Positions 1 through 64,000 of a DNA stretch of 64,000 nt are shown one piece after another (the stretch's first letter is position 1; every line of letters starts with the position of its first letter). The DNA comes from Rhizobiaceae bacterium (GTDB lineage Bacteria > Pseudomonadota > Alphaproteobacteria > Rhizobiales > Rhizobiaceae), in the NCBI GenBank assembly GCA_017643495.1, contig JAEPNK010000001.1, positions 849,623-913,622 on the forward strand. Direction: 5' to 3'. The notes beneath the pieces were generated by a model. That model was not told the origin of the DNA. It did not search any database and was given only the letters and a program-made list of their open reading frames with translations. The position numbers and the translations under genes are program-made.

Positions 1-464
1 GTGTTGCCATGCTGACTGCTCTTTCAGAAGAAGGGCTACTGTCAGCGGCTGCACTGGCTGAATACCATGGCGTTTCTGCAAGTTACTTGCTGAAGCACAT
101 GCAGGCCTTGTCGGGAGCAGGCATTGTCAAAACACTGTCGGGTCCCAAAGGTGGCTACCGGCTTGCGCGCGCGCCCTCGAGCATCACATTGCTTGACATT
201 GTGTTGGCAGTTGAGGGTGCCGGGCCTGCCTTTCGGTGTAATGAAATCAGGCGTCGTGGACCAAATCCGTTGCCCCCGCACACCCTTACCCGGCCATGCA
301 ACATAAATGTTGCCATGTTGCGGGCAGAACAGGCGTATCGCGCGGAACTGCGCAGGGTCACCATCGCCGATATTGTTGCCGAAGTTGTTGAGGCAGATGA
401 CGGATCAATTGCTGCCCGCAGCTGTGCATTTCTGGAGATGCATGAGCGAAAAACCAAATCCTGA
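1..464 (+). CDS. Rrf2-type transcriptional regulator (5' end outside window)
   Basis: Winged-helix DNA-binding protein of the Rrf2 family. The reading frame is open to the left edge of the window, so the true start, which in this family normally precedes an LxxLxYLA-type first helix, is probably missing; the first visible Met is at 9. The HTH is seen in AALAEYHGVSASYLLKHMQA followed by the wing motif GPKGGYRLAR, both typical of Rrf2. The visible protein ends after about 151 residues. A few cysteines occur (around CNEIRR and CNINVAM, and CAFLEM), so a redox or metal sensor is possible, but the spacing does not match the IscR cluster motif with certainty. It lies 46 nt before a CXXC carboxymuconolactone decarboxylase-family gene on the same strand; this pairing is common and suggests the regulator controls that gene. 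Confidence 0.85.
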   Translation, partial: VAMLTALSEEGLLSAAALAEYHGVSASYLLKHMQALSGAGIVKTLSGPKGGYRLARAPSSITLLDIVLAVEGAGPAFRCNEIRRRGPNPLPPHTLTRPCNINVAMLRAEQAYRAELRRVTIADIVAEVVEADDGSIAARSCAFLEMHERKTKS

Positions 465-510
465 TCACCAAACCGAAACAGACTTTCAACCAACTGGAAT
501 GGAGAAAACA

Positions 511-975
511 ATGCAGACCCGTTTCGATTTTTCAAAGGCAGCGCCCGAAGCATATTTGGCGGTTGCTGCGCTCGACAAATATGTCAGGGAGGATTCCGGA
601 ATTGACCATAAGCTTCTTCACATGATCAAGTTGCGGGCATCACAGATAAATGGCTGTGCCTATTGTGTTGACATGCATGTCAAGGAGGCGCGGCGTGATG
701 GTTGTAGTGAGCAATGGATCAACCTGATAAGTGTCTGGCGAGAGTCGCCGGTTTACGATGACCGGGAACGGGCTGTTCTTGCATGGACGGAAGCCCTGAC
801 AAATGTTGCCGAGACCCGGGCACCGGATGCTGATTACGAATTGATCAGGTCGTTTTTCTCCGAAGCGGATACGATGAAGCTCTCGGTAGCCATCGCAACG
901 ATAAATGTCTGGAACCGGCTATGTGTTGCCTTTCGTTCCATGCATCCTCTGGATGCGCCAGGCAAGGCAGCCTGA
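511..975 (+). CDS. Carboxymuconolactone decarboxylase / AhpD-like family protein
   Basis: A 154-residue protein of the carboxymuconolactone decarboxylase (CMD) superfamily. The AhpD-like signature CAYCVDMH, with the two redox cysteines and the histidine three residues after, is at about residues 47-54. Members with this motif act as alkylhydroperoxidase-like thiol proteins rather than as true decarboxylases. The start at 511 is chosen because GGAG lies six bases upstream; an ATG at 499 and an unlikely longer frame from 307 are alternatives. It directly follows the Rrf2-type regulator, and a strong hairpin terminator follows it, so the two probably form a short regulated unit. The substrate cannot be told from the sequence. 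Confidence 0.9.
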   Translation: MQTRFDFSKAAPEAYLAVAALDKYVREDSGIDHKLLHMIKLRASQINGCAYCVDMHVKEARRDGCSEQWINLISVWRESPVYDDRERAVLAWTEALTNVAETRAPDADYELIRSFFSEADTMKLSVAIATINVWNRLCVAFRSMHPLDAPGKAA

Positions 976-1005
976 GCCCGGATACAACAGGAACTTTTTT
1001 ACAAT

Positions 1006-1041
1006 ACGGGCGGGGCATTGTTGCATTACCCGCCCGTTTTT
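1006..1041 (+). terminator. Rho-independent terminator after the CMD-family gene
   Basis: A perfect 9-bp stem, ACGGGCGGG at 1006-1014 with CCCGCCCGT at 1029-1037, encloses a 14-base loop and is followed by a run of T. It sits 30 bases after the stop codon of the CMD-family gene and closes that unit. Confidence 0.85.
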
Positions 1042-1402
1042 GCAGGCCTTATGGTCCACCCTAGGCATCGTCTTCAGAAGAAAACTACTGGTTTGTGAAG
1101 GGTAGTCTGGGGATGTAAACGGACAGGGCTTATGAGGAAATTGGCGCACTGGGAGGAGAAAGCTCGAACGAATTGTTCGATACGCTGGCCGAATGAAACA
1201 CCCAGCTAGAGAACCTGTGGCAAAAAACTTCCGGTACCGCCAAGTCCGCATTGGCCAATCAACAAAAGCATCACCGGCTTAAGGTGGTGGGGGTGGCAAA
1301 GTCGTATTCGTGCGTGATCGAACTGATTTGCCAACGCTTGCTCGATTTCAGCACGGCGCATCGCACGCCGCCAATTGGCGGAATCTGAGTAACCGGCATG
1401 CT
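1042..1402. other. Gene-free stretch with a possible decayed reading frame
   Basis: No intact gene is visible between the terminator and the convergent DUF3592-like gene. On the plus strand, the frame beginning near 1129 reads as a plausible protein for about 90 codons (ending GGI then TGA near 1388) but is broken by an in-frame TGA at about 1192. It may be the remnant of a small gene. A faint likeness to phasins was considered but is too weak to name. Confidence 0.25.
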
Positions 1403-2005
1403 TCAAGGTCGGCCCCCGCCTTGCTGATGAATATCAGGTGTCGAATTATTCGTGCGGTCTGTATCATCATGCACATCTTTCGGCTCCAACTCCGTCAAGA
1501 GTTGCTTGAGTTTGGAAGGAACCACCTTCGGTTTAGGTTTGGGCTTTGGTATCTGCTTTCGTATGAGCCAATAACCAAGGCACCCGACAAGAAACAGCAC
1601 AATCATCCACACCAATCCGAACTCGCGTGTTTCGTGGAGCGGATCGATCTGCACTGTTTCTGGCTCTTCGGACAGATAGCGAATCTGGACACTGTCGCCC
1701 GGTTCAACCGTTCTGTGAAACCCGGACGAAACCGGTGCTTCGGCGGTAATGGCCTGGCCATCGACAAGGAACTGGACCTGGCCGAAATATTGGAAGGTAG
1801 GCGGTCGCTCTGGCCTGCTCGACGCCGTCAGCACTCGCCCGCCGACATAGGTTGCAGTGATCGTTACACCCGAGCGTTCAAAGGCAGAAGTACGCTTCTG
1901 TCTATCGTATAAGCCGTATCCGATAAGAGAGAGAAATATGCCGCCAACAATGGCCATATAGAGATAGACAAAGAACGCGTTTCTGTTTTCCTTTGGGCGT
2001 TTCAT
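1403..2005 (-). CDS. DUF3592-like membrane protein (third of three)
   Basis: A 200-residue protein with an N-terminal membrane helix (about residues 12-32), a roughly 90-residue extracytoplasmic segment, a second helix (about 130-150) and a charged, Pro/Lys-rich cytoplasmic tail. The middle segment, with its V-x-I-R-Y-L pattern before the second helix, matches the DUF3592 layout, whose function is unknown. It is the last gene of a three-gene minus-strand run of related proteins; its ATG overlaps the upstream gene's stop by 4 bases (ATGA), so the two are translationally coupled. Confidence 0.7.
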   Translation of the reverse strand: MKRPKENRNAFFVYLYMAIVGGIFLSLIGYGLYDRQKRTSAFERSGVTITATYVGGRVLTASSRPERPPTFQYFGQVQFLVDGQAITAEAPVSSGFHRTVEPGDSVQIRYLSEEPETVQIDPLHETREFGLVWMIVLFLVGCLGYWLIRKQIPKPKPKPKVVPSKLKQLLTELEPKDVHDDTDRTNNSTPDIHQQGGGRP

Positions 2006-2553
2006 CTCTCTAGGTCCTGCTTTCGCTGTTGGCCTTTTGAGAGACTGGTTTTACTGCCGTCTCTGAGCCATCGCCGCAAGAGCATGGCTCCGAGAATGGA
2101 TGGCAACAAAAACACTGCGGCAATTCCGGTGACAATTGAAGGCAGCGCCCAAAGTGCTTCGAAACGATCGAGCTTCACATTCGCCTTGCGATCCGGCAGA
2201 TAGAGAATCTCATGGATCGAGCCGACTTCGAAATTCCAATTTGGAGAAGATTGCCCGGTGCTGGCTTCTGTCAGTGAGCCGTCAGGGAATTCATAGCGAA
2301 ACACCGGGCTGTAAGTCATTTTGCTTTCAGACCAAGGCGTTGTGTCTTCCCGTTCATAAATCCGGGTGACCTCTCCGGTCGTGCGTTCGGCATTCGCAAC
2401 AAAGATCAATGCGGTAGTGACCAGAAAGGCTGAGGCGCAGAAGAAACTGATCGGCAGCAGGAAGATCAGGAACCACATCCGCCATGAAGCTTCCCGTTTT
2501 CCATCGCGTGTCCGCAACAGCCACCAGTCCCAAGTTGGCAAGAATATAAACAT
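2002..2553 (-). CDS. DUF3592-like membrane protein (second of three)
   Basis: A 183-residue membrane protein. Hydrophobic helices lie at about residues 25-52 and 138-160 and flank a soluble domain containing the DUF3592-type elements Y-x-P-V-F-x-Y-x-F and the later L-Y-L-P-D before helix two. Function is unknown. It lies between two proteins with the same layout, 59 bases after the first and overlapping the third by four bases, so the trio is probably one operon that arose by duplication. Confidence 0.7.
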   Translation of the reverse strand: MFIFLPTWDWWLLRTRDGKREASWRMWFLIFLLPISFFCASAFLVTTALIFVANAERTTGEVTRIYEREDTTPWSESKMTYSPVFRYEFPDGSLTEASTGQSSPNWNFEVGSIHEILYLPDRKANVKLDRFEALWALPSIVTGIAAVFLLPSILGAMLLRRWLRDGSKTSLSKGQQRKQDLER

Positions 2554-2612
2554 GATAAAATAGCCCCCGACAGTGAATCTGCGCTGCGCAACAATTTGCC
2601 GGGCGCCAACAC

Positions 2613-3167
2613 TTAATCGGTCGATATTGGTTGGGTGGCCGCCGCATTTTTAGCGGCAACTTTGGCGACTCGGCGAAAAAGGTAACCGGTGCCAAAAAAG
2701 AATATCGCGATAAGTGCGGGTGTAATTATGCTCCACGAAACCCAATTCTTGTCGATGTGGTTTTCTTCAGGGTCGACCGGGAGATAGCGAACGGCGATTT
2801 CTTGGTCAGCAGAGAGGCCACGATAGAATGCCTCCGAAACCCTGCGTTCCCGCTGGTATTCCTGGCCATCGGCGTCGAATTTGTAGGTGACGTAATAGTC
2901 GGTTCGCAGCCTCGCATCCAAAACAGTACCACTGCCGCCGCCATAGGTCCGAACCGTGCGATAGGTGTCTGTGCGCAAGGCGACAACCGTTGCCTGGCCG
3001 TCGGCACCAAAGACAGCCATGCGTACTGCATCGAAACTGGTGAAAGAAAGAGCCAGGCTCGACAGAAGCGCCACGACAAAAAGGAAGGTACTGAAATAAC
3101 GCAGCACTTTGGCGCCGCCATCCGGCGGCGTATTGCCTTTGGCATATTGGGCAGCTGTCTCAGACAT
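2613..3167 (-). CDS. DUF3592-like membrane protein (first of three)
   Basis: A 184-residue protein with two membrane helices (about 25-47 and 145-165) around a soluble domain with YYVTYKFDADGQEY and IAVRYLPVDPEEN, the usual DUF3592 pattern (a beta-rich domain ending in R-Y-x-P-x-D-P just before the second helix). The ATG at 3167 is preferred because GGAG is six bases upstream; a TTG two codons earlier is possible. It heads a run of three such proteins on the minus strand, behind two LuxR-type regulators on the same strand. Confidence 0.75.
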   Translation of the reverse strand: MSETAAQYAKGNTPPDGGAKVLRYFSTFLFVVALLSSLALSFTSFDAVRMAVFGADGQATVVALRTDTYRTVRTYGGGSGTVLDARLRTDYYVTYKFDADGQEYQRERRVSEAFYRGLSADQEIAVRYLPVDPEENHIDKNWVSWSIITPALIAIFFFGTGYLFRRVAKVAAKNAAATQPISTD

Positions 3168-3257
3168 TGGCAACTCCGGTCGTTTGGGCTTTTAAGCGGC
3201 GAAACCCTAGTCGGCACACCGGGTGTTCGGCTCCGTGGTGTTCTTGTGGCATCTCGA

Positions 3258-4367
3258 TCAATATGCTCTTTCGTGGGCCATCAGAACCTTGATCAGTTCA
3301 GCCTGCCGGGTCACCCTGGCTTTTTCAAAAATGCTTGAAAGTTGCGTGCGCGCAGTATTGATCGAGATGCCACAGCGGCCGGCTGCTGCGGCACGCCCAT
3401 CCCCCTTTAGCATTTCAAGCGCAAGCTTTGCCTCGGCGGGCGTGAAGCCGAAGTTCTTTTGCAATGCGTCAGCTTGCTGGCGTCGGCGGCGGACAGGGTC
3501 GTCAATTAGCAGGATTGCGGCAGGCCGCGGTTCGCCGGGCGCCACGCCTGCAATTCGGAAAGGACTGATATCGACAGCAAGGGCCGTATCCGGTCGGGAC
3601 GGATTAAGTTCAATCCTTCGACCAGCCGGCAAACTGAATCTCGTTTCGGAACAGGCATTGACGATCGCGGTCAGTGCTGCAGTGGCGCTCCGGTTGGCAA
3701 AATGAATTCGCCCATTCACAACAGTTATGCCGGATCGCGCGCCAAAGAGCTGTTCGGCTGCGTCGTCGGCAAATAGAACGCGCCGCATGGCATCAACGAT
3801 GACGGTGCCTGTTTGGTGCGTACCAAAGCCAGCGTTCAGGGTTGCTTTCTCGAAAGCCATCCGTTGGAGCCTTCGGGTAATGTCGGCCGAACGGATCAAA
3901 TGTGGGACAAGAAGCAGGAAGCGGCGCCTTGTATCGTCATCGATCTCGTCGTGACGGGGCGATGCTTGCAGAACGATACTGGCGAACCCATCGTTGTCGA
4001 TAAACAGATTGGTGGCGATCCGCTCTGCACCCAAGCCTGTATTGCGCCAATAGTCGTTGTAAAAACGGCTGGCAAAGAACCTGCTGCGGCCAGTGTCGTC
4101 AAGGCTGGTCACTTGTCCAATCGGCATTTTTGCCGTCGCTTCAGCGGTCGGATCATGCTTCCACCAATGTTCTGCATAGTCTGAAACGACCTGAGGGTCT
4201 GCGCGAGGCGTAACGACCGACGAGTAATTGATTTGTGGGTCATTGGCGACGAGCGCGGCATTCTCCACGCCGGTATAATCAGCGATGGCGCATAACAGTT
4301 CCGGCCAGAGTTCGGCATCAAATGCGGCATCGTAAATTTGTCCGACGATCTCTGTCGCGTTCGCCAT
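3258..4367 (-). CDS. LuxR-type transcriptional regulator
   Basis: A 369-residue regulator. Its last 65 residues form a LuxR/GerE helix-turn-helix, recognised by FTPAEAKLALEMLKGDG and the recognition-helix pattern ISINTARTQLSSIFEKARV. The N-terminal 300 residues look like a sensory region: residues 1-180 resemble the all-helical/GAF-like sensor common in alphaproteobacterial LuxR proteins, and about 200-290 resemble a PAS-like fold. No receiver domain is present. The start at 4367 has GAGGGA just upstream; the open frame reaches back to 4475. A second LuxR-type gene lies directly upstream on the same strand, with 234 bases between them. Confidence 0.85.
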   Translation of the reverse strand: MANATEIVGQIYDAAFDAELWPELLCAIADYTGVENAALVANDPQINYSSVVTPRADPQVVSDYAEHWWKHDPTAEATAKMPIGQVTSLDDTGRSRFFASRFYNDYWRNTGLGAERIATNLFIDNDGFASIVLQASPRHDEIDDDTRRRFLLLVPHLIRSADITRRLQRMAFEKATLNAGFGTHQTGTVIVDAMRRVLFADDAAEQLFGARSGITVVNGRIHFANRSATAALTAIVNACSETRFSLPAGRRIELNPSRPDTALAVDISPFRIAGVAPGEPRPAAILLIDDPVRRRRQQADALQKNFGFTPAEAKLALEMLKGDGRAAAAGRCGISINTARTQLSSIFEKARVTRQAELIKVLMAHERAY

Positions 4368-4601
4368 CGCTTCCCTCTTGTTCTCCTGACGGCGGCGTGG
4401 CATCGTGTTTCTGCCAATATCGCTTTCCCGAGGAGAAGGGTTCTCCATGCCGGTCGCTGTTCCCGCCCATATCACGGCCCCGTGAGATGGAAGCTAGCTT
4501 ATTGTGATCGCGGTCGCTTACCCCATGCAGGGTATTTCAAGCCAAGATCTCGGACAATCCGGTTTGGCTCCGGCCATATCGGTCTGTTGATTCTCACAGT
4601 C

Positions 4602-6314
4602 TTACCCAACCAGATCCGCGATCAGGCTAGCGACCTGATCAGGGGCTTGGTGGAGGACGAGCTGACCGGCATTGTCGATGGGTAAAATCTCAAGTCCGGC
4701 GCGCATAGTTGCGATTTCAGCCACCAAATCAAACGGCGTTACCGGATCCTGCGTGCCGTGGACGAATGTCATGGTGCCCGGTGCGAGCTTTTTCAGCCAT
4801 GTAGACCAATCGGATGCTGCCAAAGCAGCGTCATATTCATAGCTGTTGGTCCCCTGCTGAAAGGCACGACGGAAATCATTCAGGAAAAGCGTCCTGACGC
4901 TGGCGGAGGATATCGCGTTCCTGTCGACCGGTGCCGAAGCGTAGAGATTGTCAAACAGAACTTCGGAGCGGTTTTCGATCAGCAGACCGAATGTCCCCCG
5001 CACGAGGAGTGAAAGCGCCTTCGGAAAATAGCGTGCCGTATACGCATAGAGGCGAGGCCATGCCGGCAGGCGATGGATATGTTCGCGGTTCAGGAACGGT
5101 GGAAATCCCGCGATGGCCAAGGCGCTGTGGACGCGATCCGGCAGCAACGCCGCAGTCGCGGCCGCATAAACAGCAGCCGACATGTGCCCCACCGCGATCG
5201 TCTTCTCAACGCCGAACGCGTCAAGCACGAATTCGAGATCTGACACAAATGCCTTCTCAAGGGAAAAAGGCTTGCTTGGGTATGGCGAGGACATCGCAAA
5301 CCCGGGGCGCCAAGGACATATCAGCTTGATCCTGTACTGTTTCAGGGCTTCGACAACGCGAGGCGACATAACCGTTCCCGAAAACATGTTATGCAGGAAA
5401 ATCACTGGACGCCCCGTGGGGTGGCCGTGAATATCCACTTGTATCTGCCGATTGTCCGGGAGCGTAAGGGAAATGCTACCCGCTGGTGTCGGATTGTCCG
5501 GCTGGTTAGGTGCCGGGGCAGCAATTTCCGGCTTGCTTAGTGTAATCGCCGCGAACAGCCGAATGAGATCGAGCTGGGATCCAACCCCCGTTTTGGCCAG
5601 AAGGGATTTGGCCTGAGTGCGGACTGTTTGAATCGAACGCTGGCGGCTATGCGCGAGATCAGAGAGGCTCTGGCCTCTCACCAGGGTTTTTAGGACCGCC
5701 TGCTCTGAGTCTGACAGGCTGAACGCTTCGGCCATCGCTGCGCCCGCCGCCTGTGACCATTCGAAGTTGATACGGATAAGCCGTGCGACCGCATTACTCT
5801 CATGGCTTCTGGCGGAAGAAAGCGCCCATAAGCTGCGTTGTCCGTCTGATGCATAAAAAGGTAATATGCTGAAAACGGCTTCTGAATCGGTGCGCGCGAT
5901 CTGTTTCAGGCTTTCGCTCAGCACATATTCGGTATCCGCGTCGGTGGGTGTTGAAAACACGCTGTCTCCGGCAACGAAAAGAGGTTCCCGGCCATCCTGG
6001 ACCTGTACCGAAACGACGGTCGCACTGCTGTCGAGCAGTACGAATTCACCGGCGTCGCGTATTGCTGACGATCTGGCGTCATCACTGCGCCAAAGCCGCA
6101 TGAATGCATCTGCCGCCTTTTCGAAATGATATTCTGCACCGGTGAGATCGAGCATCTGCTTTCTCCCGGCGTCCGTGCTAAGCTCTTGTGCTTGAGACTC
6201 TACGGATCTGTCGTAGATTGTCGAAAGTTCATTGATGAAGCGCTCGACTTTGGCCGAATTGGAAACCGTTTCTAGGGCGAGCGCGACGATCTGTTGTTTC
6301 TTTTCTGACCACAA
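4602..6314 (-). CDS. LuxR HTH fused to an alpha/beta-hydrolase fold with lost catalytic residues
   Basis: About 570 residues from a TTG start at 6314, chosen because GGAGG (6321-6326) lies seven bases upstream; the open frame extends to an ATG at 6353 without a good ribosome site. Residues 1-205 are a sensor-like region, about 205-270 a LuxR-type HTH (LSDSEQAVLKTL, SIQTVRTQAKSLL), and about 300-570 an alpha/beta-hydrolase fold. The hydrolase lacks key residues: at the nucleophile elbow, where relatives have G-H-S-x-G, it has G-H-M-S-A (Met at about 378), and the expected late His in NAGHL is Gln (NAGQL, about 551). The Asp of GTQDP (about 523) remains. I infer a ligand-binding pseudoenzyme that controls the HTH. 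An adjacent Ser or the His four residues after Gln551 could in principle compensate. Confidence 0.85.
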   Translation of the reverse strand: MWSEKKQQIVALALETVSNSAKVERFINELSTIYDRSVESQAQELSTDAGRKQMLDLTGAEYHFEKAADAFMRLWRSDDARSSAIRDAGEFVLLDSSATVVSVQVQDGREPLFVAGDSVFSTPTDADTEYVLSESLKQIARTDSEAVFSILPFYASDGQRSLWALSSARSHESNAVARLIRINFEWSQAAGAAMAEAFSLSDSEQAVLKTLVRGQSLSDLAHSRQRSIQTVRTQAKSLLAKTGVGSQLDLIRLFAAITLSKPEIAAPAPNQPDNPTPAGSISLTLPDNRQIQVDIHGHPTGRPVIFLHNMFSGTVMSPRVVEALKQYRIKLICPWRPGFAMSSPYPSKPFSLEKAFVSDLEFVLDAFGVEKTIAVGHMSAAVYAAATAALLPDRVHSALAIAGFPPFLNREHIHRLPAWPRLYAYTARYFPKALSLLVRGTFGLLIENRSEVLFDNLYASAPVDRNAISSASVRTLFLNDFRRAFQQGTNSYEYDAALAASDWSTWLKKLAPGTMTFVHGTQDPVTPFDLVAEIATMRAGLEILPIDNAGQLVLHQAPDQVASLIADLVG

Positions 6315-6662
6315 GTGAATTCCTCCGACGCATAACAACAATCTGCGCGCCATAACATTCAGCTGCTCGCGACCTCTGCCTTGAGGCTGACGTTACTATT
6401 TGTAGACAACGTTTATCCGCCGCACAAGCAAGGCAGGCGTGAACGTTTTCTCTCGTGTGCGCCCGCAAATCTCTTGGGTGACATGAATTTTCGGACCCAT
6501 CGCCATTACCATCGATCAGCAATCGGGTGAATCTGTCTCGGCAGTCTTCCGCAAAACCCAGTTGCGGAGCGGCGTATAAAAAGAAAACGCTGTTGGAAGG
6601 ATAGCGCGAGGTATTGGAGTCCCCTTTTCATATGATTGGCGGCGACCTGTTTTCAGAATCAC
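6315..6662. other. Intergenic stretch, nothing identified
   Basis: About 350 bases between the convergently read end of a small secreted-protein gene and the start of the LuxR/hydrolase fusion. It holds the GGAGG ribosome site of the fusion gene (6321-6326) and presumably its promoter. I see no RNA gene, repeat or terminator with confidence. Confidence 0.4.
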
Positions 6663-7046
6663 TCAGCGTGCGAAGAGACGGACGGTTGCGCGGCGCAATT
6701 TCAGGCTGGTCTCTTCATACAGGAATTTGACTGAGCGCAAGTCGCGGCGCCCTCCCTTCAGATCGATTGCCCGCGTGCAATGACCCGGCTCAATCCGGCG
6801 GGCGATTTTCACGTCCTGGCGCCCGCCATTGGCAAAGTGCACATCAACATCGTAGAAGCGTACCGGGTTGCGGCTGACACAGAGTCTGATTTGACCGAAC
6901 CGGCGAGGGCCGGGTTTATGTATGATGTCATGGTCCAGCCGGTCCGTGACGTTTTTCTTGCCGATCAGTTCCCATGCACCTGCAGGCACTGGAGCGGAAA
7001 CCCCCATGACTGTTAACGTACCCAAAATGACAGCAAATTTCAGCAT
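6663..7046 (-). CDS. Small secreted protein, DUF2541-like
   Basis: A 127-residue protein with a Sec signal peptide (hydrophobic core about residues 3-18, likely cut near PAGA-W). The mature part carries W-E-L-I-G near its start, then D-H-D-I-I, IDLKGGRRDLRSVKFLYEE and a final beta-rich segment. This order resembles the DUF2541 family (E. coli YaaI type) of small periplasmic proteins of unknown function; the match is from memory of the pattern and is moderate. The start at 7046 has GGAGG five bases upstream. It is divergent from another secreted-protein gene, and one copy of an 18-bp element (7115-7132) lies about 70 bases upstream of its start. Confidence 0.65.
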   Translation of the reverse strand: MLKFAVILGTLTVMGVSAPVPAGAWELIGKKNVTDRLDHDIIHKPGPRRFGQIRLCVSRNPVRFYDVDVHFANGGRQDVKIARRIEPGHCTRAIDLKGGRRDLRSVKFLYEETSLKLRRATVRLFAR

Positions 7047-7114
7047 TCCATCCTCCTTGCCATTCTCATGGCTTTTCATGCCTCGGGAAAGCTACCGGCG
7101 CGTGCGCAACCGTG

Positions 7115-7132
7115 CATGCGACGTTTGTGCGA
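7115..7132 (-). promoter_or_regulatory. Shared 18-bp upstream element, copy 1
   Basis: Read on the minus strand this is TCGCACAAACGTCGCATG, identical to the copies at 7256-7273 and 8562-8579. It contains TCGCA twice with an 11-bp period. It lies 69 bases upstream of the DUF2541-like gene and points toward it, as the other copies point toward their genes. Function as an operator is inferred. Confidence 0.6.
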
Positions 7133-7255
7133 TGCTGATGCGTTTTTGTTTCGGTGCACCCTGTCTTGGTCATCTGAGCAGCATCGCGGCGGCAACAAGC
7201 GCTTGTTGTCTCTGGTGGCGTTCCTGCGAAGTAACTGAAGAAAACCGCCTCGGTA

Positions 7256-7273
7256 TCGCACAAACGTCGCATG
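7256..7273 (+). promoter_or_regulatory. Shared 18-bp upstream element, copy 2
   Basis: TCGCACAAACGTCGCATG on the plus strand, 48 bases before the start of the secreted-protein gene at 7322. CTGAAGAAAA lies 11 bases upstream (7235-7244); the copy at 8562 has the same decamer 10 bases upstream, so the conserved block is nearly 40 bp. Likely a binding site for a tandem-binding regulator. Confidence 0.6.
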
Positions 7274-7321
7274 ATTGGTCGTTTGGTACCCGGTAATCTC
7301 TCGCCGAAAACAGGAGGGATT

Positions 7322-7861
7322 ATGATGTCTATGAAACGGTTAATTTACTCAATTGCCGGTCTCTTGACTGTGGGGATTTTGTTCGCCACGGCGCCAGTAC
7401 AGGCGCAGAATCTGGGGCTGACTGTCGATCAACTCATCGGGAAGGTCGGCGCCGCATCGGATGCCGCAGGGGAAACCCTGGGCTTTGAGAAACAGAGATG
7501 TGTGGAAAATCCCAAACCAGGCGACAAAACACAAACGGTCATCAGTTGTCTTTATCGCCTTGGGGAGCGGCGGACGCTGATCACCAATGCTGAACCGGAA
7601 GGGCAGCTTTTGAACATATCCACCCGGCCCTGGGTCGGCGGAGAGGGAAGCTCTGGCGCGTTGATGATTTCCTGGATCGCGTCGGCGATCAATGGCAGCG
7701 AGCCGTCGGCCTGGCGCGATGCTGCCGATAGCCTGGTAAATACGGCTGCCGCTGATGGTGCGGGTAGCGCCACCATGGGGCGTGTCGATTTTACCGCGCT
7801 CGATTCAAACGGAAAACTGACCATTGGGGCCACGGCCAATAGCAGCGCCAGTACACAATAA
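7322..7861 (+). CDS. Secreted hypothetical protein
   Basis: A 179-residue protein with a clear signal peptide (hydrophobic core about residues 8-22, cleavage after V-Q-A-Q). Two cysteines in the mature part (RCVENP and ISCLYR) could form a disulfide. I do not recognise the family. The start at 7322 follows AGGAGGG at about eight bases; the open frame begins further up at 7271. It is 12 bases before a DUF805 membrane-protein gene with its own GGGAGGA site, so the two are probably cotranscribed, and the unit carries the shared 18-bp element upstream. Confidence 0.7.
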   Translation: MMSMKRLIYSIAGLLTVGILFATAPVQAQNLGLTVDQLIGKVGAASDAAGETLGFEKQRCVENPKPGDKTQTVISCLYRLGERRTLITNAEPEGQLLNISTRPWVGGEGSSGALMISWIASAINGSEPSAWRDAADSLVNTAAADGAGSATMGRVDFTALDSNGKLTIGATANSSASTQ

Positions 7862-7873
7862 GGGAGGAAAGCA

Positions 7874-8386
7874 ATGGACCTTTTTACAAGCTTTAACGGG
7901 CGCATTTCGCGCAAGGGCTTCTGGCTCGGTTTTCTGGCAATGGTTGCGGTTGCGGTCGTTGCCGGGATGGTAATGTTGCAGATATCGCCCGTTGCTGCGG
8001 TGGGAATGAACTCGGTTGCGTCCGACGGCATCATGGTGATGCTTGTGCAACTCGCCGTGGCTGCGGCGATCACCTATTTCTGGTCCGCCATTGTCGTGAA
8101 GCGGCTTCACGATCGTGGCAAGTCCGCCATGCCATGGGCAATTGTGTTCATAGCGCCGGGCGTTCTTATGCAGGCCATGAGCATTTTCAAGATTGGCTAT
8201 TCGGCTGAGGAACTGGCCGGCACTCAGATCATGGTTCCAGGCATTGGTGCGACGGTGGTGACGTTGCTAACTGTCGCCGTGGGACTATGGGCGATCATCG
8301 AACTGGGGTTCCTCAAAGGCACGCCGGGCGACAACGCCTATGGTCCCAATCCGTTGGGCGGAACACAGGCCGCGCAGGCGGCCTAA
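7874..8386 (+). CDS. DUF805 family inner-membrane protein
   Basis: A 170-residue DUF805 (YhaH-type) membrane protein. Hallmarks are the N-terminal FNGRISRKGFW, the central VKRLHDRGKSA and the C-terminal GTPGDNAYGPNP. Four membrane helices can be drawn at about residues 17-40, 53-75, 85-105 and 120-140. The function of the family is not known; members are common in envelope-stress contexts. It follows the secreted protein by 12 bases and shares its promoter. Confidence 0.9.
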   Translation: MDLFTSFNGRISRKGFWLGFLAMVAVAVVAGMVMLQISPVAAVGMNSVASDGIMVMLVQLAVAAAITYFWSAIVVKRLHDRGKSAMPWAIVFIAPGVLMQAMSIFKIGYSAEELAGTQIMVPGIGATVVTLLTVAVGLWAIIELGFLKGTPGDNAYGPNPLGGTQAAQAA

Positions 8387-8561
8387 ACCACTGCACTTCG
8401 GATTCTTGCATCGGATCAAGGAGGGTGATGCCATCGGCATCATCTGCACCTCGAACGGTCTGCCTCGAGTGGTCAAATCGTGCACGGGGAATCGGGTGCT
8501 AAACCAAATCTCGTTGTATCTACTGGCGTTCGGTGAAACACCTGAAGAAAATGACTGGTTT

Positions 8562-8579
8562 TCGCACAAACGTCGCATG
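8562..8579 (+). promoter_or_regulatory. Shared 18-bp upstream element, copy 3
   Basis: A third exact copy of TCGCACAAACGTCGCATG, with CTGAAGAAAA at 8542-8551. It stands in the 300-base gap before the autotransporter gene, 127 bases from the ATG at 8706. Its presence ties the autotransporter to the two secreted-protein units just upstream. Confidence 0.6.
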
Positions 8580-8705
8580 CGCCAATGGGCCTGCTTTCCT
8601 AAAGCTTGAAACAATGAGTCAACCGCTCCGGTTTGGAGCGGTGGGAAAATTGTCTTTGGGGTGCGCACAGTGCAAGAAAAAGCCAACCAAAATGAAATCC
8701 ACCAT

Positions 8706-11700
8706 ATGAGGTCAGCTCGTCGACCTGTTGACCCTGTCCTTCTAACGCTGATGACGACAACTGCGTTGGTTGGTGTCTTGTCGCCGGTGGCGTTTGCGCA
8801 ATCGGTGACTATTGACGGCGGAACGACCGAAACCGTTATTGGGTCGGGCGGCGGTACGCAAGCAAGCCCGTGGCTCATTTTCGAAGAGTTGTACGTTGGT
8901 GATGTCGGTGTTGGCGCGTTGCATATTTCAGTTGGCGGCTCTGTCGAAAACGGTCTCGCAGGCAATGAGTACGCTTATATTGGTGGTTCTTCCACTGGGG
9001 ACGGCACCGTCACCGTAGATGGTACGGGGTCGGACTGGATCTCGCACGGGCAGATATGGGTTGGCTATGACGGGACCGGGACGCTTACGATCTCTGACGG
9101 CGCCAGTGTTACCGACACGACCGGCAATATCGCATTCGGCACCGCATCCACAGGCACTGTGGTTGTGACAGGTCCGGGATCGTCCTGGGAAAATGCCAAT
9201 GGGCTATATGTTTCCGAGGGTGGAACCGGCTACCTGACCGTATCGAATGGCGGCTCGGTTAGCGTTACGCCCCCTTCCGGGGCTATCCGTATCGCCAATG
9301 ATGCTGGCGCGTATGGCGAGGCAACGGTAACCGGGGCGGGATCAAGTCTGAGCGTCACAGATGGCGATCTGTTTGTTGGCTATGCCGGGACCGGCGTGCT
9401 GAACATCATGGACACCGCAACCGTCACCGCCGATGACGTCTTTATCGCGCATGAGGAGACAGGGGTCGGTACCGTCAATATCGAGACGGGCGGCACCCTG
9501 GATGTGTCCGCCTCCGGCAGCAATCTGACGATCGGGCGTTGGAGCGGCAGCCAGGGCACGCTCACCATCGCCGACGGCCTTGCCGATGTCGGCAATGAGA
9601 CGGTGCTTGGCGACTCCGCCGGTTCCCAAGGCACGATCGCGATCACAAGTGCCGCTGGTCAGTTGCAGACGCGTCACCTTAGTGTTGGCGACGCCGGAAC
9701 AGGCACGCTGAACGTGACCGGCGGGACCGCGATGGTTGACGCTATCATGACTGTCGGCGTGCAGACCGGCGCCAATGGAACGGTCGTTATCGATGGCGGG
9801 ACGATTGCTGTCGGGATGGACCTGACGGTTGGCGAATCCGGAAGTGGAAATGTGACCGTTCAGAACACCGGTGGTCTGAACATAACAGATGAGCTGATTT
9901 TGGGTGAAGATACCGGGTCCTCGGGTACCGTTACCGTCGATAACTCCACCGTCGATGCTGCCATCTTCCGGATTGGCAATAATGGAGGCACAGGAACGCT
10001 GACAGCGCAGGCAGGGGCAACTTTAACGGTGGGTGACGTTGTTCTGGCCGATGATGCCACCGCCACCGGCACTCTGCATATGACCGGTACAGGCACAGAT
10101 CTCGATGTCGGGGGTGACCTGCAAGTGGGTGTGAATGGCACCGGCACGATGAACATCGAAGACGGCGCCACAGCCGCCGTCACCGATGATGTCATACTTG
10201 GCTTTAACGCGACCGGGAACGGCACTCTGACTGTAGACGGTGCCGGCAGCGAACTGGATGTAACGGACGCCTTCGTGGTCGGGCGGGCCGGGACAGGCGT
10301 GTTGACGGTGCAAAATGGCGGCACTTTGACTGGCAACTATAGCTATGTCGGCAATAGTTCCGGTGCTACGGGCACAGCAACAATTACTGGCAGCGGTTCT
10401 TCATGGGCTCTTACAGGCGATCTTTACATTGCGGAACAAGGCACGGGGGCGATGTCCATCGCTGATGGCGGCACGGTCTCGAATGCTGTCAGCTATATTG
10501 GCTACGACTCTGGTTCTGTCGGCACGGTGACGGTGACGGGTGCGGGGTCAACCTGGACGAATAACAGCACCCTTTACGTCGGTGAGGATGGCGACGGCAC
10601 GCTGACAATTTCCGACAGCGGTACTGTTTCGGCAGTTGGCGGCGTTGAGATAGCGTCAGCCAGCGGATCGAGTGTTATCAATATTGGTGCGGCGGAGGGC
10701 AATGCGGCTGCCGCAGCGGGCACGCTGGATACGTCCGATGTTGTCTTTGGCAGCGGCAATGGCGAGCTTGTGTTCAATCATACCAACACTGCATATGATT
10801 TCGATGCGGCGATTTCCGGCCTTGGATCGATCGAACATTTCGCGGGCGTCACGAACCTGACCGCCGATAATTCGGGCTTTACCGGAGAGACCGTCGTTTC
10901 AGGCGGCAGTCTTTACGTAAACGATTCCCTCGGCGGAACGGTCTACGTCGATGGCGGCACGCTTGGCGGTAGCGGCACGGCGGGAGCGCTGACGGTCAAT
11001 TTCGGCGGCAATTTGGCACCGGGGAATTCCATCGGTACGTTGAATGTCGCATCGGCCACGTTTGCTGTCGGTTCGACCTACACCATTGAACTCAACGATG
11101 GCGGTTTCGTTGCCGGGACCAACAGCGACCTGCTGAATGCCAGCGGTACGGTGACGATTAATGGCGGCACGGTGCATGTGACGCCCGAGAACGGCACAGA
11201 TGACGGTTCGACCTATACGCCGGGTACCTACACCATCGTCACGGCGGGCAGCGTGACCGGAACGTTCGACGCGGTGACCGACGATTTTGTTTTTCTCGAT
11301 TTCACCGACAGCTATGACGCCACCAATGTCTATCTGACGTCCGAGCAGGCCGCCTTTTTCTCGGATATTGCGCAAACGCCCAACCAGATGGCCATTGCCC
11401 CCGTGCTGGAAAATCTGGGCAGCGGTAATGCGGTCTATGACGCGTTGATCGGTCTTGTCGGCGATGAAGACGATGCAAGGGCCGCCCTGGACAGCCTGAC
11501 CGGCGAGATCCACGCCTCTGCCCGGACGGCTCTTCTGGAAGACAGTCGCTTCTCGCGCGAAGCGGCGATGAACCGGTTGCGTGTGGCACTTGGCAGTGTT
11601 GGGGCTGACAGTGGTGCCCAGATCGAGAACCGCATCTCCGGGAGTTTCGGCCTGTGGGGCCAGGGTTTCGGGTCCTGGAGCCGGAGGAACAGCGACGGCA

Positions 11701-12464
11701 ATGCTGCCACAATGAGCCGCACCATCGGCGGGTTCCTGATGGGTGGTGACGCACTGGTCTGGGGCAATGCGCGCTTTGGTGTGTTCGGCGGCTATTCCCG
11801 CTCAAATTTCAGTGTCGATGATCGCATGTCTTCGGGTGCTGTCGACAGTTACACGCTGGGGGTCTATGGCGGCGGCGAACGGGATGCCTTCACGCTGAGT
11901 GGCGGGCTGGCCCATAGCTGGCACAGCCTCGATACATCGCGATCTGTGACCTTTGGCGGATTCTCGGACAGTCTCTCAGCGTCCTACAGTGCCCGCACCC
12001 TGCAAGCCTGGGGCGAGGCCGCCGTGAGCTTCGAGACGGATACCGCCCGCTTCGAGCCCTTTGCCAATCTCGCCTATGTGAACCTCAATACCTACGGCTT
12101 CACCGAGACCGGTGGCGCGGCCGCGCTAACGGCAGCCTCCAATGTCGTGGACGCGACCTTTGCCACCCTCGGCCTGCGCGCCGAAACTGACGTGGCGTTA
12201 GGGAATATGGGCGCTACCCTGCACGGCATGGTGGGCTGGCGGCATGCCTTCGGCGACACACCAACCTCGCGGATGACATTCGCTTCGGGCGGCAATGCCT
12301 TCGCCATCGCTGGCGTGCCACTGGCGCAGGACAGTCTGGTGCTCGACGCCGGGTTCGACGTGAACCTGACCGGTAATGCCACGCTGGGCCTTGCCTATGG
12401 CGGCCAGTTCGGGTCTGGCGTTCAGGGCCATTCCGCCAAGCTCAATCTGAATGTGCGGTTCTGA
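8706..12464 (+). CDS. Autotransporter with repeat-rich passenger (type Va secretion)
   Basis: A self-exporting outer-membrane protein of about 1,252 residues from the ATG at 8706; a GTG at 8661 in the same frame would add 15 residues. A Sec signal peptide ends near V-A-F-A-Q. The passenger, about 35-690, consists of a dozen or more degenerate units of about 50 residues with the pattern VGxxGTGTLTIxDGG then GTVTVTGAGSxW, the beta-helix-forming repeats of alphaproteobacterial autotransporters. A beta-strand-rich linker (about 690-880) follows, then the barrel domain from ISGSFGLWGQGFGSW to the end, closing with the usual terminal aromatic residue (NVRF). No protease triad is evident, so an adhesin or surface-structure role is likelier than an enzyme. 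An IalB-family gene follows 98 bases later. Confidence 0.93.
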   Translation: MRSARRPVDPVLLTLMTTTALVGVLSPVAFAQSVTIDGGTTETVIGSGGGTQASPWLIFEELYVGDVGVGALHISVGGSVENGLAGNEYAYIGGSSTGDGTVTVDGTGSDWISHGQIWVGYDGTGTLTISDGASVTDTTGNIAFGTASTGTVVVTGPGSSWENANGLYVSEGGTGYLTVSNGGSVSVTPPSGAIRIANDAGAYGEATVTGAGSSLSVTDGDLFVGYAGTGVLNIMDTATVTADDVFIAHEETGVGTVNIETGGTLDVSASGSNLTIGRWSGSQGTLTIADGLADVGNETVLGDSAGSQGTIAITSAAGQLQTRHLSVGDAGTGTLNVTGGTAMVDAIMTVGVQTGANGTVVIDGGTIAVGMDLTVGESGSGNVTVQNTGGLNITDELILGEDTGSSGTVTVDNSTVDAAIFRIGNNGGTGTLTAQAGATLTVGDVVLADDATATGTLHMTGTGTDLDVGGDLQVGVNGTGTMNIEDGATAAVTDDVILGFNATGNGTLTVDGAGSELDVTDAFVVGRAGTGVLTVQNGGTLTGNYSYVGNSSGATGTATITGSGSSWALTGDLYIAEQGTGAMSIADGGTVSNAVSYIGYDSGSVGTVTVTGAGSTWTNNSTLYVGEDGDGTLTISDSGTVSAVGGVEIASASGSSVINIGAAEGNAAAAAGTLDTSDVVFGSGNGELVFNHTNTAYDFDAAISGLGSIEHFAGVTNLTADNSGFTGETVVSGGSLYVNDSLGGTVYVDGGTLGGSGTAGALTVNFGGNLAPGNSIGTLNVASATFAVGSTYTIELNDGGFVAGTNSDLLNASGTVTINGGTVHVTPENGTDDGSTYTPGTYTIVTAGSVTGTFDAVTDDFVFLDFTDSYDATNVYLTSEQAAFFSDIAQTPNQMAIAPVLENLGSGNAVYDALIGLVGDEDDARAALDSLTGEIHASARTALLEDSRFSREAAMNRLRVALGSVGADSGAQIENRISGSFGLWGQGFGSWSRRNSDGNAATMSRTIGGFLMGGDALVWGNARFGVFGGYSRSNFSVDDRMSSGAVDSYTLGVYGGGERDAFTLSGGLAHSWHSLDTSRSVTFGGFSDSLSASYSARTLQAWGEAAVSFETDTARFEPFANLAYVNLNTYGFTETGGAAALTAASNVVDATFATLGLRAETDVALGNMGATLHGMVGWRHAFGDTPTSRMTFASGGNAFAIAGVPLAQDSLVLDAGFDVNLTGNATLGLAYGGQFGSGVQGHSAKLNLNVRF

Positions 12465-12562
12465 TCGCCGGCCTCATGGTCGGGGTGCTTCCGCTAATAC
12501 CGCGTCCGCTGCTCACGAACCTGGCGGCGGGCGTCTTTCCTTCCGGAGACAAGAACATACCG

Positions 12563-13090
12563 ATGCCCAGCACAAACCCCGGCCTTGTCGCCATTGCCGC
12601 TCTCGTCATTTCCACGTCAACAGCCATTGCCCAGGAAACAGGACTGCCCGGCAATGCTTCCAGTCTGCGCGAGGGCTATGGCGATTGGCAGGTGGTCTGC
12701 TCGACGCCCGAGGGCATCGTCAAATGCGCGATGTTGCAAATCCAGGTGAACGAAAATCGCCAACGGGTGTTGCGCATCGAATTGACCAGCGGCGCCGACA
12801 GCAATACCGCCAGTGGCGGTTTGGTCCTGCCTTTTGGCCTCGACCTTGCCAGCGGCGTCACTTACCGGCTCGATGAAGGTCCCGTAGGTGCAATCCAGTC
12901 CTTCCGTACCTGCCTGCCGGTGGGCTGTATCGTCGATATTGCTTTCGACGCCGGCACCGTCACATCGTTGCGGGCGGGCAACCAGTTGAAGGTCATCGCC
13001 AATGCCGGTGGCGACCGGGAACTCGTCTTCTCCATCTCGCTCGCCGGGTTTTCGAGCGCCTTCAATCGCGTCGTCGAGCTCATACGATAG
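12563..13090 (+). CDS. Invasion-associated locus B (IalB) family protein
   Basis: A 175-residue exported protein with a signal peptide (hydrophobic core about residues 8-22, cut near A-I-A-Q). The mature part starts with the family hallmark YGDWQVVC and has the two later Cys pairs ([15 protein letters not shown]) typical of IalB-family proteins. IalB is known from Bartonella as an invasion-associated envelope protein, but most members in free-living Rhizobiales have no proven role. The start at 12563 has GGAG 14 bases upstream, a long spacing; an earlier ATG at 12476 lacks a ribosome site and would mask the signal peptide. It lies 98 bases behind the autotransporter on the same strand. Confidence 0.85.
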
Positions 13091-13417
13091 TTGCGCCGGT
13101 GAACGAGGCGCTGTGCTTTCTCAATTATGTTTTCGCGGAGGAAGAGCTGGGAGCATGTGCCGTGCAACCGCCATCTTCAAGGTGCAGATCAGCAAGGGTT
13201 CACGATTGCGAACGAGAGCTTCGCAAGCGGTATCACATCAAAGAAACGGTCTGGCGACCGATCATCGGCACGGAAACTGTCGGCGTCATCAAGGCCGTCT
13301 GGGCCCGATTCCAATCCCAAGCGCGCCGCCCTGCGCCTTCTAGGCATAGCGAGAAACATGGAGATGTGCGCGCCGACTTCGAAGTGATTTATGAGGTGGC
13401 GCACCCGAGATGGGTAA
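13091..13417. other. Gene-free stretch before tRNA-Arg
   Basis: No convincing gene. Several frames are open, but none shows a ribosome site plus recognisable protein, and one runs straight through the tRNA. The right end holds a 14-bp copy of the tRNA-Arg 3' end (separate entry). The stretch may be a scar of integration or deletion at the tRNA. Confidence 0.4.
13397..13410 (-). repeat. Duplicated 3' end of tRNA-Arg
   Basis: TGGCGCACCCGAGA at 13397-13410 is repeated exactly at 13418-13431, where it forms the CCA, discriminator and 3' acceptor segment of the tRNA gene. The two copies are 21 bp apart, start to start. A second copy of a tRNA 3' end is what an integrase attachment site looks like; a slipped duplication is the simpler alternative. 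Confidence 0.6.
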
Positions 13418-13494
<77 letters not shown>

Positions 13495-13528
13495 TTTCCG
13501 CTCTTTCTAGCCGAGGATTTGCACGGCT

Positions 13529-13915
13529 TCAACCAACTTGTTCGCACGGCTCCACAATTACCCGGTCCGGATAAAAGGCAACATGGCCAGTAATGGATGA
13601 AACCTCCTGGTAGGGCTGCTCGTATCCCCACACGGCATTGTCCAGCATGCCGTTTCCGGTCATCAGGTCCCAATAACGGGCAGTACCCTTGAAAGGGCAA
13701 TACGTACTGTGTTCACTGTCACTCAACAGGGATTGCGGCATGTCCTCAAGCGGAATGTAGTAGACAGGCGGGTATGAAGCCTCTTTCAGGATCTTCGCTT
13801 TCCCCGAACGTGCTATTTCCTCTTCTCCCACACGCACGATTACCGGATGTCCGGCATCCTCGATTTCAATCTTGTGGTCAGGGTGTCTTTTGAAACCGGG
13901 TCCGGATTCTGCCAT
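13529..13915 (-). CDS. DUF427 domain protein
   Basis: A 128-residue cytosolic protein of the DUF427 family. Features are VYYIPLEDM, the strand [15 protein letters not shown] and the end [14 protein letters not shown], the usual family layout of a small beta-barrel. Function is unknown. The start at 13915 has AGGAG eight bases upstream; a longer frame to 14074 overlaps polA and is rejected. It lies 61 bases downstream of polA on the same strand. Confidence 0.88.
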
Positions 13916-13976
13916 GCAAATTCTCCTGGATTGGTCGTTGGTTTGTGTGAGTGTAAAACAGGCAACGCCCAGACAA

Positions 13977-16886
13977 TTAGTGCGCATCATCCCAATTGTC
14001 TGCTGCCCTGGCATCGACTTGCAGTGGAACAGCAAGGTCAAGGGCAGGCATCGCTGCCTGTTCCATGACATCACGGATCAGCGTGATGGTCCTGTCCACT
14101 TCATTTTCCGGAACCTCGAAGATCAGTTCATCATGCACCTGGAGCAGCATTTTTGCCGACAGGCTTGAGTCGACAAGTGCCTTGTCCATCCGGACCATGG
14201 CACGGCGGATTATGTCGGCTGCGGAACCCTGGATCGGGGCATTGATGGCGGCCCGTTCGTTGAAAGCCCGGACCTGGGGATTGGAAGACTTGATGTCAGG
14301 ATAATGCGCCCGCCGCCCGAAAACGGTTTCCACATACCCGTGCTCCCGCGCAAAGGCCTTGGTTTCATCCATGTAATCGCGGATACCCGGGAAGCGTTCG
14401 AAATAGGTTTTGATGTATTCGCTGGCCTGGGACCGTTCGATGCCAAGCTGGTTGGCAAGGCCAAATGCGGAAATGCCGTAGATAATACCGAAATTGATTG
14501 CCTTGGCACGGCGGCGGATCATCGGGTCCATGCCTTCCACAGGTGTGTCAAACATTTCCGAAGCAGTCATGGCGTGGATATCCACTCCTTGTGCAAATGC
14601 TTCTCTCAACTGGGGAATGTCGGCAATGTGGGCAAGCACACGCAATTCAATCTGGCTGTAATCCGCCGAGACAAGTTTGCTGCCTTTGGATGCAACAAAT
14701 GCCTTTCGGATCTTGCGGCCCTCTTCTGTCCGTACCGGTATGTTTTGAAGATTGGGCTCGGATGACGAAAACCTGCCCGTGGAAGTGGATGCCATTGAAT
14801 AGGAAGTGTGAACACGACCGGTATCCTCATTGATGTATCCGGGAAGTGCATCCGTATAGGTGGATTTGAGTTTGGTCAGTTGCCGCCAGAAAACAATCTT
14901 CCGGGGAAGTTCGTGACCCTGTGCAGCAAGGTCCTCAAGAACCTGTGCCGAAGTGGAGTATTGGCCGGTTGCAGTCTTCTTGCCTCCTGGCAGGTCCATT
15001 TTGCCAAACAGGATTTCACCCAGCTGTTTCGGCGAGCCGATATTGAAGGTTTCGCCTGCAAGCTCGTGTATTTCGGCTTCAAGAGCTGCCGCAGCCTGTG
15101 CAAGTTCACCAGAAAGACGCGACAGGATTTGCCGGTCCACTTCCACACCGCGTTGTTCCATGAGTGCCACAACATCGATAAGCGGCCGTTCGAGGCGCTC
15201 GTAAACCGTGACCATTTTTTCGGCCAGCAGCCGTGGCTTGAGAATGCGCCACAGACGAAGGGTTACATCCGCATCTTCTGCCGCATATTGGGTCGCTTTT
15301 TCGATTTCGACCTGGTCGAACGTGATCTTGTTCTTGCCGCTTCCTGTCAGTTCCTTGTAGGAAATGCAGGTGTGGCCAAGATGGTTTTTTGCAAGCTCGT
15401 CCATGCCGTGTCCGCCCCGGCCGGCATCCAGCACATAAGACATCAACATCGTGTCATCCATCGCCGTCATGCGAATACCTGCCTGGGCAAGAATCAGCCA
15501 GTCATATTTCATGTTCTGGCCAATTTTTAGGATGGCACCATCTTCCAGAACGGGCCTCAGAAGTTCAAGGGCGTGACCCAGTTCGATCTGGTTTTCATCC
15601 CGTCCACCACCAAGAAGGTCATCACTGCCGGTGACATGGTTCAGCGGTATGTAGCAGGCTTCGCCCGGTCGGGTGGCTAGCGAAATTCCGATCAGCCTGG
15701 CCTGCATCGGATCCAGTGAATCCGTCTCTGTATCAATGGCGACAATGCCCGCCTCGCGTATCCGGTCAATCCATGTTTCAAGAGCATTGTTGTCCCGCAC
15801 GCATTCATATGCCTCCGGGTCAAATGCAATATCCGGCGCAGCTTCATTCCTGCTGTGGGCGAGGTCTTGGGGGGTGCGGCTGCCAGCCGTCTCGCTATCC
15901 GCATTCGTGGTATCGCCGGTCGGGTCCAGGTCCGGACCGCGACTGGCCTCGAATCCCTCAAGCTCAATGTGCACAGGCTCAATGGCTGCCGCATCCGTAT
16001 CCGTGATTTCGGCAACCTTGCGGGTAATGGTGGTGAATTCCATTGCCTTGAGAAACGATATCAGTTTCGGGCCATCCGGCTCTTCAAGCCGTAGCGCATC
16101 AAGGGGTGCTTCCAGGGGGACGTCATCGCGCAATGCAACAAGCTGCCGGGAAATGCGTGCCTGCTCGGCAAACTCGATGAGGTTCTCGCGGCGTTTTTTT
16201 TGTTTGATCTCGCCAGCCCTTTCAAGCAGCGTCTCAAGGTCCCCGTATTCCTCAAGCAGTTGCGCAGCTGTTTTCGGGCCAATGCCCGGAACTCCGGGCA
16301 CATTGTCAGTTGAATCTCCGGACAACGCCTGAAGGTCGATCATTTTTTCCGGTCCGACCCCGAATTTCTCATGCACCTGTTCGATGCCGATCTGGCGATC
16401 CTTCATAGAGTCGTACATTTCGACATTGGGTGTGATCAGTTGCATCAGGTCCTTGTCGGAGGAGATTATGGTAACATCGCCGCCTGCTTCCGCTGCCTTC
16501 CTGGCATAGGTCGCGATCAGGTCGTCGGCCTCAAAGCCTTCGGTTTCGATGCATGGCAGATTGAAGGCCCGGGTTGCCTGCCGGATCAGCCCGAACTGCG
16601 GGCGCAGGTCTTCGGGGGGCTCACTACGGTTCGCTTTGTATTCAGGATAGATTTCGTTCCGGAAGGTTTTTGACGAATAATCAAAAATCACAGCAAAATG
16701 GGATGGCACAACCCCGACGGAGGTATCCCGTGCATCCTGGACCAGTTTCCACAGCATGTTGCAAAAACCCGACACGGCCCCGACAGGAAGACCGTCCGAC
16801 TTGCGGGTAAGGGGGGGGAGGGCGTGATAGGCACGAAATATGTAGGCCGATCCGTCGACAAGAAACAGATGATCGCCTTTTTTCAT
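13977..16886 (-). CDS. polA: DNA polymerase I
   Basis: A 969-residue repair and Okazaki-fragment polymerase. Residues 1-290 are the 5'-3' nuclease (FLVDGSAYIFRAYHALPP, SGDSTDNVPGVPGIGPKTA). A Pro/Asp-rich linker (about 300-360) follows. The 3'-5' exonuclease (about 365-550) keeps its metal residues, in AIDTETDSLDP, GQNMKYDWLIL and YAAEDADVTL, so proofreading should be active. The polymerase domain (about 560-969) has SADYSQIELRVLAHIAD, the O-helix RRRAKAINFGIIYG and LQVHDELIFEVPE. It is slightly longer than E. coli Pol I (928) because of the linker. Confidence 0.98.
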   Translation of the reverse strand: MKKGDHLFLVDGSAYIFRAYHALPPLTRKSDGLPVGAVSGFCNMLWKLVQDARDTSVGVVPSHFAVIFDYSSKTFRNEIYPEYKANRSEPPEDLRPQFGLIRQATRAFNLPCIETEGFEADDLIATYARKAAEAGGDVTIISSDKDLMQLITPNVEMYDSMKDRQIGIEQVHEKFGVGPEKMIDLQALSGDSTDNVPGVPGIGPKTAAQLLEEYGDLETLLERAGEIKQKKRRENLIEFAEQARISRQLVALRDDVPLEAPLDALRLEEPDGPKLISFLKAMEFTTITRKVAEITDTDAAAIEPVHIELEGFEASRGPDLDPTGDTTNADSETAGSRTPQDLAHSRNEAAPDIAFDPEAYECVRDNNALETWIDRIREAGIVAIDTETDSLDPMQARLIGISLATRPGEACYIPLNHVTGSDDLLGGGRDENQIELGHALELLRPVLEDGAILKIGQNMKYDWLILAQAGIRMTAMDDTMLMSYVLDAGRGGHGMDELAKNHLGHTCISYKELTGSGKNKITFDQVEIEKATQYAAEDADVTLRLWRILKPRLLAEKMVTVYERLERPLIDVVALMEQRGVEVDRQILSRLSGELAQAAAALEAEIHELAGETFNIGSPKQLGEILFGKMDLPGGKKTATGQYSTSAQVLEDLAAQGHELPRKIVFWRQLTKLKSTYTDALPGYINEDTGRVHTSYSMASTSTGRFSSSEPNLQNIPVRTEEGRKIRKAFVASKGSKLVSADYSQIELRVLAHIADIPQLREAFAQGVDIHAMTASEMFDTPVEGMDPMIRRRAKAINFGIIYGISAFGLANQLGIERSQASEYIKTYFERFPGIRDYMDETKAFAREHGYVETVFGRRAHYPDIKSSNPQVRAFNERAAINAPIQGSAADIIRRAMVRMDKALVDSSLSAKMLLQVHDELIFEVPENEVDRTITLIRDVMEQAAMPALDLAVPLQVDARAADNWDDAH

Positions 16887-17004
16887 ATGGATGCTCCGGG
16901 ACAGCTTTGCGTTCGTTCATGTTTTAGGATTAAGTGGCGCGAATGACCATAGGCAAGCGCTTCAGCCACCAGGAATTCGCAGGCTGGAAGCACAGGAGGT
17001 GGAA

Positions 17005-17592
17005 ATGGCCAGGACGGTGGAATTTTTCTTCGATATCGTCAGCCCCGCAAGTTATCTTGCCTGGACACAACTCCCCGGATTGCTGGAGGAGACGGGAGCC
17101 GAAATCATCTATCGGCCGTTTTTTCTTCCAGGCGTGTTTGAAAAAGCCGGGAGCGCCAGCCCGATAACTGTTCCATCCAAGGGTCGATGGATGTTTGAGG
17201 ACTTGTCGCGCCATGCCCGAAAGTATGGCGTCCCCTTTGTCCTGAACCGGCATTTTCCGTTGAGTTCGGTTTACGCAATGCGCGGTCTCAACAATTATCG
17301 CCAGAGCGACCGGATGATCGCGCTTGCAGACGGGTTTTTCAAGGCAATGTGGGTGGATAATGAAAACATCAACGATCCCGAAACACTCAGTAAGGTGTTG
17401 TCGGATGCAAACATAGACCCGTCGGAATATCAGGAGCGCCTGAATGCCCCGGAAAACAAACAGGCATTGCAGGATGTAACCACGGAAGCAGTATCACGCG
17501 GGATTTTTGGTGCGCCCACATTCTTTGTGGGTGACACCATGCATTTTGGGCAGGACAGGTTGGAGTTCCTGCGGGATGACCTGCTGGCGTGA
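17005..17592 (+). CDS. DsbA-family 2-hydroxychromene-2-carboxylate isomerase-like protein
   Basis: A 195-residue thioredoxin-fold protein of the DsbA/HCCA-isomerase (GST kappa-like) family. The N-terminal strand VEFFFDIVSPASYLAW carries the S-P-x-S/A-Y-L motif with Ser in place of the DsbA CXXC, as in glutathione-dependent HCCA isomerase. The end GIFGAPTFFVGDTMHFGQDRL is the conserved cis-Pro segment. The isomerase acts in naphthalene-type catabolism, but many members serve unknown glutathione chemistry, so the substrate is open. AGGAGGT is just upstream of the chosen start. Its stop codon abuts that of the convergent OsmC gene. Confidence 0.88.
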   Translation: MARTVEFFFDIVSPASYLAWTQLPGLLEETGAEIIYRPFFLPGVFEKAGSASPITVPSKGRWMFEDLSRHARKYGVPFVLNRHFPLSSVYAMRGLNNYRQSDRMIALADGFFKAMWVDNENINDPETLSKVLSDANIDPSEYQERLNAPENKQALQDVTTEAVSRGIFGAPTFFVGDTMHFGQDRLEFLRDDLLA

Positions 17593-18069
17593 TCAGCCAT
17601 TCTCTTGCATGATTTCAGGCTCGTGGCGTACGGGAAAATTGACCGATCGAGCTATGAAACAGTAATTGTGTATCTCGTCATGGATTGCGAGCGCCTTGTC
17701 TGCGTTGCTGTCTGCGGTGATTTTGATTCGGGGGCGCAAGACTGCCTCTACGAACCGGCCCTTTCCGGATGGCTCGCTTTCCCCAACGCCTGTTGGTTCG
17801 TCAACATATTCGAGAACTGTCACGCCCGCTTGGGAACACAGGTGAAGATACCACAACATGTGACAGGCAGAGAGTGCGCTGATCAGCAAGTCTTCAGGAT
17901 TGTATTTTGCCGGATCTCCGCCAAGCATCGGGTCATTTGAGCAATGGACAGTTTGCTTGCCCGGCAAGGCCAGATCCCAGGTTCTCTCATATGCCCTGTA
18001 GCTGCTGGTTCCCGTTCCTGTATTGCCAGTCCAGACGATTCGGGCGGGAAAGTCGTGTTGTTTTGCCAT
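17593..18069 (-). CDS. OsmC family peroxiredoxin-like protein
   Basis: A 158-residue OsmC/Ohr-superfamily protein. The first catalytic Cys lies in the long helix segment LLISALSACHMLWYLHLCSQ and the second in HNYCFIARSVNFPV; together they form the thiol peroxidase pair of this fold. OsmC proteins reduce organic hydroperoxides. It is convergent with the isomerase-like gene, with the stops abutting at 17592/17593. Confidence 0.9.
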   Translation of the reverse strand: MAKQHDFPARIVWTGNTGTGTSSYRAYERTWDLALPGKQTVHCSNDPMLGGDPAKYNPEDLLISALSACHMLWYLHLCSQAGVTVLEYVDEPTGVGESEPSGKGRFVEAVLRPRIKITADSNADKALAIHDEIHNYCFIARSVNFPVRHEPEIMQENG

Positions 18070-18429
18070 GTATCATGCCTGTTGCTGAACACGTGCTAGT
18101 GATGGCGCGTGATTGTTTCGTTCCTTGAGGAGCACCTGATTCTAGGCGATATTGAATACGTCGCAACCATCAATCCCCTTGAGTTGTGACATGTCCCGGG
18201 TCGTGTTCCCCCTGTGCCCGGTGACAATGTGGTTTCCTGGCCCAAAGGACCACATGCTTGCTGACACGGGTCGCTGCCGTAAATCTACCCACACTGTACC
18301 CAAAGCGGCGGTGACCCGTTCATCACTCCTTTCTGATAATCGGAAAACATTGGCAAATATTCAGCATGACACCTGACCATCCTGGCGTTAGGGTCCGCGA
18401 TAATGTTGTGCAAATGAATGGAGTATTTG
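18070..18429. other. Intergenic stretch with a hairpin
   Basis: About 360 bases between divergent OsmC and M20 peptidase genes, so it should hold both promoters. A clear inverted repeat, ATGTGGT at 18227-18233 with ACCACAT at 18249-18255, has an internal CCT/AGG extension. It has no T run, so it is not a terminator; it could be an operator or chance. No gene is visible. Confidence 0.4.
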
Positions 18430-19815
18430 ATGGCCAGCCTGGATACGGTGTTGAAATCGATCGACGATAATCTGGAAGGTGCAGTTGAGCGTTTGTTCAA
18501 CCTCTTGCGGATCAAGAGTATTTCCACCGACCCTGCCTATACGGATGATTGTCGCAAGGCAGCAAAGTATCTGGTCGACGACCTGGTTTCGATCGGGTTT
18601 GAAGCCCGGGTGGCTGATACAACAGGTCATCCGATGGTCGTCGCCCATCATGACGGCCCGCAGGGCGCACCACATGTTCTGTTTTACGGACATTATGATG
18701 TGCAGCCTGTCGATCCTGAAAATCTGTGGGATGAACCCCCGTTCGAGCCCCGTATCCGGGAATTGCCGGACGGAACAAAACAGATGGTTGGCCGGGGAAC
18801 TTCCGATGACAAGGGGCAGTTGATGACTTTTGTCGAGGCTTGCCGTGCATGGAAAGCGGAAACCGGTGAATTGCCGTGCAGGGTGACAATATTCTTCGAG
18901 GGTGAAGAAGAATCCGGTTCTCCCTCTCTCATTCCTTTTCTTGAGGCAAACCGGGACGAATTGAAGGCTGACTTTGCATTGGTTTGTGATACAGGCATGT
19001 GGGACACCGATACGCCGTCGATCTGTACCGCCTTGCGCGGGCTTGTCGGTGAAGAGATCACAATCCATGCTGCGGACCGGGACCTTCATTCAGGTGCATA
19101 TGGTTCTGCCGCAGCCAATCCCATCCGCATACTTGCCAAGGTTCTTGCAGGGCTTCATGACGAAAACGGGCGCGTCACCCTGGAGGAGTTTTATGACGGT
19201 GTGCCGGAAACGCCTGACGAGATAATGGAAATGTGGAACGGGCTCGGGTTTTCCGAGAAGGAGTTTCTGGGAGAGATCGGTCTGTCAAATCCGGCCGGTG
19301 AAAGCGACCGTTCTGTTCTTGAGCAGATATGGGCGCGTCCGACATGTGAATTCAACGGGATTGAAGGCGGTTATACAGGCGAAGGGTTCAAGACTGTCAT
19401 TCCTGCCATTGCTTCTTCGAAAGTTTCTTTCCGCCTTGTAGGCACCCAGGACCCCATACGGGTTCGCGAGGCTTTCCGCGCATATGTCCGCTCGGCAATT
19501 CCGGGAGATTGCTCTGTCGTCTTCAAGGAGCATGGCGGCAGTCCGGCAGTGCATCTGGGTTATGACATGCCGGCCATGAAAAAGGCTGCGGAAGCCTTGA
19601 AGGAGGAGTGGGGCAGGGATGCTGCATTGACGGCCATGGGCGGGTCCATCCCCGTTGTTGGTGATTTTGCCGAATTTCTCGGCATGCAGTCTGTCCTGGT
19701 TGGATTTGCCCTTGATGATGACCGCATCCATTCACCCAATGAAAAATATGACCTGAAGAGTTTCCACAAGGGAACCCGTTCATGGGCCAGAATTCTCGAA
19801 AAGCTCGCGAACTGA
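18430..19815 (+). CDS. M20-family metallo-dipeptidase
   Basis: A 461-residue zinc peptidase of the M20 family, of the CNDP/DapE-like dipeptidase group. Metal ligands and catalytic residues are visible: HYDVQP (His, Asp), GRGTSDDKGQ (bridging Asp), FEGEEESGS (catalytic and metal Glu) and IHSPNEKY (final His). The insert domain with ADRDLHSGAYGS is the dimerisation lid. It probably releases amino acids from dipeptides in the cytosol. The start at 18430 has GGAG six bases upstream; an ATG at 18418 in the same frame overlaps that site and is less likely. Confidence 0.92.
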   Translation: MASLDTVLKSIDDNLEGAVERLFNLLRIKSISTDPAYTDDCRKAAKYLVDDLVSIGFEARVADTTGHPMVVAHHDGPQGAPHVLFYGHYDVQPVDPENLWDEPPFEPRIRELPDGTKQMVGRGTSDDKGQLMTFVEACRAWKAETGELPCRVTIFFEGEEESGSPSLIPFLEANRDELKADFALVCDTGMWDTDTPSICTALRGLVGEEITIHAADRDLHSGAYGSAAANPIRILAKVLAGLHDENGRVTLEEFYDGVPETPDEIMEMWNGLGFSEKEFLGEIGLSNPAGESDRSVLEQIWARPTCEFNGIEGGYTGEGFKTVIPAIASSKVSFRLVGTQDPIRVREAFRAYVRSAIPGDCSVVFKEHGGSPAVHLGYDMPAMKKAAEALKEEWGRDAALTAMGGSIPVVGDFAEFLGMQSVLVGFALDDDRIHSPNEKYDLKSFHKGTRSWARILEKLAN

Positions 19816-19827
19816 AGCAGGTGTTGG

Positions 19828-20538
19828 TCAAAACGGACAAGGGTCGGTGAAGCGGACCCTTTGTCCCCCGTCCGGATGGGCAATCTCCAGACTTTCGGCG
19901 TGCAACATCATGCGGCTGCTGTTTTCAACGGAACTTGGCGGCGCATAAAAGCTGTCACCCAGGATTGGATGGCCGAGATACTGCATGTGAACCCGCAACT
20001 GGTGAGAGCGCCCGGTCAGCGGTGACAGCAGCACGCGGGTGTGGTTGTCATGACGTTCAAGCACTTCCCATTGCGTAATTGCTTCTCGTCCCATACAGGT
20101 GTCGACCATCTGTTTCGGCCGGTTGTACCAGTCAGTTCGCATGGCCAGGTCCAAGGTGCCCTTGTCCTTTTCAACCCTTCCGCTGACCAGTGCCACGTAA
20201 GTCTTCCGGGTCTGGCGTTTTTCAAATTGTAATCCGAGATGGCGATGGGCCCGGGCAGTCAGCGCCATCAGGAAAATTCCGGAGGTGCCCCGGTCCAGCC
20301 GGTGCACGATCCGGCCTTCAGGAAAGCGTTCCCTTGCCCGCAATTCCAGACTGTCATGATGTGCCGGATCCCGGCCCGGAACACTGAGAAGCCCGGCAGG
20401 TTTGGAAAGAACAACCAGTTCCTGGTCGTGGTGAATGACATTCAGCCAGGGATCTGTCGGAGGGTCGTAGACAAAATCAGGCGGCGGCGGGCTATTGTTG
20501 CTCTTGGCAAGCGGACCCTGCATTCCCTTTCGTATCAT
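19828..20538 (-). CDS. RluA-family RNA pseudouridine synthase
   Basis: A 236-residue pseudouridine synthase. The catalytic segment RIVHRLDRGTSGIFLMAL contains the invariant Asp; the later TGRSHQLRVHMQYLGHPILGD is also diagnostic of the RluA branch. There is no N-terminal S4 domain, and the length is like RluA (23S rRNA U746 and tRNA U32) rather than RluC/D. The start codon overlaps the stop of the upstream hydrolase gene by one base (TGATG). Confidence 0.92.
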   Translation of the reverse strand: MIRKGMQGPLAKSNNSPPPPDFVYDPPTDPWLNVIHHDQELVVLSKPAGLLSVPGRDPAHHDSLELRARERFPEGRIVHRLDRGTSGIFLMALTARAHRHLGLQFEKRQTRKTYVALVSGRVEKDKGTLDLAMRTDWYNRPKQMVDTCMGREAITQWEVLERHDNHTRVLLSPLTGRSHQLRVHMQYLGHPILGDSFYAPPSSVENSSRMMLHAESLEIAHPDGGQRVRFTDPCPF

Positions 20539-21317
20539 CAGGCTACAAGGGTTTGAACGGTTCGCAGCAGCAGGGCAATGTCCTGGTCACGGGAAAGGCG
20601 GTGATCCCCATCCTTGATGAGGGTCATGGAGACCTCTTCTTGCGGAAGAAACTCGACAAGCTTCATTGCATGTTCATAAGGAACATCCGGATCCTTCATG
20701 CCTTGCAGGATGTGAACGGGACATCCGGTTTCAATCGGTCCGGTCATGACCCGGCTTGCTTCGCCATCATCAAGCAGTGCCTTTGTAAAGATATTCGGGT
20801 CATCTGAATATTCAGAATGCTCTTCCATGTATCCGCGTTTTTCAAGCTGCTCGCGATGGGCGTCGGAAAGACCGGGTTCCATCAACTCGTATGTGAAATC
20901 AGGGGCCGGCGCCAGGAGCAAGAGCGCCTTGATCCGGTTGCTTTCTCCCCGTTTTGCCAGTTCCTGGACCATCCTCAGGGCTACCCAGCCACCCATTGAG
21001 GAGCCCACAAGAACATGACGGCCCTGCGCACAGAAAGCATCGAACACGGCAATGCTCTCTTCCAGCCAGCGGGAGATGGTGCCTTTCATGAAGTCACCAC
21101 CGGATTCTCCGTGTCCGGAATAATCATGGCGACAACAGGCGTGTCCAGTCTCTTTCGCCCATGTTTCCAGCGCAACTGCTTTCGTTCCCAGCATGTCTGA
21201 CCGGTAACCGCCAAGCCAGACAAGGCCCGGCTCATTTCCGGGGAGATGGCGTACCGCTATCCTGCGTTCATCTGCTGGTGTGCCAACTTCCAGATATTTG
21301 GCATTCGGCTGGGTCAT
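20538..21317 (-). CDS. Alpha/beta hydrolase
   Basis: A 259-residue serine hydrolase. The nucleophile elbow is LVGSSMGGWVAL, the acid lies in QGMKDPDVPYE, and the His in IKDGDHRLSR, so the triad is complete. HDYSGHGESGG near residue 65 is the oxyanion region. The overall pattern is like the ABHD10-type thioesterases. The start at 21317 has GGAG nine bases upstream; the frame is open to an ATG at 21416 with no ribosome site. It is cotranscribed with the pseudouridine synthase and divergent from infC. Confidence 0.88.
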   Translation of the reverse strand: MTQPNAKYLEVGTPADERRIAVRHLPGNEPGLVWLGGYRSDMLGTKAVALETWAKETGHACCRHDYSGHGESGGDFMKGTISRWLEESIAVFDAFCAQGRHVLVGSSMGGWVALRMVQELAKRGESNRIKALLLLAPAPDFTYELMEPGLSDAHREQLEKRGYMEEHSEYSDDPNIFTKALLDDGEASRVMTGPIETGCPVHILQGMKDPDVPYEHAMKLVEFLPQEEVSMTLIKDGDHRLSRDQDIALLLRTVQTLVA

Positions 21318-21479
21318 GGGGACGGTCTCCATGGGGTTCGGATACGTGAGAGGATGATCAAAGGGAACCAAAACAGCCGGTGAAAAGTTTTGGTCATGAT
21401 TTTTCATTTGATTCATGCTATGGCGATCTATAGTTGATGAAAAATCAGCAAAACGTCAATTACCAAGGAGTTTACTACA

Positions 21480-22019
21480 ATTCGCAGACCACATCGGGCA
21501 CAAGCGCCCCAAAAAGGAGGACCCCGTTCGAATAATGAGATCACGGTCCCTGAAGTTCAACTGATCGATGCCGAAGGCCAGAACCACGGCACCGTTTCCA
21601 TTGAAAGGGCCCGGGAACTTGCTTCCGAACAAGGCCTTGATCTGGTGGAAATCTCACCCAACAACAATCCTCCGATCTGCAAGATCCTGGATTTTGGAAA
21701 ATACAAGTTCCAGGCCCAGAAAAAGGCCGCCGAAGCACGCAAGAAACAGAAGACCCAGTCGGTCAAGGAAATCAAGATGCGTCCGAATATCGACACGCAT
21801 GATTACGATGTGAAAATGCGTTCGGTGAACAAGTTTCTGGGTGAGGGTGACAAGGTGAAGGTCACGTTACGGTTTCGCGGCCGGGAAATGGCCCACATGG
21901 AACTTGGCATGGAACTGCTTAACCGGGTCAAGGAAGACCTGGCTGAGATATCCAAGGTTGAAGCAGAACCCAAGCTGGAAGGCCGTCAGATGATGATGGT
22001 TGTTGCACCAGCCAAATAA
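21480..22019 (+). CDS. infC: Translation initiation factor IF-3 (ATT start)
   Basis: A 179-residue IF-3. The N-domain begins [10 protein letters not shown], then [13 protein letters not shown] and [20 protein letters not shown]; the C-domain has [14 protein letters not shown] and [16 protein letters not shown]. The first in-frame ATG/GTG codons lie inside the N-domain (GTG at 21645), so the only start giving a full protein is ATT at 21480, preceded by AAGGAG nine bases upstream. ATT starts are known for infC in other bacteria, where IF-3 represses its own rare-start translation; I infer the same here. It heads the rpmI-rplT-pheS-pheT run. Confidence 0.95.
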
Positions 22020-22041
22020 CAGCTTCTCGATTTTGCTTGCA

Positions 22042-22062
22042 AAAGCGCTCACTTTGCGCTTT
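22042..22062 (+). other. Hairpin in the infC-rpmI leader
   Basis: A perfect 7-bp stem, AAAGCGC at 22042-22048 with GCGCTTT at 22056-22062, around a 7-base loop, directly after infC. It has no T run. It may be part of a leader structure that controls rpmI-rplT. Confidence 0.4.
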
Positions 22063-22114
22063 ATGCACGCTCAAGACGGTCTGGCAGGGCATGCCATGGC
22101 TGTCTTCAACGCGA

Positions 22115-22142
22115 AGCTCCGCTCTGGTCGGCGGGGCTTTTG
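22115..22142 (+). terminator. Attenuator-like hairpin before rpmI
   Basis: AGCTCCGC at 22115-22122 pairs with GCGGGGCT at 22131-22138 (one G-U), followed by TTTT. It lies 42 bases before rpmI, so it looks like an intercistronic terminator or attenuator, where ribosomal protein L20 feedback could act. The regulatory role is inferred. Confidence 0.5.
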
Positions 22143-22183
22143 ATTTTCCGACATGAGAGCCGGATTGAAGAAAGGAAAGCGAA

Positions 22184-22384
22184 ATGCCCAAGATGAAGAC
22201 CAAGTCCAGCGTTAAAAAACGCTTCAAGGTGACAAAGAGCGGCAAGGTAAAGGTCGCTCAGGCCGGCAAACAGCACGGCATGATCAAACGTTCCAACAAG
22301 TTCATTCGCAATGCACGCGGCACCATGGTGTTGAGCGAGGCTGACGCGAAAATCGTCAAACAATTCATGCCTTACAGCAAGTAG
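22184..22384 (+). CDS. rpmI: 50S ribosomal protein L35
   Basis: A 66-residue, lysine-rich ribosomal protein. The start [20 protein letters not shown] and the middle [18 protein letters not shown] are typical of L35. GAAAGG lies upstream of the ATG. It stands between infC and rplT, the universal order, and its expression is expected to follow L20 feedback. Confidence 0.97.
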
Positions 22385-22413
22385 TGGCATAAGACAGTTT
22401 CAGGAGCACGATC

Positions 22414-22815
22414 ATGGCACGAGTAAAACGCGGTGTAACCGCCCACGCAAAACACAAGAAAGTCCTCAAGAAGGCAAAAGGTTATTACGGTTCGCGCAAG
22501 AACACGATCCGTATCGCAAAACAGGCGGTGGAGAAGGCGGATCAATATGCCTATCGCGACCGCAAGGTTCGCAAGCGCAATTTCCGTTCGCTCTGGATTC
22601 AGCGCATCAATGCAGGTGCCCGTGAAAACGGACTGACCTATGGTCGCCTTGTTGATGGCCTGACAAAATCCGGCATTGAAGTCGACCGCAAGGTTCTTTC
22701 CGATCTGGCCATTCATGAGCCACAGGCATTTGCTGCACTTTGCGCAAAGGCAAAAGACGCTCTTGCCTATCTGAAAGACAAGACTCCTAACGAGTTTGAG
22801 GCAGCCGTCAGATAA
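22414..22815 (+). CDS. rplT: 50S ribosomal protein L20
   Basis: A 133-residue ribosomal protein needed for 50S assembly. [20 protein letters not shown], then GYYGSRKN and [20 protein letters not shown], is the conserved L20 core; the C-terminal half with [20 protein letters not shown] is the rRNA- and mRNA-binding globular domain. It ends the infC-rpmI-rplT unit, with a strong terminator just after. Confidence 0.98.
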
Positions 22816-22842
22816 TCTGTCAGCCGTCGCACCCGATTTTTG

Positions 22843-22878
22843 AAAACCGCACCGGCTGCAGAGCTTGTGCGGTTTTTT
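22843..22878 (+). terminator. Rho-independent terminator after rplT
   Basis: AAAACCGCAC at 22843-22852 pairs with GTGCGGTTTT at 22867-22876 and is followed by further T. It lies 28 bases after the L20 stop and separates the ribosomal unit from pheS, 110 bases downstream. Confidence 0.9.
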
Positions 22879-22985
22879 GTTTGGGGTGTGAATTGCCGGT
22901 TGGAACGGGTCAAAACAACGTCTGGAAATAAACCTGAATATGGGGTTTAAACAGCATGGGAAAAATGAAGGACTAATCAGGTCAA

Positions 22986-24068
22986 ATGACTGACATTGAA
23001 AAGCTTGAAAGCTCGATACTTGCTGACATTGATACAGCTTCTGATGAAGCCGCGCTGGAAGCGGTCAGGGTAGCTGCGCTTGGCAAGAAGGGATCAATTT
23101 CCGAGGTAATGAAAACGCTCGGAAGAATGTCCAATGAAGAGCGCAAGGAGATGGGCCCAAAGTTGAACGGGCTTAAAACAGCGATTGCCGACGCCATTGC
23201 ATCACGCAAGGAAATTCTCAAGCGCGAAGCGATTGAAAAGCGCCTTGTTTCAGAAACAACAGATGTCACCCTGCCGGTTCGACAGTCTCCGGCAGAAGCA
23301 GGCCGCATTCACCCGATCAGCCAGGTGATGGATGAGATAACAGCGATTTTCGCTGACATGGGCTTTTCGGTTGCCGAGGGGCCGGACATCGAGACGGATT
23401 ACTACAATTTCGTAGCGCTCAATTTTCCGGAAGGCCATCCTGCGCGCGAGATGCACGACACGTTTTTCATGGAGCCTGATGAAAACGGTGAACGCAAGGT
23501 GCTGCGTACCCATACTTCACCCGTTCAGATACGGACGATGGAAACTCAGGAACCACCAATCCGCATTGTAATTCCGGGCAAGACCTACCGGTTCGACAGC
23601 GATGCAACCCATTCGCCGATGTTTCACCAATTGGAAGGTTTGGTGATCGACAAATCAGCCAATATTGCCAACCTGAAATGGGTTCTGGAAGAATTCTGCA
23701 AGGCGTTTTTCGAGGTTGATGCGGTGAAAATGCGGTTTCGGCCGTCCTTCTTCCCGTTCACCGAACCCTCGCTGGAGGTCGATATCCAGTGCGACCGTTC
23801 AGGCAATGAGGTCCGGTTTGGTGAAGGCGATGACTGGATGGAAATTCTGGGCTGCGGCATGGTACATCCGAATGTGTTGCGCAATTGCAATCTCGATCCG
23901 GATGTTTATCAGGGCTTTGCTTGGGGAATGGGTATCGACCGGATCGCAATGCTGAAATACGGCATGCCCGACCTTCGCGATTTCTTCAATGCCGATGTCC
24001 GCTGGATCAGGCATTACGGCTTCCGCCCGCTAGATATTCCAACCCTGTTTGGGGGATTGAGTGGATGA
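22986..24068 (+). CDS. pheS: Phenylalanine-tRNA ligase alpha subunit
   Basis: A 360-residue catalytic subunit of the alpha2-beta2 enzyme that charges tRNA-Phe. The N-terminal coiled coil (about 1-85) binds tRNA; the class II core has [19 protein letters not shown], motif 2 in [20 protein letters not shown] and motif 3 in [21 protein letters not shown] lies upstream of the ATG. Its stop overlaps the ATG of an unknown small gene (ATGA), and pheT follows that. Confidence 0.98.
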
Positions 24069-24553
24069 CCCTGTTTTCTGATGCTGCCCTTCTCAAAGGC
24101 GATTATGCCAAGATGTTGAAAAACCCGCCCGGTGAAGCCGAGTGGAAAAAGGCGGCATGCGACAACGGATCTGAAGAGGCGGCACAGGCAATTGCCAAGC
24201 AGATTTTCGGCTTTCAACAGTCGCTTGACCAGAAAACCGAAAAACTGGAAGTCATTGCATTGTCTGCGGTTGGCCCTGTGAAGGTGCTTGGTATCAGCCC
24301 CATGGAAGGGGATCTGATGCGCATTGACGGGATCAATCCGGTTGAGAAAAAACCCGTGGCGATTATCCAGCATGTCGAACAGGTTTCCCTTACATTCACC
24401 AAGACGCCGGTAGAGCCTGAGAACCCGGATGATGACGGACTCAAAATCGGTTACGTCATCTTCGACGAACTGACCGAGCGCAAGAAAGAGCGCGATGCGA
24501 GCAAACGCAAGAAGCCGCGCGCCAAGTCTTCCGAAAAAGGAAAATCCAAGTAA
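24065..24553 (+). CDS. Conserved hypothetical protein between pheS and pheT
   Basis: A 162-residue soluble protein that I cannot assign. The middle is beta-rich, with [20 protein letters not shown] then [16 protein letters not shown], and the C-terminus is a highly basic tail ([17 protein letters not shown]). No enzyme motif or membrane segment is seen. Start and stop both overlap neighbours: the ATG overlaps the pheS stop by four bases and the TAA overlaps the pheT ATG by one, so it is translationally coupled to both. A basic tail could mean RNA binding, perhaps tRNA or rRNA, but that is only inference. Confidence 0.8.
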
Positions 24554-26970
24554 TGAAATTCACACTCTCCTGGCTGAAGGATCATCTGGAAACCGATGCA
24601 TCCCTTGAGGAAATAGTCGAAACGCTCACCCGTATCGGGCTTGAAGTTGAGGCCGTGGATGACAAGGCGCAGTTTGCACCTTTCCGTATCGCGAAAGTCC
24701 TAACTGCAGAAAAGCATCCTGACGCCGACAAGCTTCAGGTTCTTTCCGTCGATACAGGCAATGGAAATCCGGTTCAGGTCGTTTGTGGTGCTCCCAATGC
24801 GCGGGCCGGTCTGGTCGGGGCATTTGCCGCACCCGGGGTCTATGTGCCCGGTATCGACCTGACCCTTTCGGTCGGGAACATTCGTGGTGTCGAAAGCCAT
24901 GGCATGATGTGCTCGGAACGCGAACTCGAGATGTCGGACAGCCATGACGGAATTATTGACCTGCCGGAAGATGCGCCTGTGGGGCAGTCTTTTGCAGATT
25001 ATGCCGGCCTCAATGATCCGGTAATCGAGATTGGAATTACGCCCAACCGTCCGGATGCACTTGGTGTAGCAGGTATTGCACGTGATCTGGAAGCTGCCGG
25101 ACTTGGGAAGGTGAAAGCCGTTGAAGTTCCTGTTCCTGAAGGAAAGTTTGATTGCCCGGTCAGTGTAAAGCTCGATTTCGACAAGTCGGTTGAGGATTTA
25201 TGCCCGGCTTTCGGCTTGCGTTATGTGCGTGGCGTCAAAAACGGGCCGTCGCCGAAATGGATGCAGCAGCGTCTCATTGCCATAGGTCTTCGTCCGATAT
25301 CTGCCCTTGTTGATATTACAAACTATGTAACCTTTGATCGCGGCCGTCCGCTTCACGTATTTGATGCGGACAAGGTGACCGGTGACCTCGTGGTACGGCG
25401 TGGCAAGGAAGGGGAAACCTATCTTGGGCTTGATGACAAGGAATACACAGTCGGACCGGCAAATTGCGTCATTGCAGACGAAAAGGGCATGGAATCCCTT
25501 GCCGGTATTATGGGTGGAGAAGAATCCGGCTGTTCTGCCGACACGGTGAATGTGCTGGTTGAATCTGCCCTCTGGGATCCGATGAACATTGCACGGACCG
25601 GACGTGATCTCGGCATCAACACGGATGCCCGGTACCGCTTTGAGCGTGGCGTTGATCCGGCCTTCATGGTACCTGGCCTTGATCTTGGTACCAGTCTTGT
25701 TTTGGAGCTTTGCGGTGGCGAAGCTTCTCATTCAGTGATTGCCGGTGAAGTTCCTGAGCCGGAACTTGTCATTGATTTTCCTGTTTCCGAAGTTGCTAGG
25801 TTGACCGGTATTGATGTCTCTTCCGACAAGTGCGCCGAAATTCTCCAGCAACTGGGTTTTGCCGTGAAAGGATCAGGCGAACGCTTGATGGTGACAGTTC
25901 CCAGCTGGCGACCGGACGTTTCGGGCAAAGCCGACCTTGTTGAAGAGGTCATGCGGATCAACGGCATCAACGAGATTGAGCCTCAACCGCTGCCGTCCAT
26001 GGCCTCGGTCGGCGGCAAGATCCTCACAACTGGCCAGTTGAGGGTGCGCAACGCGCGTCGTGTGCTTGCTTCGCGGGGCATGCTGGAAGCTGTAACCTGG
26101 TCATTCATCCCAAAATCCCACGCGGAAGCCTTTGGAGGCGGAAACCGGACAACAAGGCTGGCCAATCCGATCTCGCAGGAAATGGCCTACATGCGCCCGT
26201 CACTTTTGCCAGCATTGCTTTCAGCAGCCGGGAGAAACCACGACCGTGGCCAGTCCGATGTTGCCCTGTTCGAGGTTGCGAACATCTATCAGGGGGACAC
26301 ACCTGATACCCAGCACCGGGTTGCCGGAGGCATTCGCCGCGGTACGGCAACCATGACCGGGGGTGGCCGTGACTGGAGTGAACCGGGAAGACCGGTAACT
26401 GTCTACGATGCCAAGGCTGACGCCCTTGCGGTTCTGGAAGCTTGCGGACTTGACCCTTCCAAGGTCCAGATTTCAAATGGCGGGCCTGACTGGTACCATC
26501 CCGGACGAAGTGGCACGCTGCAACTTGGGCCCAAGCTTGTGCTTGGCCACTTTGGTGAGTTGCATCCACTGACCTTGGAAACGCTTGACGTCACCGGTCC
26601 CGTGACCGGCTTTGAGATCATGCTGGATGTTCTGCCTCAACCACGCCGGAAAGCAACCAAGACAAAACCGCCTCTCAACATGACAAGTTTTCAGTCCGTC
26701 ATGCGGGATTTTGCATTTGTTGTTTCCACCGAAACCGATGCCCAGAGTTTGTTGCGAGCAGCAGCGGGCACTGACAAGACCCTCATTTCGGATGTACGTG
26801 TGTTCGATATTTTTGAAGGACCCTCTCTGGGTGAGGGCAAGCGCTCCATTGCGATCGAGGTTGAACTCCAGCCAACTGACAAAACGCTTACGGACGAGGA
26901 AATTTCGTCGGTCTCGGAGCGGATTGTTGCCAATGTCGTAAAAGCGACCGGCGGTAGTTTGCGCGGCTGA
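24553..26970 (+). CDS. pheT: Phenylalanine-tRNA ligase beta subunit
   Basis: An 805-residue beta subunit. It has the N-terminal tRNA-binding OB-fold (about 40-150, [18 protein letters not shown] and [11 protein letters not shown]), the B3/B4 editing domain (about 210-380), B5 (about 400-470, with [20 protein letters not shown]), the catalytic-like fold and the C-terminal ferredoxin-fold anticodon-binding domain (about 710-805). All expected domains are present. It is the third gene of the coupled pheS-x-pheT group. Confidence 0.98.
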
Positions 26971-27065
26971 ACCTGTTTCATGCGCTGTTGGTTTGATTTG
27001 ACTTGATGCCTTGGAAAGGGTGATCCTTGCCAGAAATCGGGTCATGATTCTGGAGCGGATTTGAG

Positions 27066-28142
27066 ATGAAACGGAAAGCCGGATTTTTCCTGACAGGCAT
27101 TATGGTTGCCGGCATGCTGGCTCCGGAGGTTTTTGCGCAGACACCAGCCAAGAAACTCTTTGGAAGCAAGCCGCTGCCAGCGGCAATGAAGGCGCAGGTT
27201 CACGGGTTTTATACCAAGGGTTGCGTGGCGGGTGCCATTGCAATCCCCGTCGACGGCCCCAACTGGCAGGCAATGAGGCTGTCCAGAAACCGTCGCTGGG
27301 GACATCCCGAACTCATTGCCACGATAGAAAGTCTTTCCGTAAAGGCCAAGCAGGACGGCTGGAACGGCTTGCTGGTCGGAGACATCTCGCAACCGCGCGG
27401 CGGGCCGATGTTGACAGGCCATCGCTCGCACCAGATCGGGCTCGATGCTGATCTCTGGTTCAATCCGATGCCTGATCGGCGCATGAGCTATAATGAGCGG
27501 GAAAATATATCGGCCGTATCTGTCTTGAAAAAGGGTTCGTTCTACGTTGATGAAAGCAGATGGACCCGTGCGCATACAATGTTGCTGTACCACGCGGCGA
27601 GTTTTCGGAACATCGAGCGGGTGCTGGTTCATCCCGGTGTCAAGAAAAAGCTCTGCGATACCGTGAAGGGGGATCGCTCCTGGTTGAGAAAAATCCGCCC
27701 GACCTGGGGGCACCATTATCATTTTCACTTGCGCATGGCCTGTCCTTCCGGCTCTCCCGATTGCAGAAAGCAGGCGGCCACGCCCTCCAAGACTGGTTGT
27801 AATGACGGCTCACTTGACTGGTGGTTCAAGGAAGGACTGGTTCCCAAGAAACCAACCGGCAAAAAGCCAAAGCCAAGACGCGAGTTGCGCGTTGGTGACC
27901 TTCCTGATGCTTGTAGTGCAGTGCTGCAGGCGGGAGCTCCGAGTATTGCGTCAGCCACCTATCGCCCGGTTCAGGCACAGGGGTTTGTTGCTCCCGAAAT
28001 CGCCATCCCGGAATTTTCCACGGCTACCGTTCTGAAAGGCAGGAATATCGAAGCCACAGGTAAGTCGGTGGCAAACATCACTGGGGTTGAGACAAACGGC
28101 GCCTTGTCCAGAGTGCCGGTTCCCACGCCCCGCCCGCGATAG
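27066..28142 (+). CDS. mepA: Penicillin-insensitive murein endopeptidase
   Basis: A 358-residue periplasmic LAS-type zinc endopeptidase that cuts D-Ala-mDAP cross-links in peptidoglycan. A signal peptide ends near E-V-F-A-Q. Zinc ligands are seen in TGHRSHQIGLDADLWF (His, Asp) and GHHYHFHLRM (His-x-His), with AHTMLLYHAA between. The C-terminal 90 residues after the catalytic domain are a Pro/Lys-rich extension beyond E. coli MepA (274 residues). The six cysteines of the family are mostly present (GCVAG, LCDTV, ACPSG, DCRK, GCNDG). Confidence 0.93.
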   Translation: MKRKAGFFLTGIMVAGMLAPEVFAQTPAKKLFGSKPLPAAMKAQVHGFYTKGCVAGAIAIPVDGPNWQAMRLSRNRRWGHPELIATIESLSVKAKQDGWNGLLVGDISQPRGGPMLTGHRSHQIGLDADLWFNPMPDRRMSYNERENISAVSVLKKGSFYVDESRWTRAHTMLLYHAASFRNIERVLVHPGVKKKLCDTVKGDRSWLRKIRPTWGHHYHFHLRMACPSGSPDCRKQAATPSKTGCNDGSLDWWFKEGLVPKKPTGKKPKPRRELRVGDLPDACSAVLQAGAPSIASATYRPVQAQGFVAPEIAIPEFSTATVLKGRNIEATGKSVANITGVETNGALSRVPVPTPRPR

Positions 28143-28190
28143 AGGGGACGTGGCGCGTTGAGAACCATCTTCGGGTGAGGGGCGACAGGA

Positions 28191-28859
28191 TCAGCCGCTT
28201 TGAACGCCGGTTCCAATCGGGCAGGAAACACCTGTACCGCCTATGCCACAATATCCGTCAGGGTTTTTTGCAAGATATTGCTGGTGATATTCCTCAGCAA
28301 AGAAAAAGTCGCCTGCGTCTTCTATTTCGGTGGTTATCTTGCGGCTGACACCGGATTGCTGAAGGGCTTCCTGATAGGCTTCGCGTGATGCAATAGCGGC
28401 CATTTTCTGCCCTTCATTGGAAGTGTAAATTCCGGACCGGTATTGGGTGCCAATGTCGTTTCCCTGCCTGTTGCCCTGTGTCGGGTCATGACCTTCCCAG
28501 AAGATTTTCAGCAAATCCTCATAGGAAACAATTTTTGGATCATACACGACCAAAACCACTTCATTGTGCCCGGTCATGCCGGAACAGACCTCCTTGTAAG
28601 TGGCGTTTTGTGTATATCCTGCTGCATAGCCAACCGCGGTGACGTATACGCCTTCCCTATTCCAGAACATCCGTTCAACACCCCAGAAGCAGCCCATGCC
28701 AAAGACTGCGGTTTCCATGCCCTCGGGGTAAGGTGAGTGAAGCGGATTGCCATTGACAAAATGATGCGTGCCGGAATCAATTACCTCATTCCGGCCCTTT
28801 AGCGCGGTTTGTGCAGAAGGTTTGTTGAGTTTTCTGTCAAACATTTGTGCGAGGAACAT
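28191..28859 (-). CDS. msrA: Peptide-methionine (S)-S-oxide reductase
   Basis: A 222-residue MsrA that repairs S-methionine sulfoxide. The active site is [14 protein letters not shown], with the catalytic Cys; [24 protein letters not shown] and [20 protein letters not shown] are the other family blocks, and C-terminal resolving cysteines are present ([13 protein letters not shown]). The roughly 45-residue N-terminal extension matches the longer bacterial MsrA form. The start is the first Met of the frame at 28859. Confidence 0.95.
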
Positions 28860-28892
28860 TTTTTGTTTCCTTTCCTTGCGGGCCTGAAAGTG

Positions 28893-29219
28893 TCAGCTTC
28901 CAAGGCGTTTGCGTAGCCTGCGGTCCGGTGAGCGTCCAAGCCACAGGAATACAAGGGCCAGTATGCCGAATACGAGCCAGCCCGGCATTTGCAATAGCGG
29001 AATGAAGATTCCGTTCCAGAGCCACGGCAAACCAAGCTTTCTTTCAATTCCCACCTGGAGATATTGAAGGCTTGTTGTGTTAACAGCAGCCCATTGTTGC
29101 CCAAGGGCTGTAAGGACAATTTTTGAATCTGCTATGGAACTCGTCAGATCCAGTATTGCCAGGATGACGCTGAGAGCAAGACAAACCAGTCCCAGCAGTT
29201 TTGATAAGAGTTTCAGCAT
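28893..29219 (-). CDS. Small hypothetical membrane protein
   Basis: A 108-residue protein with an N-terminal hydrophobic helix (about 2-25), an amphipathic middle region and a second helix (about 78-97) followed by a basic end (RSPDRRLRKRLGS). I do not know the family. It is upstream of msrA on the same strand, with 33 bases between, so the two may share a transcript. Confidence 0.65.
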   Translation of the reverse strand: MLKLLSKLLGLVCLALSVILAILDLTSSIADSKIVLTALGQQWAAVNTTSLQYLQVGIERKLGLPWLWNGIFIPLLQMPGWLVFGILALVFLWLGRSPDRRLRKRLGS

Positions 29220-29518
29220 GCGTTGCCTGCAAGGCCCTGTTTCACCATGACCTTATAGATAGGTCTGTTGAAGCGCTTTGACAATAAACGGAATTTCTCT
29301 CGTCCGAAGCTTTGTTAGCGCTTGATACTCGTGTGCATATTTGTATATTGCGGCTTCCTCGTGAACACAGGGTTCGTCAGCGCTAATTCTGTCTGGCAAT
29401 CCTCAAACAACGGGGAAAGTTTTCCGGGTAGTCAAAGGCACCATCCTTGTTTACAAGGCTGGAAAGAATGCCGAACTTCCCCGTCTGGGCGATATTTTCG
29501 TCCAGGTGATGAAACTGA
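29220..29518. other. Intergenic stretch before tRNA-Ser
   Basis: About 300 bases between the divergent small membrane protein and tRNA-Ser. It must hold the promoter of each. No gene, repeat or terminator is evident. Confidence 0.35.
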
Positions 29519-29608
29519 GGACAGGTGGCCGAGTGGTCGAAGGCGCACGCCTGGAACGCGTGTAGGCGGGCAACCGTCTCCAGGGTTCGAATCCCTGTCT
29601 GTCCGCCA
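29519..29608 (+). tRNA. tRNA-Ser (anticodon GGA)
   Basis: A 90-base tRNA with the long variable arm of class II. Acceptor GGACAGG pairs with TCTGTCC, the anticodon arm CACGC-CTGGAAC-GCGTG gives GGA (codons TCC/TCT), the T arm is CAGGG-TTCGAAT-CCCTG, and CCA is encoded. It marks the left border of the accessory island. Confidence 0.96.
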
Positions 29609-29710
29609 TTTCATCAATCTTAAATATTGAAATATATACCAAAACATATTTCATATATATTTTATCTCACCTACTATCCCACCATAAAGCTGTCTTGGCA
29701 ATTAGGCTAT

Positions 29711-30281
29711 TTACTTGAGGACGTTGGTGATGGATTTAGTGGTATCGACGATGGCGCCAGTGATATGCCAGAAAAGGAGCCGCTGGATCATGGTGCCTGG
29801 TTTGAGTTTAACAATATCGCCCGAGGCGATCGCCTCGTCCACTCCCTCATAGGTGACATCGTCACTACCGCAGAACCTGTAGCAGGGGGGCAGGGAAGAA
29901 CTTGACGTCGGGCTTGCGTCGATCGTACCGAACTCGTCGAGCGCATCGACGAAATAGCCCGCAAGATTTCACCGCAGATGGCTATCGGGAGCGTGCGCAG
30001 TTGGTCGTCATCCATATGGCCTTCGAGGCATTTCTAGCGATGCTCTTCGATCACCTTTTCTTTCGGGGGCCGCTCGTCCCGGGTGTTATCGCACAGAGTA
30101 AGGCTGAGTTTGGTTGTCCGGGTGGGGTTGGAATCGGTCACTTTGACGCCGGACCTTGCCTCGTGCGTTTTGATCCTCTGCTTGGCTGCATGGCGGTCAC
30201 ATTGAGCTCTTGGGCTGCTTCTATATCGGTGCCGGTTTCGTCAATTACTAACAGGCTATGGAGCTGACTGTAATCAAGCAT
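29711..30281 (-). pseudogene. Decayed LysR-family regulator, ArgP/LysG type
   Basis: No single frame is intact, but three consecutive minus-strand pieces match an ArgP/LysG-like regulator in order. First, from ATG at 30281, MLDYSQLHSLLVIDETG and IEAAQELNVTA form the start of the LysR HTH. Next, in another frame, QRIKTHEARSGVKV continues it and LPIAICGEIL begins the effector domain. Last, in a third frame, GYFVDALDEFG and then EAIASGDIVKLKPG end the protein, with TAA at 29711-29713. About 570 bases remain of an expected 900, so there is internal deletion as well as frameshift and a stop. The family match is from pattern memory. ArgP/LysG relatives control lysine or arginine exporters; no exporter is next to it. 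Confidence 0.6.
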
Positions 30282-31209
30282 TCAGATTGCCAAAGGAAGG
30301 GCCGGTGAATGGCGGAAGAGGCTGCAACACCATCCACCGGCCAGGTTGCCGCGAGTGCTTGGGAGGAAGCTAGCTCGGGCAGAGAGAATAGCTGAGGGTT
30401 ATCCACATATTCCAATAAATCCACTCTTGGTTGCAATGACAAATTTTGAGCATAAGAAATTTCTAAAGCAAGATGTCTGCCCAATGTGAAAATCCTCTTC
30501 AAGCGGAGACGATATTTTGTTCGTAGAGTCAAAAATGCAAGCGACCTAATCGTTATGCAGACATTTCTGTGGAACCACTTATAAGATGAAAAATAACCAA
30601 GTCGTTGTTTATTATATTTATATTTTCATCATGTGCGTCGATTCGCTCTTTTTTATTCCCACTTGATATGCCCGGTCAAAACGGGGTGTCTAGCTGAGGC
30701 AGTCCCTGTAACCGGCGTGTAGTGGGCGGCCATCACACTCCTTTGTCAACAATTCACTTGACTCCTGTATTATTCAAAGTTTACCAATAATTCAACATAT
30801 TCCACATTTGGAGGAAGGGATGGGGAAATATTCTGTTTGCAAGCTTGTGAGAACGCATCTCCAAGACGCGACTACTCACCTGCGGATTGAAAGCCGACCC
30901 GTCTCTTCAAGCCGTATTTTGGCGCACCTCCATGCTCTTTGGTGTGATCTCCATTCCGGGGGGGAGTCGTTCGTCCCAATAGTACCTTTGACAAAAGTCG
31001 GTCGGTCGCTGCGGTCGTTGACGGGGCTGAACCTCGGGCATCTGAGATCGTCGGGAAAGATCAAATCCGATCCCTCGCCGATAGGCAGTGTTCAAAGACC
31101 ACAAATGCTACGCAACCTTCGTGTTCAACCGCTTTTCGATAACGGGAAGCCGCAAGTGAACGGGTGTTGCTAGTCTTATGTCAAAGAACAATCCAACAGG
31201 AGGAATATC
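30282..31209. other. AT-rich gene-free stretch at the left end of the island
   Basis: Over 900 bases without a credible gene. The part from about 30540 to 30800 is markedly AT-rich against its surroundings. Frames at 30808-31173 (plus) and 30907-31104 (minus) are open but have no recognisable product. The last 60 bases carry the AGGAGGA ribosome site of the binding-protein gene, and the promoter of the 17-kb operon should lie here. Confidence 0.45.
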
Positions 31210-32772
31210 ATGAAATTTGACAGACGTACGTTCCTGAAGTCATCGGCCATGGCCGGTGTTGCAGCGAGCGGAGCCATGGTGAACGGAGCGTTTTTCTCAA
31301 GTCCGGCCTTTGCTCAATCCAACAAGGTCATCAATTTCCTTTCAGCTGAAAACCTGACCGGCAACTGGGATCCGACCTCCCACACAACGCTGGGCCAGAT
31401 CAATTTCGAGAGTTTCGTGTTCGGTTATCTTACACGAGCGCCGATGACGCCGGATAATCCTGACGAACTAGTCTTCGAGCTGGCCGAAAGCATGGAGCTT
31501 CTTGACGAGCATCGTCTGCAGTTCAAACTGCGCAAGGGTGTCAAATTCCACAACGGTGAACCCTTTACAGCTGCTGATGTGAAGGCGACATTCGAATATG
31601 CATCCAAGCCTGATCGGCCGGCTGCCTGGTATCCAGGTCAGGTTACGGTGGACGTGGTTGACGACCATACGGCGGTTGTGAACACCAAAGAGCATGGCTA
31701 TCCGGCCAGTCTATACTGGTTCCTTTCTGCATTCCTTCCCATCATGTCCAAGAAGGACATTGAAGGTGGAGCACTTTCTGCCACTCCGAATGGCACCGGT
31801 GCTTTCAAGTTTGTGAAGCAGGACGGCAATACCAGTGTTCTTGAGGCCAACCCGGATTTCATTCTTGGAGCGCCAAAAGTTCCCGGTATCAATATGACGT
31901 TTGTTGGCGATGCGACCACACGCATGTTGTCGCTTCTCTCCGGTGAAGCAGACATCATTGAGCGTCTTGAAGGCGAGCAAGTTGAAACCATCAAGGAGAA
32001 AACCGGATTCGTGATCAACGAGGCGGTTTCCGTTGAGAACAAATATCTCTGGTTTCGTTGTTCGAAAGAACCATTCAATGATCCACGTCTTCGCAAGGCC
32101 GTGGCTCATGCCATTGATCGTGATGTCATTCTTGAGATTATGGGCGTTTCCGGCACACCTTCCAATGCCTGGATCTCTCCGGTGAAGTTCGGCTATGTCG
32201 ATACACCGAATTATCCGGAATACAGCCCGGAAAAGTGTCAGGCGCTCCTAGCTGAAGCCGGCTTTCCAGGCGGTCAAGGTCTGCCGAAGCTCGAATATAT
32301 CACGTCCGTGGGCTTCTATCCGAAGACCAAGGAGTATGGTGAGATCATCACTGCGATGCTCCAAGAGCAGGGTTTCGACATTGAATACTCCGCCATGGAA
32401 ATTGCGGCATGGGCTGACCGCTTATATGACCGTCCAGGTGGCGGACCAGGCCATATGATCGATTGCGGGTGGGCAACAGGGTCACCGGAACCAGATCTGG
32501 TTCTTCGCACGCACTTCCACTCGTCTTCAAAACGCATATGCGGCATTGAGGATCCGGAGTTGGATTCGGTTCTCGATAAGGAAAGGAATGCAACTGATCC
32601 AGCGGTCCGCAAGAAGATTATTCAGGAAGAGCTCATGCCGATGCTGGCGGAGAAGGTTCCGGCTTTGAGTCTGTTCACCTCAGTCTTCATTCACGCAATG
32701 CGGGAGGATTTGAAGGGGCTTTATATCTACCCGAATGGTATGATCGACGCGTCCAAAGCAACAAACGCTTAG
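31210..32772 (+). CDS. ABC transporter substrate-binding protein, family 5 (Tat-exported)
   Basis: A 520-residue periplasmic binding protein of the oligopeptide/nickel (SBP_bac_5) family. The N-terminus, MKFDRRTFLKSSAMAG, has the twin-arginine motif R-R-T-F-L-K, and cleavage is near P-A-F-A-Q, so export is by Tat. Family blocks include FKLRKGVKFHNGEPFTAADV and PFNDPRLRKAVAHAIDRDVI. The ligand cannot be read from the sequence; relatives bind peptides, glycosides, opines and other compounds. AGGAGGA is seven bases upstream. It is the first gene of the operon, and a strong hairpin follows it. Confidence 0.93.
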   Translation: MKFDRRTFLKSSAMAGVAASGAMVNGAFFSSPAFAQSNKVINFLSAENLTGNWDPTSHTTLGQINFESFVFGYLTRAPMTPDNPDELVFELAESMELLDEHRLQFKLRKGVKFHNGEPFTAADVKATFEYASKPDRPAAWYPGQVTVDVVDDHTAVVNTKEHGYPASLYWFLSAFLPIMSKKDIEGGALSATPNGTGAFKFVKQDGNTSVLEANPDFILGAPKVPGINMTFVGDATTRMLSLLSGEADIIERLEGEQVETIKEKTGFVINEAVSVENKYLWFRCSKEPFNDPRLRKAVAHAIDRDVILEIMGVSGTPSNAWISPVKFGYVDTPNYPEYSPEKCQALLAEAGFPGGQGLPKLEYITSVGFYPKTKEYGEIITAMLQEQGFDIEYSAMEIAAWADRLYDRPGGGPGHMIDCGWATGSPEPDLVLRTHFHSSSKRICGIEDPELDSVLDKERNATDPAVRKKIIQEELMPMLAEKVPALSLFTSVFIHAMREDLKGLYIYPNGMIDASKATNA

Positions 32773-32787
32773 AACTCAGCAACTAAC

Positions 32788-32820
32788 GAAGGCCGAGCGG
32801 GGATGTCTGCTCGGCCTTCT
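32788..32820 (+). terminator. Intercistronic hairpin after the binding-protein gene
   Basis: An 11-bp perfect stem, GAAGGCCGAGC at 32788-32798 with GCTCGGCCTTC at 32809-32819, around a 10-base loop, followed only by a short T-rich stretch. It sits 16 bases after the stop and before the first permease. Such a hairpin usually stabilises the upstream message and lets binding protein exceed membrane components; partial termination is the alternative. Confidence 0.75.
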
Positions 32821-32835
32821 TACTAAACGAAAAGG

Positions 32836-33825
32836 GTGCCAGGTTTGTATTTGCTGAGCTTTCTAACACGCAGGTTATTCCAAGGGGCGATCGTCCTTCT
32901 AATCGTAACCTTTGCAATATTTACCCTGCTGCGGGTAGTTCCTGGTGATCCGGCTCGACTGATCGTCGGTGGCATGGCTCCCGATGAGGTCGTTGTCCAA
33001 AAGGCCGAAGAGCTTGGCCTTAATGATCCAATCCCGGTCCAATTCATCCGCTATCTCGGCGATCTGGCTCAGGGAGATTTGGGTAATTCATTCTTTCGAC
33101 CGAAAAGCGGGGCTACCGTTGGCGCTGCCGCCTTTGATGATCCTTCACGTGATGAACGGGCCGAGGTTCGCGATCTCATATTCGAACGGATTCCGTTGAC
33201 ACTTCAGCTTGCAGGACTTGCTGTTGTCTTCGCACTACTCATGTCATTTCCACTTGGCGTTGCGGCTGGCCTTAATCCAGGCAGGTGGCAGGACAAGTTG
33301 GCGTTCTTTACAGGGTCGGTCTTCGTCTCGATCCCGAATTTCTGGCTTGGGATTGTGTTGGCGCAATTGTTTTCCGTCCAACTCGGTATCCTCCCATCAC
33401 TTGGATACAAGGGCTTTGAATACACCATTTTGCCGGCCTTTGTTCTGGCCGTTGGTATCTCGCCCTTCATTATCAGGACACTGTCGGTTTCGATTGCAGG
33501 AGTGATGCAAGAGGAGTTCATCAATGTCGCACCCCTACGCGGACTACGCCGTGCGCGTATTGTTGCAGCTCATGCGATCCGAAATGCTTCCATCCCACTT
33601 CTCAACCTCTTTGGTATCCAACTCGGTTCTCTGTTGGGCGTACTGCTCGTCGTCGAGCTGATCTTTGACTATCCAGGGCTGGGGCGCCTTACAATCAATG
33701 CGGTGCTGCAACGCGACTTCCCGATCATTCAAGGTGTTGCGATTTTCATCAGTGCCGCATTCGTCTTCATCAACATCATCGTCGATCTTGCTGCCAGCTA
33801 CATCGATCCAAGGTTGGAGTATTAA
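32836..33825 (+). CDS. ABC transporter permease, DppB type
   Basis: A 329-residue inner-membrane subunit with six predicted helices. The N-terminal pattern LTRRLFQGAIVLLIVTFAIF then VVPGDPARLIVGG is typical of DppB/OppB. The EAA loop, FINVAPLRGLRRARIVAAHA, contacts the ATPase. The start is GTG at 32836; there is no strong ribosome site and a TTG a few codons on is possible. It lies one base before the next permease gene. Confidence 0.92.
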   Translation: MPGLYLLSFLTRRLFQGAIVLLIVTFAIFTLLRVVPGDPARLIVGGMAPDEVVVQKAEELGLNDPIPVQFIRYLGDLAQGDLGNSFFRPKSGATVGAAAFDDPSRDERAEVRDLIFERIPLTLQLAGLAVVFALLMSFPLGVAAGLNPGRWQDKLAFFTGSVFVSIPNFWLGIVLAQLFSVQLGILPSLGYKGFEYTILPAFVLAVGISPFIIRTLSVSIAGVMQEEFINVAPLRGLRRARIVAAHAIRNASIPLLNLFGIQLGSLLGVLLVVELIFDYPGLGRLTINAVLQRDFPIIQGVAIFISAAFVFINIIVDLAASYIDPRLEY

Positions 33826-33826
33826 G

Positions 33827-34747
33827 ATGACTGATACGACATCCACGTCCGCAACACCACAACTCACTCCGGCTGAACTGCGTACGCCAATGCAGAGAAT
33901 GCTGCGGGAGGCCTTGTCGCGGACCTCGTTCAAAGTTGGCTTTGGCATGTTCCTCGCCCTGTTATTCGGCGCCCTGATTTATCCGGAGATTTCTTCAATC
34001 GATCCGACCAAGATGGCGGTGCGATCGCGACACATTCCTCCATTGTTTCTCGGTGAGAAGTGGGTCTGGGCACATCCGCTCGGCACTGATCATCTTGGTC
34101 GTGATCTGCTACTGCGGTGTTTGGTGGGCCTCAGATATTCGGTGATGATCGGTATCTGCACTGTCATTCTGATGTTTGTGGTTGGCTGTGCCCTTGGCCT
34201 GATATCGGGCTTCAAGGGCAAGCTGACCGATACAATCATCATGCGCATCACCGATGCACAGTTATCGATTCCCATGATCATCCTGGCGATCACCATTCTG
34301 GGCATATCGCGCCCGACTGCGCCCGCAATCATTCTAGTTCTTGGGCTTGCCGGTTGGCCGCTCTATGCGCGGGTCGCGCGTTCTGCAGCGCTTGCCGAAA
34401 AGCGCAAGGAATACATCAAGGGCCAACGCGTTCTCGGAGCTTCTGATTGGCGCATTATCACCTTGTTTGTTGCGCCTGCTGTTTTGCCGCCGATCGCGTT
34501 CGTTGCGGTTCTTGACGTAGCCGCGATCATGATATTTGAGTCGATCTTGGGCTTCATCGGTCTTGGCATTCAGCCTCCGACACCGACTTTTGGCAACATC
34601 ATTGCTGACGGGCGAAAATATCTGATCAATTCATGGTGGATCGCCACCATGCCGGGCGTCTTCCTGCTGTTCACCCTGACCAGCCTGAACCTGATGGGTT
34701 CGGCAATGGAAAATGCACGTAACAACGTGCTGAAGGGGGCGGCGTAA
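33827..34747 (+). CDS. ABC transporter permease, DppC type
   Basis: A 306-residue partner permease. The segment HPLGTDHLGRDLLLRCLVGL is the DppC/OppC hallmark after the first helix, and the EAA loop is IKGQRVLGASDWRIITLFVAP. Five to six helices are visible. The ATG at 33827 directly follows the stop of the DppB-type gene; the frame is open upstream inside that gene, but that extension is a shadow. The TAA overlaps the ATPase ATG by one base. Confidence 0.92.
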   Translation: MTDTTSTSATPQLTPAELRTPMQRMLREALSRTSFKVGFGMFLALLFGALIYPEISSIDPTKMAVRSRHIPPLFLGEKWVWAHPLGTDHLGRDLLLRCLVGLRYSVMIGICTVILMFVVGCALGLISGFKGKLTDTIIMRITDAQLSIPMIILAITILGISRPTAPAIILVLGLAGWPLYARVARSAALAEKRKEYIKGQRVLGASDWRIITLFVAPAVLPPIAFVAVLDVAAIMIFESILGFIGLGIQPPTPTFGNIIADGRKYLINSWWIATMPGVFLLFTLTSLNLMGSAMENARNNVLKGAA

Positions 34748-36585
34748 TGGCGGACAACAATTCAATTCTTTCAGTACGAAACTTATCTGTTGGACTTGAG
34801 AAAGACCCGGATGCTCGCATCATCGACGACATTAGTTTTGATCTTGGTGGCGGCAAGGTGCTTGGCCTCATTGGAGAGGCCGGTTCGGGTAAGACAGTCC
34901 TTGCGCGTGCATTGATCAATGGCATCGGCTCCCCGTTGATCTATCGCGGAGGCGATGTCCACTATCAGGACAAGAACATCCTGACTATTCCGATCAATGA
35001 GCTGACCAAAATCCGAGGCAACAGCATTGGCTATATCGGGTCCAATCCAGCAGGTGCATTGGACCCCACCGTACCGATTGGCGGTCAGATCGTTGAGAAG
35101 CTTCGCTCGGTCAACCCAAGCATGTCCAGAAAGCAAGCAACGGATCGAGCATTAGAAGTTCTGACGGCGGTCCGTATTCCGTCCCCGGAAGTGCGGTTCC
35201 ACGAATATCCGTTTCAGTTTTCTGGCGGCATGATGCAGCGGGTGATGATCGTGGATGCGCTTGTCACCAATCCATCCGTGCTCATTGCTGATAACATTAC
35301 CCAAGCGTTGGATGTTACGGTCGCTGCTCAGATTATTCGTCTGATTCAGGACCTGCGTGATCAATTTTCAACGGCGATCCTTTTCATCTCTTCATCGCTG
35401 CCAGTCGTGGAAACGATTGCAGATGAAGTGATGGTCTTGCAGCAGGGCAAGATTGTCGAGCAGGCAACTCCGAAAGCCCTTATCACGAAACCCAAGCACG
35501 AATACACGAAGTCGCTGCTTTCTCGTCTTCCACGGATTTGGGGCAAGGATATCAAGGGACCAGATGCGGTCGAAACACCGAATTTAATGTCAGTTGAAGA
35601 CGTGCACCGAACCTATTATGTGCGCAAGAAAGGCACATTCCGGGACATGAATGCGGTGCAGGCGGTTCGTGGTGTTTCGCTCGACATCAGAGAAGGCGAA
35701 AACATTGGTGTTGTTGGTGAGTCGGGATGCGGAAAATCGACACTAACTCGATTGCTTGCCTGGCTCGAGGAACCGCAGACGGGGACGATCAAGTTTAACG
35801 GACAGGATTTGTCTGCACTTGATCAGAAAGAACTGACGAAGCTTCGCCAGCAGTTTCAGCTTCTTCTGCAGGACCCTTATAGTTCGCTGCCATCTCGTAT
35901 GTCCGTAGGCCGGATCATTGCCGAGCCACTTCTCATTCACGGGATTGCAGAAGGAACTAAGCTGAAAGAGCGCGTTCGTGCTGCCATGACAGAAGTTGGC
36001 CTGGACCCGTCGCTGGAGAACCAGCTTACGGTCGGATTGAGTGCAGGTCAAAGACAGAGGATCAACATCGCGCGAGCATTGGTGCTCGAACCCAAGCTCA
36101 TGATCCTTGACGAGACCCTTTCATCTCTCGACCAGGTGGAACAATCAAAACTCTTTGAGCTCTTTGACAAGCTCCAGAAGACGCACGGGTTCACCTACAT
36201 CTTCATCTCGCATGACATGGCTTTGGTGCGCAAAGTCTGTCACCGGGTTGCGGTTATGTATCTCGGCCGAATCGTCGAACTGGCCGAGAACAACACGCTT
36301 TTCGAGAACCCAGCTCATCCCTATTCAAGAGCGTTGCTCAGTGCTGTGCCAACCTTGGACGTGCATCCGTTCAAATCCGATGAATATCTTCTCGAAGGTG
36401 AGCCGCCCAGTCCTGTCCACATTCCACCTGGATGTTCATACCGGACACGCTGTCCTTTAGCCCTTGAAATTTGTAATCGAATTGACCCGAAGGCCACAAT
36501 GTTGGCCGGGGGAGGGCAGGTGTCTTGTCATTTGGTTGACCAGGACCAGCAAGCTCAATCCGAACAAGCTGCAACGGTTACTTGA
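34747..36585 (+). CDS. Fused double ABC ATPase with degenerate first half
   Basis: A 612-residue protein carrying both nucleotide-binding domains of the importer (DppD+DppF fusion). NBD1 (about 1-270) has Walker A GEAGSGKT and signature FSGGMMQR, but the Q-loop Gln is Ser99 (IGSNPAG), the Walker B Glu is Asn183 (LIADNITQALD) and the H-loop His is Ser216 (FISSSLP). NBD2 (about 275-600) keeps Walker A GESGCGKS, Q375 (LLLQDP), E456 (ILDETLSSLD) and H489 (FISHDM), with signature LSAGQRQR. So only NBD2 should hydrolyse ATP well. The C-terminus, with CSYRTRCPLALEIC, is the usual oligopeptide-transporter Cys-rich tail. Confidence 0.93.
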   Translation: MADNNSILSVRNLSVGLEKDPDARIIDDISFDLGGGKVLGLIGEAGSGKTVLARALINGIGSPLIYRGGDVHYQDKNILTIPINELTKIRGNSIGYIGSNPAGALDPTVPIGGQIVEKLRSVNPSMSRKQATDRALEVLTAVRIPSPEVRFHEYPFQFSGGMMQRVMIVDALVTNPSVLIADNITQALDVTVAAQIIRLIQDLRDQFSTAILFISSSLPVVETIADEVMVLQQGKIVEQATPKALITKPKHEYTKSLLSRLPRIWGKDIKGPDAVETPNLMSVEDVHRTYYVRKKGTFRDMNAVQAVRGVSLDIREGENIGVVGESGCGKSTLTRLLAWLEEPQTGTIKFNGQDLSALDQKELTKLRQQFQLLLQDPYSSLPSRMSVGRIIAEPLLIHGIAEGTKLKERVRAAMTEVGLDPSLENQLTVGLSAGQRQRINIARALVLEPKLMILDETLSSLDQVEQSKLFELFDKLQKTHGFTYIFISHDMALVRKVCHRVAVMYLGRIVELAENNTLFENPAHPYSRALLSAVPTLDVHPFKSDEYLLEGEPPSPVHIPPGCSYRTRCPLALEICNRIDPKATMLAGGGQVSCHLVDQDQQAQSEQAATVT

Positions 36586-36594
36586 GGTGTACAG

Positions 36595-37353
36595 ATGCTG
36601 AACGTACATAGACGCGAACATATACTTGATGGAATTTCGAAACATAACCGTGTTTCGGTCGTGGATATTGCTGACAAGTTTGATGTTTCTGGCGAAACCA
36701 TTCGCCGCGATCTGAAAGATCTTGAAAAGGAAGGCCTGCTGCGTCGTGTGAGAGGCGGGGCGATTGGACCGGCCGGTATTCGCGACGAACCGATCAATGA
36801 ACGGGTTCAAAAGGCCGCCAAAGAGAAGGGCATCATTGCGCAGCTTGCTGCAGAACTGATCTCAGATCACACATCCATATTTCTTCATATCGGATCAACA
36901 ACCGAAGCTCTTGCGCGGCAGCTTGGCCAATTTACCGACCTTAAGGTCTACACCAACTCCCTGAATATCGCGCAAATCGCCAAGGACTTCAGCGGTGTAA
37001 CTGTTCATGTTGCGCCGGGGCAAGTACGCCCGGTGGAATCCGACCTCGTTGGCTATGACACGATTTCCTACATCGAAGGCTATCTCTTCGATACTGCCTT
37101 TATGAGCGTCGCCGGGATCGATCTCGAACACGGCTTCATGGACTTTGAGGAAGATGAAGTGCGCGTGCGTCAGGCGGTAATCAAGTCTGCGCGCAACTCA
37201 GTGGTCATGGCGGATTCTTCCAAGTTCGGAAAAACCGCCAACATATATACGGCTCCCTTCGACGCCATTGATCGTTTTGTCACCGACCGAAAGCCGGACA
37301 CGGCGTTCCTGTCAAAGTTTAACCATGCCGGAACGGAAGTGATACATGGCTGA
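36595..37353 (+). CDS. DeoR-family transcriptional regulator
   Basis: A 252-residue regulator. The HTH is RVSVVDIADKFDVSGETIRRDLKDLEKEGLLRR, split here as VDIADKFDVSGETIRRDL and EKEGLLRRVRGGAI; the effector domain has IFLHIGSTTEALARQL, KVYTNSLNIAQI and VVMADSSKFGK, all typical. DeoR effectors are often phosphorylated metabolites, which fits the kinases coded downstream in the same operon. The gene lies nine bases after the ATPase and overlaps the next gene by eight, so it is probably an autoregulated local repressor. Confidence 0.93.
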   Translation: MLNVHRREHILDGISKHNRVSVVDIADKFDVSGETIRRDLKDLEKEGLLRRVRGGAIGPAGIRDEPINERVQKAAKEKGIIAQLAAELISDHTSIFLHIGSTTEALARQLGQFTDLKVYTNSLNIAQIAKDFSGVTVHVAPGQVRPVESDLVGYDTISYIEGYLFDTAFMSVAGIDLEHGFMDFEEDEVRVRQAVIKSARNSVVMADSSKFGKTANIYTAPFDAIDRFVTDRKPDTAFLSKFNHAGTEVIHG

Positions 37354-38614
37354 ACCAGTAGTGATCAAACAGACATTTAAAGAGGACGTACTTGCACTGA
37401 TGGCACGCTATAGCGAGTTCGGTGCCACGCCTGAAGGCGGAGTAAACCGGCTTGCTGCGAGTTCAGAAGATAAGGACGCCCGAAATTTTTTGTGTCAGTG
37501 GTTAGAAAACCACGGATTTACTAAACTTATCGATCCCGCCGGAAATATTTTCGGTGTTTTAGAACTGGATCCATCTCAACCTGACACTTCACTTTTTTGC
37601 GGTTCCCATCTCGATAGCCAGCCCCATGGTGGCCGGTTTGACGGAACGCTCGGGGTCGTCATCGCGTGTGTGGCAGGTTTGACACTCAAAGATATGATCG
37701 ATCGCGGCGAGATTGAAAATTCCTATCGCAACTACGTCGTTGCCTGCTGGACCTCGGAAGAAGGCGCACGATTCCAGCCAAGCCTCCTGGGCAGCCGTTT
37801 CTTTGCTGGAAACCTGTCCAAAGAGGATGCGTGGAGCCTGACGGATGAGGAAGGAATCTCCCTCAAACAGGCTTTGAGCGATATTGGATATCTTGGAACA
37901 GATACACCTCCAAAGCCTGATCACTATCTCGAAGTTCATATCGAGCAAGGCAAAAAACTAGAAGATGCAGGCCTTTCTGTTGGCCTTGTGTCTTCCTCAT
38001 GGGGCGCCCGCAAACTCACGTTGTCGATTACTGGCAAGCCGGATCACACCGGCCCGACACCGATGGCTGTACGCAAGGATGCTTTACTCGCTGCGTCACG
38101 GGTCATCGTTGAAGTCAACGGGCTTGCGCAACGGTCTAAAGACGATTTGCATTCGTCGGTCGGTAGACTGAATGTCGAACCCAATTCTCCCAACACCGTT
38201 GTTTCGAAAGCTGAACTTTGGATTGAGTTCCGTTCCGCCGATGAAGCGCAACTCAATGCGGCGGAAGAATGGCTGCAGACAATGAGCACCGAGATCAGCA
38301 TACAAACGGGCTGTGAAATCACACAAAATAGCCGTGAGGTGCGTGCTGTTGTGACGTTCGACAGGACGGCCAACGGTAAGATCAGAAAAACCTTGGACAG
38401 TGCGGCGATACCAAACCTTTCTTTGACAACGATTGCTGGCCACGACGCGTTGCAGCTTCAGTCCATCTGCCCGTCGACACTGATGTTCGTTCGCTCGAAG
38501 GACGGGATCAGCCACACGCCGGACGAGTTCACGTCTGATTCCGATATTGAGACCGCTTTCGATGCAAGCATCGCAGCACTTTCTGCTCTGGTCTCTCAGC
38601 GGCTGCCAATGTAG
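37346..38614 (+). CDS. M20-type Zn amidohydrolase (N-carbamoyl / allantoate amidohydrolase-like)
   Basis: A 422-residue metal-dependent hydrolase of the ureidopropionase/allantoate amidohydrolase branch. Ligands are in CGSHLDSQPHGGRFDGTLGV (His, bridging Asp), WTSEEGARF (Glu), LEVHIEQGKKLEDAG (His) and ISHTPDEF (final His). The insert lid has GKPDHTGPTPMAVRKDAL. Relatives split the C-N bond of carbamoyl or ureido amino acids, and some act on other amides such as N-acyl cysteine. It overlaps the DeoR gene by eight bases. Substrate is unknown, but an amide or ureide bond fits the cluster. Confidence 0.9.
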   Translation: MAEPVVIKQTFKEDVLALMARYSEFGATPEGGVNRLAASSEDKDARNFLCQWLENHGFTKLIDPAGNIFGVLELDPSQPDTSLFCGSHLDSQPHGGRFDGTLGVVIACVAGLTLKDMIDRGEIENSYRNYVVACWTSEEGARFQPSLLGSRFFAGNLSKEDAWSLTDEEGISLKQALSDIGYLGTDTPPKPDHYLEVHIEQGKKLEDAGLSVGLVSSSWGARKLTLSITGKPDHTGPTPMAVRKDALLAASRVIVEVNGLAQRSKDDLHSSVGRLNVEPNSPNTVVSKAELWIEFRSADEAQLNAAEEWLQTMSTEISIQTGCEITQNSREVRAVVTFDRTANGKIRKTLDSAAIPNLSLTTIAGHDALQLQSICPSTLMFVRSKDGISHTPDEFTSDSDIETAFDASIAALSALVSQRLPM

Positions 38615-38629
38615 CGAGGGAGACCGCTC

Positions 38630-39415
38630 ATGCCTACTAATGCAGACATTCTGTCGACTGCGAATCTATTGGCTGATCAGGCAGCAAAGACATCTTCGTC
38701 CAATTTTCGTACTGGCGTTGATATCGACCTGAAAGGAGATCAAAGTCCCGTTACGATCGCAGACAAGCAGATAGAGCGGGAAGCGCGCAAACTGCTCGCG
38801 CAGAACTATCCCGATCATTCAATTCTGGGAGAAGAATACGGATCCGGTGACCTGACTCAGGATCATGTATGGGTCGTGGATCCAATCGACGGCACGCGGT
38901 CCTTCATTAGCGGTCATCCTCTTTACGGCTTTTTGCTCGCGCATATGGAACGTGGCGAGTGCAAGCTGGGTATGATTGCAATGCCGGAATTGGGCGAGCG
39001 TTTCATCGGGCAAAAAGGTTTGGGAGCGACGCTAAACGGCAAGCTGATCTCCACATCGGGCAAAATCAGCCTGCAGGACGCCATCATCTATATCAATGAA
39101 GGCGACAAGCTGCTTGAGTATGAACCTGAAGCTCTTCGAAAACTCCTGAAAATCGGCCACACCAGACGGTTTGCCTATGATTGCTATCCGCATGCGCTTC
39201 TGGCGGCCGGTCAAGTCGACGTAGTTGTCGATTATGACCTGAAACCCTTCGATTTTTTGCCATTGGCAGGGGTGATTGAGGAAGCCGGCGGCGTCATCAG
39301 TGACTGGCAGGGCAATCCTCTTACTTACGAGTCCGATGGCCGGGTCGTATCAGCAGCGTCGCCAAAGCTTCACGCTGCGCTTATTGCTCTTCTTAACAAT
39401 GGAGGGCAAAGCTGA
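38630..39415 (+). CDS. Inositol-monophosphatase-fold phosphatase (HisN-like)
   Basis: A 261-residue Mg-dependent phosphatase of the IMPase family. Metal residues are in ILGEEYGSG (Glu), WVVDPIDGTRSFISGHP (Asp-Pro-Ile-Asp-Gly-Thr) and KPFDFLPLAGVIEEAGGVISDWQG, given here as KPFDFLPLAG and EEAGGVISDWQG. That last block, with D-F-L-P-L in place of W-D-x-A-A, is nearer the HisN-type histidinol-phosphatases. The true substrate may be another phosphomonoester. It starts 15 bases after the amidohydrolase and overlaps the next ATG by one base. Confidence 0.9.
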   Translation: MPTNADILSTANLLADQAAKTSSSNFRTGVDIDLKGDQSPVTIADKQIEREARKLLAQNYPDHSILGEEYGSGDLTQDHVWVVDPIDGTRSFISGHPLYGFLLAHMERGECKLGMIAMPELGERFIGQKGLGATLNGKLISTSGKISLQDAIIYINEGDKLLEYEPEALRKLLKIGHTRRFAYDCYPHALLAAGQVDVVVDYDLKPFDFLPLAGVIEEAGGVISDWQGNPLTYESDGRVVSAASPKLHAALIALLNNGGQS

Positions 39416-40221
39416 TGTCAGCCAGCGCCGCTACGGTCATGGAACGAGATACGCTTTTATCTCAACAGGATGGTGCTCCCGTCGAAATCATCAATCCCTA
39501 TGGCGACAGCAAAATAGTGTTGGTTTGCGAACATGCGTCGAATCTGGTTCCGCTCCATCTCAGCAATCTGGGCCTCACCCCCGATCAGCTGAACTCGCAC
39601 ATTGGCTGGGATCTCGGTGCGCGTGATCTTGCCGTCCGCTTGAGCAAAGCCTTGAACGCGCCCCTGGTCGCAGCGCGCTTCTCGAGACTGGTTTACGATT
39701 GCAATCGTCCGCCCGAAGCACTTAGTGCCATGCCGCATGAAACGGAAGTTTGCCTTGTTCCGGGCAATGAGGGCATCTCAAATGAAGAGCGCCTGGCTCG
39801 GGCAGAGGAAATCTATGTGCCGTTTCACAGAGCTGTTTCCGATGTCCTCCGGCACAAGCGTCGAGCTGGCATCGATCCCATTGTTGTTACGATTCACAGT
39901 TACACACCGGTTTTCAAAGGCGAGAAACGGGACGTCGAGATTGGGTATCTGCACGCGGACGATGATCGGCTCAGCAAGGCACTCGAATATTTCTCGACCT
40001 ATGGTACCAGCTACAACATCAGGCTTAACGAGCCCTATGCACCGGTCGATGGCGTGTTGCACTCAATTGAGAAACATCTTGAAGATGGTTCTTTCGATTA
40101 TGTGATGATTGAGGTCCGAAACGATCTTCTGCAAGACGAAGACAAGCATTCGGCGATCTTCTCACTCCTCTCAAAATGCATCCCTGAAGCTGTTTCCAGC
40201 TTGGATGATCAACTCTCATAG
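39415..40221 (+). CDS. N-formylglutamate amidohydrolase-like protein
   Basis: A 268-residue protein of the FGase (HutG-type) family. Recognised from LVCEHASNLVP, SHIGWDLGARDLAVRLSKAL, ARFSRLVYDCNRP and VTIHSYTPVFKG. Family members hydrolyse N-formyl-glutamate and also other N-acyl or gamma-glutamyl-like amides; no histidine-utilisation gene is nearby, so a role in that pathway is unlikely. In this cluster it is a candidate for releasing glutamate from a gamma-glutamyl adduct, which is inference. It sits directly before the glutamine-synthetase-like gene. Confidence 0.9.
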   Translation: MSASAATVMERDTLLSQQDGAPVEIINPYGDSKIVLVCEHASNLVPLHLSNLGLTPDQLNSHIGWDLGARDLAVRLSKALNAPLVAARFSRLVYDCNRPPEALSAMPHETEVCLVPGNEGISNEERLARAEEIYVPFHRAVSDVLRHKRRAGIDPIVVTIHSYTPVFKGEKRDVEIGYLHADDDRLSKALEYFSTYGTSYNIRLNEPYAPVDGVLHSIEKHLEDGSFDYVMIEVRNDLLQDEDKHSAIFSLLSKCIPEAVSSLDDQLS

Positions 40222-40242
40222 TAAGGACGCTGGAAACAGATA

Positions 40243-41607
40243 ATGACGGAAAAACTCACATTTGACGGGCTCAAACAACAGGTCGCAGGTGGCGAAATCG
40301 ATACCGTTTTGGTTTGCCTGGTCGATATGCAGGGCCGGCTGATGGGCAAGCGGTTCGTGGCGCAGCACTTTATCGACGGTGCCTATGAAGAAACCCATTG
40401 CTGCGATTATCTGCTGGCAACCGATCTCGAAATGGCGACGCCTGATGGCTACGCATCCACGAGTTGGGAGGCGGGCTATGGCGACTATGTCATGAAGCCT
40501 GATCTCGACACCCTTCGCCCCGTTCCCTGGCTTGAAGGCACGGTCATGGTTCTGTGCGATGTCCTAGATCATCATACACATGAGCCAGTCAGCCATTCGC
40601 CCAGACAGGTTCTGAAACGTCAGATCGAACGATTGACGGAACTCGGATTTGAAGCCGCGATGGCGACCGAGCTTGAGTTTTTCATCTTTGCCAAATCACT
40701 CGATGAGTTGCGCAGAGAAGGTTACCGCGATCTCGATCCGATCAGCGGCTACAACGAAGATTATCATATTCTTCAGACCACCAAGGAAGAGCATGTGATG
40801 CGGCCGATCCGCAACCATCTCTATGCGGCTGGTGTCCCGGTCGAAAACTCCAAGGGTGAGGCTGAAGCAGGTCAGGAAGAGCTGAACATCAAATATGATG
40901 CACCACTCAATTGTGCCGATCACCACACGATAGCAAAACACGCCATCAAGGAGATCGCATGGCAGCAAGGTCATTCCGCCACTTTTCTCCCGAAGTGGCA
41001 TCACGACCGGGTGGGCTCTTCCTCCCATATCCACCAATCACTCTGGAAAGATAGCAAGCCTGCATTTTATGATGAGAATGGCGATTGGGGCATGTCCGAG
41101 GTTATGCGCCAATATATGGCCGGCCTTCTGAAGTACGCTCCAGATACAACTGTTTTCCTGGCGCCTTATGTGAACAGCTACAAGCGGTTCCAGAAGGGCA
41201 CCTTCGCACCTACTGGCGTGGTTTGGTCGATCGATAACCGTACCGCTGGCTTCCGACTCTGCGGTGATGGAACGAAAGCGGTCCGTGTGGAATGTCGGAT
41301 CGGTGGATCGGACATCAATCCCTATCTCGCCATGGCGGCGCAGCTCGCCGCCGGAATTGCAGGCATAGAGGAAAAGCTCGAACTGCAGGACTCGCTCAAG
41401 GGCGACGCTTATCAGTCCCAAAAGGCCAAGCAGATTCCAGGTAATCTGCGCGACGCCATGGTGGCTCTCAAGAAATCAAAAATGCTGCGTAAGGCCTTCG
41501 GAGACGATGTTGTCGACCATTACGTGCGCTGCGCGGAATGGGAGCAGGAAGAATTTGACCGTGTGGTGACCGACTACGAAATTGCCCGCGGGTTTGAGAA
41601 AGCGTGA
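40243..41607 (+). CDS. Glutamine-synthetase-like gamma-glutamyl ligase
   Basis: A 454-residue GS-fold ligase. Catalytic blocks are MATELEFFIF, KGEAEAGQEELNIKYD, DRVGSSSHIHQSLW and DNRTAGFRLCGDG followed by ECRIGGSDINPYLAMAA. The asparagine-arginine-threonine block with R-L-C-G and the G-S-D-I-N-P-Y segment are shared with gamma-glutamyl-amine ligases such as PuuA and IpuC rather than with housekeeping GlnA, and no adenylylation-tyrosine loop is seen. I infer ATP-dependent joining of glutamate to an amine or amino alcohol. It sits between an amidohydrolase and the aldehyde and alcohol dehydrogenases, which suits a gamma-glutamylated intermediate. Confidence 0.92.
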   Translation: MTEKLTFDGLKQQVAGGEIDTVLVCLVDMQGRLMGKRFVAQHFIDGAYEETHCCDYLLATDLEMATPDGYASTSWEAGYGDYVMKPDLDTLRPVPWLEGTVMVLCDVLDHHTHEPVSHSPRQVLKRQIERLTELGFEAAMATELEFFIFAKSLDELRREGYRDLDPISGYNEDYHILQTTKEEHVMRPIRNHLYAAGVPVENSKGEAEAGQEELNIKYDAPLNCADHHTIAKHAIKEIAWQQGHSATFLPKWHHDRVGSSSHIHQSLWKDSKPAFYDENGDWGMSEVMRQYMAGLLKYAPDTTVFLAPYVNSYKRFQKGTFAPTGVVWSIDNRTAGFRLCGDGTKAVRVECRIGGSDINPYLAMAAQLAAGIAGIEEKLELQDSLKGDAYQSQKAKQIPGNLRDAMVALKKSKMLRKAFGDDVVDHYVRCAEWEQEEFDRVVTDYEIARGFEKA

Positions 41608-41621
41608 TCGGAACAAGAAGA

Positions 41622-42998
41622 ATGACAAAAACCGTACAATGCATATCACCGATTGATGGCTCCGTTTACGCGGAGCGTCCTCTTGTCAACTATGTTGCCG
41701 CCAAAGCGATTGTCGGCGAGCTTGCTTCGGCCCAGGCAGAGTGGGCCGCGCGGCCTCTTCATGAACGTATCGATCTGGTGATGGCTGGTGTCGCAGCAGT
41801 CGGTGCTCTCAACGACGAGATCGTTCCAGAACTCGCGCATCAGATGGGCCGGCCAATCCGCTATGGTGGTGAGTTTGGCGGCTTCAGCGAGCGTGCCAGC
41901 CATATGGCGAAAATCGCACAGGAAGCTCTTTCCGACATTTCTGTCTCAGATGACGATCAGTTCAAGCGTTATATCAAGCGGATCCCTCATGGCGTGGTGC
42001 TCGTCATCGCGCCCTGGAACTATCCCTATATGACGGCAGTCAACACGGTCGCCCCTGCTCTGATTGCGGGCAATACAGTCCTGTTGAAGCACGCTTCACA
42101 GACCCTCTTGGTCGGTGAACGAATGGCTGATGCGTTTTATTCTGCAGGCGTTCCCAAGGACGTCTTCCAGAACATCTTTCTTGATCATGATGTTACAGGA
42201 AAACTGATCGGTGACGGCTCATTCGGATTCATCAATTTCACCGGCTCTGTTGGTGGCGGCAAAGCCATGGAACAGGCCGCAGTGGGTACCTTCTCAGGCA
42301 TGGGGCTGGAGCTTGGCGGAAAGGATCCGGGCTATGTGATGGAAGATGCCGATCTCGATGCCGCGGTCGACTCGCTCATTAATGGCGCCATGTTTAATTC
42401 CGGTCAGTGCTGTTGTGGCATTGAACGTATCTATGTGGTCGAGTCCCTTTTTGACACCTTCGTTGAAAAGGCCGTCGAAATCGTCAATGGCTACAAGCTC
42501 GGCAATCCGCTTGATCCCGAGACAACACTCGGACCAATGGCGCATAAGCACGTTGCCGAAGAAGTTCGTGGCCAAATTTCAGAAGCGGTCGAAGCGGGTG
42601 CGAAAGCGCATATCGCCACCTTCGCCGAAGACGATGGCGGGGCATATCTGACCCCGCAAATCCTGACGAATGTTACCCACGACATGCGGGTTATGCGCGC
42701 AGAGAGTTTTGGGCCCGTGGTTGGCATCATGCCAGTCAAGGATGACGCTGAGGCGATTTCCTTGATGAACGATAGCGATTTCGGGCTGACCGCATCCCTT
42801 TGGACTAAAGACATTGGACGCGCCGAGAAGGTGGCGGACGCCATCGAAACCGGAACTGTATTCATGAACCGGTGTGACTATCTTGATCCGACCCTCTGCT
42901 GGACGGGATGCAAGGACACCGGAAGGGGTGGAGGTTTGTCGGTCATCGGCTACCACAACCTCACGCGCCCCAAATCTTATCATCTGAAGAAAGTATAA
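41622..42998 (+). CDS. Aldehyde dehydrogenase
   Basis: A 458-residue NAD(P)-dependent aldehyde dehydrogenase. IAPWNYPYMTAVNTVAPAL binds the cofactor, LELGGKDP holds the general-base Glu (about residue 230) and FNSGQCCCGIERI the catalytic Cys (about 264). ESFGPVVGIM completes the family set. The start at 41622 follows GGAACAAGAAG; a GTG at 41604, overlapping the GS stop, is an alternative. It lies five bases before the alcohol dehydrogenase gene, so the pair can oxidise an alcohol to an acid in two steps. Confidence 0.94.
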   Translation: MTKTVQCISPIDGSVYAERPLVNYVAAKAIVGELASAQAEWAARPLHERIDLVMAGVAAVGALNDEIVPELAHQMGRPIRYGGEFGGFSERASHMAKIAQEALSDISVSDDDQFKRYIKRIPHGVVLVIAPWNYPYMTAVNTVAPALIAGNTVLLKHASQTLLVGERMADAFYSAGVPKDVFQNIFLDHDVTGKLIGDGSFGFINFTGSVGGGKAMEQAAVGTFSGMGLELGGKDPGYVMEDADLDAAVDSLINGAMFNSGQCCCGIERIYVVESLFDTFVEKAVEIVNGYKLGNPLDPETTLGPMAHKHVAEEVRGQISEAVEAGAKAHIATFAEDDGGAYLTPQILTNVTHDMRVMRAESFGPVVGIMPVKDDAEAISLMNDSDFGLTASLWTKDIGRAEKVADAIETGTVFMNRCDYLDPTLCWTGCKDTGRGGGLSVIGYHNLTRPKSYHLKKV

Positions 42999-43003
42999 TA
43001 GAG

Positions 43004-44149
43004 ATGACACTTACTGGTAACTGGTCCTATCCAACCTCAATCCGCTTCGGTGCTGGCCGGATTTCCGAGATTGCGGACGCCTGCAAATCTGCGGGCATCT
43101 CCAAGCCGTTATTGGTGACGGATAAGGGCCTGGCCAGCATGGAGATTACGACCAGCACTCTTGATCTGATGGATGAAGCTGGGCTTGGTTGCGGATTGTT
43201 TTCTGATGTCGATGCCAATCCGACAGACACGAACTCGCATGAAGGCGTCCGCGCTTTCAATGAGGGTGGCCATGACGGGGTGATAGCTTTTGGGGGCGGA
43301 TCGGGTCTGGACCTGGCCAAAGTGATTGCCTTTATGGCTGGCCAGATCCGTCCACTTTGGGATTTCGAAGACATTGGTGATTGGTGGACGCGGGCAAACG
43401 CTGACGCGATTGCACCAATTGTTGCGGTTCCAACAACCGCTGGTACAGGTTCGGAAGTCGGACGCGCCAGTGTCATTACGAATTCCGAGAGCCATGAGAA
43501 GAAGATCATCTTCCATCCGAAGATGTTGCCTTCTGTCGTCATTTGCGATCCTGAACTGACTGTTGGGATGCCGAAGTTCATCACGGCGGGAACCGGCCTT
43601 GATGCTTTCGCACATTGTGTCGAAGCCTATTCGAGCCCTCATTATCACCCGATGAGCCAGGGAATTGCGCTAGAGGGCATGAGGCTTGTGAAAGAATATC
43701 TACCGCGCGCTTATGCTGATGGGACCGATATCGACGCGCGAGCAAACATGATGTCGGCCGCGGCTATGGGGGCCACGGCCTTCCAGAAGGGTTTGGGAGC
43801 GATCCACGCGCTCAGCCATCCCATTGGAGCTGTCCATCACACCCATCATGGCACGACCAATGCTGTCTGCATGCCGGCAGTTCTCAAGTTCAATACGGAT
43901 GCCATTCGCGACCGCTTTGATGCGGCCGCAGCTTATCTTGGGATCGAAGGGGGCTTCGAAGGTTTCTGTGCCTATGTCGATGAACTCAATGCATCCATGG
44001 GCATTCCGAAATCACTAACGAAATTGGGTGTAGTGGATCCGGATCTCAATGCACTGACAGACGCGGCGCTCCGGGATCCAAGCACTGGCGGTAACCCAGT
44101 TGAAATGACGAAGGACAACACCAGAGCGCTTTTTGAAGCTGTCCTCTGA
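43004..44149 (+). CDS. Iron-containing alcohol dehydrogenase
   Basis: A 381-residue group III alcohol dehydrogenase. The nucleotide-binding GGGSGLDLAK and PTTAGTGSEVGRASVI are present, and the metal site is complete: GTGLDAFAHCVEAY (Asp, His), GAIHALSHPIGAVHHTHHG (two further His). The ATG at 43004 is the natural start five bases after the aldehyde dehydrogenase; the frame is open further back inside that gene. With its neighbour it should carry an alcohol-bearing substrate to the carboxylate. Confidence 0.94.
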   Translation: MTLTGNWSYPTSIRFGAGRISEIADACKSAGISKPLLVTDKGLASMEITTSTLDLMDEAGLGCGLFSDVDANPTDTNSHEGVRAFNEGGHDGVIAFGGGSGLDLAKVIAFMAGQIRPLWDFEDIGDWWTRANADAIAPIVAVPTTAGTGSEVGRASVITNSESHEKKIIFHPKMLPSVVICDPELTVGMPKFITAGTGLDAFAHCVEAYSSPHYHPMSQGIALEGMRLVKEYLPRAYADGTDIDARANMMSAAAMGATAFQKGLGAIHALSHPIGAVHHTHHGTTNAVCMPAVLKFNTDAIRDRFDAAAAYLGIEGGFEGFCAYVDELNASMGIPKSLTKLGVVDPDLNALTDAALRDPSTGGNPVEMTKDNTRALFEAVL

Positions 44150-44209
44150 TTGGTTTGGGATTGGTAAGAAGAGCCAGTTTTTTAATGCGGCGTAGTGAGA
44201 GAAACGAAA

Positions 44210-45601
44210 ATGAACATAGATGAGCTATCACATATCTCACTGCGAGACCTCCAGGATGCATTGAGCAAGAGAGAGGTCAGTCCGGTTGAGCTAGTGGATC
44301 TAACACTAGATCAGACTGATGCGGTCAATGACCAGATCAATGCGCTATATGATGTCAGGCATGAGGAAGCGCGCCAAGAGGCCAAGGCATCAGAAGGTCG
44401 GTATCTCAAAGGCAATCCCATCTGTCCGTTCGACGGCATTCCTGTCACCATAAAAGACAGCGTGAACGCTGTGGGCATGAAGTGGTTTCATGGCACGAAC
44501 ATTCACGGAAACGGTGTCGTTGCCAAGAAAGATTCCCCCCCTGCTGCCCGACTGAAGGAAGCAGGAACCATCATCATTGGCAAAGGTGCCATGCCTGACT
44601 TCGGACTAAGCGGGTCAGGGGTTAGCGGTTCCCATGGGATCGTTCGCAATCCCTGGGGCCTGGAGTGGAACACAGGCGGGTCAAGTGCCGGTGGCGCCGC
44701 GTCCTTGGCTGCCGGTATTGGAATGATGTCGCTGGGCTCAGACATTGCCGGTTCAGTGCGTCTTCCTGCCGCCCATTGTGGCTTGGCAGCATTGAAGCCG
44801 ACGCAAGGTGCCATACCGCACGCGCCTGCCTCAACTGTCCGGTCAGCGGGTCCGATAACACGCTCCGCGGCTGATCTCAGTGCCTGGACGATGTTGCTCA
44901 ACAAGCCGCATGAGGATGATCGTTATTCCGTTCCGCTTCGCGATGAACACAATGGGGATCGACCGGTCATTGGTGCGACAGTGGATTTTGGATTTGGACC
45001 GGATGTGGAACCTGCGGTTCTCAAGTGTTTTGAAACCGTAAAATCAGTGCTGTCCGGACTGTTCGAACCCATCAAAGAGATCACAACCAAAGCCGGTTTT
45101 GACGCTTATTTGCCGATCGATGATTCTTTGAAGATCAAAGGCTGGCAGGAATACCAATCTGCTGAAGAACACATGCGTTGTAAGACACCCTCCCAACTCT
45201 ATGAATGGTTCAAGGAGGCGGAACATTGGACACCCACGAAACTCGCATCCGTTAATGACGGAATCGAAAAAGGTGTTGCCTTTTGTCGCGAACTGTTTGC
45301 GGACGTTGAAGTTCTCCTGACACCCGTGATGCCTGTCGTCAATTTTCCTGCCGCGCACCGTGGCATTGATCCGTCTATGCCGCTGCGGCACTCCACGTTC
45401 ACAGCGCTCTTTAATCAATCCGGCAATCCTGCCGTTTCCATTTGCGGAGGATTTGATGACCGTGGATTGCCGATTGGGATTCAGCTTGTTGGCAAGCGGT
45501 TTGACGATTTGCGCTTGATGAATATCGCAGCCAAGCTTGAAGATGCTCTTGGGGTCATGGGTGAAGGCCGTAAGAACTGGCCCACAGCTCCAGTTGCATG
45601 A
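44210..45601 (+). CDS. Amidase (amidase-signature family)
   Basis: A 463-residue amidase with the Ser-cisSer-Lys triad: the Lys in GIPVTIKDSVNA, the cis-Ser in WNTGGSSAGGAAS and the nucleophile Ser in GSDIAGSVRLPAAHCG. The start at 44210 has GAGAG upstream; an in-frame codon at 44195 is possible. It hydrolyses an amide bond, so the operon codes for three different amide-cleaving enzymes (with the M20-type and FGase-like proteins). It follows the alcohol dehydrogenase after 60 bases. Confidence 0.93.
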   Translation: MNIDELSHISLRDLQDALSKREVSPVELVDLTLDQTDAVNDQINALYDVRHEEARQEAKASEGRYLKGNPICPFDGIPVTIKDSVNAVGMKWFHGTNIHGNGVVAKKDSPPAARLKEAGTIIIGKGAMPDFGLSGSGVSGSHGIVRNPWGLEWNTGGSSAGGAASLAAGIGMMSLGSDIAGSVRLPAAHCGLAALKPTQGAIPHAPASTVRSAGPITRSAADLSAWTMLLNKPHEDDRYSVPLRDEHNGDRPVIGATVDFGFGPDVEPAVLKCFETVKSVLSGLFEPIKEITTKAGFDAYLPIDDSLKIKGWQEYQSAEEHMRCKTPSQLYEWFKEAEHWTPTKLASVNDGIEKGVAFCRELFADVEVLLTPVMPVVNFPAAHRGIDPSMPLRHSTFTALFNQSGNPAVSICGGFDDRGLPIGIQLVGKRFDDLRLMNIAAKLEDALGVMGEGRKNWPTAPVA

Positions 45602-45612
45602 GGGGAGAGAAA

Positions 45613-46560
45613 ATGTCCGATAGTGAAGACATCAGATTTGAATTTGCCAGGAAGTGCGCCGGGAACGTGTTGGGTTCTCCGCCAGAGACAATAGAAAATC
45701 CTTTGACCGTGTTGGCATCACCGGCCTGGCGCGGCGTTGAAGCGGATGTCTGGTTGGCCAAGACGGGAGATAAGTCTGTCGTTCTTAAACAGTACCATCC
45801 CGACACAGACTTCTATGTCGATCCCTCGCCGGCAATTGAGGCGGCGGAGGAAGCTGGCAAATTGGGCGTCGGACCCAAGGTAGTTGAAACTTGGGTTGAA
45901 GATGGTGTCTTGGCATTTGAGGAACTCGCTTCTCCATGGGTCGCTGGAGGCCTCCATCACACCCTCGATCCGGATATCAGATCAAATGTCATCGAACAAA
46001 AGAAAACCTTTCAGTTGGGCGCAACGCTCTCCAGATCGGTTAGCATCTTTGACGAGATCAAGGATCTGCATGGCATTACCGTCCAAGAGGCCATCACCAC
46101 CCACAATGACATCGTTCCTTTCATGGACTTTGCTGTCGAAGCTGAACAGAAATTACGTGCTTGTGGGTGGGATCAAAAGCCATGTCATCGAGATGGCAAT
46201 ACTGCCAATCTGATGGTCAACCCCGACAAGGCGGTCCAACTGATCGACTTTGATCTATCAGCAAATAGCGATCCCTTTGAGGATGTTGGTGCGTATCTGA
46301 TCGAGTGCTTCGAACACGATGTGGATGCACGTGCTGGATTCGAAGAATGGCAGGGGTTTTTCGACGAGGGCCTGTTTCAGCGATCAATGATCTATGGACT
46401 GATGGATGATCTCAGATGGGGTCTCATCGGATCGATTATGGGAGCACGGTCTCCTAGAACAAGCCTTGAATTCACCAAATATGCTGCCTGGCGGTTCATT
46501 CGGCTACAAGCCCAAGCCAAACGTTCGGATGCCAATTATCGCATTCGGAAGGCCGCATAG
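45613..46560 (+). CDS. APH/choline-kinase-fold phosphotransferase 1
   Basis: A 315-residue kinase-fold protein. The Brenner motif PCHRDGNTANLMV holds the catalytic Asp and Asn, and the metal Asp is in QLIDFDLSANSDPFEDVG. The N-lobe Lys is probably that of VVLKQYHP. Family members phosphorylate choline, ethanolamine, aminoglycosides or methylthioribose. The start at 45613 follows GGGGAGAG. It lies nine bases before a second, diverged kinase of the same fold, so the two may act on different substrates, form a heterodimer, or act in sequence. Confidence 0.85.
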   Translation: MSDSEDIRFEFARKCAGNVLGSPPETIENPLTVLASPAWRGVEADVWLAKTGDKSVVLKQYHPDTDFYVDPSPAIEAAEEAGKLGVGPKVVETWVEDGVLAFEELASPWVAGGLHHTLDPDIRSNVIEQKKTFQLGATLSRSVSIFDEIKDLHGITVQEAITTHNDIVPFMDFAVEAEQKLRACGWDQKPCHRDGNTANLMVNPDKAVQLIDFDLSANSDPFEDVGAYLIECFEHDVDARAGFEEWQGFFDEGLFQRSMIYGLMDDLRWGLIGSIMGARSPRTSLEFTKYAAWRFIRLQAQAKRSDANYRIRKAA

Positions 46561-46569
46561 GAGATCGCC

Positions 46570-47493
46570 ATGACAACAGAATTGGAACAACAGCTTCAAG
46601 ATGCGGTCAACTCGGTTCCGGGCTGGACATGGGAAGAAGTTGACGTGGCACCGCTTGATGGTGGCGTCACCAATGCAAATTTCGTGGCCATCAAGGGCGG
46701 CAAAAAGCACTTTATGAAAGTGTATGGTCCTGGGACGGAGAGCTTCATCAACCGGGACGGCTCAAACGATGCCGCATTGCAAGCTCATGAGATCGGCATC
46801 GGGCCCAACGTGCTTCATTATGACAAGGAGACTGGTCTCGAGGTGGTTGAGTTCCTTGATGGATATCGTGCTTCGCTGACCTCCGACTATGCCCGCACCG
46901 ATTTCCTGGAACATGTGATCGATCTTTATGCCACGTTCCATAAGAGCAAACCGCTTTCAGACACCAAGGACGTGTTTGAGATGACCCAAGAACATATCGA
47001 TCAGGGTGCTGAACTTGGTGTGCATCGACCCGTCGATTTTGATTGGCTCTACCATCAATATTCCAAGGCGAGAGAAGCCTTTTTTGCATCCGGCCTCGAC
47101 TTGGTGCCCTGTCACAATGATCCAATGCCCGGCAACTTCATGGTGACCATGGATGGCGACACTATCACCGACATGAAGATGATCGACTATGAGTATGCGT
47201 CCAATAATGAGCGCGCTTACGAGATCGGCGTCTTCCTGGCCGAGGTCTTTGTCGATGAGAAAACTTCGCTCGAGATGATAGAGCGGTATTATGGTGAAGT
47301 TCGTGCAAGCACTGTTGCAAGGGTGACTGTTGCCCGTGCAGTCGCGGACATGAAGTGGGGGAATTGGGCACTCCAGCAACGCAAATTGCAGGATTGGGAT
47401 TTCGACTACCAGAAATACGGCATTTGGAAGCTCGCCCGGGCACGCATGATGTTTAACGATCCCAGATGGGACGACTGGTTGCGTACCATATGA
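46570..47493 (+). CDS. Choline/ethanolamine-kinase-like phosphotransferase 2
   Basis: A 307-residue protein. PLDGGVTNANF and KHFMKVYGPGTESFINR form the N-lobe of LicA-type choline kinases; VPCHNDPMPGNFMV and MKMIDYEYASNNERAYEIG are the catalytic and metal loops. The pattern is closer to choline/ethanolamine kinases than the preceding gene's. I infer O-phosphorylation of an amino alcohol or a related imported compound. Its stop overlaps the ATG of the phosphatase gene by four bases. Confidence 0.87.
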   Translation: MTTELEQQLQDAVNSVPGWTWEEVDVAPLDGGVTNANFVAIKGGKKHFMKVYGPGTESFINRDGSNDAALQAHEIGIGPNVLHYDKETGLEVVEFLDGYRASLTSDYARTDFLEHVIDLYATFHKSKPLSDTKDVFEMTQEHIDQGAELGVHRPVDFDWLYHQYSKAREAFFASGLDLVPCHNDPMPGNFMVTMDGDTITDMKMIDYEYASNNERAYEIGVFLAEVFVDEKTSLEMIERYYGEVRASTVARVTVARAVADMKWGNWALQQRKLQDWDFDYQKYGIWKLARARMMFNDPRWDDWLRTI

Positions 47494-48167
47494 GTTTTGA
47501 TGGCGTTACAGTTTGCTTCGATATGGACGGCACGCTTGTCGACACTGCCCCTGATCTGGTAGCCGCAATGAACCATGTCTTGAAAGCAAATGGTTTCGAT
47601 ACCGTTGCCTATGACAACGGCAAGACCATGATCGGGCAGGGGGCTGCTGCCATGATCAAGAGCGGTCTAGACTTGCTCGGCGAGCAAGTCAGCGTCGAAC
47701 AGCTGAGGTTAATGGAATCCGCATTTGCCGCCCATTACGATGAGAACTTTGCCGAGAAATCTGCCGTTTTCGGCGGTGCGGATCTGGCTTTGAGGGAGCT
47801 ACGTAATCTTGGCTGCAATCTGGTTGTTTGCTCCAATACAGGTGAACAACTGGTGAACATGATCCTGACTGAATTCGGACTTCGGGATTACTTCCGTACG
47901 ATATGCGGCGGCGACACGACTGAGCACAAAAAACCGGATCCACGCCCCTTGCAACATGTGGTTTCCATCTCTGGAGGAACGTCTTCGCGGTCTGTGATGG
48001 TCGGAGATTCAGAAACAGACATTGAAGCGGCTAAACGCGCAGACATGCCAGTAATCGCATTTGACTTTGGGTACTCCAAAACTCCCGTCAATCAGTTGAA
48101 CGCAAGCGCAGTTCTATCAAGCTACACACTTCTACCGGCGACGATCAGCGACATCATGATGCATTGA
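47490..48167 (+). CDS. HAD-family phosphatase, phosphoglycolate-phosphatase-like
   Basis: A 225-residue HAD hydrolase. Motif I is CFDMDGTLVDTAPDLV, with the nucleophile and acid Asp; motif II is VVCSNTGEQ; motif III is the Lys in EHKKPDPRPL and motif IV is VMVGDSETDIEAA. The layout is that of Gph, but it stands in a catabolic operon, so it more likely dephosphorylates a pathway intermediate. It is translationally coupled to the kinase before it (ATGA) and is the last gene of the operon. Confidence 0.88.
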   Translation: MSFDGVTVCFDMDGTLVDTAPDLVAAMNHVLKANGFDTVAYDNGKTMIGQGAAAMIKSGLDLLGEQVSVEQLRLMESAFAAHYDENFAEKSAVFGGADLALRELRNLGCNLVVCSNTGEQLVNMILTEFGLRDYFRTICGGDTTEHKKPDPRPLQHVVSISGGTSSRSVMVGDSETDIEAAKRADMPVIAFDFGYSKTPVNQLNASAVLSSYTLLPATISDIMMH

Positions 48168-48244
48168 GCACGAAGCCACATATCACTTTGAAAAGTCCGT
48201 GTACCTATCATTGAGCTTTTTGGTGCTAACGATATACTCATGAA

Positions 48245-48481
48245 ATGGAAGCTGCGCTTAGAAAGTTGATTTTTCTGGCATCACTGGGATTGTCTGCCAT
48301 CTTCTGGTTTGCCTGTTATTTCTTCTATTTCAAGTGGCTTGACTGTTTCAATGAAATGGGCAGGTGCTTCGACAGCGATACCGGGGTGGTATATTTGGAG
48401 CAGTCAAAACTGTTTTGGGTGCCCTTGGCTGTACTGACTTCTTGTTTCTCGTTCTATCAACTATGGCGATTAACCCGCTAG
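48245..48481 (+). CDS. Small membrane protein
   Basis: A 78-residue protein with two hydrophobic helices (about 8-28 and 54-72) and two Cys in the loop (LDCFNEMGRCF), possibly a disulfide. I do not recognise it. It lies after the operon and may be at the right edge of the island. Confidence 0.5.
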   Translation: MEAALRKLIFLASLGLSAIFWFACYFFYFKWLDCFNEMGRCFDSDTGVVYLEQSKLFWVPLAVLTSCFSFYQLWRLTR

Positions 48482-48577
48482 TTGAAGGTTTGTAGCCCGA
48501 CCGGACCTTCATCAGTTTCGGCGCGCTTGAAAATGGTTTGGGTTTGCCTTCGGCGGCAGCCGGTCAAGGTGCATGTT

Positions 48578-48778
48578 TTATCTGCGAACCAGAGCTGCAG
48601 CGCCCAGAAAAACGAGTCCGAGTGCACCAAGAATGAAGGTGAGTGGCAAAAAGAAGCTTTCCTGCAAAACACCATTTGCATCAATTCCGCCATACTGCGT
48701 GGTTTCAATCAGCCAGGAGCTGCCAGCCAGTACAAGCAGTACCAGACCGGATATCAATATAGTTGTACGTCGTTTCAT
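48578..48778 (-). CDS. DUF3955 family small membrane protein
   Basis: A 66-residue protein with two helices (about 6-24 and 42-63). The segment GGIDANGVLQESFFLPLTFI between them is the signature of DUF3955: an acidic turn, G-x-L-x-E-x-F-F and a helix start. The role is unknown. It is convergent with the preceding small membrane protein. Confidence 0.65.
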   Translation of the reverse strand: MKRRTTILISGLVLLVLAGSSWLIETTQYGGIDANGVLQESFFLPLTFILGALGLVFLGAAALVRR

Positions 48779-48912
48779 GTCATTGAACCTTCAAGTTGTT
48801 TGAACAAGGTAATGGCGCTGACATTTGGCGGTTTTGGGGCGTAAATCAGGTGATTTCCGCCAGTGGGCAAAGGTTGCCAGTGAATTTTAGCGGCTATTAG
48901 TGGTTCAAAAGC

Positions 48913-50124
48913 TTATTCCACTGCTTTCAGTTTCGGCTTTATCCTGTCTTCATCGCTGGCCGGATCCTCAAACTCGAGATCGGCAATCTTGCTGCCCCGC
49001 CGGGTGATCTTGTCAGATGAAGTCAGAATCTGTTCAACATCCTTCTGGGTCTGCGAGAAGTGGGTCGCAAGTTTGCGCACCCGGTCGTCAAGTCTCCCGA
49101 CATCCTCCATCAGGCTTACAACCTCTTTCTGGATAAGGTGGGCCTGCTCACGCATGCGAACATCCTTGAGAACGGATTGCATGACCTGGATGGAAAGCAT
49201 CAGCAGCGAGGGCGAAACGATGATCACCCTGGCGCGATGGGCTTTCTGGACAAGCGTGTCAAAGTTTTCATGTATTTCAGCAAAAATGGATTCCGAAGGG
49301 ACAAACATGAATGCCATGTCCTGCGTCTCGCCCTTGATAAGATACTTGTCTGATATTGCTTTCAGATGGTTCTCGACATCGCGCCGGAAAGCCTGCCCTG
49401 CAATTTTGGATTGCTCGGTTGTCTCGGAAGAGCGGATGCGGTTCCAGGCTTCAAGCGGGAATTTTGCATCGATGGCAAGGGGAGGTGTGTCATTCGGCAT
49501 GTGGATGATGCAGTCGCAGCGGCTTGCATTGGAAAGCGTTGCCTGGAATTCATAGGAGCCCATCGGCAAGCCGTCCTGTACGATTTGCTGCATTCGGGCT
49601 TCTCCGAATGCGCCCCGTGTCTGCTTGTTTGACAATATGTTCTGGAGTTCCACCACCTGACCGGCGAGACCGGTAATGTTGTTCTGGGCAGTGTCGATGA
49701 CGGCAAGCCGCTCCTGCAGTTTTGCAAGGCTTTCCTGGGTGTTTTTCGTCGTCTCGCTGATCGACTGGCCAATCCGCCCGGTCATGCCTTCAAGCCGTTC
49801 ATTGACGGTGCGCATCAGGTCATTCTGTCTGGTCGAGAAAATCTCGCTCATGGTTTGCATTCGGCCGGTGAGCTCGTTCTGGCTGGCAACAAGTTCTGCC
49901 ATGCGTGCCTCGGCTTCCCGGGCCCGTTCCATGGCCGCTGCTTCCCTTGCCGCACGAAGGCTGGCACGTCGTGCCGCAGAGTAAACGGCATAAGCAATGA
50001 CCAGGACAATCAGGCCCAACAGAAACAGCAGCAGGTTTGCCAGGGTGATATTGGTACTGCCGAAACGAAAAACAGTTTCGGAGAGCAACGCTTCCATCTG
50101 AATATTCATGCGGGGAACATACAT
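48913..50124 (-). CDS. rmuC: DNA recombination protein RmuC
   Basis: A 403-residue RmuC-family protein. The N-terminus has one membrane helix (about residues 27-46); a long coiled coil follows (about 50-175); then comes the PD-D/ExK-like RmuC domain (about 190-350) with RGAFGEARMQQIVQDGL, LAIDAKFPLEAW and VIIVSPSLLMLS. The family limits inversion at short repeats in E. coli. Its position next to def and fmt is conserved in Rhizobiales. The start is uncertain by a few codons (ATG at 50124 or 50109). Confidence 0.94.
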   Translation of the reverse strand: MYVPRMNIQMEALLSETVFRFGSTNITLANLLLFLLGLIVLVIAYAVYSAARRASLRAAREAAAMERAREAEARMAELVASQNELTGRMQTMSEIFSTRQNDLMRTVNERLEGMTGRIGQSISETTKNTQESLAKLQERLAVIDTAQNNITGLAGQVVELQNILSNKQTRGAFGEARMQQIVQDGLPMGSYEFQATLSNASRCDCIIHMPNDTPPLAIDAKFPLEAWNRIRSSETTEQSKIAGQAFRRDVENHLKAISDKYLIKGETQDMAFMFVPSESIFAEIHENFDTLVQKAHRARVIIVSPSLLMLSIQVMQSVLKDVRMREQAHLIQKEVVSLMEDVGRLDDRVRKLATHFSQTQKDVEQILTSSDKITRRGSKIADLEFEDPASDEDRIKPKLKAVE

Positions 50125-50218
50125 GACTTTGTCTTTTGAAAAAAGAACAAAACAGGAATATTATCCACCTTGTGCAAGATTGTTGACGCAGGTTCCCGGA
50201 GCGCTTATCTGATCGGCC

Positions 50219-50812
50219 ATGGCACTGCGAGAAATCATCGATATTCCGGACCCTTTGTTGCGACAGGTTTCAAAACCGGTCGAAAACATAAATGCGCCTT
50301 TGCTGGCGATGCTCGATGACATGGCTGAAACCATGTATGACGCTCCCGGTATCGGCCTTGCAGGTATCCAGATTGCATTGCCGCTGCGTGTGGTCGTCGT
50401 GGATTGCAGCAAACGGGCTGAAGATGAGGAAGAGGCAGGAGACGGGGAAGCGCAACGGGAAGGAACCCGGGAAGAAGACCGGAACCCGATTTTCCTGATC
50501 AACCCGGAAATTGTTTCTTATTCTGATGAACCGTCTGTCTACGAAGAAGGCTGTCTTTCCATCCCCGATTATTATGCAGAAGTTGAACGCCCGGCAGGAT
50601 GTGTTGTGCGTTTTCTGGACAGGGACGGTAAGCAGCAGGAATTGTCTGCCACAGGATTGCTTTCCACCTGTATCCAGCATGAAGTTGATCATCTGGAAGG
50701 CAAACTCTTCATAGACCATATTTCCAAACTGAAGCGCGATATGGTCTTCAAGAAATTCACCAAGATTGCCAAGCAGTCAGGTAAGGGTCCTGCCAGTCCG
50801 CTTGTATTGTAA
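50219..50812 (+). CDS. def: Peptide deformylase with acidic insertion
   Basis: A 197-residue metallo-deformylase that strips formyl from new proteins. The three motifs are intact: [15 protein letters not shown] and [12 protein letters not shown]. Compared with E. coli (169 residues) an acidic, highly charged loop of about 22 residues (about 66-87, [20 protein letters not shown]) is inserted before the strand [10 protein letters not shown]. It is 120 bases upstream of fmt, the usual partner. Confidence 0.95.
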
Positions 50813-50932
50813 CTGTACAGGTTGGTTGTTGGTCTTTTCTCCGGGAAGTGAAAAGTGGCTTAAGGGCTTGACTGCCAGCTGGTGATGCCGTTTGAACCAT
50901 CTGGTCAATCACTCTGCCTTTCTGGATATTTC

Positions 50933-51859
50933 ATGCCGCTTCGTATCATATTCATGGGAACCCCGGACTTCTCCGTGCCAAGTCTGATCGAACTGGCGGG
51001 GCAGGGGCACGAAATCGTGGCTGTCTATACCCAGCCGCCAAGACCTGCCGGGCGTCGCGGACTGGAACTGAAAAAGTCTCCGGTTCATGAAAAGGCCGAA
51101 CAGTTTGGCTTCCCGGTCTTTACGCCTGAATCACTTCGCAATGAACAAGAGCAACAACAATTTGCTTCGCTGGATGCAGATGTTGCCATCGTCATTGCAT
51201 ACGGACTTATCCTGCCTCAGGCAATTCTCGATGCGCCGCGATACGGTTGTTACAATGGCCATGCTTCGCTCTTGCCGCGCTGGCGCGGTGCAGCCCCCAT
51301 CCAGCGTGCCATCATGGCTGGAGACAGTGAAACCGGCACAATGGTCATGAAAATGGAAGCAGGCCTCGACACCGGCCCCGTCGCCCTTGCAGAAAAGGTT
51401 GCCATAACCCGAACAATGACCGCCGGTGACCTTCATGACCGTCTCTCCCTGATGACAGCTGATCTTATGGTGAGGGCTGTTGGTGCCCTTGAACGTGGAA
51501 GCCTTGGTTTGACCCCCCAGGCGGAAACCGGCGTCACCTATGCCAGCAAGATTGAAAAGGGTGAAACGCGCATCGATTGGGAAATGAAAGCGAATGCCGT
51601 CGATGCCCACATTCGCGGTCTTTCACCATTTCCCGGCGCCTGGTGTGAAATGGAACTGGCTGGCAAGAAGACCCGGGTAAAAGTGCTGCTTTCGCGATTG
51701 TCGGAGGGTACAGCTTCACCGGCAACAATCCTTGATGAGAACCTCACCATTGCCTGCGGTCAGGGTGCTGTCCAATTGCTGCGCCTGCAAAAGGCAGGCG
51801 GCAAGGTTCAGTCCGCTGACGAATTCCTTCGTGGCAACCGGGTGGAAGCAGTCTTGTAA
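50933..51859 (+). CDS. fmt: Methionyl-tRNA formyltransferase
   Basis: A 308-residue enzyme that formylates initiator t[16 protein letters not shown] starts the Rossmann-like domain; [19 protein letters not shown] holds the catalytic His and [13 protein letters not shown] holds the catalytic Asp. The C-terminal OB domain is from about 205. The start at 50933 matches the family; the frame is open 51 bases upstream. Its stop overlaps the truA ATG by one base. Confidence 0.96.
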
Positions 51860-52617
51860 TGCCACGCTACCGGATGACAATTGAATATGATGGTACAGGT
51901 TATCACGGCTGGCAGCGCCAGGAAGGACTGGTTTCAATCCAGCAATCTATCGAGCAGGCAATGGAGCAGTTTGCCCGTCATCCCGTTTCGGTTCATGCAG
52001 CGGGCAGAACCGATGCGGGTGTTCATGCCCTTGGACAGGTAATCCATGTCGACCTTGAGAAGGAATGGAAACCGGGCAAAGTGCAGGAAGCCACCAATGG
52101 ACTGCTGAAACTGTCCGGACATCCGATTGCTGTTCTTGCCGTTGAGGCGGTGGACGACTCATTCGATGCACGGTTCTCTGCGCTGACCCGCTCGTACCGG
52201 TACCGGATCATCAATCGCATCGCACCGCTCACCGTCGAAAGGGAACGGGCCTGGTGGATACGCTTCCCGCTCGACGAACATCGCATGCACGAGGCCGCAC
52301 AGGTCCTTATCGGAACACATGATTTCACAACTTTCCGTTCAACCGATTGCCAGGCAAAATCACCGGTTCGTACCCTTGACCGTCTGCAGGTTCGGCGGAC
52401 GAATGAGGTGGAAATAGAAGTAATCGCCGAAGCCCGGGCCTTCCTGCACAACCAGGTTCGTTCTCTTGTCGGTTCACTCAAACTGGTGGGCGACGGCAAA
52501 TGGACCACGGCGGATCTGGAGCGCGCTCGTGATGCACTTGACCGCAAGGCTTGCGGGCCTGTTGCCCCGGCATGCGGCCTCTATCTCACTTCTGTTGGTT
52601 ATGGAGAAAAAGACTGA
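51859..52617 (+). CDS. truA: tRNA pseudouridine synthase A
   Basis: A 252-residue enzyme that makes pseudouridine at positions 38-40 of tRNA. YHGWQRQEGLVSIQQSIEQA and AGRTDAGVHALGQVIHVDLE contain the catalytic Asp; FLHNQVRSLVGSLKLVGDG is the C-terminal family block. It overlaps fmt by one base and the following ABM-domain gene by one base, so the three are coupled. Confidence 0.97.
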   Translation: MPRYRMTIEYDGTGYHGWQRQEGLVSIQQSIEQAMEQFARHPVSVHAAGRTDAGVHALGQVIHVDLEKEWKPGKVQEATNGLLKLSGHPIAVLAVEAVDDSFDARFSALTRSYRYRIINRIAPLTVERERAWWIRFPLDEHRMHEAAQVLIGTHDFTTFRSTDCQAKSPVRTLDRLQVRRTNEVEIEVIAEARAFLHNQVRSLVGSLKLVGDGKWTTADLERARDALDRKACGPVAPACGLYLTSVGYGEKD

Positions 52618-52907
52618 TGTTTGTTGTTTGTGTAACGTTTCGCATCAAGGCGGGTCTCATGGATGATTTTCTGCCGCTAATGCTCGAAAACGCAAAGGCT
52701 TCACTCGATACGGAAAAGGATTGTCACCGGTTCGATGTGTGCCGCGATACCGAAAACCCGGATACGGTTTTCCTCTACGAGATTTATGAGAACCGCGCGG
52801 CGTTCGAAACTCATCTGGGCATGGAGCATTTCGCCCTTTTCAGCAGGGATACGGAAGAAATGGTTAGCGCCAAGGAAGTGCGGACCTGTGACCTGGTATC
52901 CGGTTGA
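52617..52907 (+). CDS. ABM-domain (antibiotic biosynthesis monooxygenase-type) protein
   Basis: A 96-residue single-domain protein of the ABM/LsrG dimeric ferredoxin-like fold: FVVCVTFRIKAG at the start, FDVCRDTENPDTVFLYEIY and AAFETHLGMEHFALF. Members are cofactor-free oxygenases or isomerases such as LsrG; the substrate is unknown. The ATG at 52617 overlaps the truA stop. Confidence 0.88.
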   Translation: MFVVCVTFRIKAGLMDDFLPLMLENAKASLDTEKDCHRFDVCRDTENPDTVFLYEIYENRAAFETHLGMEHFALFSRDTEEMVSAKEVRTCDLVSG

Positions 52908-52913
52908 TACAGG

Positions 52914-53525
52914 CTACCAGAGCGTTTTTGAGGCACGGTCTCCCCATTCTGCATCATATTCTGCCCCGCCAACCTGATTGTCAGTCAGGGACGCAAGAAT
53001 TTCCCCTGCGCTGGGCAAAGTGGACGGGTCTACCTGCGCCTCTTTGTCCCAGAGGTGAGAACGTATGATTGCCCGGCCGCACTGGAAATACACCGCGCGG
53101 GTCTTGATGACGATAACGGACCGCGGTTCTTTCCCGTCAACAGCAAACATGGCTTTCAAGTCCGGATCAGTGGAAAGGTGGGCCTCGCCATTTACTCTCA
53201 GGCAGTTGGTGGAGCCCGGTACGAGAAAACACAGGCCGACCCGCGGGTCCTGAATGATGTTTTTCAGGGAATCCACCCGGTTATTGCCCTTCCTGTCCGG
53301 CATCAGAAGGGTTTCCTGGTCATGGACGCGGACAAATCCCGGAACGTCTCCTCGCGGCGAACAGTCAAGTCCCTCTGGTCCACTGGTTGCCAATGTGCAA
53401 AAGGGTGATGCCTCGATGAAAGCCCGGTATTGCGGTACGACAACGGTCGTTTCCTTTACGAGCGAGGCCTTGCTCGGAGCACCGTACAGCGTTTCCAGTT
53501 CTTCAATTGTTTTGAGGGTTGTCAT
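52914..53525 (-). CDS. Pyridoxamine 5'-phosphate oxidase-family flavoprotein
   Basis: A 203-residue FMN-binding split-barrel protein. PFCTLATSGPEGLDCSPRGDVPGFVRV and LLMPDRKGNNRVDSLKNI are typical of the MSMEG_1061-like PPOX branch, given here in parts: FCTLATSGPEGLDCSPRGD and PDRKGNNRVDSLKNI. The C-terminal segment with IIRSHLWD matches the same group. These proteins are usually FMN- or F420-linked reductases of unknown substrate. The start at 53525 is upstream of a shared 52-base gap with the divergent pyrC. Confidence 0.87.
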   Translation of the reverse strand: MTTLKTIEELETLYGAPSKASLVKETTVVVPQYRAFIEASPFCTLATSGPEGLDCSPRGDVPGFVRVHDQETLLMPDRKGNNRVDSLKNIIQDPRVGLCFLVPGSTNCLRVNGEAHLSTDPDLKAMFAVDGKEPRSVIVIKTRAVYFQCGRAIIRSHLWDKEAQVDPSTLPSAGEILASLTDNQVGGAEYDAEWGDRASKTLW

Positions 53526-53577
53526 GATGAATCGTTTGCCTGTAACTATCGCGGGAAATGCCTGAAGAGTTAAGCAC

Positions 53578-54633
53578 ATGAGCGATACCGAAATCCAGCG
53601 TTTGACAATCACCAAGCCCGATGACTGGCACCTTCACTTGCGTGATGGCGAGATGCTGGAAGGTGTGATCCGGTATTCTGCGCGGGATTTTTCCCGGGCA
53701 ATCATAATGCCGAATCTTGTTCCGCCCGTGGTAACCACTGACGATGCCTCGGCATATCGGGAACGGATCATGGCATCCCTCCCTGCCGGCATGGAATTTT
53801 CGCCCTTGATGACGCTTTACCTGACCGAAGACACCGACCCGGCCGATGTTGAAAAAGGGGCAGAAAGCGGTTTGGTAACGGCGTTGAAGCTTTACCCGGC
53901 CGGTGCCACGACCAATTCGCAAAGCGGCGTGCGCGATTTTGACAAGGTACAGGGTGTGCTTGAAAAGATGGCTGAAACCGGTCTGCCCCTGTGCGTCCAT
54001 GGGGAAGTGACCGATCCGTCAGTAGACATTTTTGATCGTGAAGCGGTTTTTATCGACCGGGTTCTGGACCCGTTGCGCCAGCGCAATCCGCAATTGCGGG
54101 TTGTCATGGAACATGTGACTACCCGCCAGGGCGTTGAATATGCCCGGGCAGGGGGCGACAATCTCGGTGCAACGATCACGACACACCATCTGATCATCAA
54201 CCGGAATGCAATCCTGGCAGGAGGAATCCGGCCGCATTACTATTGCCTTCCCGTTGCCAAACGGGAGGAGCATCGCCTTGCATTGCGGGAGGCGGCTACA
54301 TCAGGCGACGCAACATTCTTTCTGGGGACGGATTCTGCGCCGCATACTGATCCGCTCAAGGAGCAGGCGTGTGGTTGCGCGGGTATCTTTACATCGATCA
54401 ACACCATGTCCTGTCTGGCCCATGTCTTCGAGGAAGAAGGTGCACTTGACCAGCTGGAGGCATTTGCCTCGCTCAATGGACCGGTATTCTACAGAATGAA
54501 GGCCAATCCGGAGATGATGACGCTTGTAAAGCGGGACAAACCGGTCGGCTTTCCGGACAGGATCCAGACTGGAGCCGGTCCGGTAACCGTGTTTGATCCG
54601 ATGTTCCCGCTCTGTTGGGAAGTGGCCCGATAG
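53578..54633 (+). CDS. pyrC: Dihydroorotase (class II)
   Basis: A 351-residue zinc enzyme of pyrimidine synthesis. The first ligands are in [13 protein letters not shown] (His-x-His); then [24 protein letters not shown] (the carbamylated Lys), [18 protein letters not shown] and [13 protein letters not shown] (catalytic Asp). The length fits E. coli PyrC (348). Its stop is three bases from that of the convergent dapD. Confidence 0.96.
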
Positions 54634-54636
54634 GTT

Positions 54637-55473
54637 TCAGTCCCGCAACAATTCGTTGATGCCGGTTTTGGACCGTGTCTTCTCGTCAACCGTTTTGACA
54701 ATGACTGCGCAATACAGACCGGGGCCGGGTTCTCCATTGCCCATCGGCTTGCCGGGCATGGTGCCCGCCACAACAACAGAATAAGGTGGAACTTCACCGT
54801 AGCTTATCTCGCCGGTCTCGCGGTTCACGATTTTGGTGGACTTGCCGATATAGACGCCCATGCCAAGCACGGAACCCTCACGGATTATGCAGCCTTCAAC
54901 GACCTCGGACCGTGCGCCGATGAAGCAATTGTCTTCAATAATGGTTGGGCCAGCCTGCAGTGGTTCGAGTACACCGCCAATTCCGACACCACCCGATAGA
55001 TGCACATTTTTGCCGATTTGGGCGCAAGAGCCGACAGTTGCCCAGCCATCCACCATTGTGCCGTCATCCACATAGGCCCCCAGATTGACAAATGAAGGCA
55101 TCAGAACGACGTTCTTGCCGATATAGGCTGCATGGCGGCAGATCGCGCCCGGGACAGCCCTGAACCCTGCTGAACGGAACTGGTTTTCCCCCCAGCCTGC
55201 AAATTTGGAAGGAACCTTGTCCCACCATGTTGCTCCGTGGGGCCCGCCTTCCATCACTTCCATGTCATTCAGGCGGAAAGACAGCAATACTGCCTGTTTC
55301 AACCACTGGTTGACTGTCCAGGTTCCATCACTGCCTTTCTCGGCAACACGGGCTTCCCCGCTGTCCAGAAGGTTTAGTGCTTCACTGACCGCTTCCCGGA
55401 TTTCACCTTGCGTGTTGATGTTGACCTGATCTCGGTTCTCAAAGGCGTTCTCGATTGTCGCTTGAAGAGACAT
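54637..55473 (-). CDS. dapD: Tetrahydrodipicolinate N-succinyltransferase
   Basis: A 278-residue enzyme of the succinylase branch of lysine/DAP synthesis. Helical N-domain (about 1-95), then a left-handed hexapeptide beta-helix (about 100-235) with [20 protein letters not shown] and [20 protein letters not shown]. The final segment around [13 protein letters not shown] is conserved. It is divergent from the LOG-family gene. Confidence 0.96.
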
Positions 55474-55589
55474 GGGCGGGCTCCGGTTTTATTAAGGTAA
55501 TGGAAAAGTTTGCGAAAGAACTATGGCATAGCCTTATCAAGGTCAATTGATTCGCTTGATTGCGACACAACCGGAATGGATTATTGCAG

Positions 55590-56444
55590 ATGAGAAAGCC
55601 GCACCACATCAAATACAAGCCACTGGTGCGTTCCAACGAGGACGTAGAACAATCTCACAAGGTGCCTGACACGCCTCAAACCCGGGCTCCGGCATATCGA
55701 CTTGCCTTCGATGACGAGGATTTTCTGACAAGTGAGGAATTGCGTCCGGTGAGGCTTCAGCTTGAACTGCTCAAGCCTGAACTGAAACTTGCTGAAGCAG
55801 GGATCATGTCCACTGTTGTGTTGTTTGGAGGGGCCCGGATCCCGGAGCCCGGAGGAGAGGCCTGGGCAGCGAAAAACGAAACCCAGAAAAAGAATCTCGA
55901 AGCCAACGCAAAATTCTATGATGAAGCCCGCGAGTTTGCGCGAATTTCATCACGATATTCCGAGACGACCGGTTACAAGGAAATGGTGGTGGTTACCGGT
56001 GGGGGGCCTGGTGTGATGGAGGCCGGAAACCGCGGCGCTACCGATGTGGGGGCTCCTTCAATCGGCCTTAATATTGTCCTGCCCCATGAACAGGCTCCAA
56101 ACCGATATGTAACGCCCGAGCTTTGTTTCAATTTTCATTATTTCGCGATTCGAAAAATGCACTTCCTGATGCGGGCCAAGGCTATTGCCGTGTTTCCCGG
56201 AGGCTTTGGAACAATGGATGAAATGTTTGAAAGCCTGACATTGATCCAGACGGAACGTATGGACCCGATTCCGTTCCTGTTGTTCGGCAAGAATTTCTGG
56301 AGCCGGGTCATAAATCTGGATGAACTGGCTGATCAGGGCACGATTTCTCCCGATGACATTCGCTTGTTCCATACCGTTGATACGGCAAAAGAGGGATGGA
56401 AGGTGATTTCGGATCATTACGGATTTGATGATCAAAAGGGCTGA
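55590..56444 (+). CDS. LOG-family protein (nucleoside 5'-monophosphate phosphoribohydrolase-like)
   Basis: A 284-residue Rossmann-fold protein of the LOG family (TIGR00730-like). The hallmark motifs are VVTGGGPGVMEAGNRGA and the active-site PGGFGTMDEMFE, with the Arg of the MRAKAI segment before it. LOG enzymes free the base of cytokinin or AMP nucleotides. The N-terminal extension of about 65 residues is longer than in plant LOG. The start at 55590 is the first ATG; a TTG at 55560 is possible. Confidence 0.9.
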   Translation: MRKPHHIKYKPLVRSNEDVEQSHKVPDTPQTRAPAYRLAFDDEDFLTSEELRPVRLQLELLKPELKLAEAGIMSTVVLFGGARIPEPGGEAWAAKNETQKKNLEANAKFYDEAREFARISSRYSETTGYKEMVVVTGGGPGVMEAGNRGATDVGAPSIGLNIVLPHEQAPNRYVTPELCFNFHYFAIRKMHFLMRAKAIAVFPGGFGTMDEMFESLTLIQTERMDPIPFLLFGKNFWSRVINLDELADQGTISPDDIRLFHTVDTAKEGWKVISDHYGFDDQKG

Positions 56445-56641
56445 CCTGCGCCGTTTTTGCTCGTTCGATCACGAACTGTGTCAAAATACACACAATCGCC
56501 GCAATATGCCGCTTATATCAAATTGTACCAAAACCCCGACCTGAATCGTAAGGGCTTTGGAACAATATGATCTTGCGGACGTTTCACTGAATGTCTGAAC
56601 AAGGTCTGGATAACAGGCCAATCTTGGCAGGGAGTTCAAAA

Positions 56642-56872
56642 ATGGCGACTATCGGCGCTAGCATGTCTGGTGATTTTTCTGACTACAGCATCACTGCTGC
56701 GAAGGTTAGATTCGGTATGCGTCGTGTCAGGCAGTTCGATGCGCGAAAGCGATCTGCAATTACCCGGTCAGGCACTCATGCCAACAATTTCAATCCTGCC
56801 ACCTGTCTTGACGGTCAGTCACTTGCCGGAACAGGTGCACTTGTTTTTGAAGGCGAATTGCTGGAACGCTAA
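56642..56872 (+). CDS. Small hypothetical protein
   Basis: A 76-residue frame with GGGAG seven bases before the ATG at 56642 (a longer version starts at 56591 with no ribosome site). The sequence is rich in Ser, Gly, Ala and Arg, has no membrane segment, and is not recognised. It is convergent with the HAD nucleotidase, 12 bases apart. Being a real gene is likely but not certain. Confidence 0.4.
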   Translation: MATIGASMSGDFSDYSITAAKVRFGMRRVRQFDARKRSAITRSGTHANNFNPATCLDGQSLAGTGALVFEGELLER

Positions 56873-56884
56873 GTCAGCCGGATT

Positions 56885-57577
56885 TCAGGCAATTACTTTT
56901 AAAACCTCTTTCAGGAATTTTTCCAGATTGTTGGTTTCGTAATCGACATGTTTCTGTCCGCTCGCCTCCTTCTCCCATTCTTCCATGGTATAATTTCCGC
57001 CTTCCTGTGGGGTAATCAGCACAGTCAGCATCCCGTGTTGCTTGGCGGGCTCGAGATTGCGGGCAATGTCTTCGAACATTGCGGCCCGTGTGCCGTCAAC
57101 CATCAGGTCTTTCAGGAAACTGCGAAACGGAGCCATGCCCGGCTTGGGCTCAAAACCGGAAGAAACAATATCAAAGAAGCCTTCGAAAATTTCCTCATTG
57201 ATGCCAAGAGCAGCAAGCGTGTTCTTGGCATGCTTTACTGAACCGTTGGTGTAAACGATCCGGCGGCCTGGCAGGGCGACTAGCAATTCAGCAAGGCCCG
57301 GATTGGGAGGCAATTCCGAGTAATCTATGTCATGCACATAATCCAGAAAATCGTGTGGGTCGATTTCCCGGGTTTCCATCAGTCCCCGCATGGTGGTCCC
57401 ATAGTCGCGATACAGGTCTTTCTGGAGTTTGCGTGCCTCAACGCGATCAAACCCGGTCAGTCGTGAAACATAATCCGTCATCAGCTTGTCAATCTGGCTG
57501 AAGAGATCGCAATGTCGCGGATAAAGCGTGTTGTCCAGGTCAAAAACCCAGGTGTCGATATTCTTGAAAGATTCCAT
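56885..57577 (-). CDS. HAD pyrimidine 5'-nucleotidase
   Basis: A 230-residue HAD hydrolase of the Sdt1/pyrimidine 5'-nucleotidase type. Motif I is WVFDLDNTLYPRHCDLF (Asp-x-Asp), motif II IVYTNGSVKHA and motif IV AAMFEDIARNLEPAK, the latter with Glu-Asp. The L-Y-P after D-N-T is diagnostic for this group. It likely dephosphorylates pyrimidine nucleotides. The start at 57577 is the first family-like Met; the frame extends to 57658. Confidence 0.9.
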   Translation of the reverse strand: MESFKNIDTWVFDLDNTLYPRHCDLFSQIDKLMTDYVSRLTGFDRVEARKLQKDLYRDYGTTMRGLMETREIDPHDFLDYVHDIDYSELPPNPGLAELLVALPGRRIVYTNGSVKHAKNTLAALGINEEIFEGFFDIVSSGFEPKPGMAPFRSFLKDLMVDGTRAAMFEDIARNLEPAKQHGMLTVLITPQEGGNYTMEEWEKEASGQKHVDYETNNLEKFLKEVLKVIA

Positions 57578-57635
57578 GGTTTGAGGCCTTCGCACATTTC
57601 TTGCTTTTTTGCGAGTGTTGATGCACTTGGGCGTG

Positions 57636-58544
57636 ATGAATTTATGGATTGCAATCACGGTAGCAGCGGCCTTCGTGCAGAACCTACGTTCGGCCGTTCA
57701 AAAACACTTGAAGTCGGTAATGGGAAATACCGGCGCTACTTTTGTCCGCTTCGGTTACGGCATCCCGTTTGCCCTTTTCTACTGGCTGGTACTCTACAAC
57801 ATGTCTGGCAAGTCCCTGCCTGTCATTGATCCGCTGCCATTCTATTTCTGGGCAAGTATTGGCGCTGTTGCGCAGATTGCAGCAACGTTTTTGCTACTTT
57901 ACCTTTTCAGCTTCAGGAATTTTGTAGTCGGTTCTGCCTATTCACGGACCGAGCCTGCCCAGACGGCGATTTTTGCCTTGCTGCTTTTTGGTGAGACTAT
58001 CAGCATCGGCGCGATCATTGCTATTGGGGTCAGCATTATTGGCGTCATGCTGATATCGGTCGCTCATTCGCAGATAACCTTGCGCTCTGTCCTGTTTTCC
58101 GCCTTTACCAGGACAGCAGCAATAGGACTGGCATCGGGCACGCTGTTCGGTCTTGCATCGGTCGGCTATCGCGCGGCAGTTCTTTCTGTCGAGCATGATT
58201 TTTTCATGATGCAATCGGCAACAACCCTGTGTTTTGCAATCGTTCTGCAAGCCGGCCTGATGCTTGCATGGATGGCTTTGCGTGACCGCGATGAACTGGT
58301 ACGGGTAATCAAGGCCTGGAAACTGGGGTTGATGGCGGGCTTTTTCGGTGCAACCGCCTCCTTCGGCTGGTTTTCCGCTTTTGCCTTGCAGAAGGCGGCT
58401 CTCGTCAAGGTAGTGGCCCAGATCGAGATGATCTTCACCTATTGTGCCTCGGTATTCTATTTCAGGGAAAAAGTAACTCCGCTGGAAATCGCTGGCTGCG
58501 CGTTCATAACGCTGGGCATAATACTGCTGGTACTGCTGAACTAG
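57636..58544 (+). CDS. EamA-family transporter
   Basis: A 302-residue membrane protein with ten predicted helices in two EamA halves (about 3-130 and 150-302). [17 protein letters not shown] and [21 protein letters not shown] are the paired helix-end motifs. EamA members export metabolites or amino acids; the substrate is unknown. The start at 57636 matches relatives that begin M-N-L-W; other starts at 57609 and 57621 exist. Its TAG shares a CTAG palindrome with the stop of the convergent argB. Confidence 0.88.
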
Positions 58545-59446
58545 TCCGGTTTGATCATGGTGCCAGCACCATGCTTGGTGAAAAGCTCCAGCAATACGGC
58601 ATGGGGCTTCTTGCCGTTGACGATTACCACAACCTCGACACCGCCGTCTTCGTCGCCCAGTGCGTCGATGCAGGTCTGGACCTTGGGGATCATTCCACCA
58701 TTGATTGTGCCATCCGAGATCAGGGCTTTTGCTTCCCTGACCGTAAGTTCCTTTATCAGATCCCCATTGGCATCCAGCACGCCTTCGACATCTGTCAGAA
58801 ACAGCAAACGCTTGGCATCAAGTGCTTCTGCAAGGGCTCCGGCAAAGGTATCTGCATTGACATTGTAGGTTTTCCCATCCGAGCCAAAACAGACCGGAGC
58901 AACAACAGGAATAAGCCCTGCCTCTATCACCATGTCGAGTACGTCGGAATTGACCTCCTTGGGCTCTCCCACAAAACCGAGGTCGACAATGCGCTCTATG
59001 TTGGAGTTCGGGTCAATCGAGGTGCGCCGCAACTTCTCGGCCAGAACCATGTTGCCATCCTTGCCGCACAAACCAACGGCCTTTGCACCTTCTGCATTGA
59101 TCGAGGCAACAATCTGTTTGTTGATCGAGCCTGCCAGAACCATTTCGACAATCTCGATCGTCTGTTTGTCGGTGACGCGCAATCCGTCACGAAACTCCGA
59201 CTTGATGCCGGTCTTTTCCAGCATCGAACCGATTTGTGGTCCTCCGCCGTGGACGATCACAGGGTGAACACCTGATTGTTTCAACAGCGCAATGTCACGG
59301 CAAAACGCCTTGCCAAGCGCCTCATCGCCCATCGCATGGCCGCCATACTTGATGACCACAATACGTCCTGCGTATCGCTGCATGTAAGGAAGTGCCTGGG
59401 AAAGAAGTTCTGCTTCGCGCAAGCCTGCGGTATTGTCTTGTGGCAT
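58541..59446 (-). CDS. argB: Acetylglutamate kinase
   Basis: A 301-residue kinase for arginine synthesis. [15 protein letters not shown] holds the phosphate-contacting Lys and Gly; [17 protein letters not shown] and [13 protein letters not shown] bind substrate; [15 protein letters not shown] and [10 protein letters not shown] bind ATP. The N-terminal helix of about 30 residues is characteristic of the arginine-inhibited hexameric form. The start at 59446 fits the family. Confidence 0.96.
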
Positions 59447-59533
59447 TGTAGGAGACCTGTTTTCGTTCGGCGTTTTTCTAGACCGAAAGCCGTAAATCGG
59501 CAATGGTCCGGAAAAGCGTTTTGCTACACAGGG

Positions 59534-60850
59534 TTAGCCAATTCGCACCCAGCGCCTGCCAGAAGAAGGCTCGTTGCTTTGAACTTGCGGTTCTGTGCTT
59601 CCTGCAACTGACCTTTTTGCCAGCATGGTTTCAAACGCCTTGAACATGTTTCGCATGGCCGGTCCCTTGTAGGGATAGATGTCGACAGGGTCCATGTCGT
59701 GGGCAATCATTGCATTGTCTGCCTCAAAAACCACCAGACTGCCATCTTCGCATATGGCACAGTCAATCCCGAAATAATCCAGTCCGATACGCGATGCGAT
59801 CATGTCGAGCTTGGCAAGGTGATCGCTGAAGGTTTCACGAAACTGGATCATGAAAGCGGCTTCTTCCATGCGCTTGAGTGTGCACTCTTCCATTTTTGCG
59901 TTCATGTACCACAGCTTCCAGGTATCCCCGATCGCCATGTGACAGGGAAATGCCTCACTGTCCACAAACATGATGCGGTACTTCCGGAACTGGCCGTCCT
60001 GGCTTCGGTAGTCGACCAGTTCGGACAGAAAATACTCCGGAAACTCATAGGCCTTCAGATATGCCTCCAGGCCTTCCGCACTGCGGATCATCTCGAAGCC
60101 GAAACCGGCATGAGAGCCGACAGGCCTGATGACAAAGGGATAGTCAAAGCTTGCGTTTCCGGCTGCGGGCACATCACCTTGATGCAGGCTGTGTCTGATT
60201 TGCCCGGTTTCCAGCCGGGCGGTCAATGGTACGCGGACACCTGGAGTTTCGCCCAGTGTTTCGCCAAGCAGATCACGCTCAAGCCTGAAGATCGGTTCTG
60301 CCTTGTTGATCACCGGGAGGGTTACCCCGTCGAGGAAATTGCGGATTTCCTCGAGATAGTCCTTGGGCTGGATACCGGGCATGATCGATACAACGCTGCC
60401 CGTATCGCCCGGCGCGGCAATCATGATGAGGTCATGCGGTGGCAAGGTCTCTGGAACGGGCAGGCCCGGAGCGATGAAGACAGTAATGATTTCGACATTT
60501 GCATTTTCCAGCAGCATCTCGACAGGCGTATTGCCCCCCATGTGGATCGGCGCTGCAAGGACAAGCAGGGTGAGGCGTTTCTTCTCACCGCTGCCTGTTC
60601 GGTAGAGGTTTTTGTGAATAAGCGCATTACGCTGGTAGTCGAGACCGGTCTGGGTGTTCCCCCTGATCTGCTCGATCACCGAAAGATCCATCAATGCTCC
60701 TGCGTTTCCCGGGTTTTTCGAAATCTCGATCAGTAGCCTGGATGCAATTTCCGTCATGTCCTTCCCTTCGAAAGCCTGACGAGTGAGGGCAGCAATGCCT
60801 AGACGTTCATCCGGTGCGGTAAGACAATTTTCTTTTGGCAGGGCAGACAT
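59534..60850 (-). CDS. ATP-grasp protein with helical N-terminal domain
   Basis: A 438-residue protein. Residues 1-90 are helical and TPR-like (LLIEISKNPGNAGALMDLSV). The central part (about 90-210) resembles a pre-ATP-grasp domain, with LTLLVLAAPIHMGGNTPVE. From about 235 there is an ATP-grasp fold: FVIRPVGSHAGFGFEMI, PEYFLSELVDY and FGIDCAICEDGSLVVFEADN with the Mg-binding Glu and Asn. ATP-grasp ligases join an acid to an amine or thiol; the substrates cannot be named. It is divergent from the hybrid kinase, with about 160 bases between starts. Confidence 0.8.
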   Translation of the reverse strand: MSALPKENCLTAPDERLGIAALTRQAFEGKDMTEIASRLLIEISKNPGNAGALMDLSVIEQIRGNTQTGLDYQRNALIHKNLYRTGSGEKKRLTLLVLAAPIHMGGNTPVEMLLENANVEIITVFIAPGLPVPETLPPHDLIMIAAPGDTGSVVSIMPGIQPKDYLEEIRNFLDGVTLPVINKAEPIFRLERDLLGETLGETPGVRVPLTARLETGQIRHSLHQGDVPAAGNASFDYPFVIRPVGSHAGFGFEMIRSAEGLEAYLKAYEFPEYFLSELVDYRSQDGQFRKYRIMFVDSEAFPCHMAIGDTWKLWYMNAKMEECTLKRMEEAAFMIQFRETFSDHLAKLDMIASRIGLDYFGIDCAICEDGSLVVFEADNAMIAHDMDPVDIYPYKGPAMRNMFKAFETMLAKRSVAGSTEPQVQSNEPSSGRRWVRIG

Positions 60851-61008
60851 GTGAAAACTCCGGATGAAATGGCTCGGTTCCCTTATCGTCTCCCGCGACA
60901 CTGGTGTGGACCTGACCCGCAATCCACAAGCGACAAGCTCCGTTTACCATTTGTTTTCCATGAACGGCGATAGTGCAGCTTGTAGTCACCAAGAGTGTGT
61001 TTGCACCC

Positions 61009-63810
61009 ATGAGTCAGGAAAAAATCTCGATCAAAAAGCGTGAAACCATTGGTTACAGGCTGTCTGTCTGGACCGGACTGGTAATGTTTGTCGCTGTGAT
61101 GATTGCCTCTGGCCTCGTCTCTTGGACAGGGTTTCAGCGTGAACTCAATCACCAGATCGAATTGCTGGAAGGAACGGCAAAAGTATTGTCCGCCTCGGTT
61201 TCCGAAGCGGTCGCGGACAATGATCGCCGTCAGGTCCAGCGTGTCCTGACCGGGATTGGCAAGTTCCCAGCGTTTCGTTTTGCCGAGGTTCGCAACCCGG
61301 ATGGCAGCCGTTATGTTGAGATTGGTTTTGGCACCACCCTTCAGCGGGATGCGGCAGAAGTTGAACAAGGCAATGTTTTCAGTTTCCTGTTTCGCGATGA
61401 TTACTGGGTCCGCGACCAGATTGTTCATGCAGGCAAGCCGATCGGCCAATTGAACCTGCTGGCCGACATTTCCGGCATCAGGGCGGGCTTTTTCTCCAGC
61501 ATGGGCCTGAATATTCTCACCGCCCTTGTGTCTGCATTGATTGCAATTCTTGTTTTGCGCTTTCTTGTTTCCGCGATCACCCGTCCAATCCATGCCCTGT
61601 CTGCCCTCATGACGGGGATGGGTAGTGCAGGTGGTTACTCGGTACGCGCTGCCGAGAATGGCAAGGGGGAAATCGGGGTTCTGGCAAAGTCATTCAATCG
61701 TATGCTTGGTGATATTGAAGCCCGTGACCGTGAATTGCTCGACTACCAGCAAACGCTTGAACTCAAGGTTGAAGACCGGACCCGCGAACTGGTTGTGGCA
61801 AGGGATACTGCCGAGCAGGCCAACGCGGCCAAATCGGAATTCCTGGCGACAATGAGCCATGAAATACGTACTCCGATGAACGGCATGTTGCTGATGTCGG
61901 AATTGCTGGCAACTGCTGAACTCACGCCAAAATACCAGCGTTATGCCGATGTGATCATGAAGTCCGGCAAGAGCCTTCTGGCGATCATCAATGACATTCT
62001 GGATTTTTCCAAGATCCAGTCCGGCAAGATGGAACTGGAGAAAATCGAGATTGATGTCCGGGCGCTGGTCGAGGACGTGATGAGCCTTTTCTGGCAGAAG
62101 GCTGAAGAAAAGAAACTGGACATGGCCTGCTTCGTGGCACCGGATGTTCCCGTTACAATTCACGGGGATCCGACCCGTTTGAACCAGGTGCTGTCCAATC
62201 TGGTAAACAACGCCCTGAAGTTTACGGATTCCGGTTCCGTAACCCTTGCCCTGGAACTTGACCGGACTGTCCCATCAAGTGTTTGCCTGCGTTTCAAGGT
62301 CACGGACACGGGGATAGGTATCAAGCCGGAAAACATCGGTAAGGTTTTTGAAAGCTTCAGCCAGGCTGATCAGACAACGACCCGACGTTTCGGGGGAACC
62401 GGTCTTGGATTGCCGATCTGCAAACGCCTGGTAGAGGCAATGGACGGGGAAATCGGGATTGACAGTACGATAGATGTTGGCTCGACATTCCACTTCACTT
62501 TGCCACTGGGAGAAGGAAGCTTTGAGCTGCGGCCAATGCCGGAAACATCGCGTTCGGTGCTGGTTGCGATGGCGCACTCAAAATCAGCAGAAGTAATTGT
62601 GGATGCACTCAAGCAGGCTGGTATCCGGTACGAAATATCAGAACCGGAAGCAGGGCTTGTGATGGGCTATCACTCAATTCTGGTAGCCGATACCGGCACA
62701 CTGAACAGCATCAAGAACACAGGCGACATGATGTGCGCAGTGGCTGTCACAAAACTTGGAGACAGCAGGTTTGAACAGCTCGTGGCTGCCGACAAGGCGC
62801 ATGAAGCGCTTTCGCAACCACTTTCCAGTTTTGCAGTAATTGAATGCTTTGAGCGAATTGCTGCCGGAAAACCGTTGGGAAGAGACTTGCTGAAAGCAAA
62901 TTCACGCAGTGAGGAAACATTGGCGGATTATTGCGGCGCAAGGGTTCTTGTGGCTGACGATAGTGCGGTAAACCGTGAAGTCATTGTACAGGCTCTTGGC
63001 CGGTTCAAAATCGAGCCGGTTGTCGTGGATGGTGGCCATGCCGCGATCAGTGAGTTTGAAAAGTCACGCTATGATCTCGTTCTCATGGATTGCAGCATGC
63101 CGGAAATCGATGGTTTTGAAACAACCGAACGTCTTCGTTCAATGGAAGCGGAACAGGGACTTGAAAGAACCCCGATAGTCGCACTTACCGCCCATATTGC
63201 CGACCAGATTGAAGGCCGTATGCAGGATGCAGGAATGGATGCCATTGTTGTAAAGCCGTTCACGATCAAGAGTATTGGTGCATGCCTCAATCAGTGGCTG
63301 GAAGCTGCAACGCCCGCTGATGACAGTGTGGAAGGCGAAGCGGGTTCTGCGTCCGGGTCAGCAGAACCTGGTGAAGCAAATGCCGTCTCTTCTGGAGCGG
63401 AAGAGAATACGCATCCGGATAACAATGAGCTTTTTGACGAAACCCTTCTCCAGAACCTGAAGGATATAGCTGGAGATGCATTTCCTGCGACACTCAAGCA
63501 GTTGCATGTGCTGTTTCTGGATTCATCGCCACAGGCCTTCGCTACGCTTCATCAGGCTGTTGATGCAGGTGATCTTGATGCAATTGCCAAGGCTGCGCAT
63601 GCACTCAAGTCAATGAGCTTGAACATTGGTGCTGCAAAACTCGGAAATGGTTGCCAAATGCTTGAAAACGCTGCCAACGACGAGGAAGCGGACAAAGTGC
63701 CTGTGCTGTTTCTGGATATCGCCCACAATTTTGCAAAGGTTGCCGATCATCTGAGGCAGGATGCACAGGACAACAAGGAAGTCGATAAACAGGCGGAAGC
63801 CGCTGGATAG
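61009..63810 (+). CDS. Hybrid sensor histidine kinase with receiver and Hpt domains
   Basis: A 933-residue membrane kinase. Two helices (about 13-35 and 155-187) enclose a periplasmic sensor region; a HAMP domain follows (about 190-240). HisKA has [12 protein letters not shown] (His about 284); the ATPase domain has [23 protein letters not shown] and [13 protein letters not shown]. After it comes a receiver-like stretch without a phospho-acceptor (about 505-620, [13 protein letters not shown] to CAVAVTKLG), then a true receiver (DDSAVNRE, Asp about 694 in LMDCSMP, VVKPF) and a C-terminal Hpt domain (His about 864 in [13 protein letters not shown]). The layout is that of BarA/ArcB-type phosphorelays. 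The start at 61009 is the second Met; 60973 is possible. Confidence 0.94.
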
Positions 63811-63845
63811 GAACCTTTTGCCCTAGTTGTTGAAAGAATTTTAAC

Positions 63846-64000
63846 ATGCAGGGGGATAGGTTGATTGCGAAACCACCGGTGAAGCAGATGGCCCGCTACA
63901 ATTCTATACTCCTTGTCGATGATGATCCGACGCAGATTGCAATTCTGACCGCATATTTTGCAAGTCAGGGAGTAACCGGCATAAAAAGCGCCGGTGATGC
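63846..64000 (+). CDS. Response regulator, cut by the window end
   Basis: The first 51 codons of a receiver-domain protein. ILLVDDDPTQIAILTAYF carries the acidic pocket (Asp-Asp-Asp). Candidate starts are ATG at 63846, TTG at 63861 after AGGGGGATAGG, and ATG at 63888. It lies 35 bases after the hybrid kinase and is the natural partner of its Hpt domain. The output domain is outside the window. Confidence 0.88.
   Translation, partial: MQGDRLIAKPPVKQMARYNSILLVDDDPTQIAILTAYFASQGVTGIKSAGD

Follow-up and report, generated by a model that had tools for sequence, protein, structure and literature searches.

A fifteen-gene Rhizobiaceae operon proposed to release ethanolamine from an imported conjugate

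A fifteen-gene operon in the genome of a Rhizobiaceae bacterium probably directs the import of an ethanolamine conjugate, the release of its ethanolamine and the oxidation of ethanolamine to glycine. Ethanolamine is well supported as the hub of the operon, and we infer the identity of the conjugate and the order of the reactions. The known part is a four-gene ethanolamine route; the front end, for which no description was found, comprises an importer, amide-cutting enzymes and two kinases, and its probable task is to release ethanolamine from a larger molecule taken up by the cell. Phospholipid breakdown yields ethanolamine, and the use of this compound ties together the cycles of phosphorus, nitrogen and carbon (PMC10132767). 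If the reading is correct, bacteria from several phyla have in common a hitherto unrecognised means of releasing bound ethanolamine, and the alternative end modules encoded near the front-end genes point to the intermediate, so that a directed substrate screen becomes possible.

Layout of the operon

The window, by which we mean the whole analysed stretch of 64,000 nt, covers positions 849,623-913,622 (forward strand) of contig JAEPNK010000001.1 in assembly GCA_017643495.1. Fifteen genes, all on the plus strand, occupy positions 31210-48167 of the window with intergenic distances of -8 to 63 bases. The widest spacings separate the solute-binding protein and permease genes (63 bases) and the Fe-ADH and amidase genes (45-60 bases), all others being at most 21 bases and the deepest overlap 8 bases. 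Consensus scans of region 30900-48700 yielded 9 promoter matches, against 13.6 +/- 4.7 in shuffled sequences, and 15 terminator matches, against 16.8 +/- 4.4. The scans thus give no sign of a promoter or terminator inside the operon; a single transcript for all fifteen genes appears likely. An earlier note on this DNA had described fifteen tightly spaced plus-strand genes in a catabolic operon and had raised the possibility of a separate promoter splitting the cluster; the ORF list and Pfam matches bear out the genes and their order, the catabolic appearance was rightly recognised, and the promoter scan was no richer than the shuffles.

The operon begins with a peptide-type ABC importer. It consists of a solute-binding protein (SBP_bac_5; 31210..32772) that carries a TAT-type signal scoring below the cut-off, and has PDB relatives including agrocinopine- and dipeptide-binding proteins, two permeases (each BPD_transp_1; 32836..33825 and 33827..34747) and a fused double ATPase (ABC_tran in two stretches, with oligo_HPY; 34747..36585). 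Then follow a DeoR-family regulator (DeoRC and HTH_DeoR; 36595..37353), an M20 amidohydrolase of the carbamoylase/allantoate-amidohydrolase superfamily (Peptidase_M20; 37346..38614), an IMPase-family phosphatase (Inositol_P; 38630..39415) and the four-gene block considered below. Downstream lie an amidase-signature amidase (Amidase, by profile matches; 44210..45601, or from GTG 44195), two kinases, APH1 (APH; 45613..46560) and APH2 (Choline_kinase/APH; 46570..47493), and a HAD phosphatase (HAD_2; 47490..48167) that resembles phosphoglycolate phosphatases at a model score of 169 bits, below the cut-off of 180, and whose ATG overlaps the kinase 2 stop. Preferred starts for permease 2, ALDH, Fe-ADH, amidase, kinase 1 and HAD (33827, 41622, 43004, 44210, 45613 and 47490) were chosen from the ORF list. 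To speak of three amidases and two kinase-like proteins, as the earlier note did, is fair, kinase 1 being assigned by its predicted fold (pLDDT 94), with choline/ethanolamine kinases as best match, and kinase 2 by its direct match to Choline_kinase. Both carry the catalytic HxD...N / D residues expected of this fold; in APH1, D194, N199 and D212 occur in 80/80 sequences and H192 in 78/80, its active site being intact, and in APH2, D184, N189 and D206 are invariant in the six compared.

The ethanolamine gamma-glutamylation block

Judged from homology and gene order, the block at 39415-44149 corresponds to a pathway already described, that of ethanolamine gamma-glutamylation, and we are highly confident that it gamma-glutamylates ethanolamine. 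It encodes an FGase-family hydrolase (FGase; 39415..40221), a GS-like ligase (Gln-synt_C; 40243..41607), an aldehyde dehydrogenase (ALDH; Aldedh; 41622..42998, or from GTG 41604) and an iron-containing alcohol dehydrogenase (Fe-ADH; 43004..44149), the proposed gamma-glutamylglycine amidohydrolase, gamma-glutamylethanolamide synthetase, gamma-glutamyl-aminoacetaldehyde dehydrogenase and gamma-glutamylethanolamide dehydrogenase, respectively. These four consecutive genes agree in family and order with the ethanolamine operon of Phaeobacter MED193, RpiR-FGase-TRAP-GS-ALDH-FeADH, for which EtoX binding was measured and several operon proteins rose on phosphorylethanolamine, the enzyme roles being predictions of that paper (PMC10132767). 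Unlike that operon, the window operon lacks a TRAP importer and an RpiR regulator, and its block is embedded among ABC, M20, IMPase, amidase and two kinase genes with a DeoR regulator. No dedicated ethanolamine importer, whether an EtoVWX TRAP system or a permease, was found among the operon genes. For Streptomyces GlnA4, gamma-glutamylethanolamide formation has been demonstrated; this enzyme has Phe in place of the flap Glu, and the pathway has a short-chain dehydrogenase where the window has Fe-ADH (PMC6529630).

The window ligase also carries Phe at the flap position, and it scores 264 bits against the NCBIfam GlnA model (cut-off 429); its PDB matches are led by 5dm3 (755 bits) and 11zs (586), the other 33 listed being at most 187. 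With a separate GlnA encoded in the genome, these properties rule out an ordinary glutamine synthetase, as the earlier note had held, and are those expected of a gamma-glutamylethanolamide-type enzyme. The same block order recurs in Paracoccus denitrificans and Ruegeria B32, and in Sinorhizobium meliloti with an amino acid permease, the GS being 61-76% identical to those of the three operons. Relative to two plasmid-borne operons (P. denitrificans and Ruegeria conchae), identities are 61-74% for GS, 67-76% for ALDH and 68-74% for FeADH, while the FGase is 41-46% identical to FGases in three other eto-type operons. The statement in the earlier note that no described pathway has this gene set thus fails for four of the fifteen genes and stands for the other eleven.

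Two related pathways share the logic of gamma-glutamyl protection, Puu for putrescine, with gamma-glutamylputrescine synthetase and the FAD oxidase PuuB, and Ipu for isopropylamine, with a monooxygenase system. Both were rejected: the ligase lies far below the cut-off of the Puu ligase model (NF045547, 211 against 650 bits), and neither an FAD oxidoreductase nor a monooxygenase is present among the fifteen genes. The Eut pathway was also rejected, EutB giving no match in the host genome.

The front-end cassette and the proposed route

Relatives of a cassette comprising the peptide-type ABC importer, DeoR, M20 hydrolase, IMPase, amidase and two choline-kinase-fold kinases occur in Alphaproteobacteria, Gammaproteobacteria and Actinomycetota. 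The open-licence literature searched yielded no published account of it, which is no proof of absence. The locus counts rest on 80 of 191 confirmed cassette loci. Among these loci the eto-type GS block lies near the cassette in two, besides the window; EutB lies nearby in 11 loci and a phosphoethanolamine-type phospho-lyase within about 10 kb of the kinase pair in 22. At least one of these three disposal modules accompanies 34 of the 80 loci, the remaining 46 having none within about 10 kb, where some contigs are short. In seven Rhodococcus loci the phospho-lyase frame starts 2-4 positions beyond the end of kinase 2; the nearest PDB entries of the locus enzyme are 5g4i, a phospholyase (333 bits), and 6tor, human ETNPPL, an ethanolamine-phosphate phospho-lyase (330), the next scoring 190. 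This enzyme, absent from the window operon, would consume phosphoethanolamine directly, and its linkage could reflect a kinase acting on free ethanolamine rather than on a conjugate.

On the Agrobacterium plasmid pAspH13-3a the gene order is importer-DeoR-M20-kinase-kinase-IMPase, followed by EutB-EutC where the window has its four-gene block, and Shinella sumterensis has DeoR-M20-kinase-kinase-IMPase-EutB-EutC. According to annotation, both share DeoR, M20, the two kinases and IMPase with the window, although the kinases precede IMPase and ethanolamine ammonia-lyase genes replace the gamma-glutamylation block. The Agrobacterium importer has the SBP-permease-permease-ATPase arrangement of the window and its set lacks the amidase gene; in Shinella the importer is annotated as branched-chain type and an annotated amidase precedes DeoR. 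No described function was found for either EutBC cassette. Because EutB-EutC or a phosphoethanolamine-type phospho-lyase adjoins the cassette elsewhere, we prefer ethanolamine to alaninol or choline as the central compound, which sharpens the earlier suggestion of an amino-alcohol or its amide/phosphate derivative, and there is a good likelihood that the front end delivers ethanolamine out of a conjugate.

EutB or eto-type GS was present in 32/38 cassette genomes against 33/152 Alphaproteobacteria lacking the cassette (Fisher p about 1e-12), the two groups being unmatched for size, completeness and lineage; excluding five genomes named as Gammaproteobacteria or Actinomycetota left 28/33. Both enzymes occurred together in 1/38 cassette genomes (p 5e-5), and the phospho-lyase in 25/38, cassette genomes alone being counted. 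One close cassette relative, with an SBP 84% identical over partial length, lacks the four-gene block and has a stand-alone eto operon elsewhere in its genome. The flanks of a Carnimonas locus, scanned for substrate clues, carried polyphosphate, alcohol dehydrogenase, periplasmic-binding and tetrapyrrole-methylase genes, which we took to have no bearing on the cassette.

The M20 hydrolase shares metal-binding and catalytic motifs, and an anion-binding Arg, with beta-ureidopropionase and L-carbamoylase (8c46, 3n5f), and these motifs and the Arg are kept in 69/69 sequences. In 8C46, Arg291 binds the substrate carboxylate, and its equivalent was located by hand count along the alignment, the offset being fixed by Glu131, Gln196 and His385 (PMC10952681); a carboxylate substrate would therefore fit equally well. 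The NS-R-N motif of ordinary N-carbamoyl-beta-alanine and L-carbamoylase members is replaced by a diagnostic NS-P-N in the window and in 68/69 cassette-locus enzymes, the remaining one having Ala, whereas among non-cassette relatives (sampled from 30/43 matches with readable DNA) Pro occurs in 0/27 and Arg in 22/27. The carbamoyl-orienting Gln, kept in the window, is Gly or Cys in 34/69. We rejected the idea that the NSRN Arg binds carboxylate and that its loss signals a carboxylate-free substrate, given that the carboxylate Arg is a different residue and is kept (PMC10952681). The predicted M20 model has a pLDDT of 82.

The IMPase gene occurs in 13/13 loci with EutB or GS, 15/21 with the phospho-lyase alone and 16/46 with neither, and so is not specific to routes needing free ethanolamine; specificity to EutBC/GS routes was only suggestive, the tree-aware test having too small a number of pairs (median p 0.125). 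The FGase-GS-ALDH-FeADH block of Ruegeria conchae starts with an IMPase (58% identical), and its listed neighbours include neither M20 nor kinase genes, so that the IMPase can do without the kinases. An amidase gene is present in 42/80 loci, and HAD is labelled in none of the 80, being found only in the window; the route below gives neither a definite step.

In the route that we propose, the ABC importer would take up an N-acyl-ethanolamine-like amide, and one or both kinases would phosphorylate it, so that the molecule gains a negatively charged end close to the nitrogen of the amide. The M20 enzyme, a beta-ureidopropionase relative retaining the anion-binding arginine, would then cut the amide to yield phosphoethanolamine, with the amidase perhaps cutting another bond or acting on a variant of the substrate. 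Histidinol phosphate is a substituted phosphoethanolamine, and the IMPase, whose nearest model is histidinol-phosphatase HisN (232.5 bits, below the cut-off of 275), could strip the phosphate. Finally, following the described pathway as assigned by homology and gene order, the ligase would form gamma-glutamylethanolamide, Fe-ADH and ALDH would oxidise this product as far as gamma-glutamylglycine, and hydrolysis by the FGase-like enzyme would release glutamate and glycine. That phosphorylation precedes amide cleavage we rate at somewhat below an even chance. More tentative still, and on balance doubtful, is a general undescribed phosphorylation-dependent ethanolamide route, in which a choline-kinase-fold enzyme would phosphorylate the hydroxyl of N-acyl-ethanolamine, a carbamoylase-type M20 enzyme would grip the phosphate for the amide cut, and any of B12 ammonia-lyase, PLP phospho-lyase or gamma-glutamyl ligase would deal with the ethanolamine part.

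Competing readings and the flanks

The kinases and phosphatases might instead form an inducer or trapping loop, a possible but unfavoured reading in which phosphorylated conjugate or ethanolamine is the DeoR ligand, IMPase or HAD reverses the phosphorylation, and M20 and amidase cut the unphosphorylated amide. DeoR regulators often sense phosphorylated ligands, and a DeoR gene is present in the window and in 43/80 loci; at another locus of the host genome an unrelated oxidase gene accompanies genes for DeoR, an IMPase (49% identical) and choline-kinase-like proteins, and Ruegeria conchae has DeoR and IMPase with its GS block, lacking kinases. However, actinobacterial loci keep the kinase pair with a GntR/UTRA gene where DeoR would be, so that the pair does not depend on the presence of DeoR, and a single inducer would hardly seem to call for two kinases.

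It is unlikely that the operon serves free ethanolamine only, with accessory front-end genes, even though the Phaeobacter block and TRAP importer constitute a predicted full ethanolamine pathway (PMC10132767). The host genome has a second, stand-alone eto operon with a TRAP importer, an EtoX-like protein 76% identical to its P. denitrificans counterpart, and GS, ALDH and FeADH 74, 72 and 79% identical to the window copies. Free ethanolamine thus seems already served, and the window block therefore probably serves an ethanolamine conjugate. Moreover, the window importer is of the peptide/opine type, and M20 and kinase genes stay linked in several phyla, in some loci near EutB or the phospho-lyase.

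Equally improbable is a close analogue as the amino alcohol (alaninol, 1-amino-2-propanol or serinol), or a simple alkylamine of the sort used in the Ipu pathway. Such compounds can be side substrates of EutBC and of GS-like ligases, but the window GS, ALDH and FeADH share 61-79% identity with their counterparts in three other ethanolamine-type operons and an Ipu-kind monooxygenase is missing from the operon. Finally, the earlier proposal that the M20 enzyme, or the amidase, hydrolyses the gamma-glutamyl intermediate to release glutamate is very improbable. M20 enzymes do cut N-acyl bonds, and near the cassette in six Bradyrhizobium loci there is a GS-FeADH-M20 set whose GS is 33-39% identical. 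However, the M20 gene is part of the front end and joins the kinases in EutB-EutC loci lacking this ligase, and an FGase-like protein fills the role in the described pathway (PMC10132767, PMC6529630).

A genomic-island edge at tRNA-Ser (29519-29608) was also considered and rejected: the terminal 15-25 bases of the tRNA gene were not found a second time in the window as an exact repeat, and three same-genus stretches, in which the left-flank genes of the window were not found, yielded no empty site. The SBP and HAD genes were not found alongside rmuC-def-fmt in these stretches, where that gene trio is conserved in 3/3.

The operon and its four-gene core

All fifteen genes lie on the plus strand (31210-48167), several overlapping and with gaps of at most 63 bases, so that the tight cluster described in an earlier note is borne out, as are the family names it had assigned, which were recovered in family searches. 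Promoter and terminator scans of 30900-48700 revealed nothing exceeding shuffled sequence, and no separate promoter that would split the cluster is evident. The composition is even (49-55% G+C in 2-kb steps over 28-50 kb of the window). About 1.6 kb (29609-31210) between a tRNA-Ser gene (29519-29608) and the operon carry no Pfam-recognised gene.

Our best reading is that ethanolamine would be released from a conjugate, perhaps with phosphorylation assisting the hydrolysis, and then converted to glycine via gamma-glutamylation; the amidase and the HAD phosphatase are given no step in it. The core for the latter stage, FGase, GS-like ligase (GS), ALDH and FeADH (39415-44149), is already known, and it shares families and gene order with an operon for ethanolamine in Phaeobacter MED193. 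The study of that operon found raised levels of several of its proteins on phosphorylethanolamine, measured a Kd of 7.9 uM for ethanolamine binding by the TRAP binding protein and gave the enzyme roles as predictions (PMC10132767). For Streptomyces, gamma-glutamylethanolamide synthesis was demonstrated for GlnA4 and an FGase-family enzyme was proposed for the last step (PMC6529630). The glutamine synthetase flap Glu is replaced by Phe in the window ligase (GTF-AP against GYE-AP in the organism's own GlnA), the change recorded for GlnA4 (PMC6529630).

The order RpiR-FGase-TRAP-GS-ALDH-FeADH is found in Paracoccus denitrificans and Ruegeria B32, and recurs in Sinorhizobium meliloti but with an amino acid permease; the ligases of all three are 61-76% identical to that of the window. 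Its best PDB matches are 5dm3 (755 bits), presumably the Chromohalobacter salexigens enzyme, and 11zs (586 bits), the remaining 33 among the matches listed reaching at most 187 bits. The earlier note's statement that no described pathway has this gene set is therefore not upheld for the core but stands for the front end (importer, DeoR, M20 hydrolase, HisN-like IMPase, amidase and two kinases), for which a literature search confined to open-licence papers found no published description. The combination of front end and core is, as far as we know, new.

The front-end cassette and its neighbours

Agrobacterium plasmid pAspH13-3a carries the same importer type, DeoR, M20, both kinases and a HisN-like phosphatase followed by EutB and EutC. 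Shinella sumterensis has DeoR-M20-kinase-kinase-HisN-EutB-EutC preceded by a different importer, and Rhizobium johnstonii pRL12 only importer, DeoR, M20 and two kinases. Scanning named genomes with a kinase-2 alignment yielded 286 pattern matches and 191 confirmed relatives, from which 80 loci were retained; gene calls gave kinase 1 in 77, M20 in 67, IMPase in 44, DeoR in 43, and a solute-binding protein (SBP) and amidase in 42 each. In many actinobacterial loci an SSF symporter and GntR/UTRA regulator replace the ABC importer and DeoR. The cassette is accessory: at E 1e-60 kinase 2 finds no counterpart in any of the 11 same-genus genomes searched, several of them incomplete, where the best match reaches 4.4e-23.

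Of the 80 loci, 11 have EutB no more than about 10 kb away (in 10 of these at most 1 kb away and in the same orientation), 22 a phospho-lyase, two an ethanolamine-type GS and 34 at least one of the three, all lower bounds since loci span at most 10 kb per side and several contigs are short. The phospho-lyase, a recurring class-III PLP protein of 442 residues, scores highest against 5g4i, a phospholyase (333 bits), and 6tor, the ethanolamine-phosphate phospho-lyase of humans (330 bits), the next family reaching 190 bits; thus, judging from sequence, three chemically unrelated enzymes of ethanolamine or phosphoethanolamine adjoin one cassette. In seven Rhodococcus loci 2-4 positions separate the kinase 2 end from the start of the phospho-lyase frame, and in Rhodococcus ruber (L074, ~9944-14404) kinase 2, phospho-lyase, EutB and EutC are consecutive, apparently one cassette with two ethanolamine disposal routes behind it.

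Three changes are required to place the gamma-glutamylation label on the kinase-2 tree, and its occurrences in the window and locus L052, where the block lies between IMPase and amidase, and in L117, where it is 3' of kinase 2, fall in separate supported groups. Locus L051 has the window order minus the block (SBP 84% identical over the part compared), and its genome carries a stand-alone eto operon.

The IMPase is present in 13/13 loci with EutB or GS, 15/21 with the phospho-lyase alone and 16/46 with no module; a tree-aware test had six pairs only (median p 0.125). A Ruegeria conchae plasmid (L039, 9546-16045) carries DeoR-IMPase-FGase-GS-ALDH-FeADH-EamA without M20 or kinase genes, its IMPase being 58% identical to that of the window, so the IMPase is not tied to the kinases; this species might take up phosphoethanolamine itself. 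A further DeoR gene adjoins the block, as does an ABC importer of peptide type.

Genome-wide, 38 cassette genomes (from 40 of the 80 loci) included 15 with EutB, 18 with eto-type GS, one with both and 32 with either, against 15, 19, one and 33 among 152 other Alphaproteobacteria, drawn evenly and free of kinase-2 matches at E 1e-60. For EutB or GS the Fisher p is ~1e-12, between groups unmatched for genome size, completeness and ancestry; dropping five genomes named as Gammaproteobacteria or Actinomycetota gives 28/33 and p ~1e-11, the groups still being unmatched. The phospho-lyase family, counted in cassette genomes only, occurs in 25/38 (E 1e-75), and at least one of the three modules in 36/38, the other two being MAGs of 1.7 and 3.3 Mb.

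Two further arrangements were observed. Behind the nearest kinase-2 relative, in a Paracoccaceae MAG (L049, 11027-13607), stand genes for a DAO-BFD oxidase and for a pyridine-nucleotide oxidoreductase, in the place of a known ethanolamine module; we take the pair to resemble opine-oxidase pairs. Six Bradyrhizobium loci (L053, L054, L057, L059, L062, L065) also contain, near the cassette, a further set in which a different GS (33-39% identity to the window's) is grouped with FeADH (~53%) and M20, and in some loci with an ALDH; this set may form a separate gamma-glutamyl pathway in which M20 replaces FGase.

Hydrolase and kinases

All 69 cassette M20 sequences retain the metal-binding and catalytic motifs and the Arg equivalent to 8C46 Arg291, the residue that binds the substrate carboxylate (PMC10952681); its position was assigned by counting manually along an alignment. 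The NSRN motif position holds Pro in 68 of the 69 and Ala in one, and the carbamoyl-orienting Gln position holds Gln (35), Gly (27) or Cys (7); the residue pattern thus suggests an anion anchor that is kept and an acyl side that varies. Among 43 M20 matches in 41 related genomes, with DNA readable for 30, the three beside kinases all have NSPN, and the other 27 have Pro in none and Arg in 22. The 8C46 study notes that enzymes of this type can also hydrolyse analogues whose carboxylate is exchanged for a sulfonic or a phosphonic group (PMC10952681). N-acyl-phosphoethanolamine would place its anion comparably to the carboxylate of M20-type substrates, and this would explain kinases alongside a carboxylate-type hydrolase. 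Kinase 1 retains the catalytic Asp, Asn and Asp in 80/80 sequences, and the best matches to its model (pLDDT 94) are LicA, a choline kinase, and a Mesorhizobium protein of the choline/ethanolamine-kinase family. Kinase 2 matches the Choline_kinase family and is 42-53% identical to five cassette relatives.

A second copy in the same genome

The genome also carries a stand-alone eto-type operon, RpiR-FGase-TRAP-TRAP-EtoX-GS-ALDH-FeADH (G000:C10 ~1627.7-1636.5 kb; L142, C10:1624000-1641000). It resembles that of P. denitrificans in RpiR (45%), TRAP small (49%) and large (68%) permeases and EtoX-like protein (76%), and the window proteins in FGase (43%), GS (74%), ALDH (72%) and FeADH (79%). EutB has no match anywhere in the genome. 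Free ethanolamine therefore seems already served by an importer and pathway apart from the window operon, and the peptide/opine-type importer ahead of the window copy points to a conjugate of ethanolamine as its substrate.

Elsewhere in this genome, DeoR, IMPase and choline-kinase-like genes recur together at L048 (G000:C11:680000-699900), where the IMPase shares 49% identity with that of the window. ABC permeases and a DAO-GCV_T oxidase accompany them, and the locus might represent a related theme directed at methylated amines. L047 (G000:C10:912000-931900), extending past the right end of the window, has two tandem GS-like genes, whose frames of 453 and 464 aa share 25% and 31% identity with the window GS. 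The window itself also encodes a second M20-family peptidase of ordinary type with a dimerisation domain (18418-19815) and an autotransporter of 1267 residues (8661-12464).
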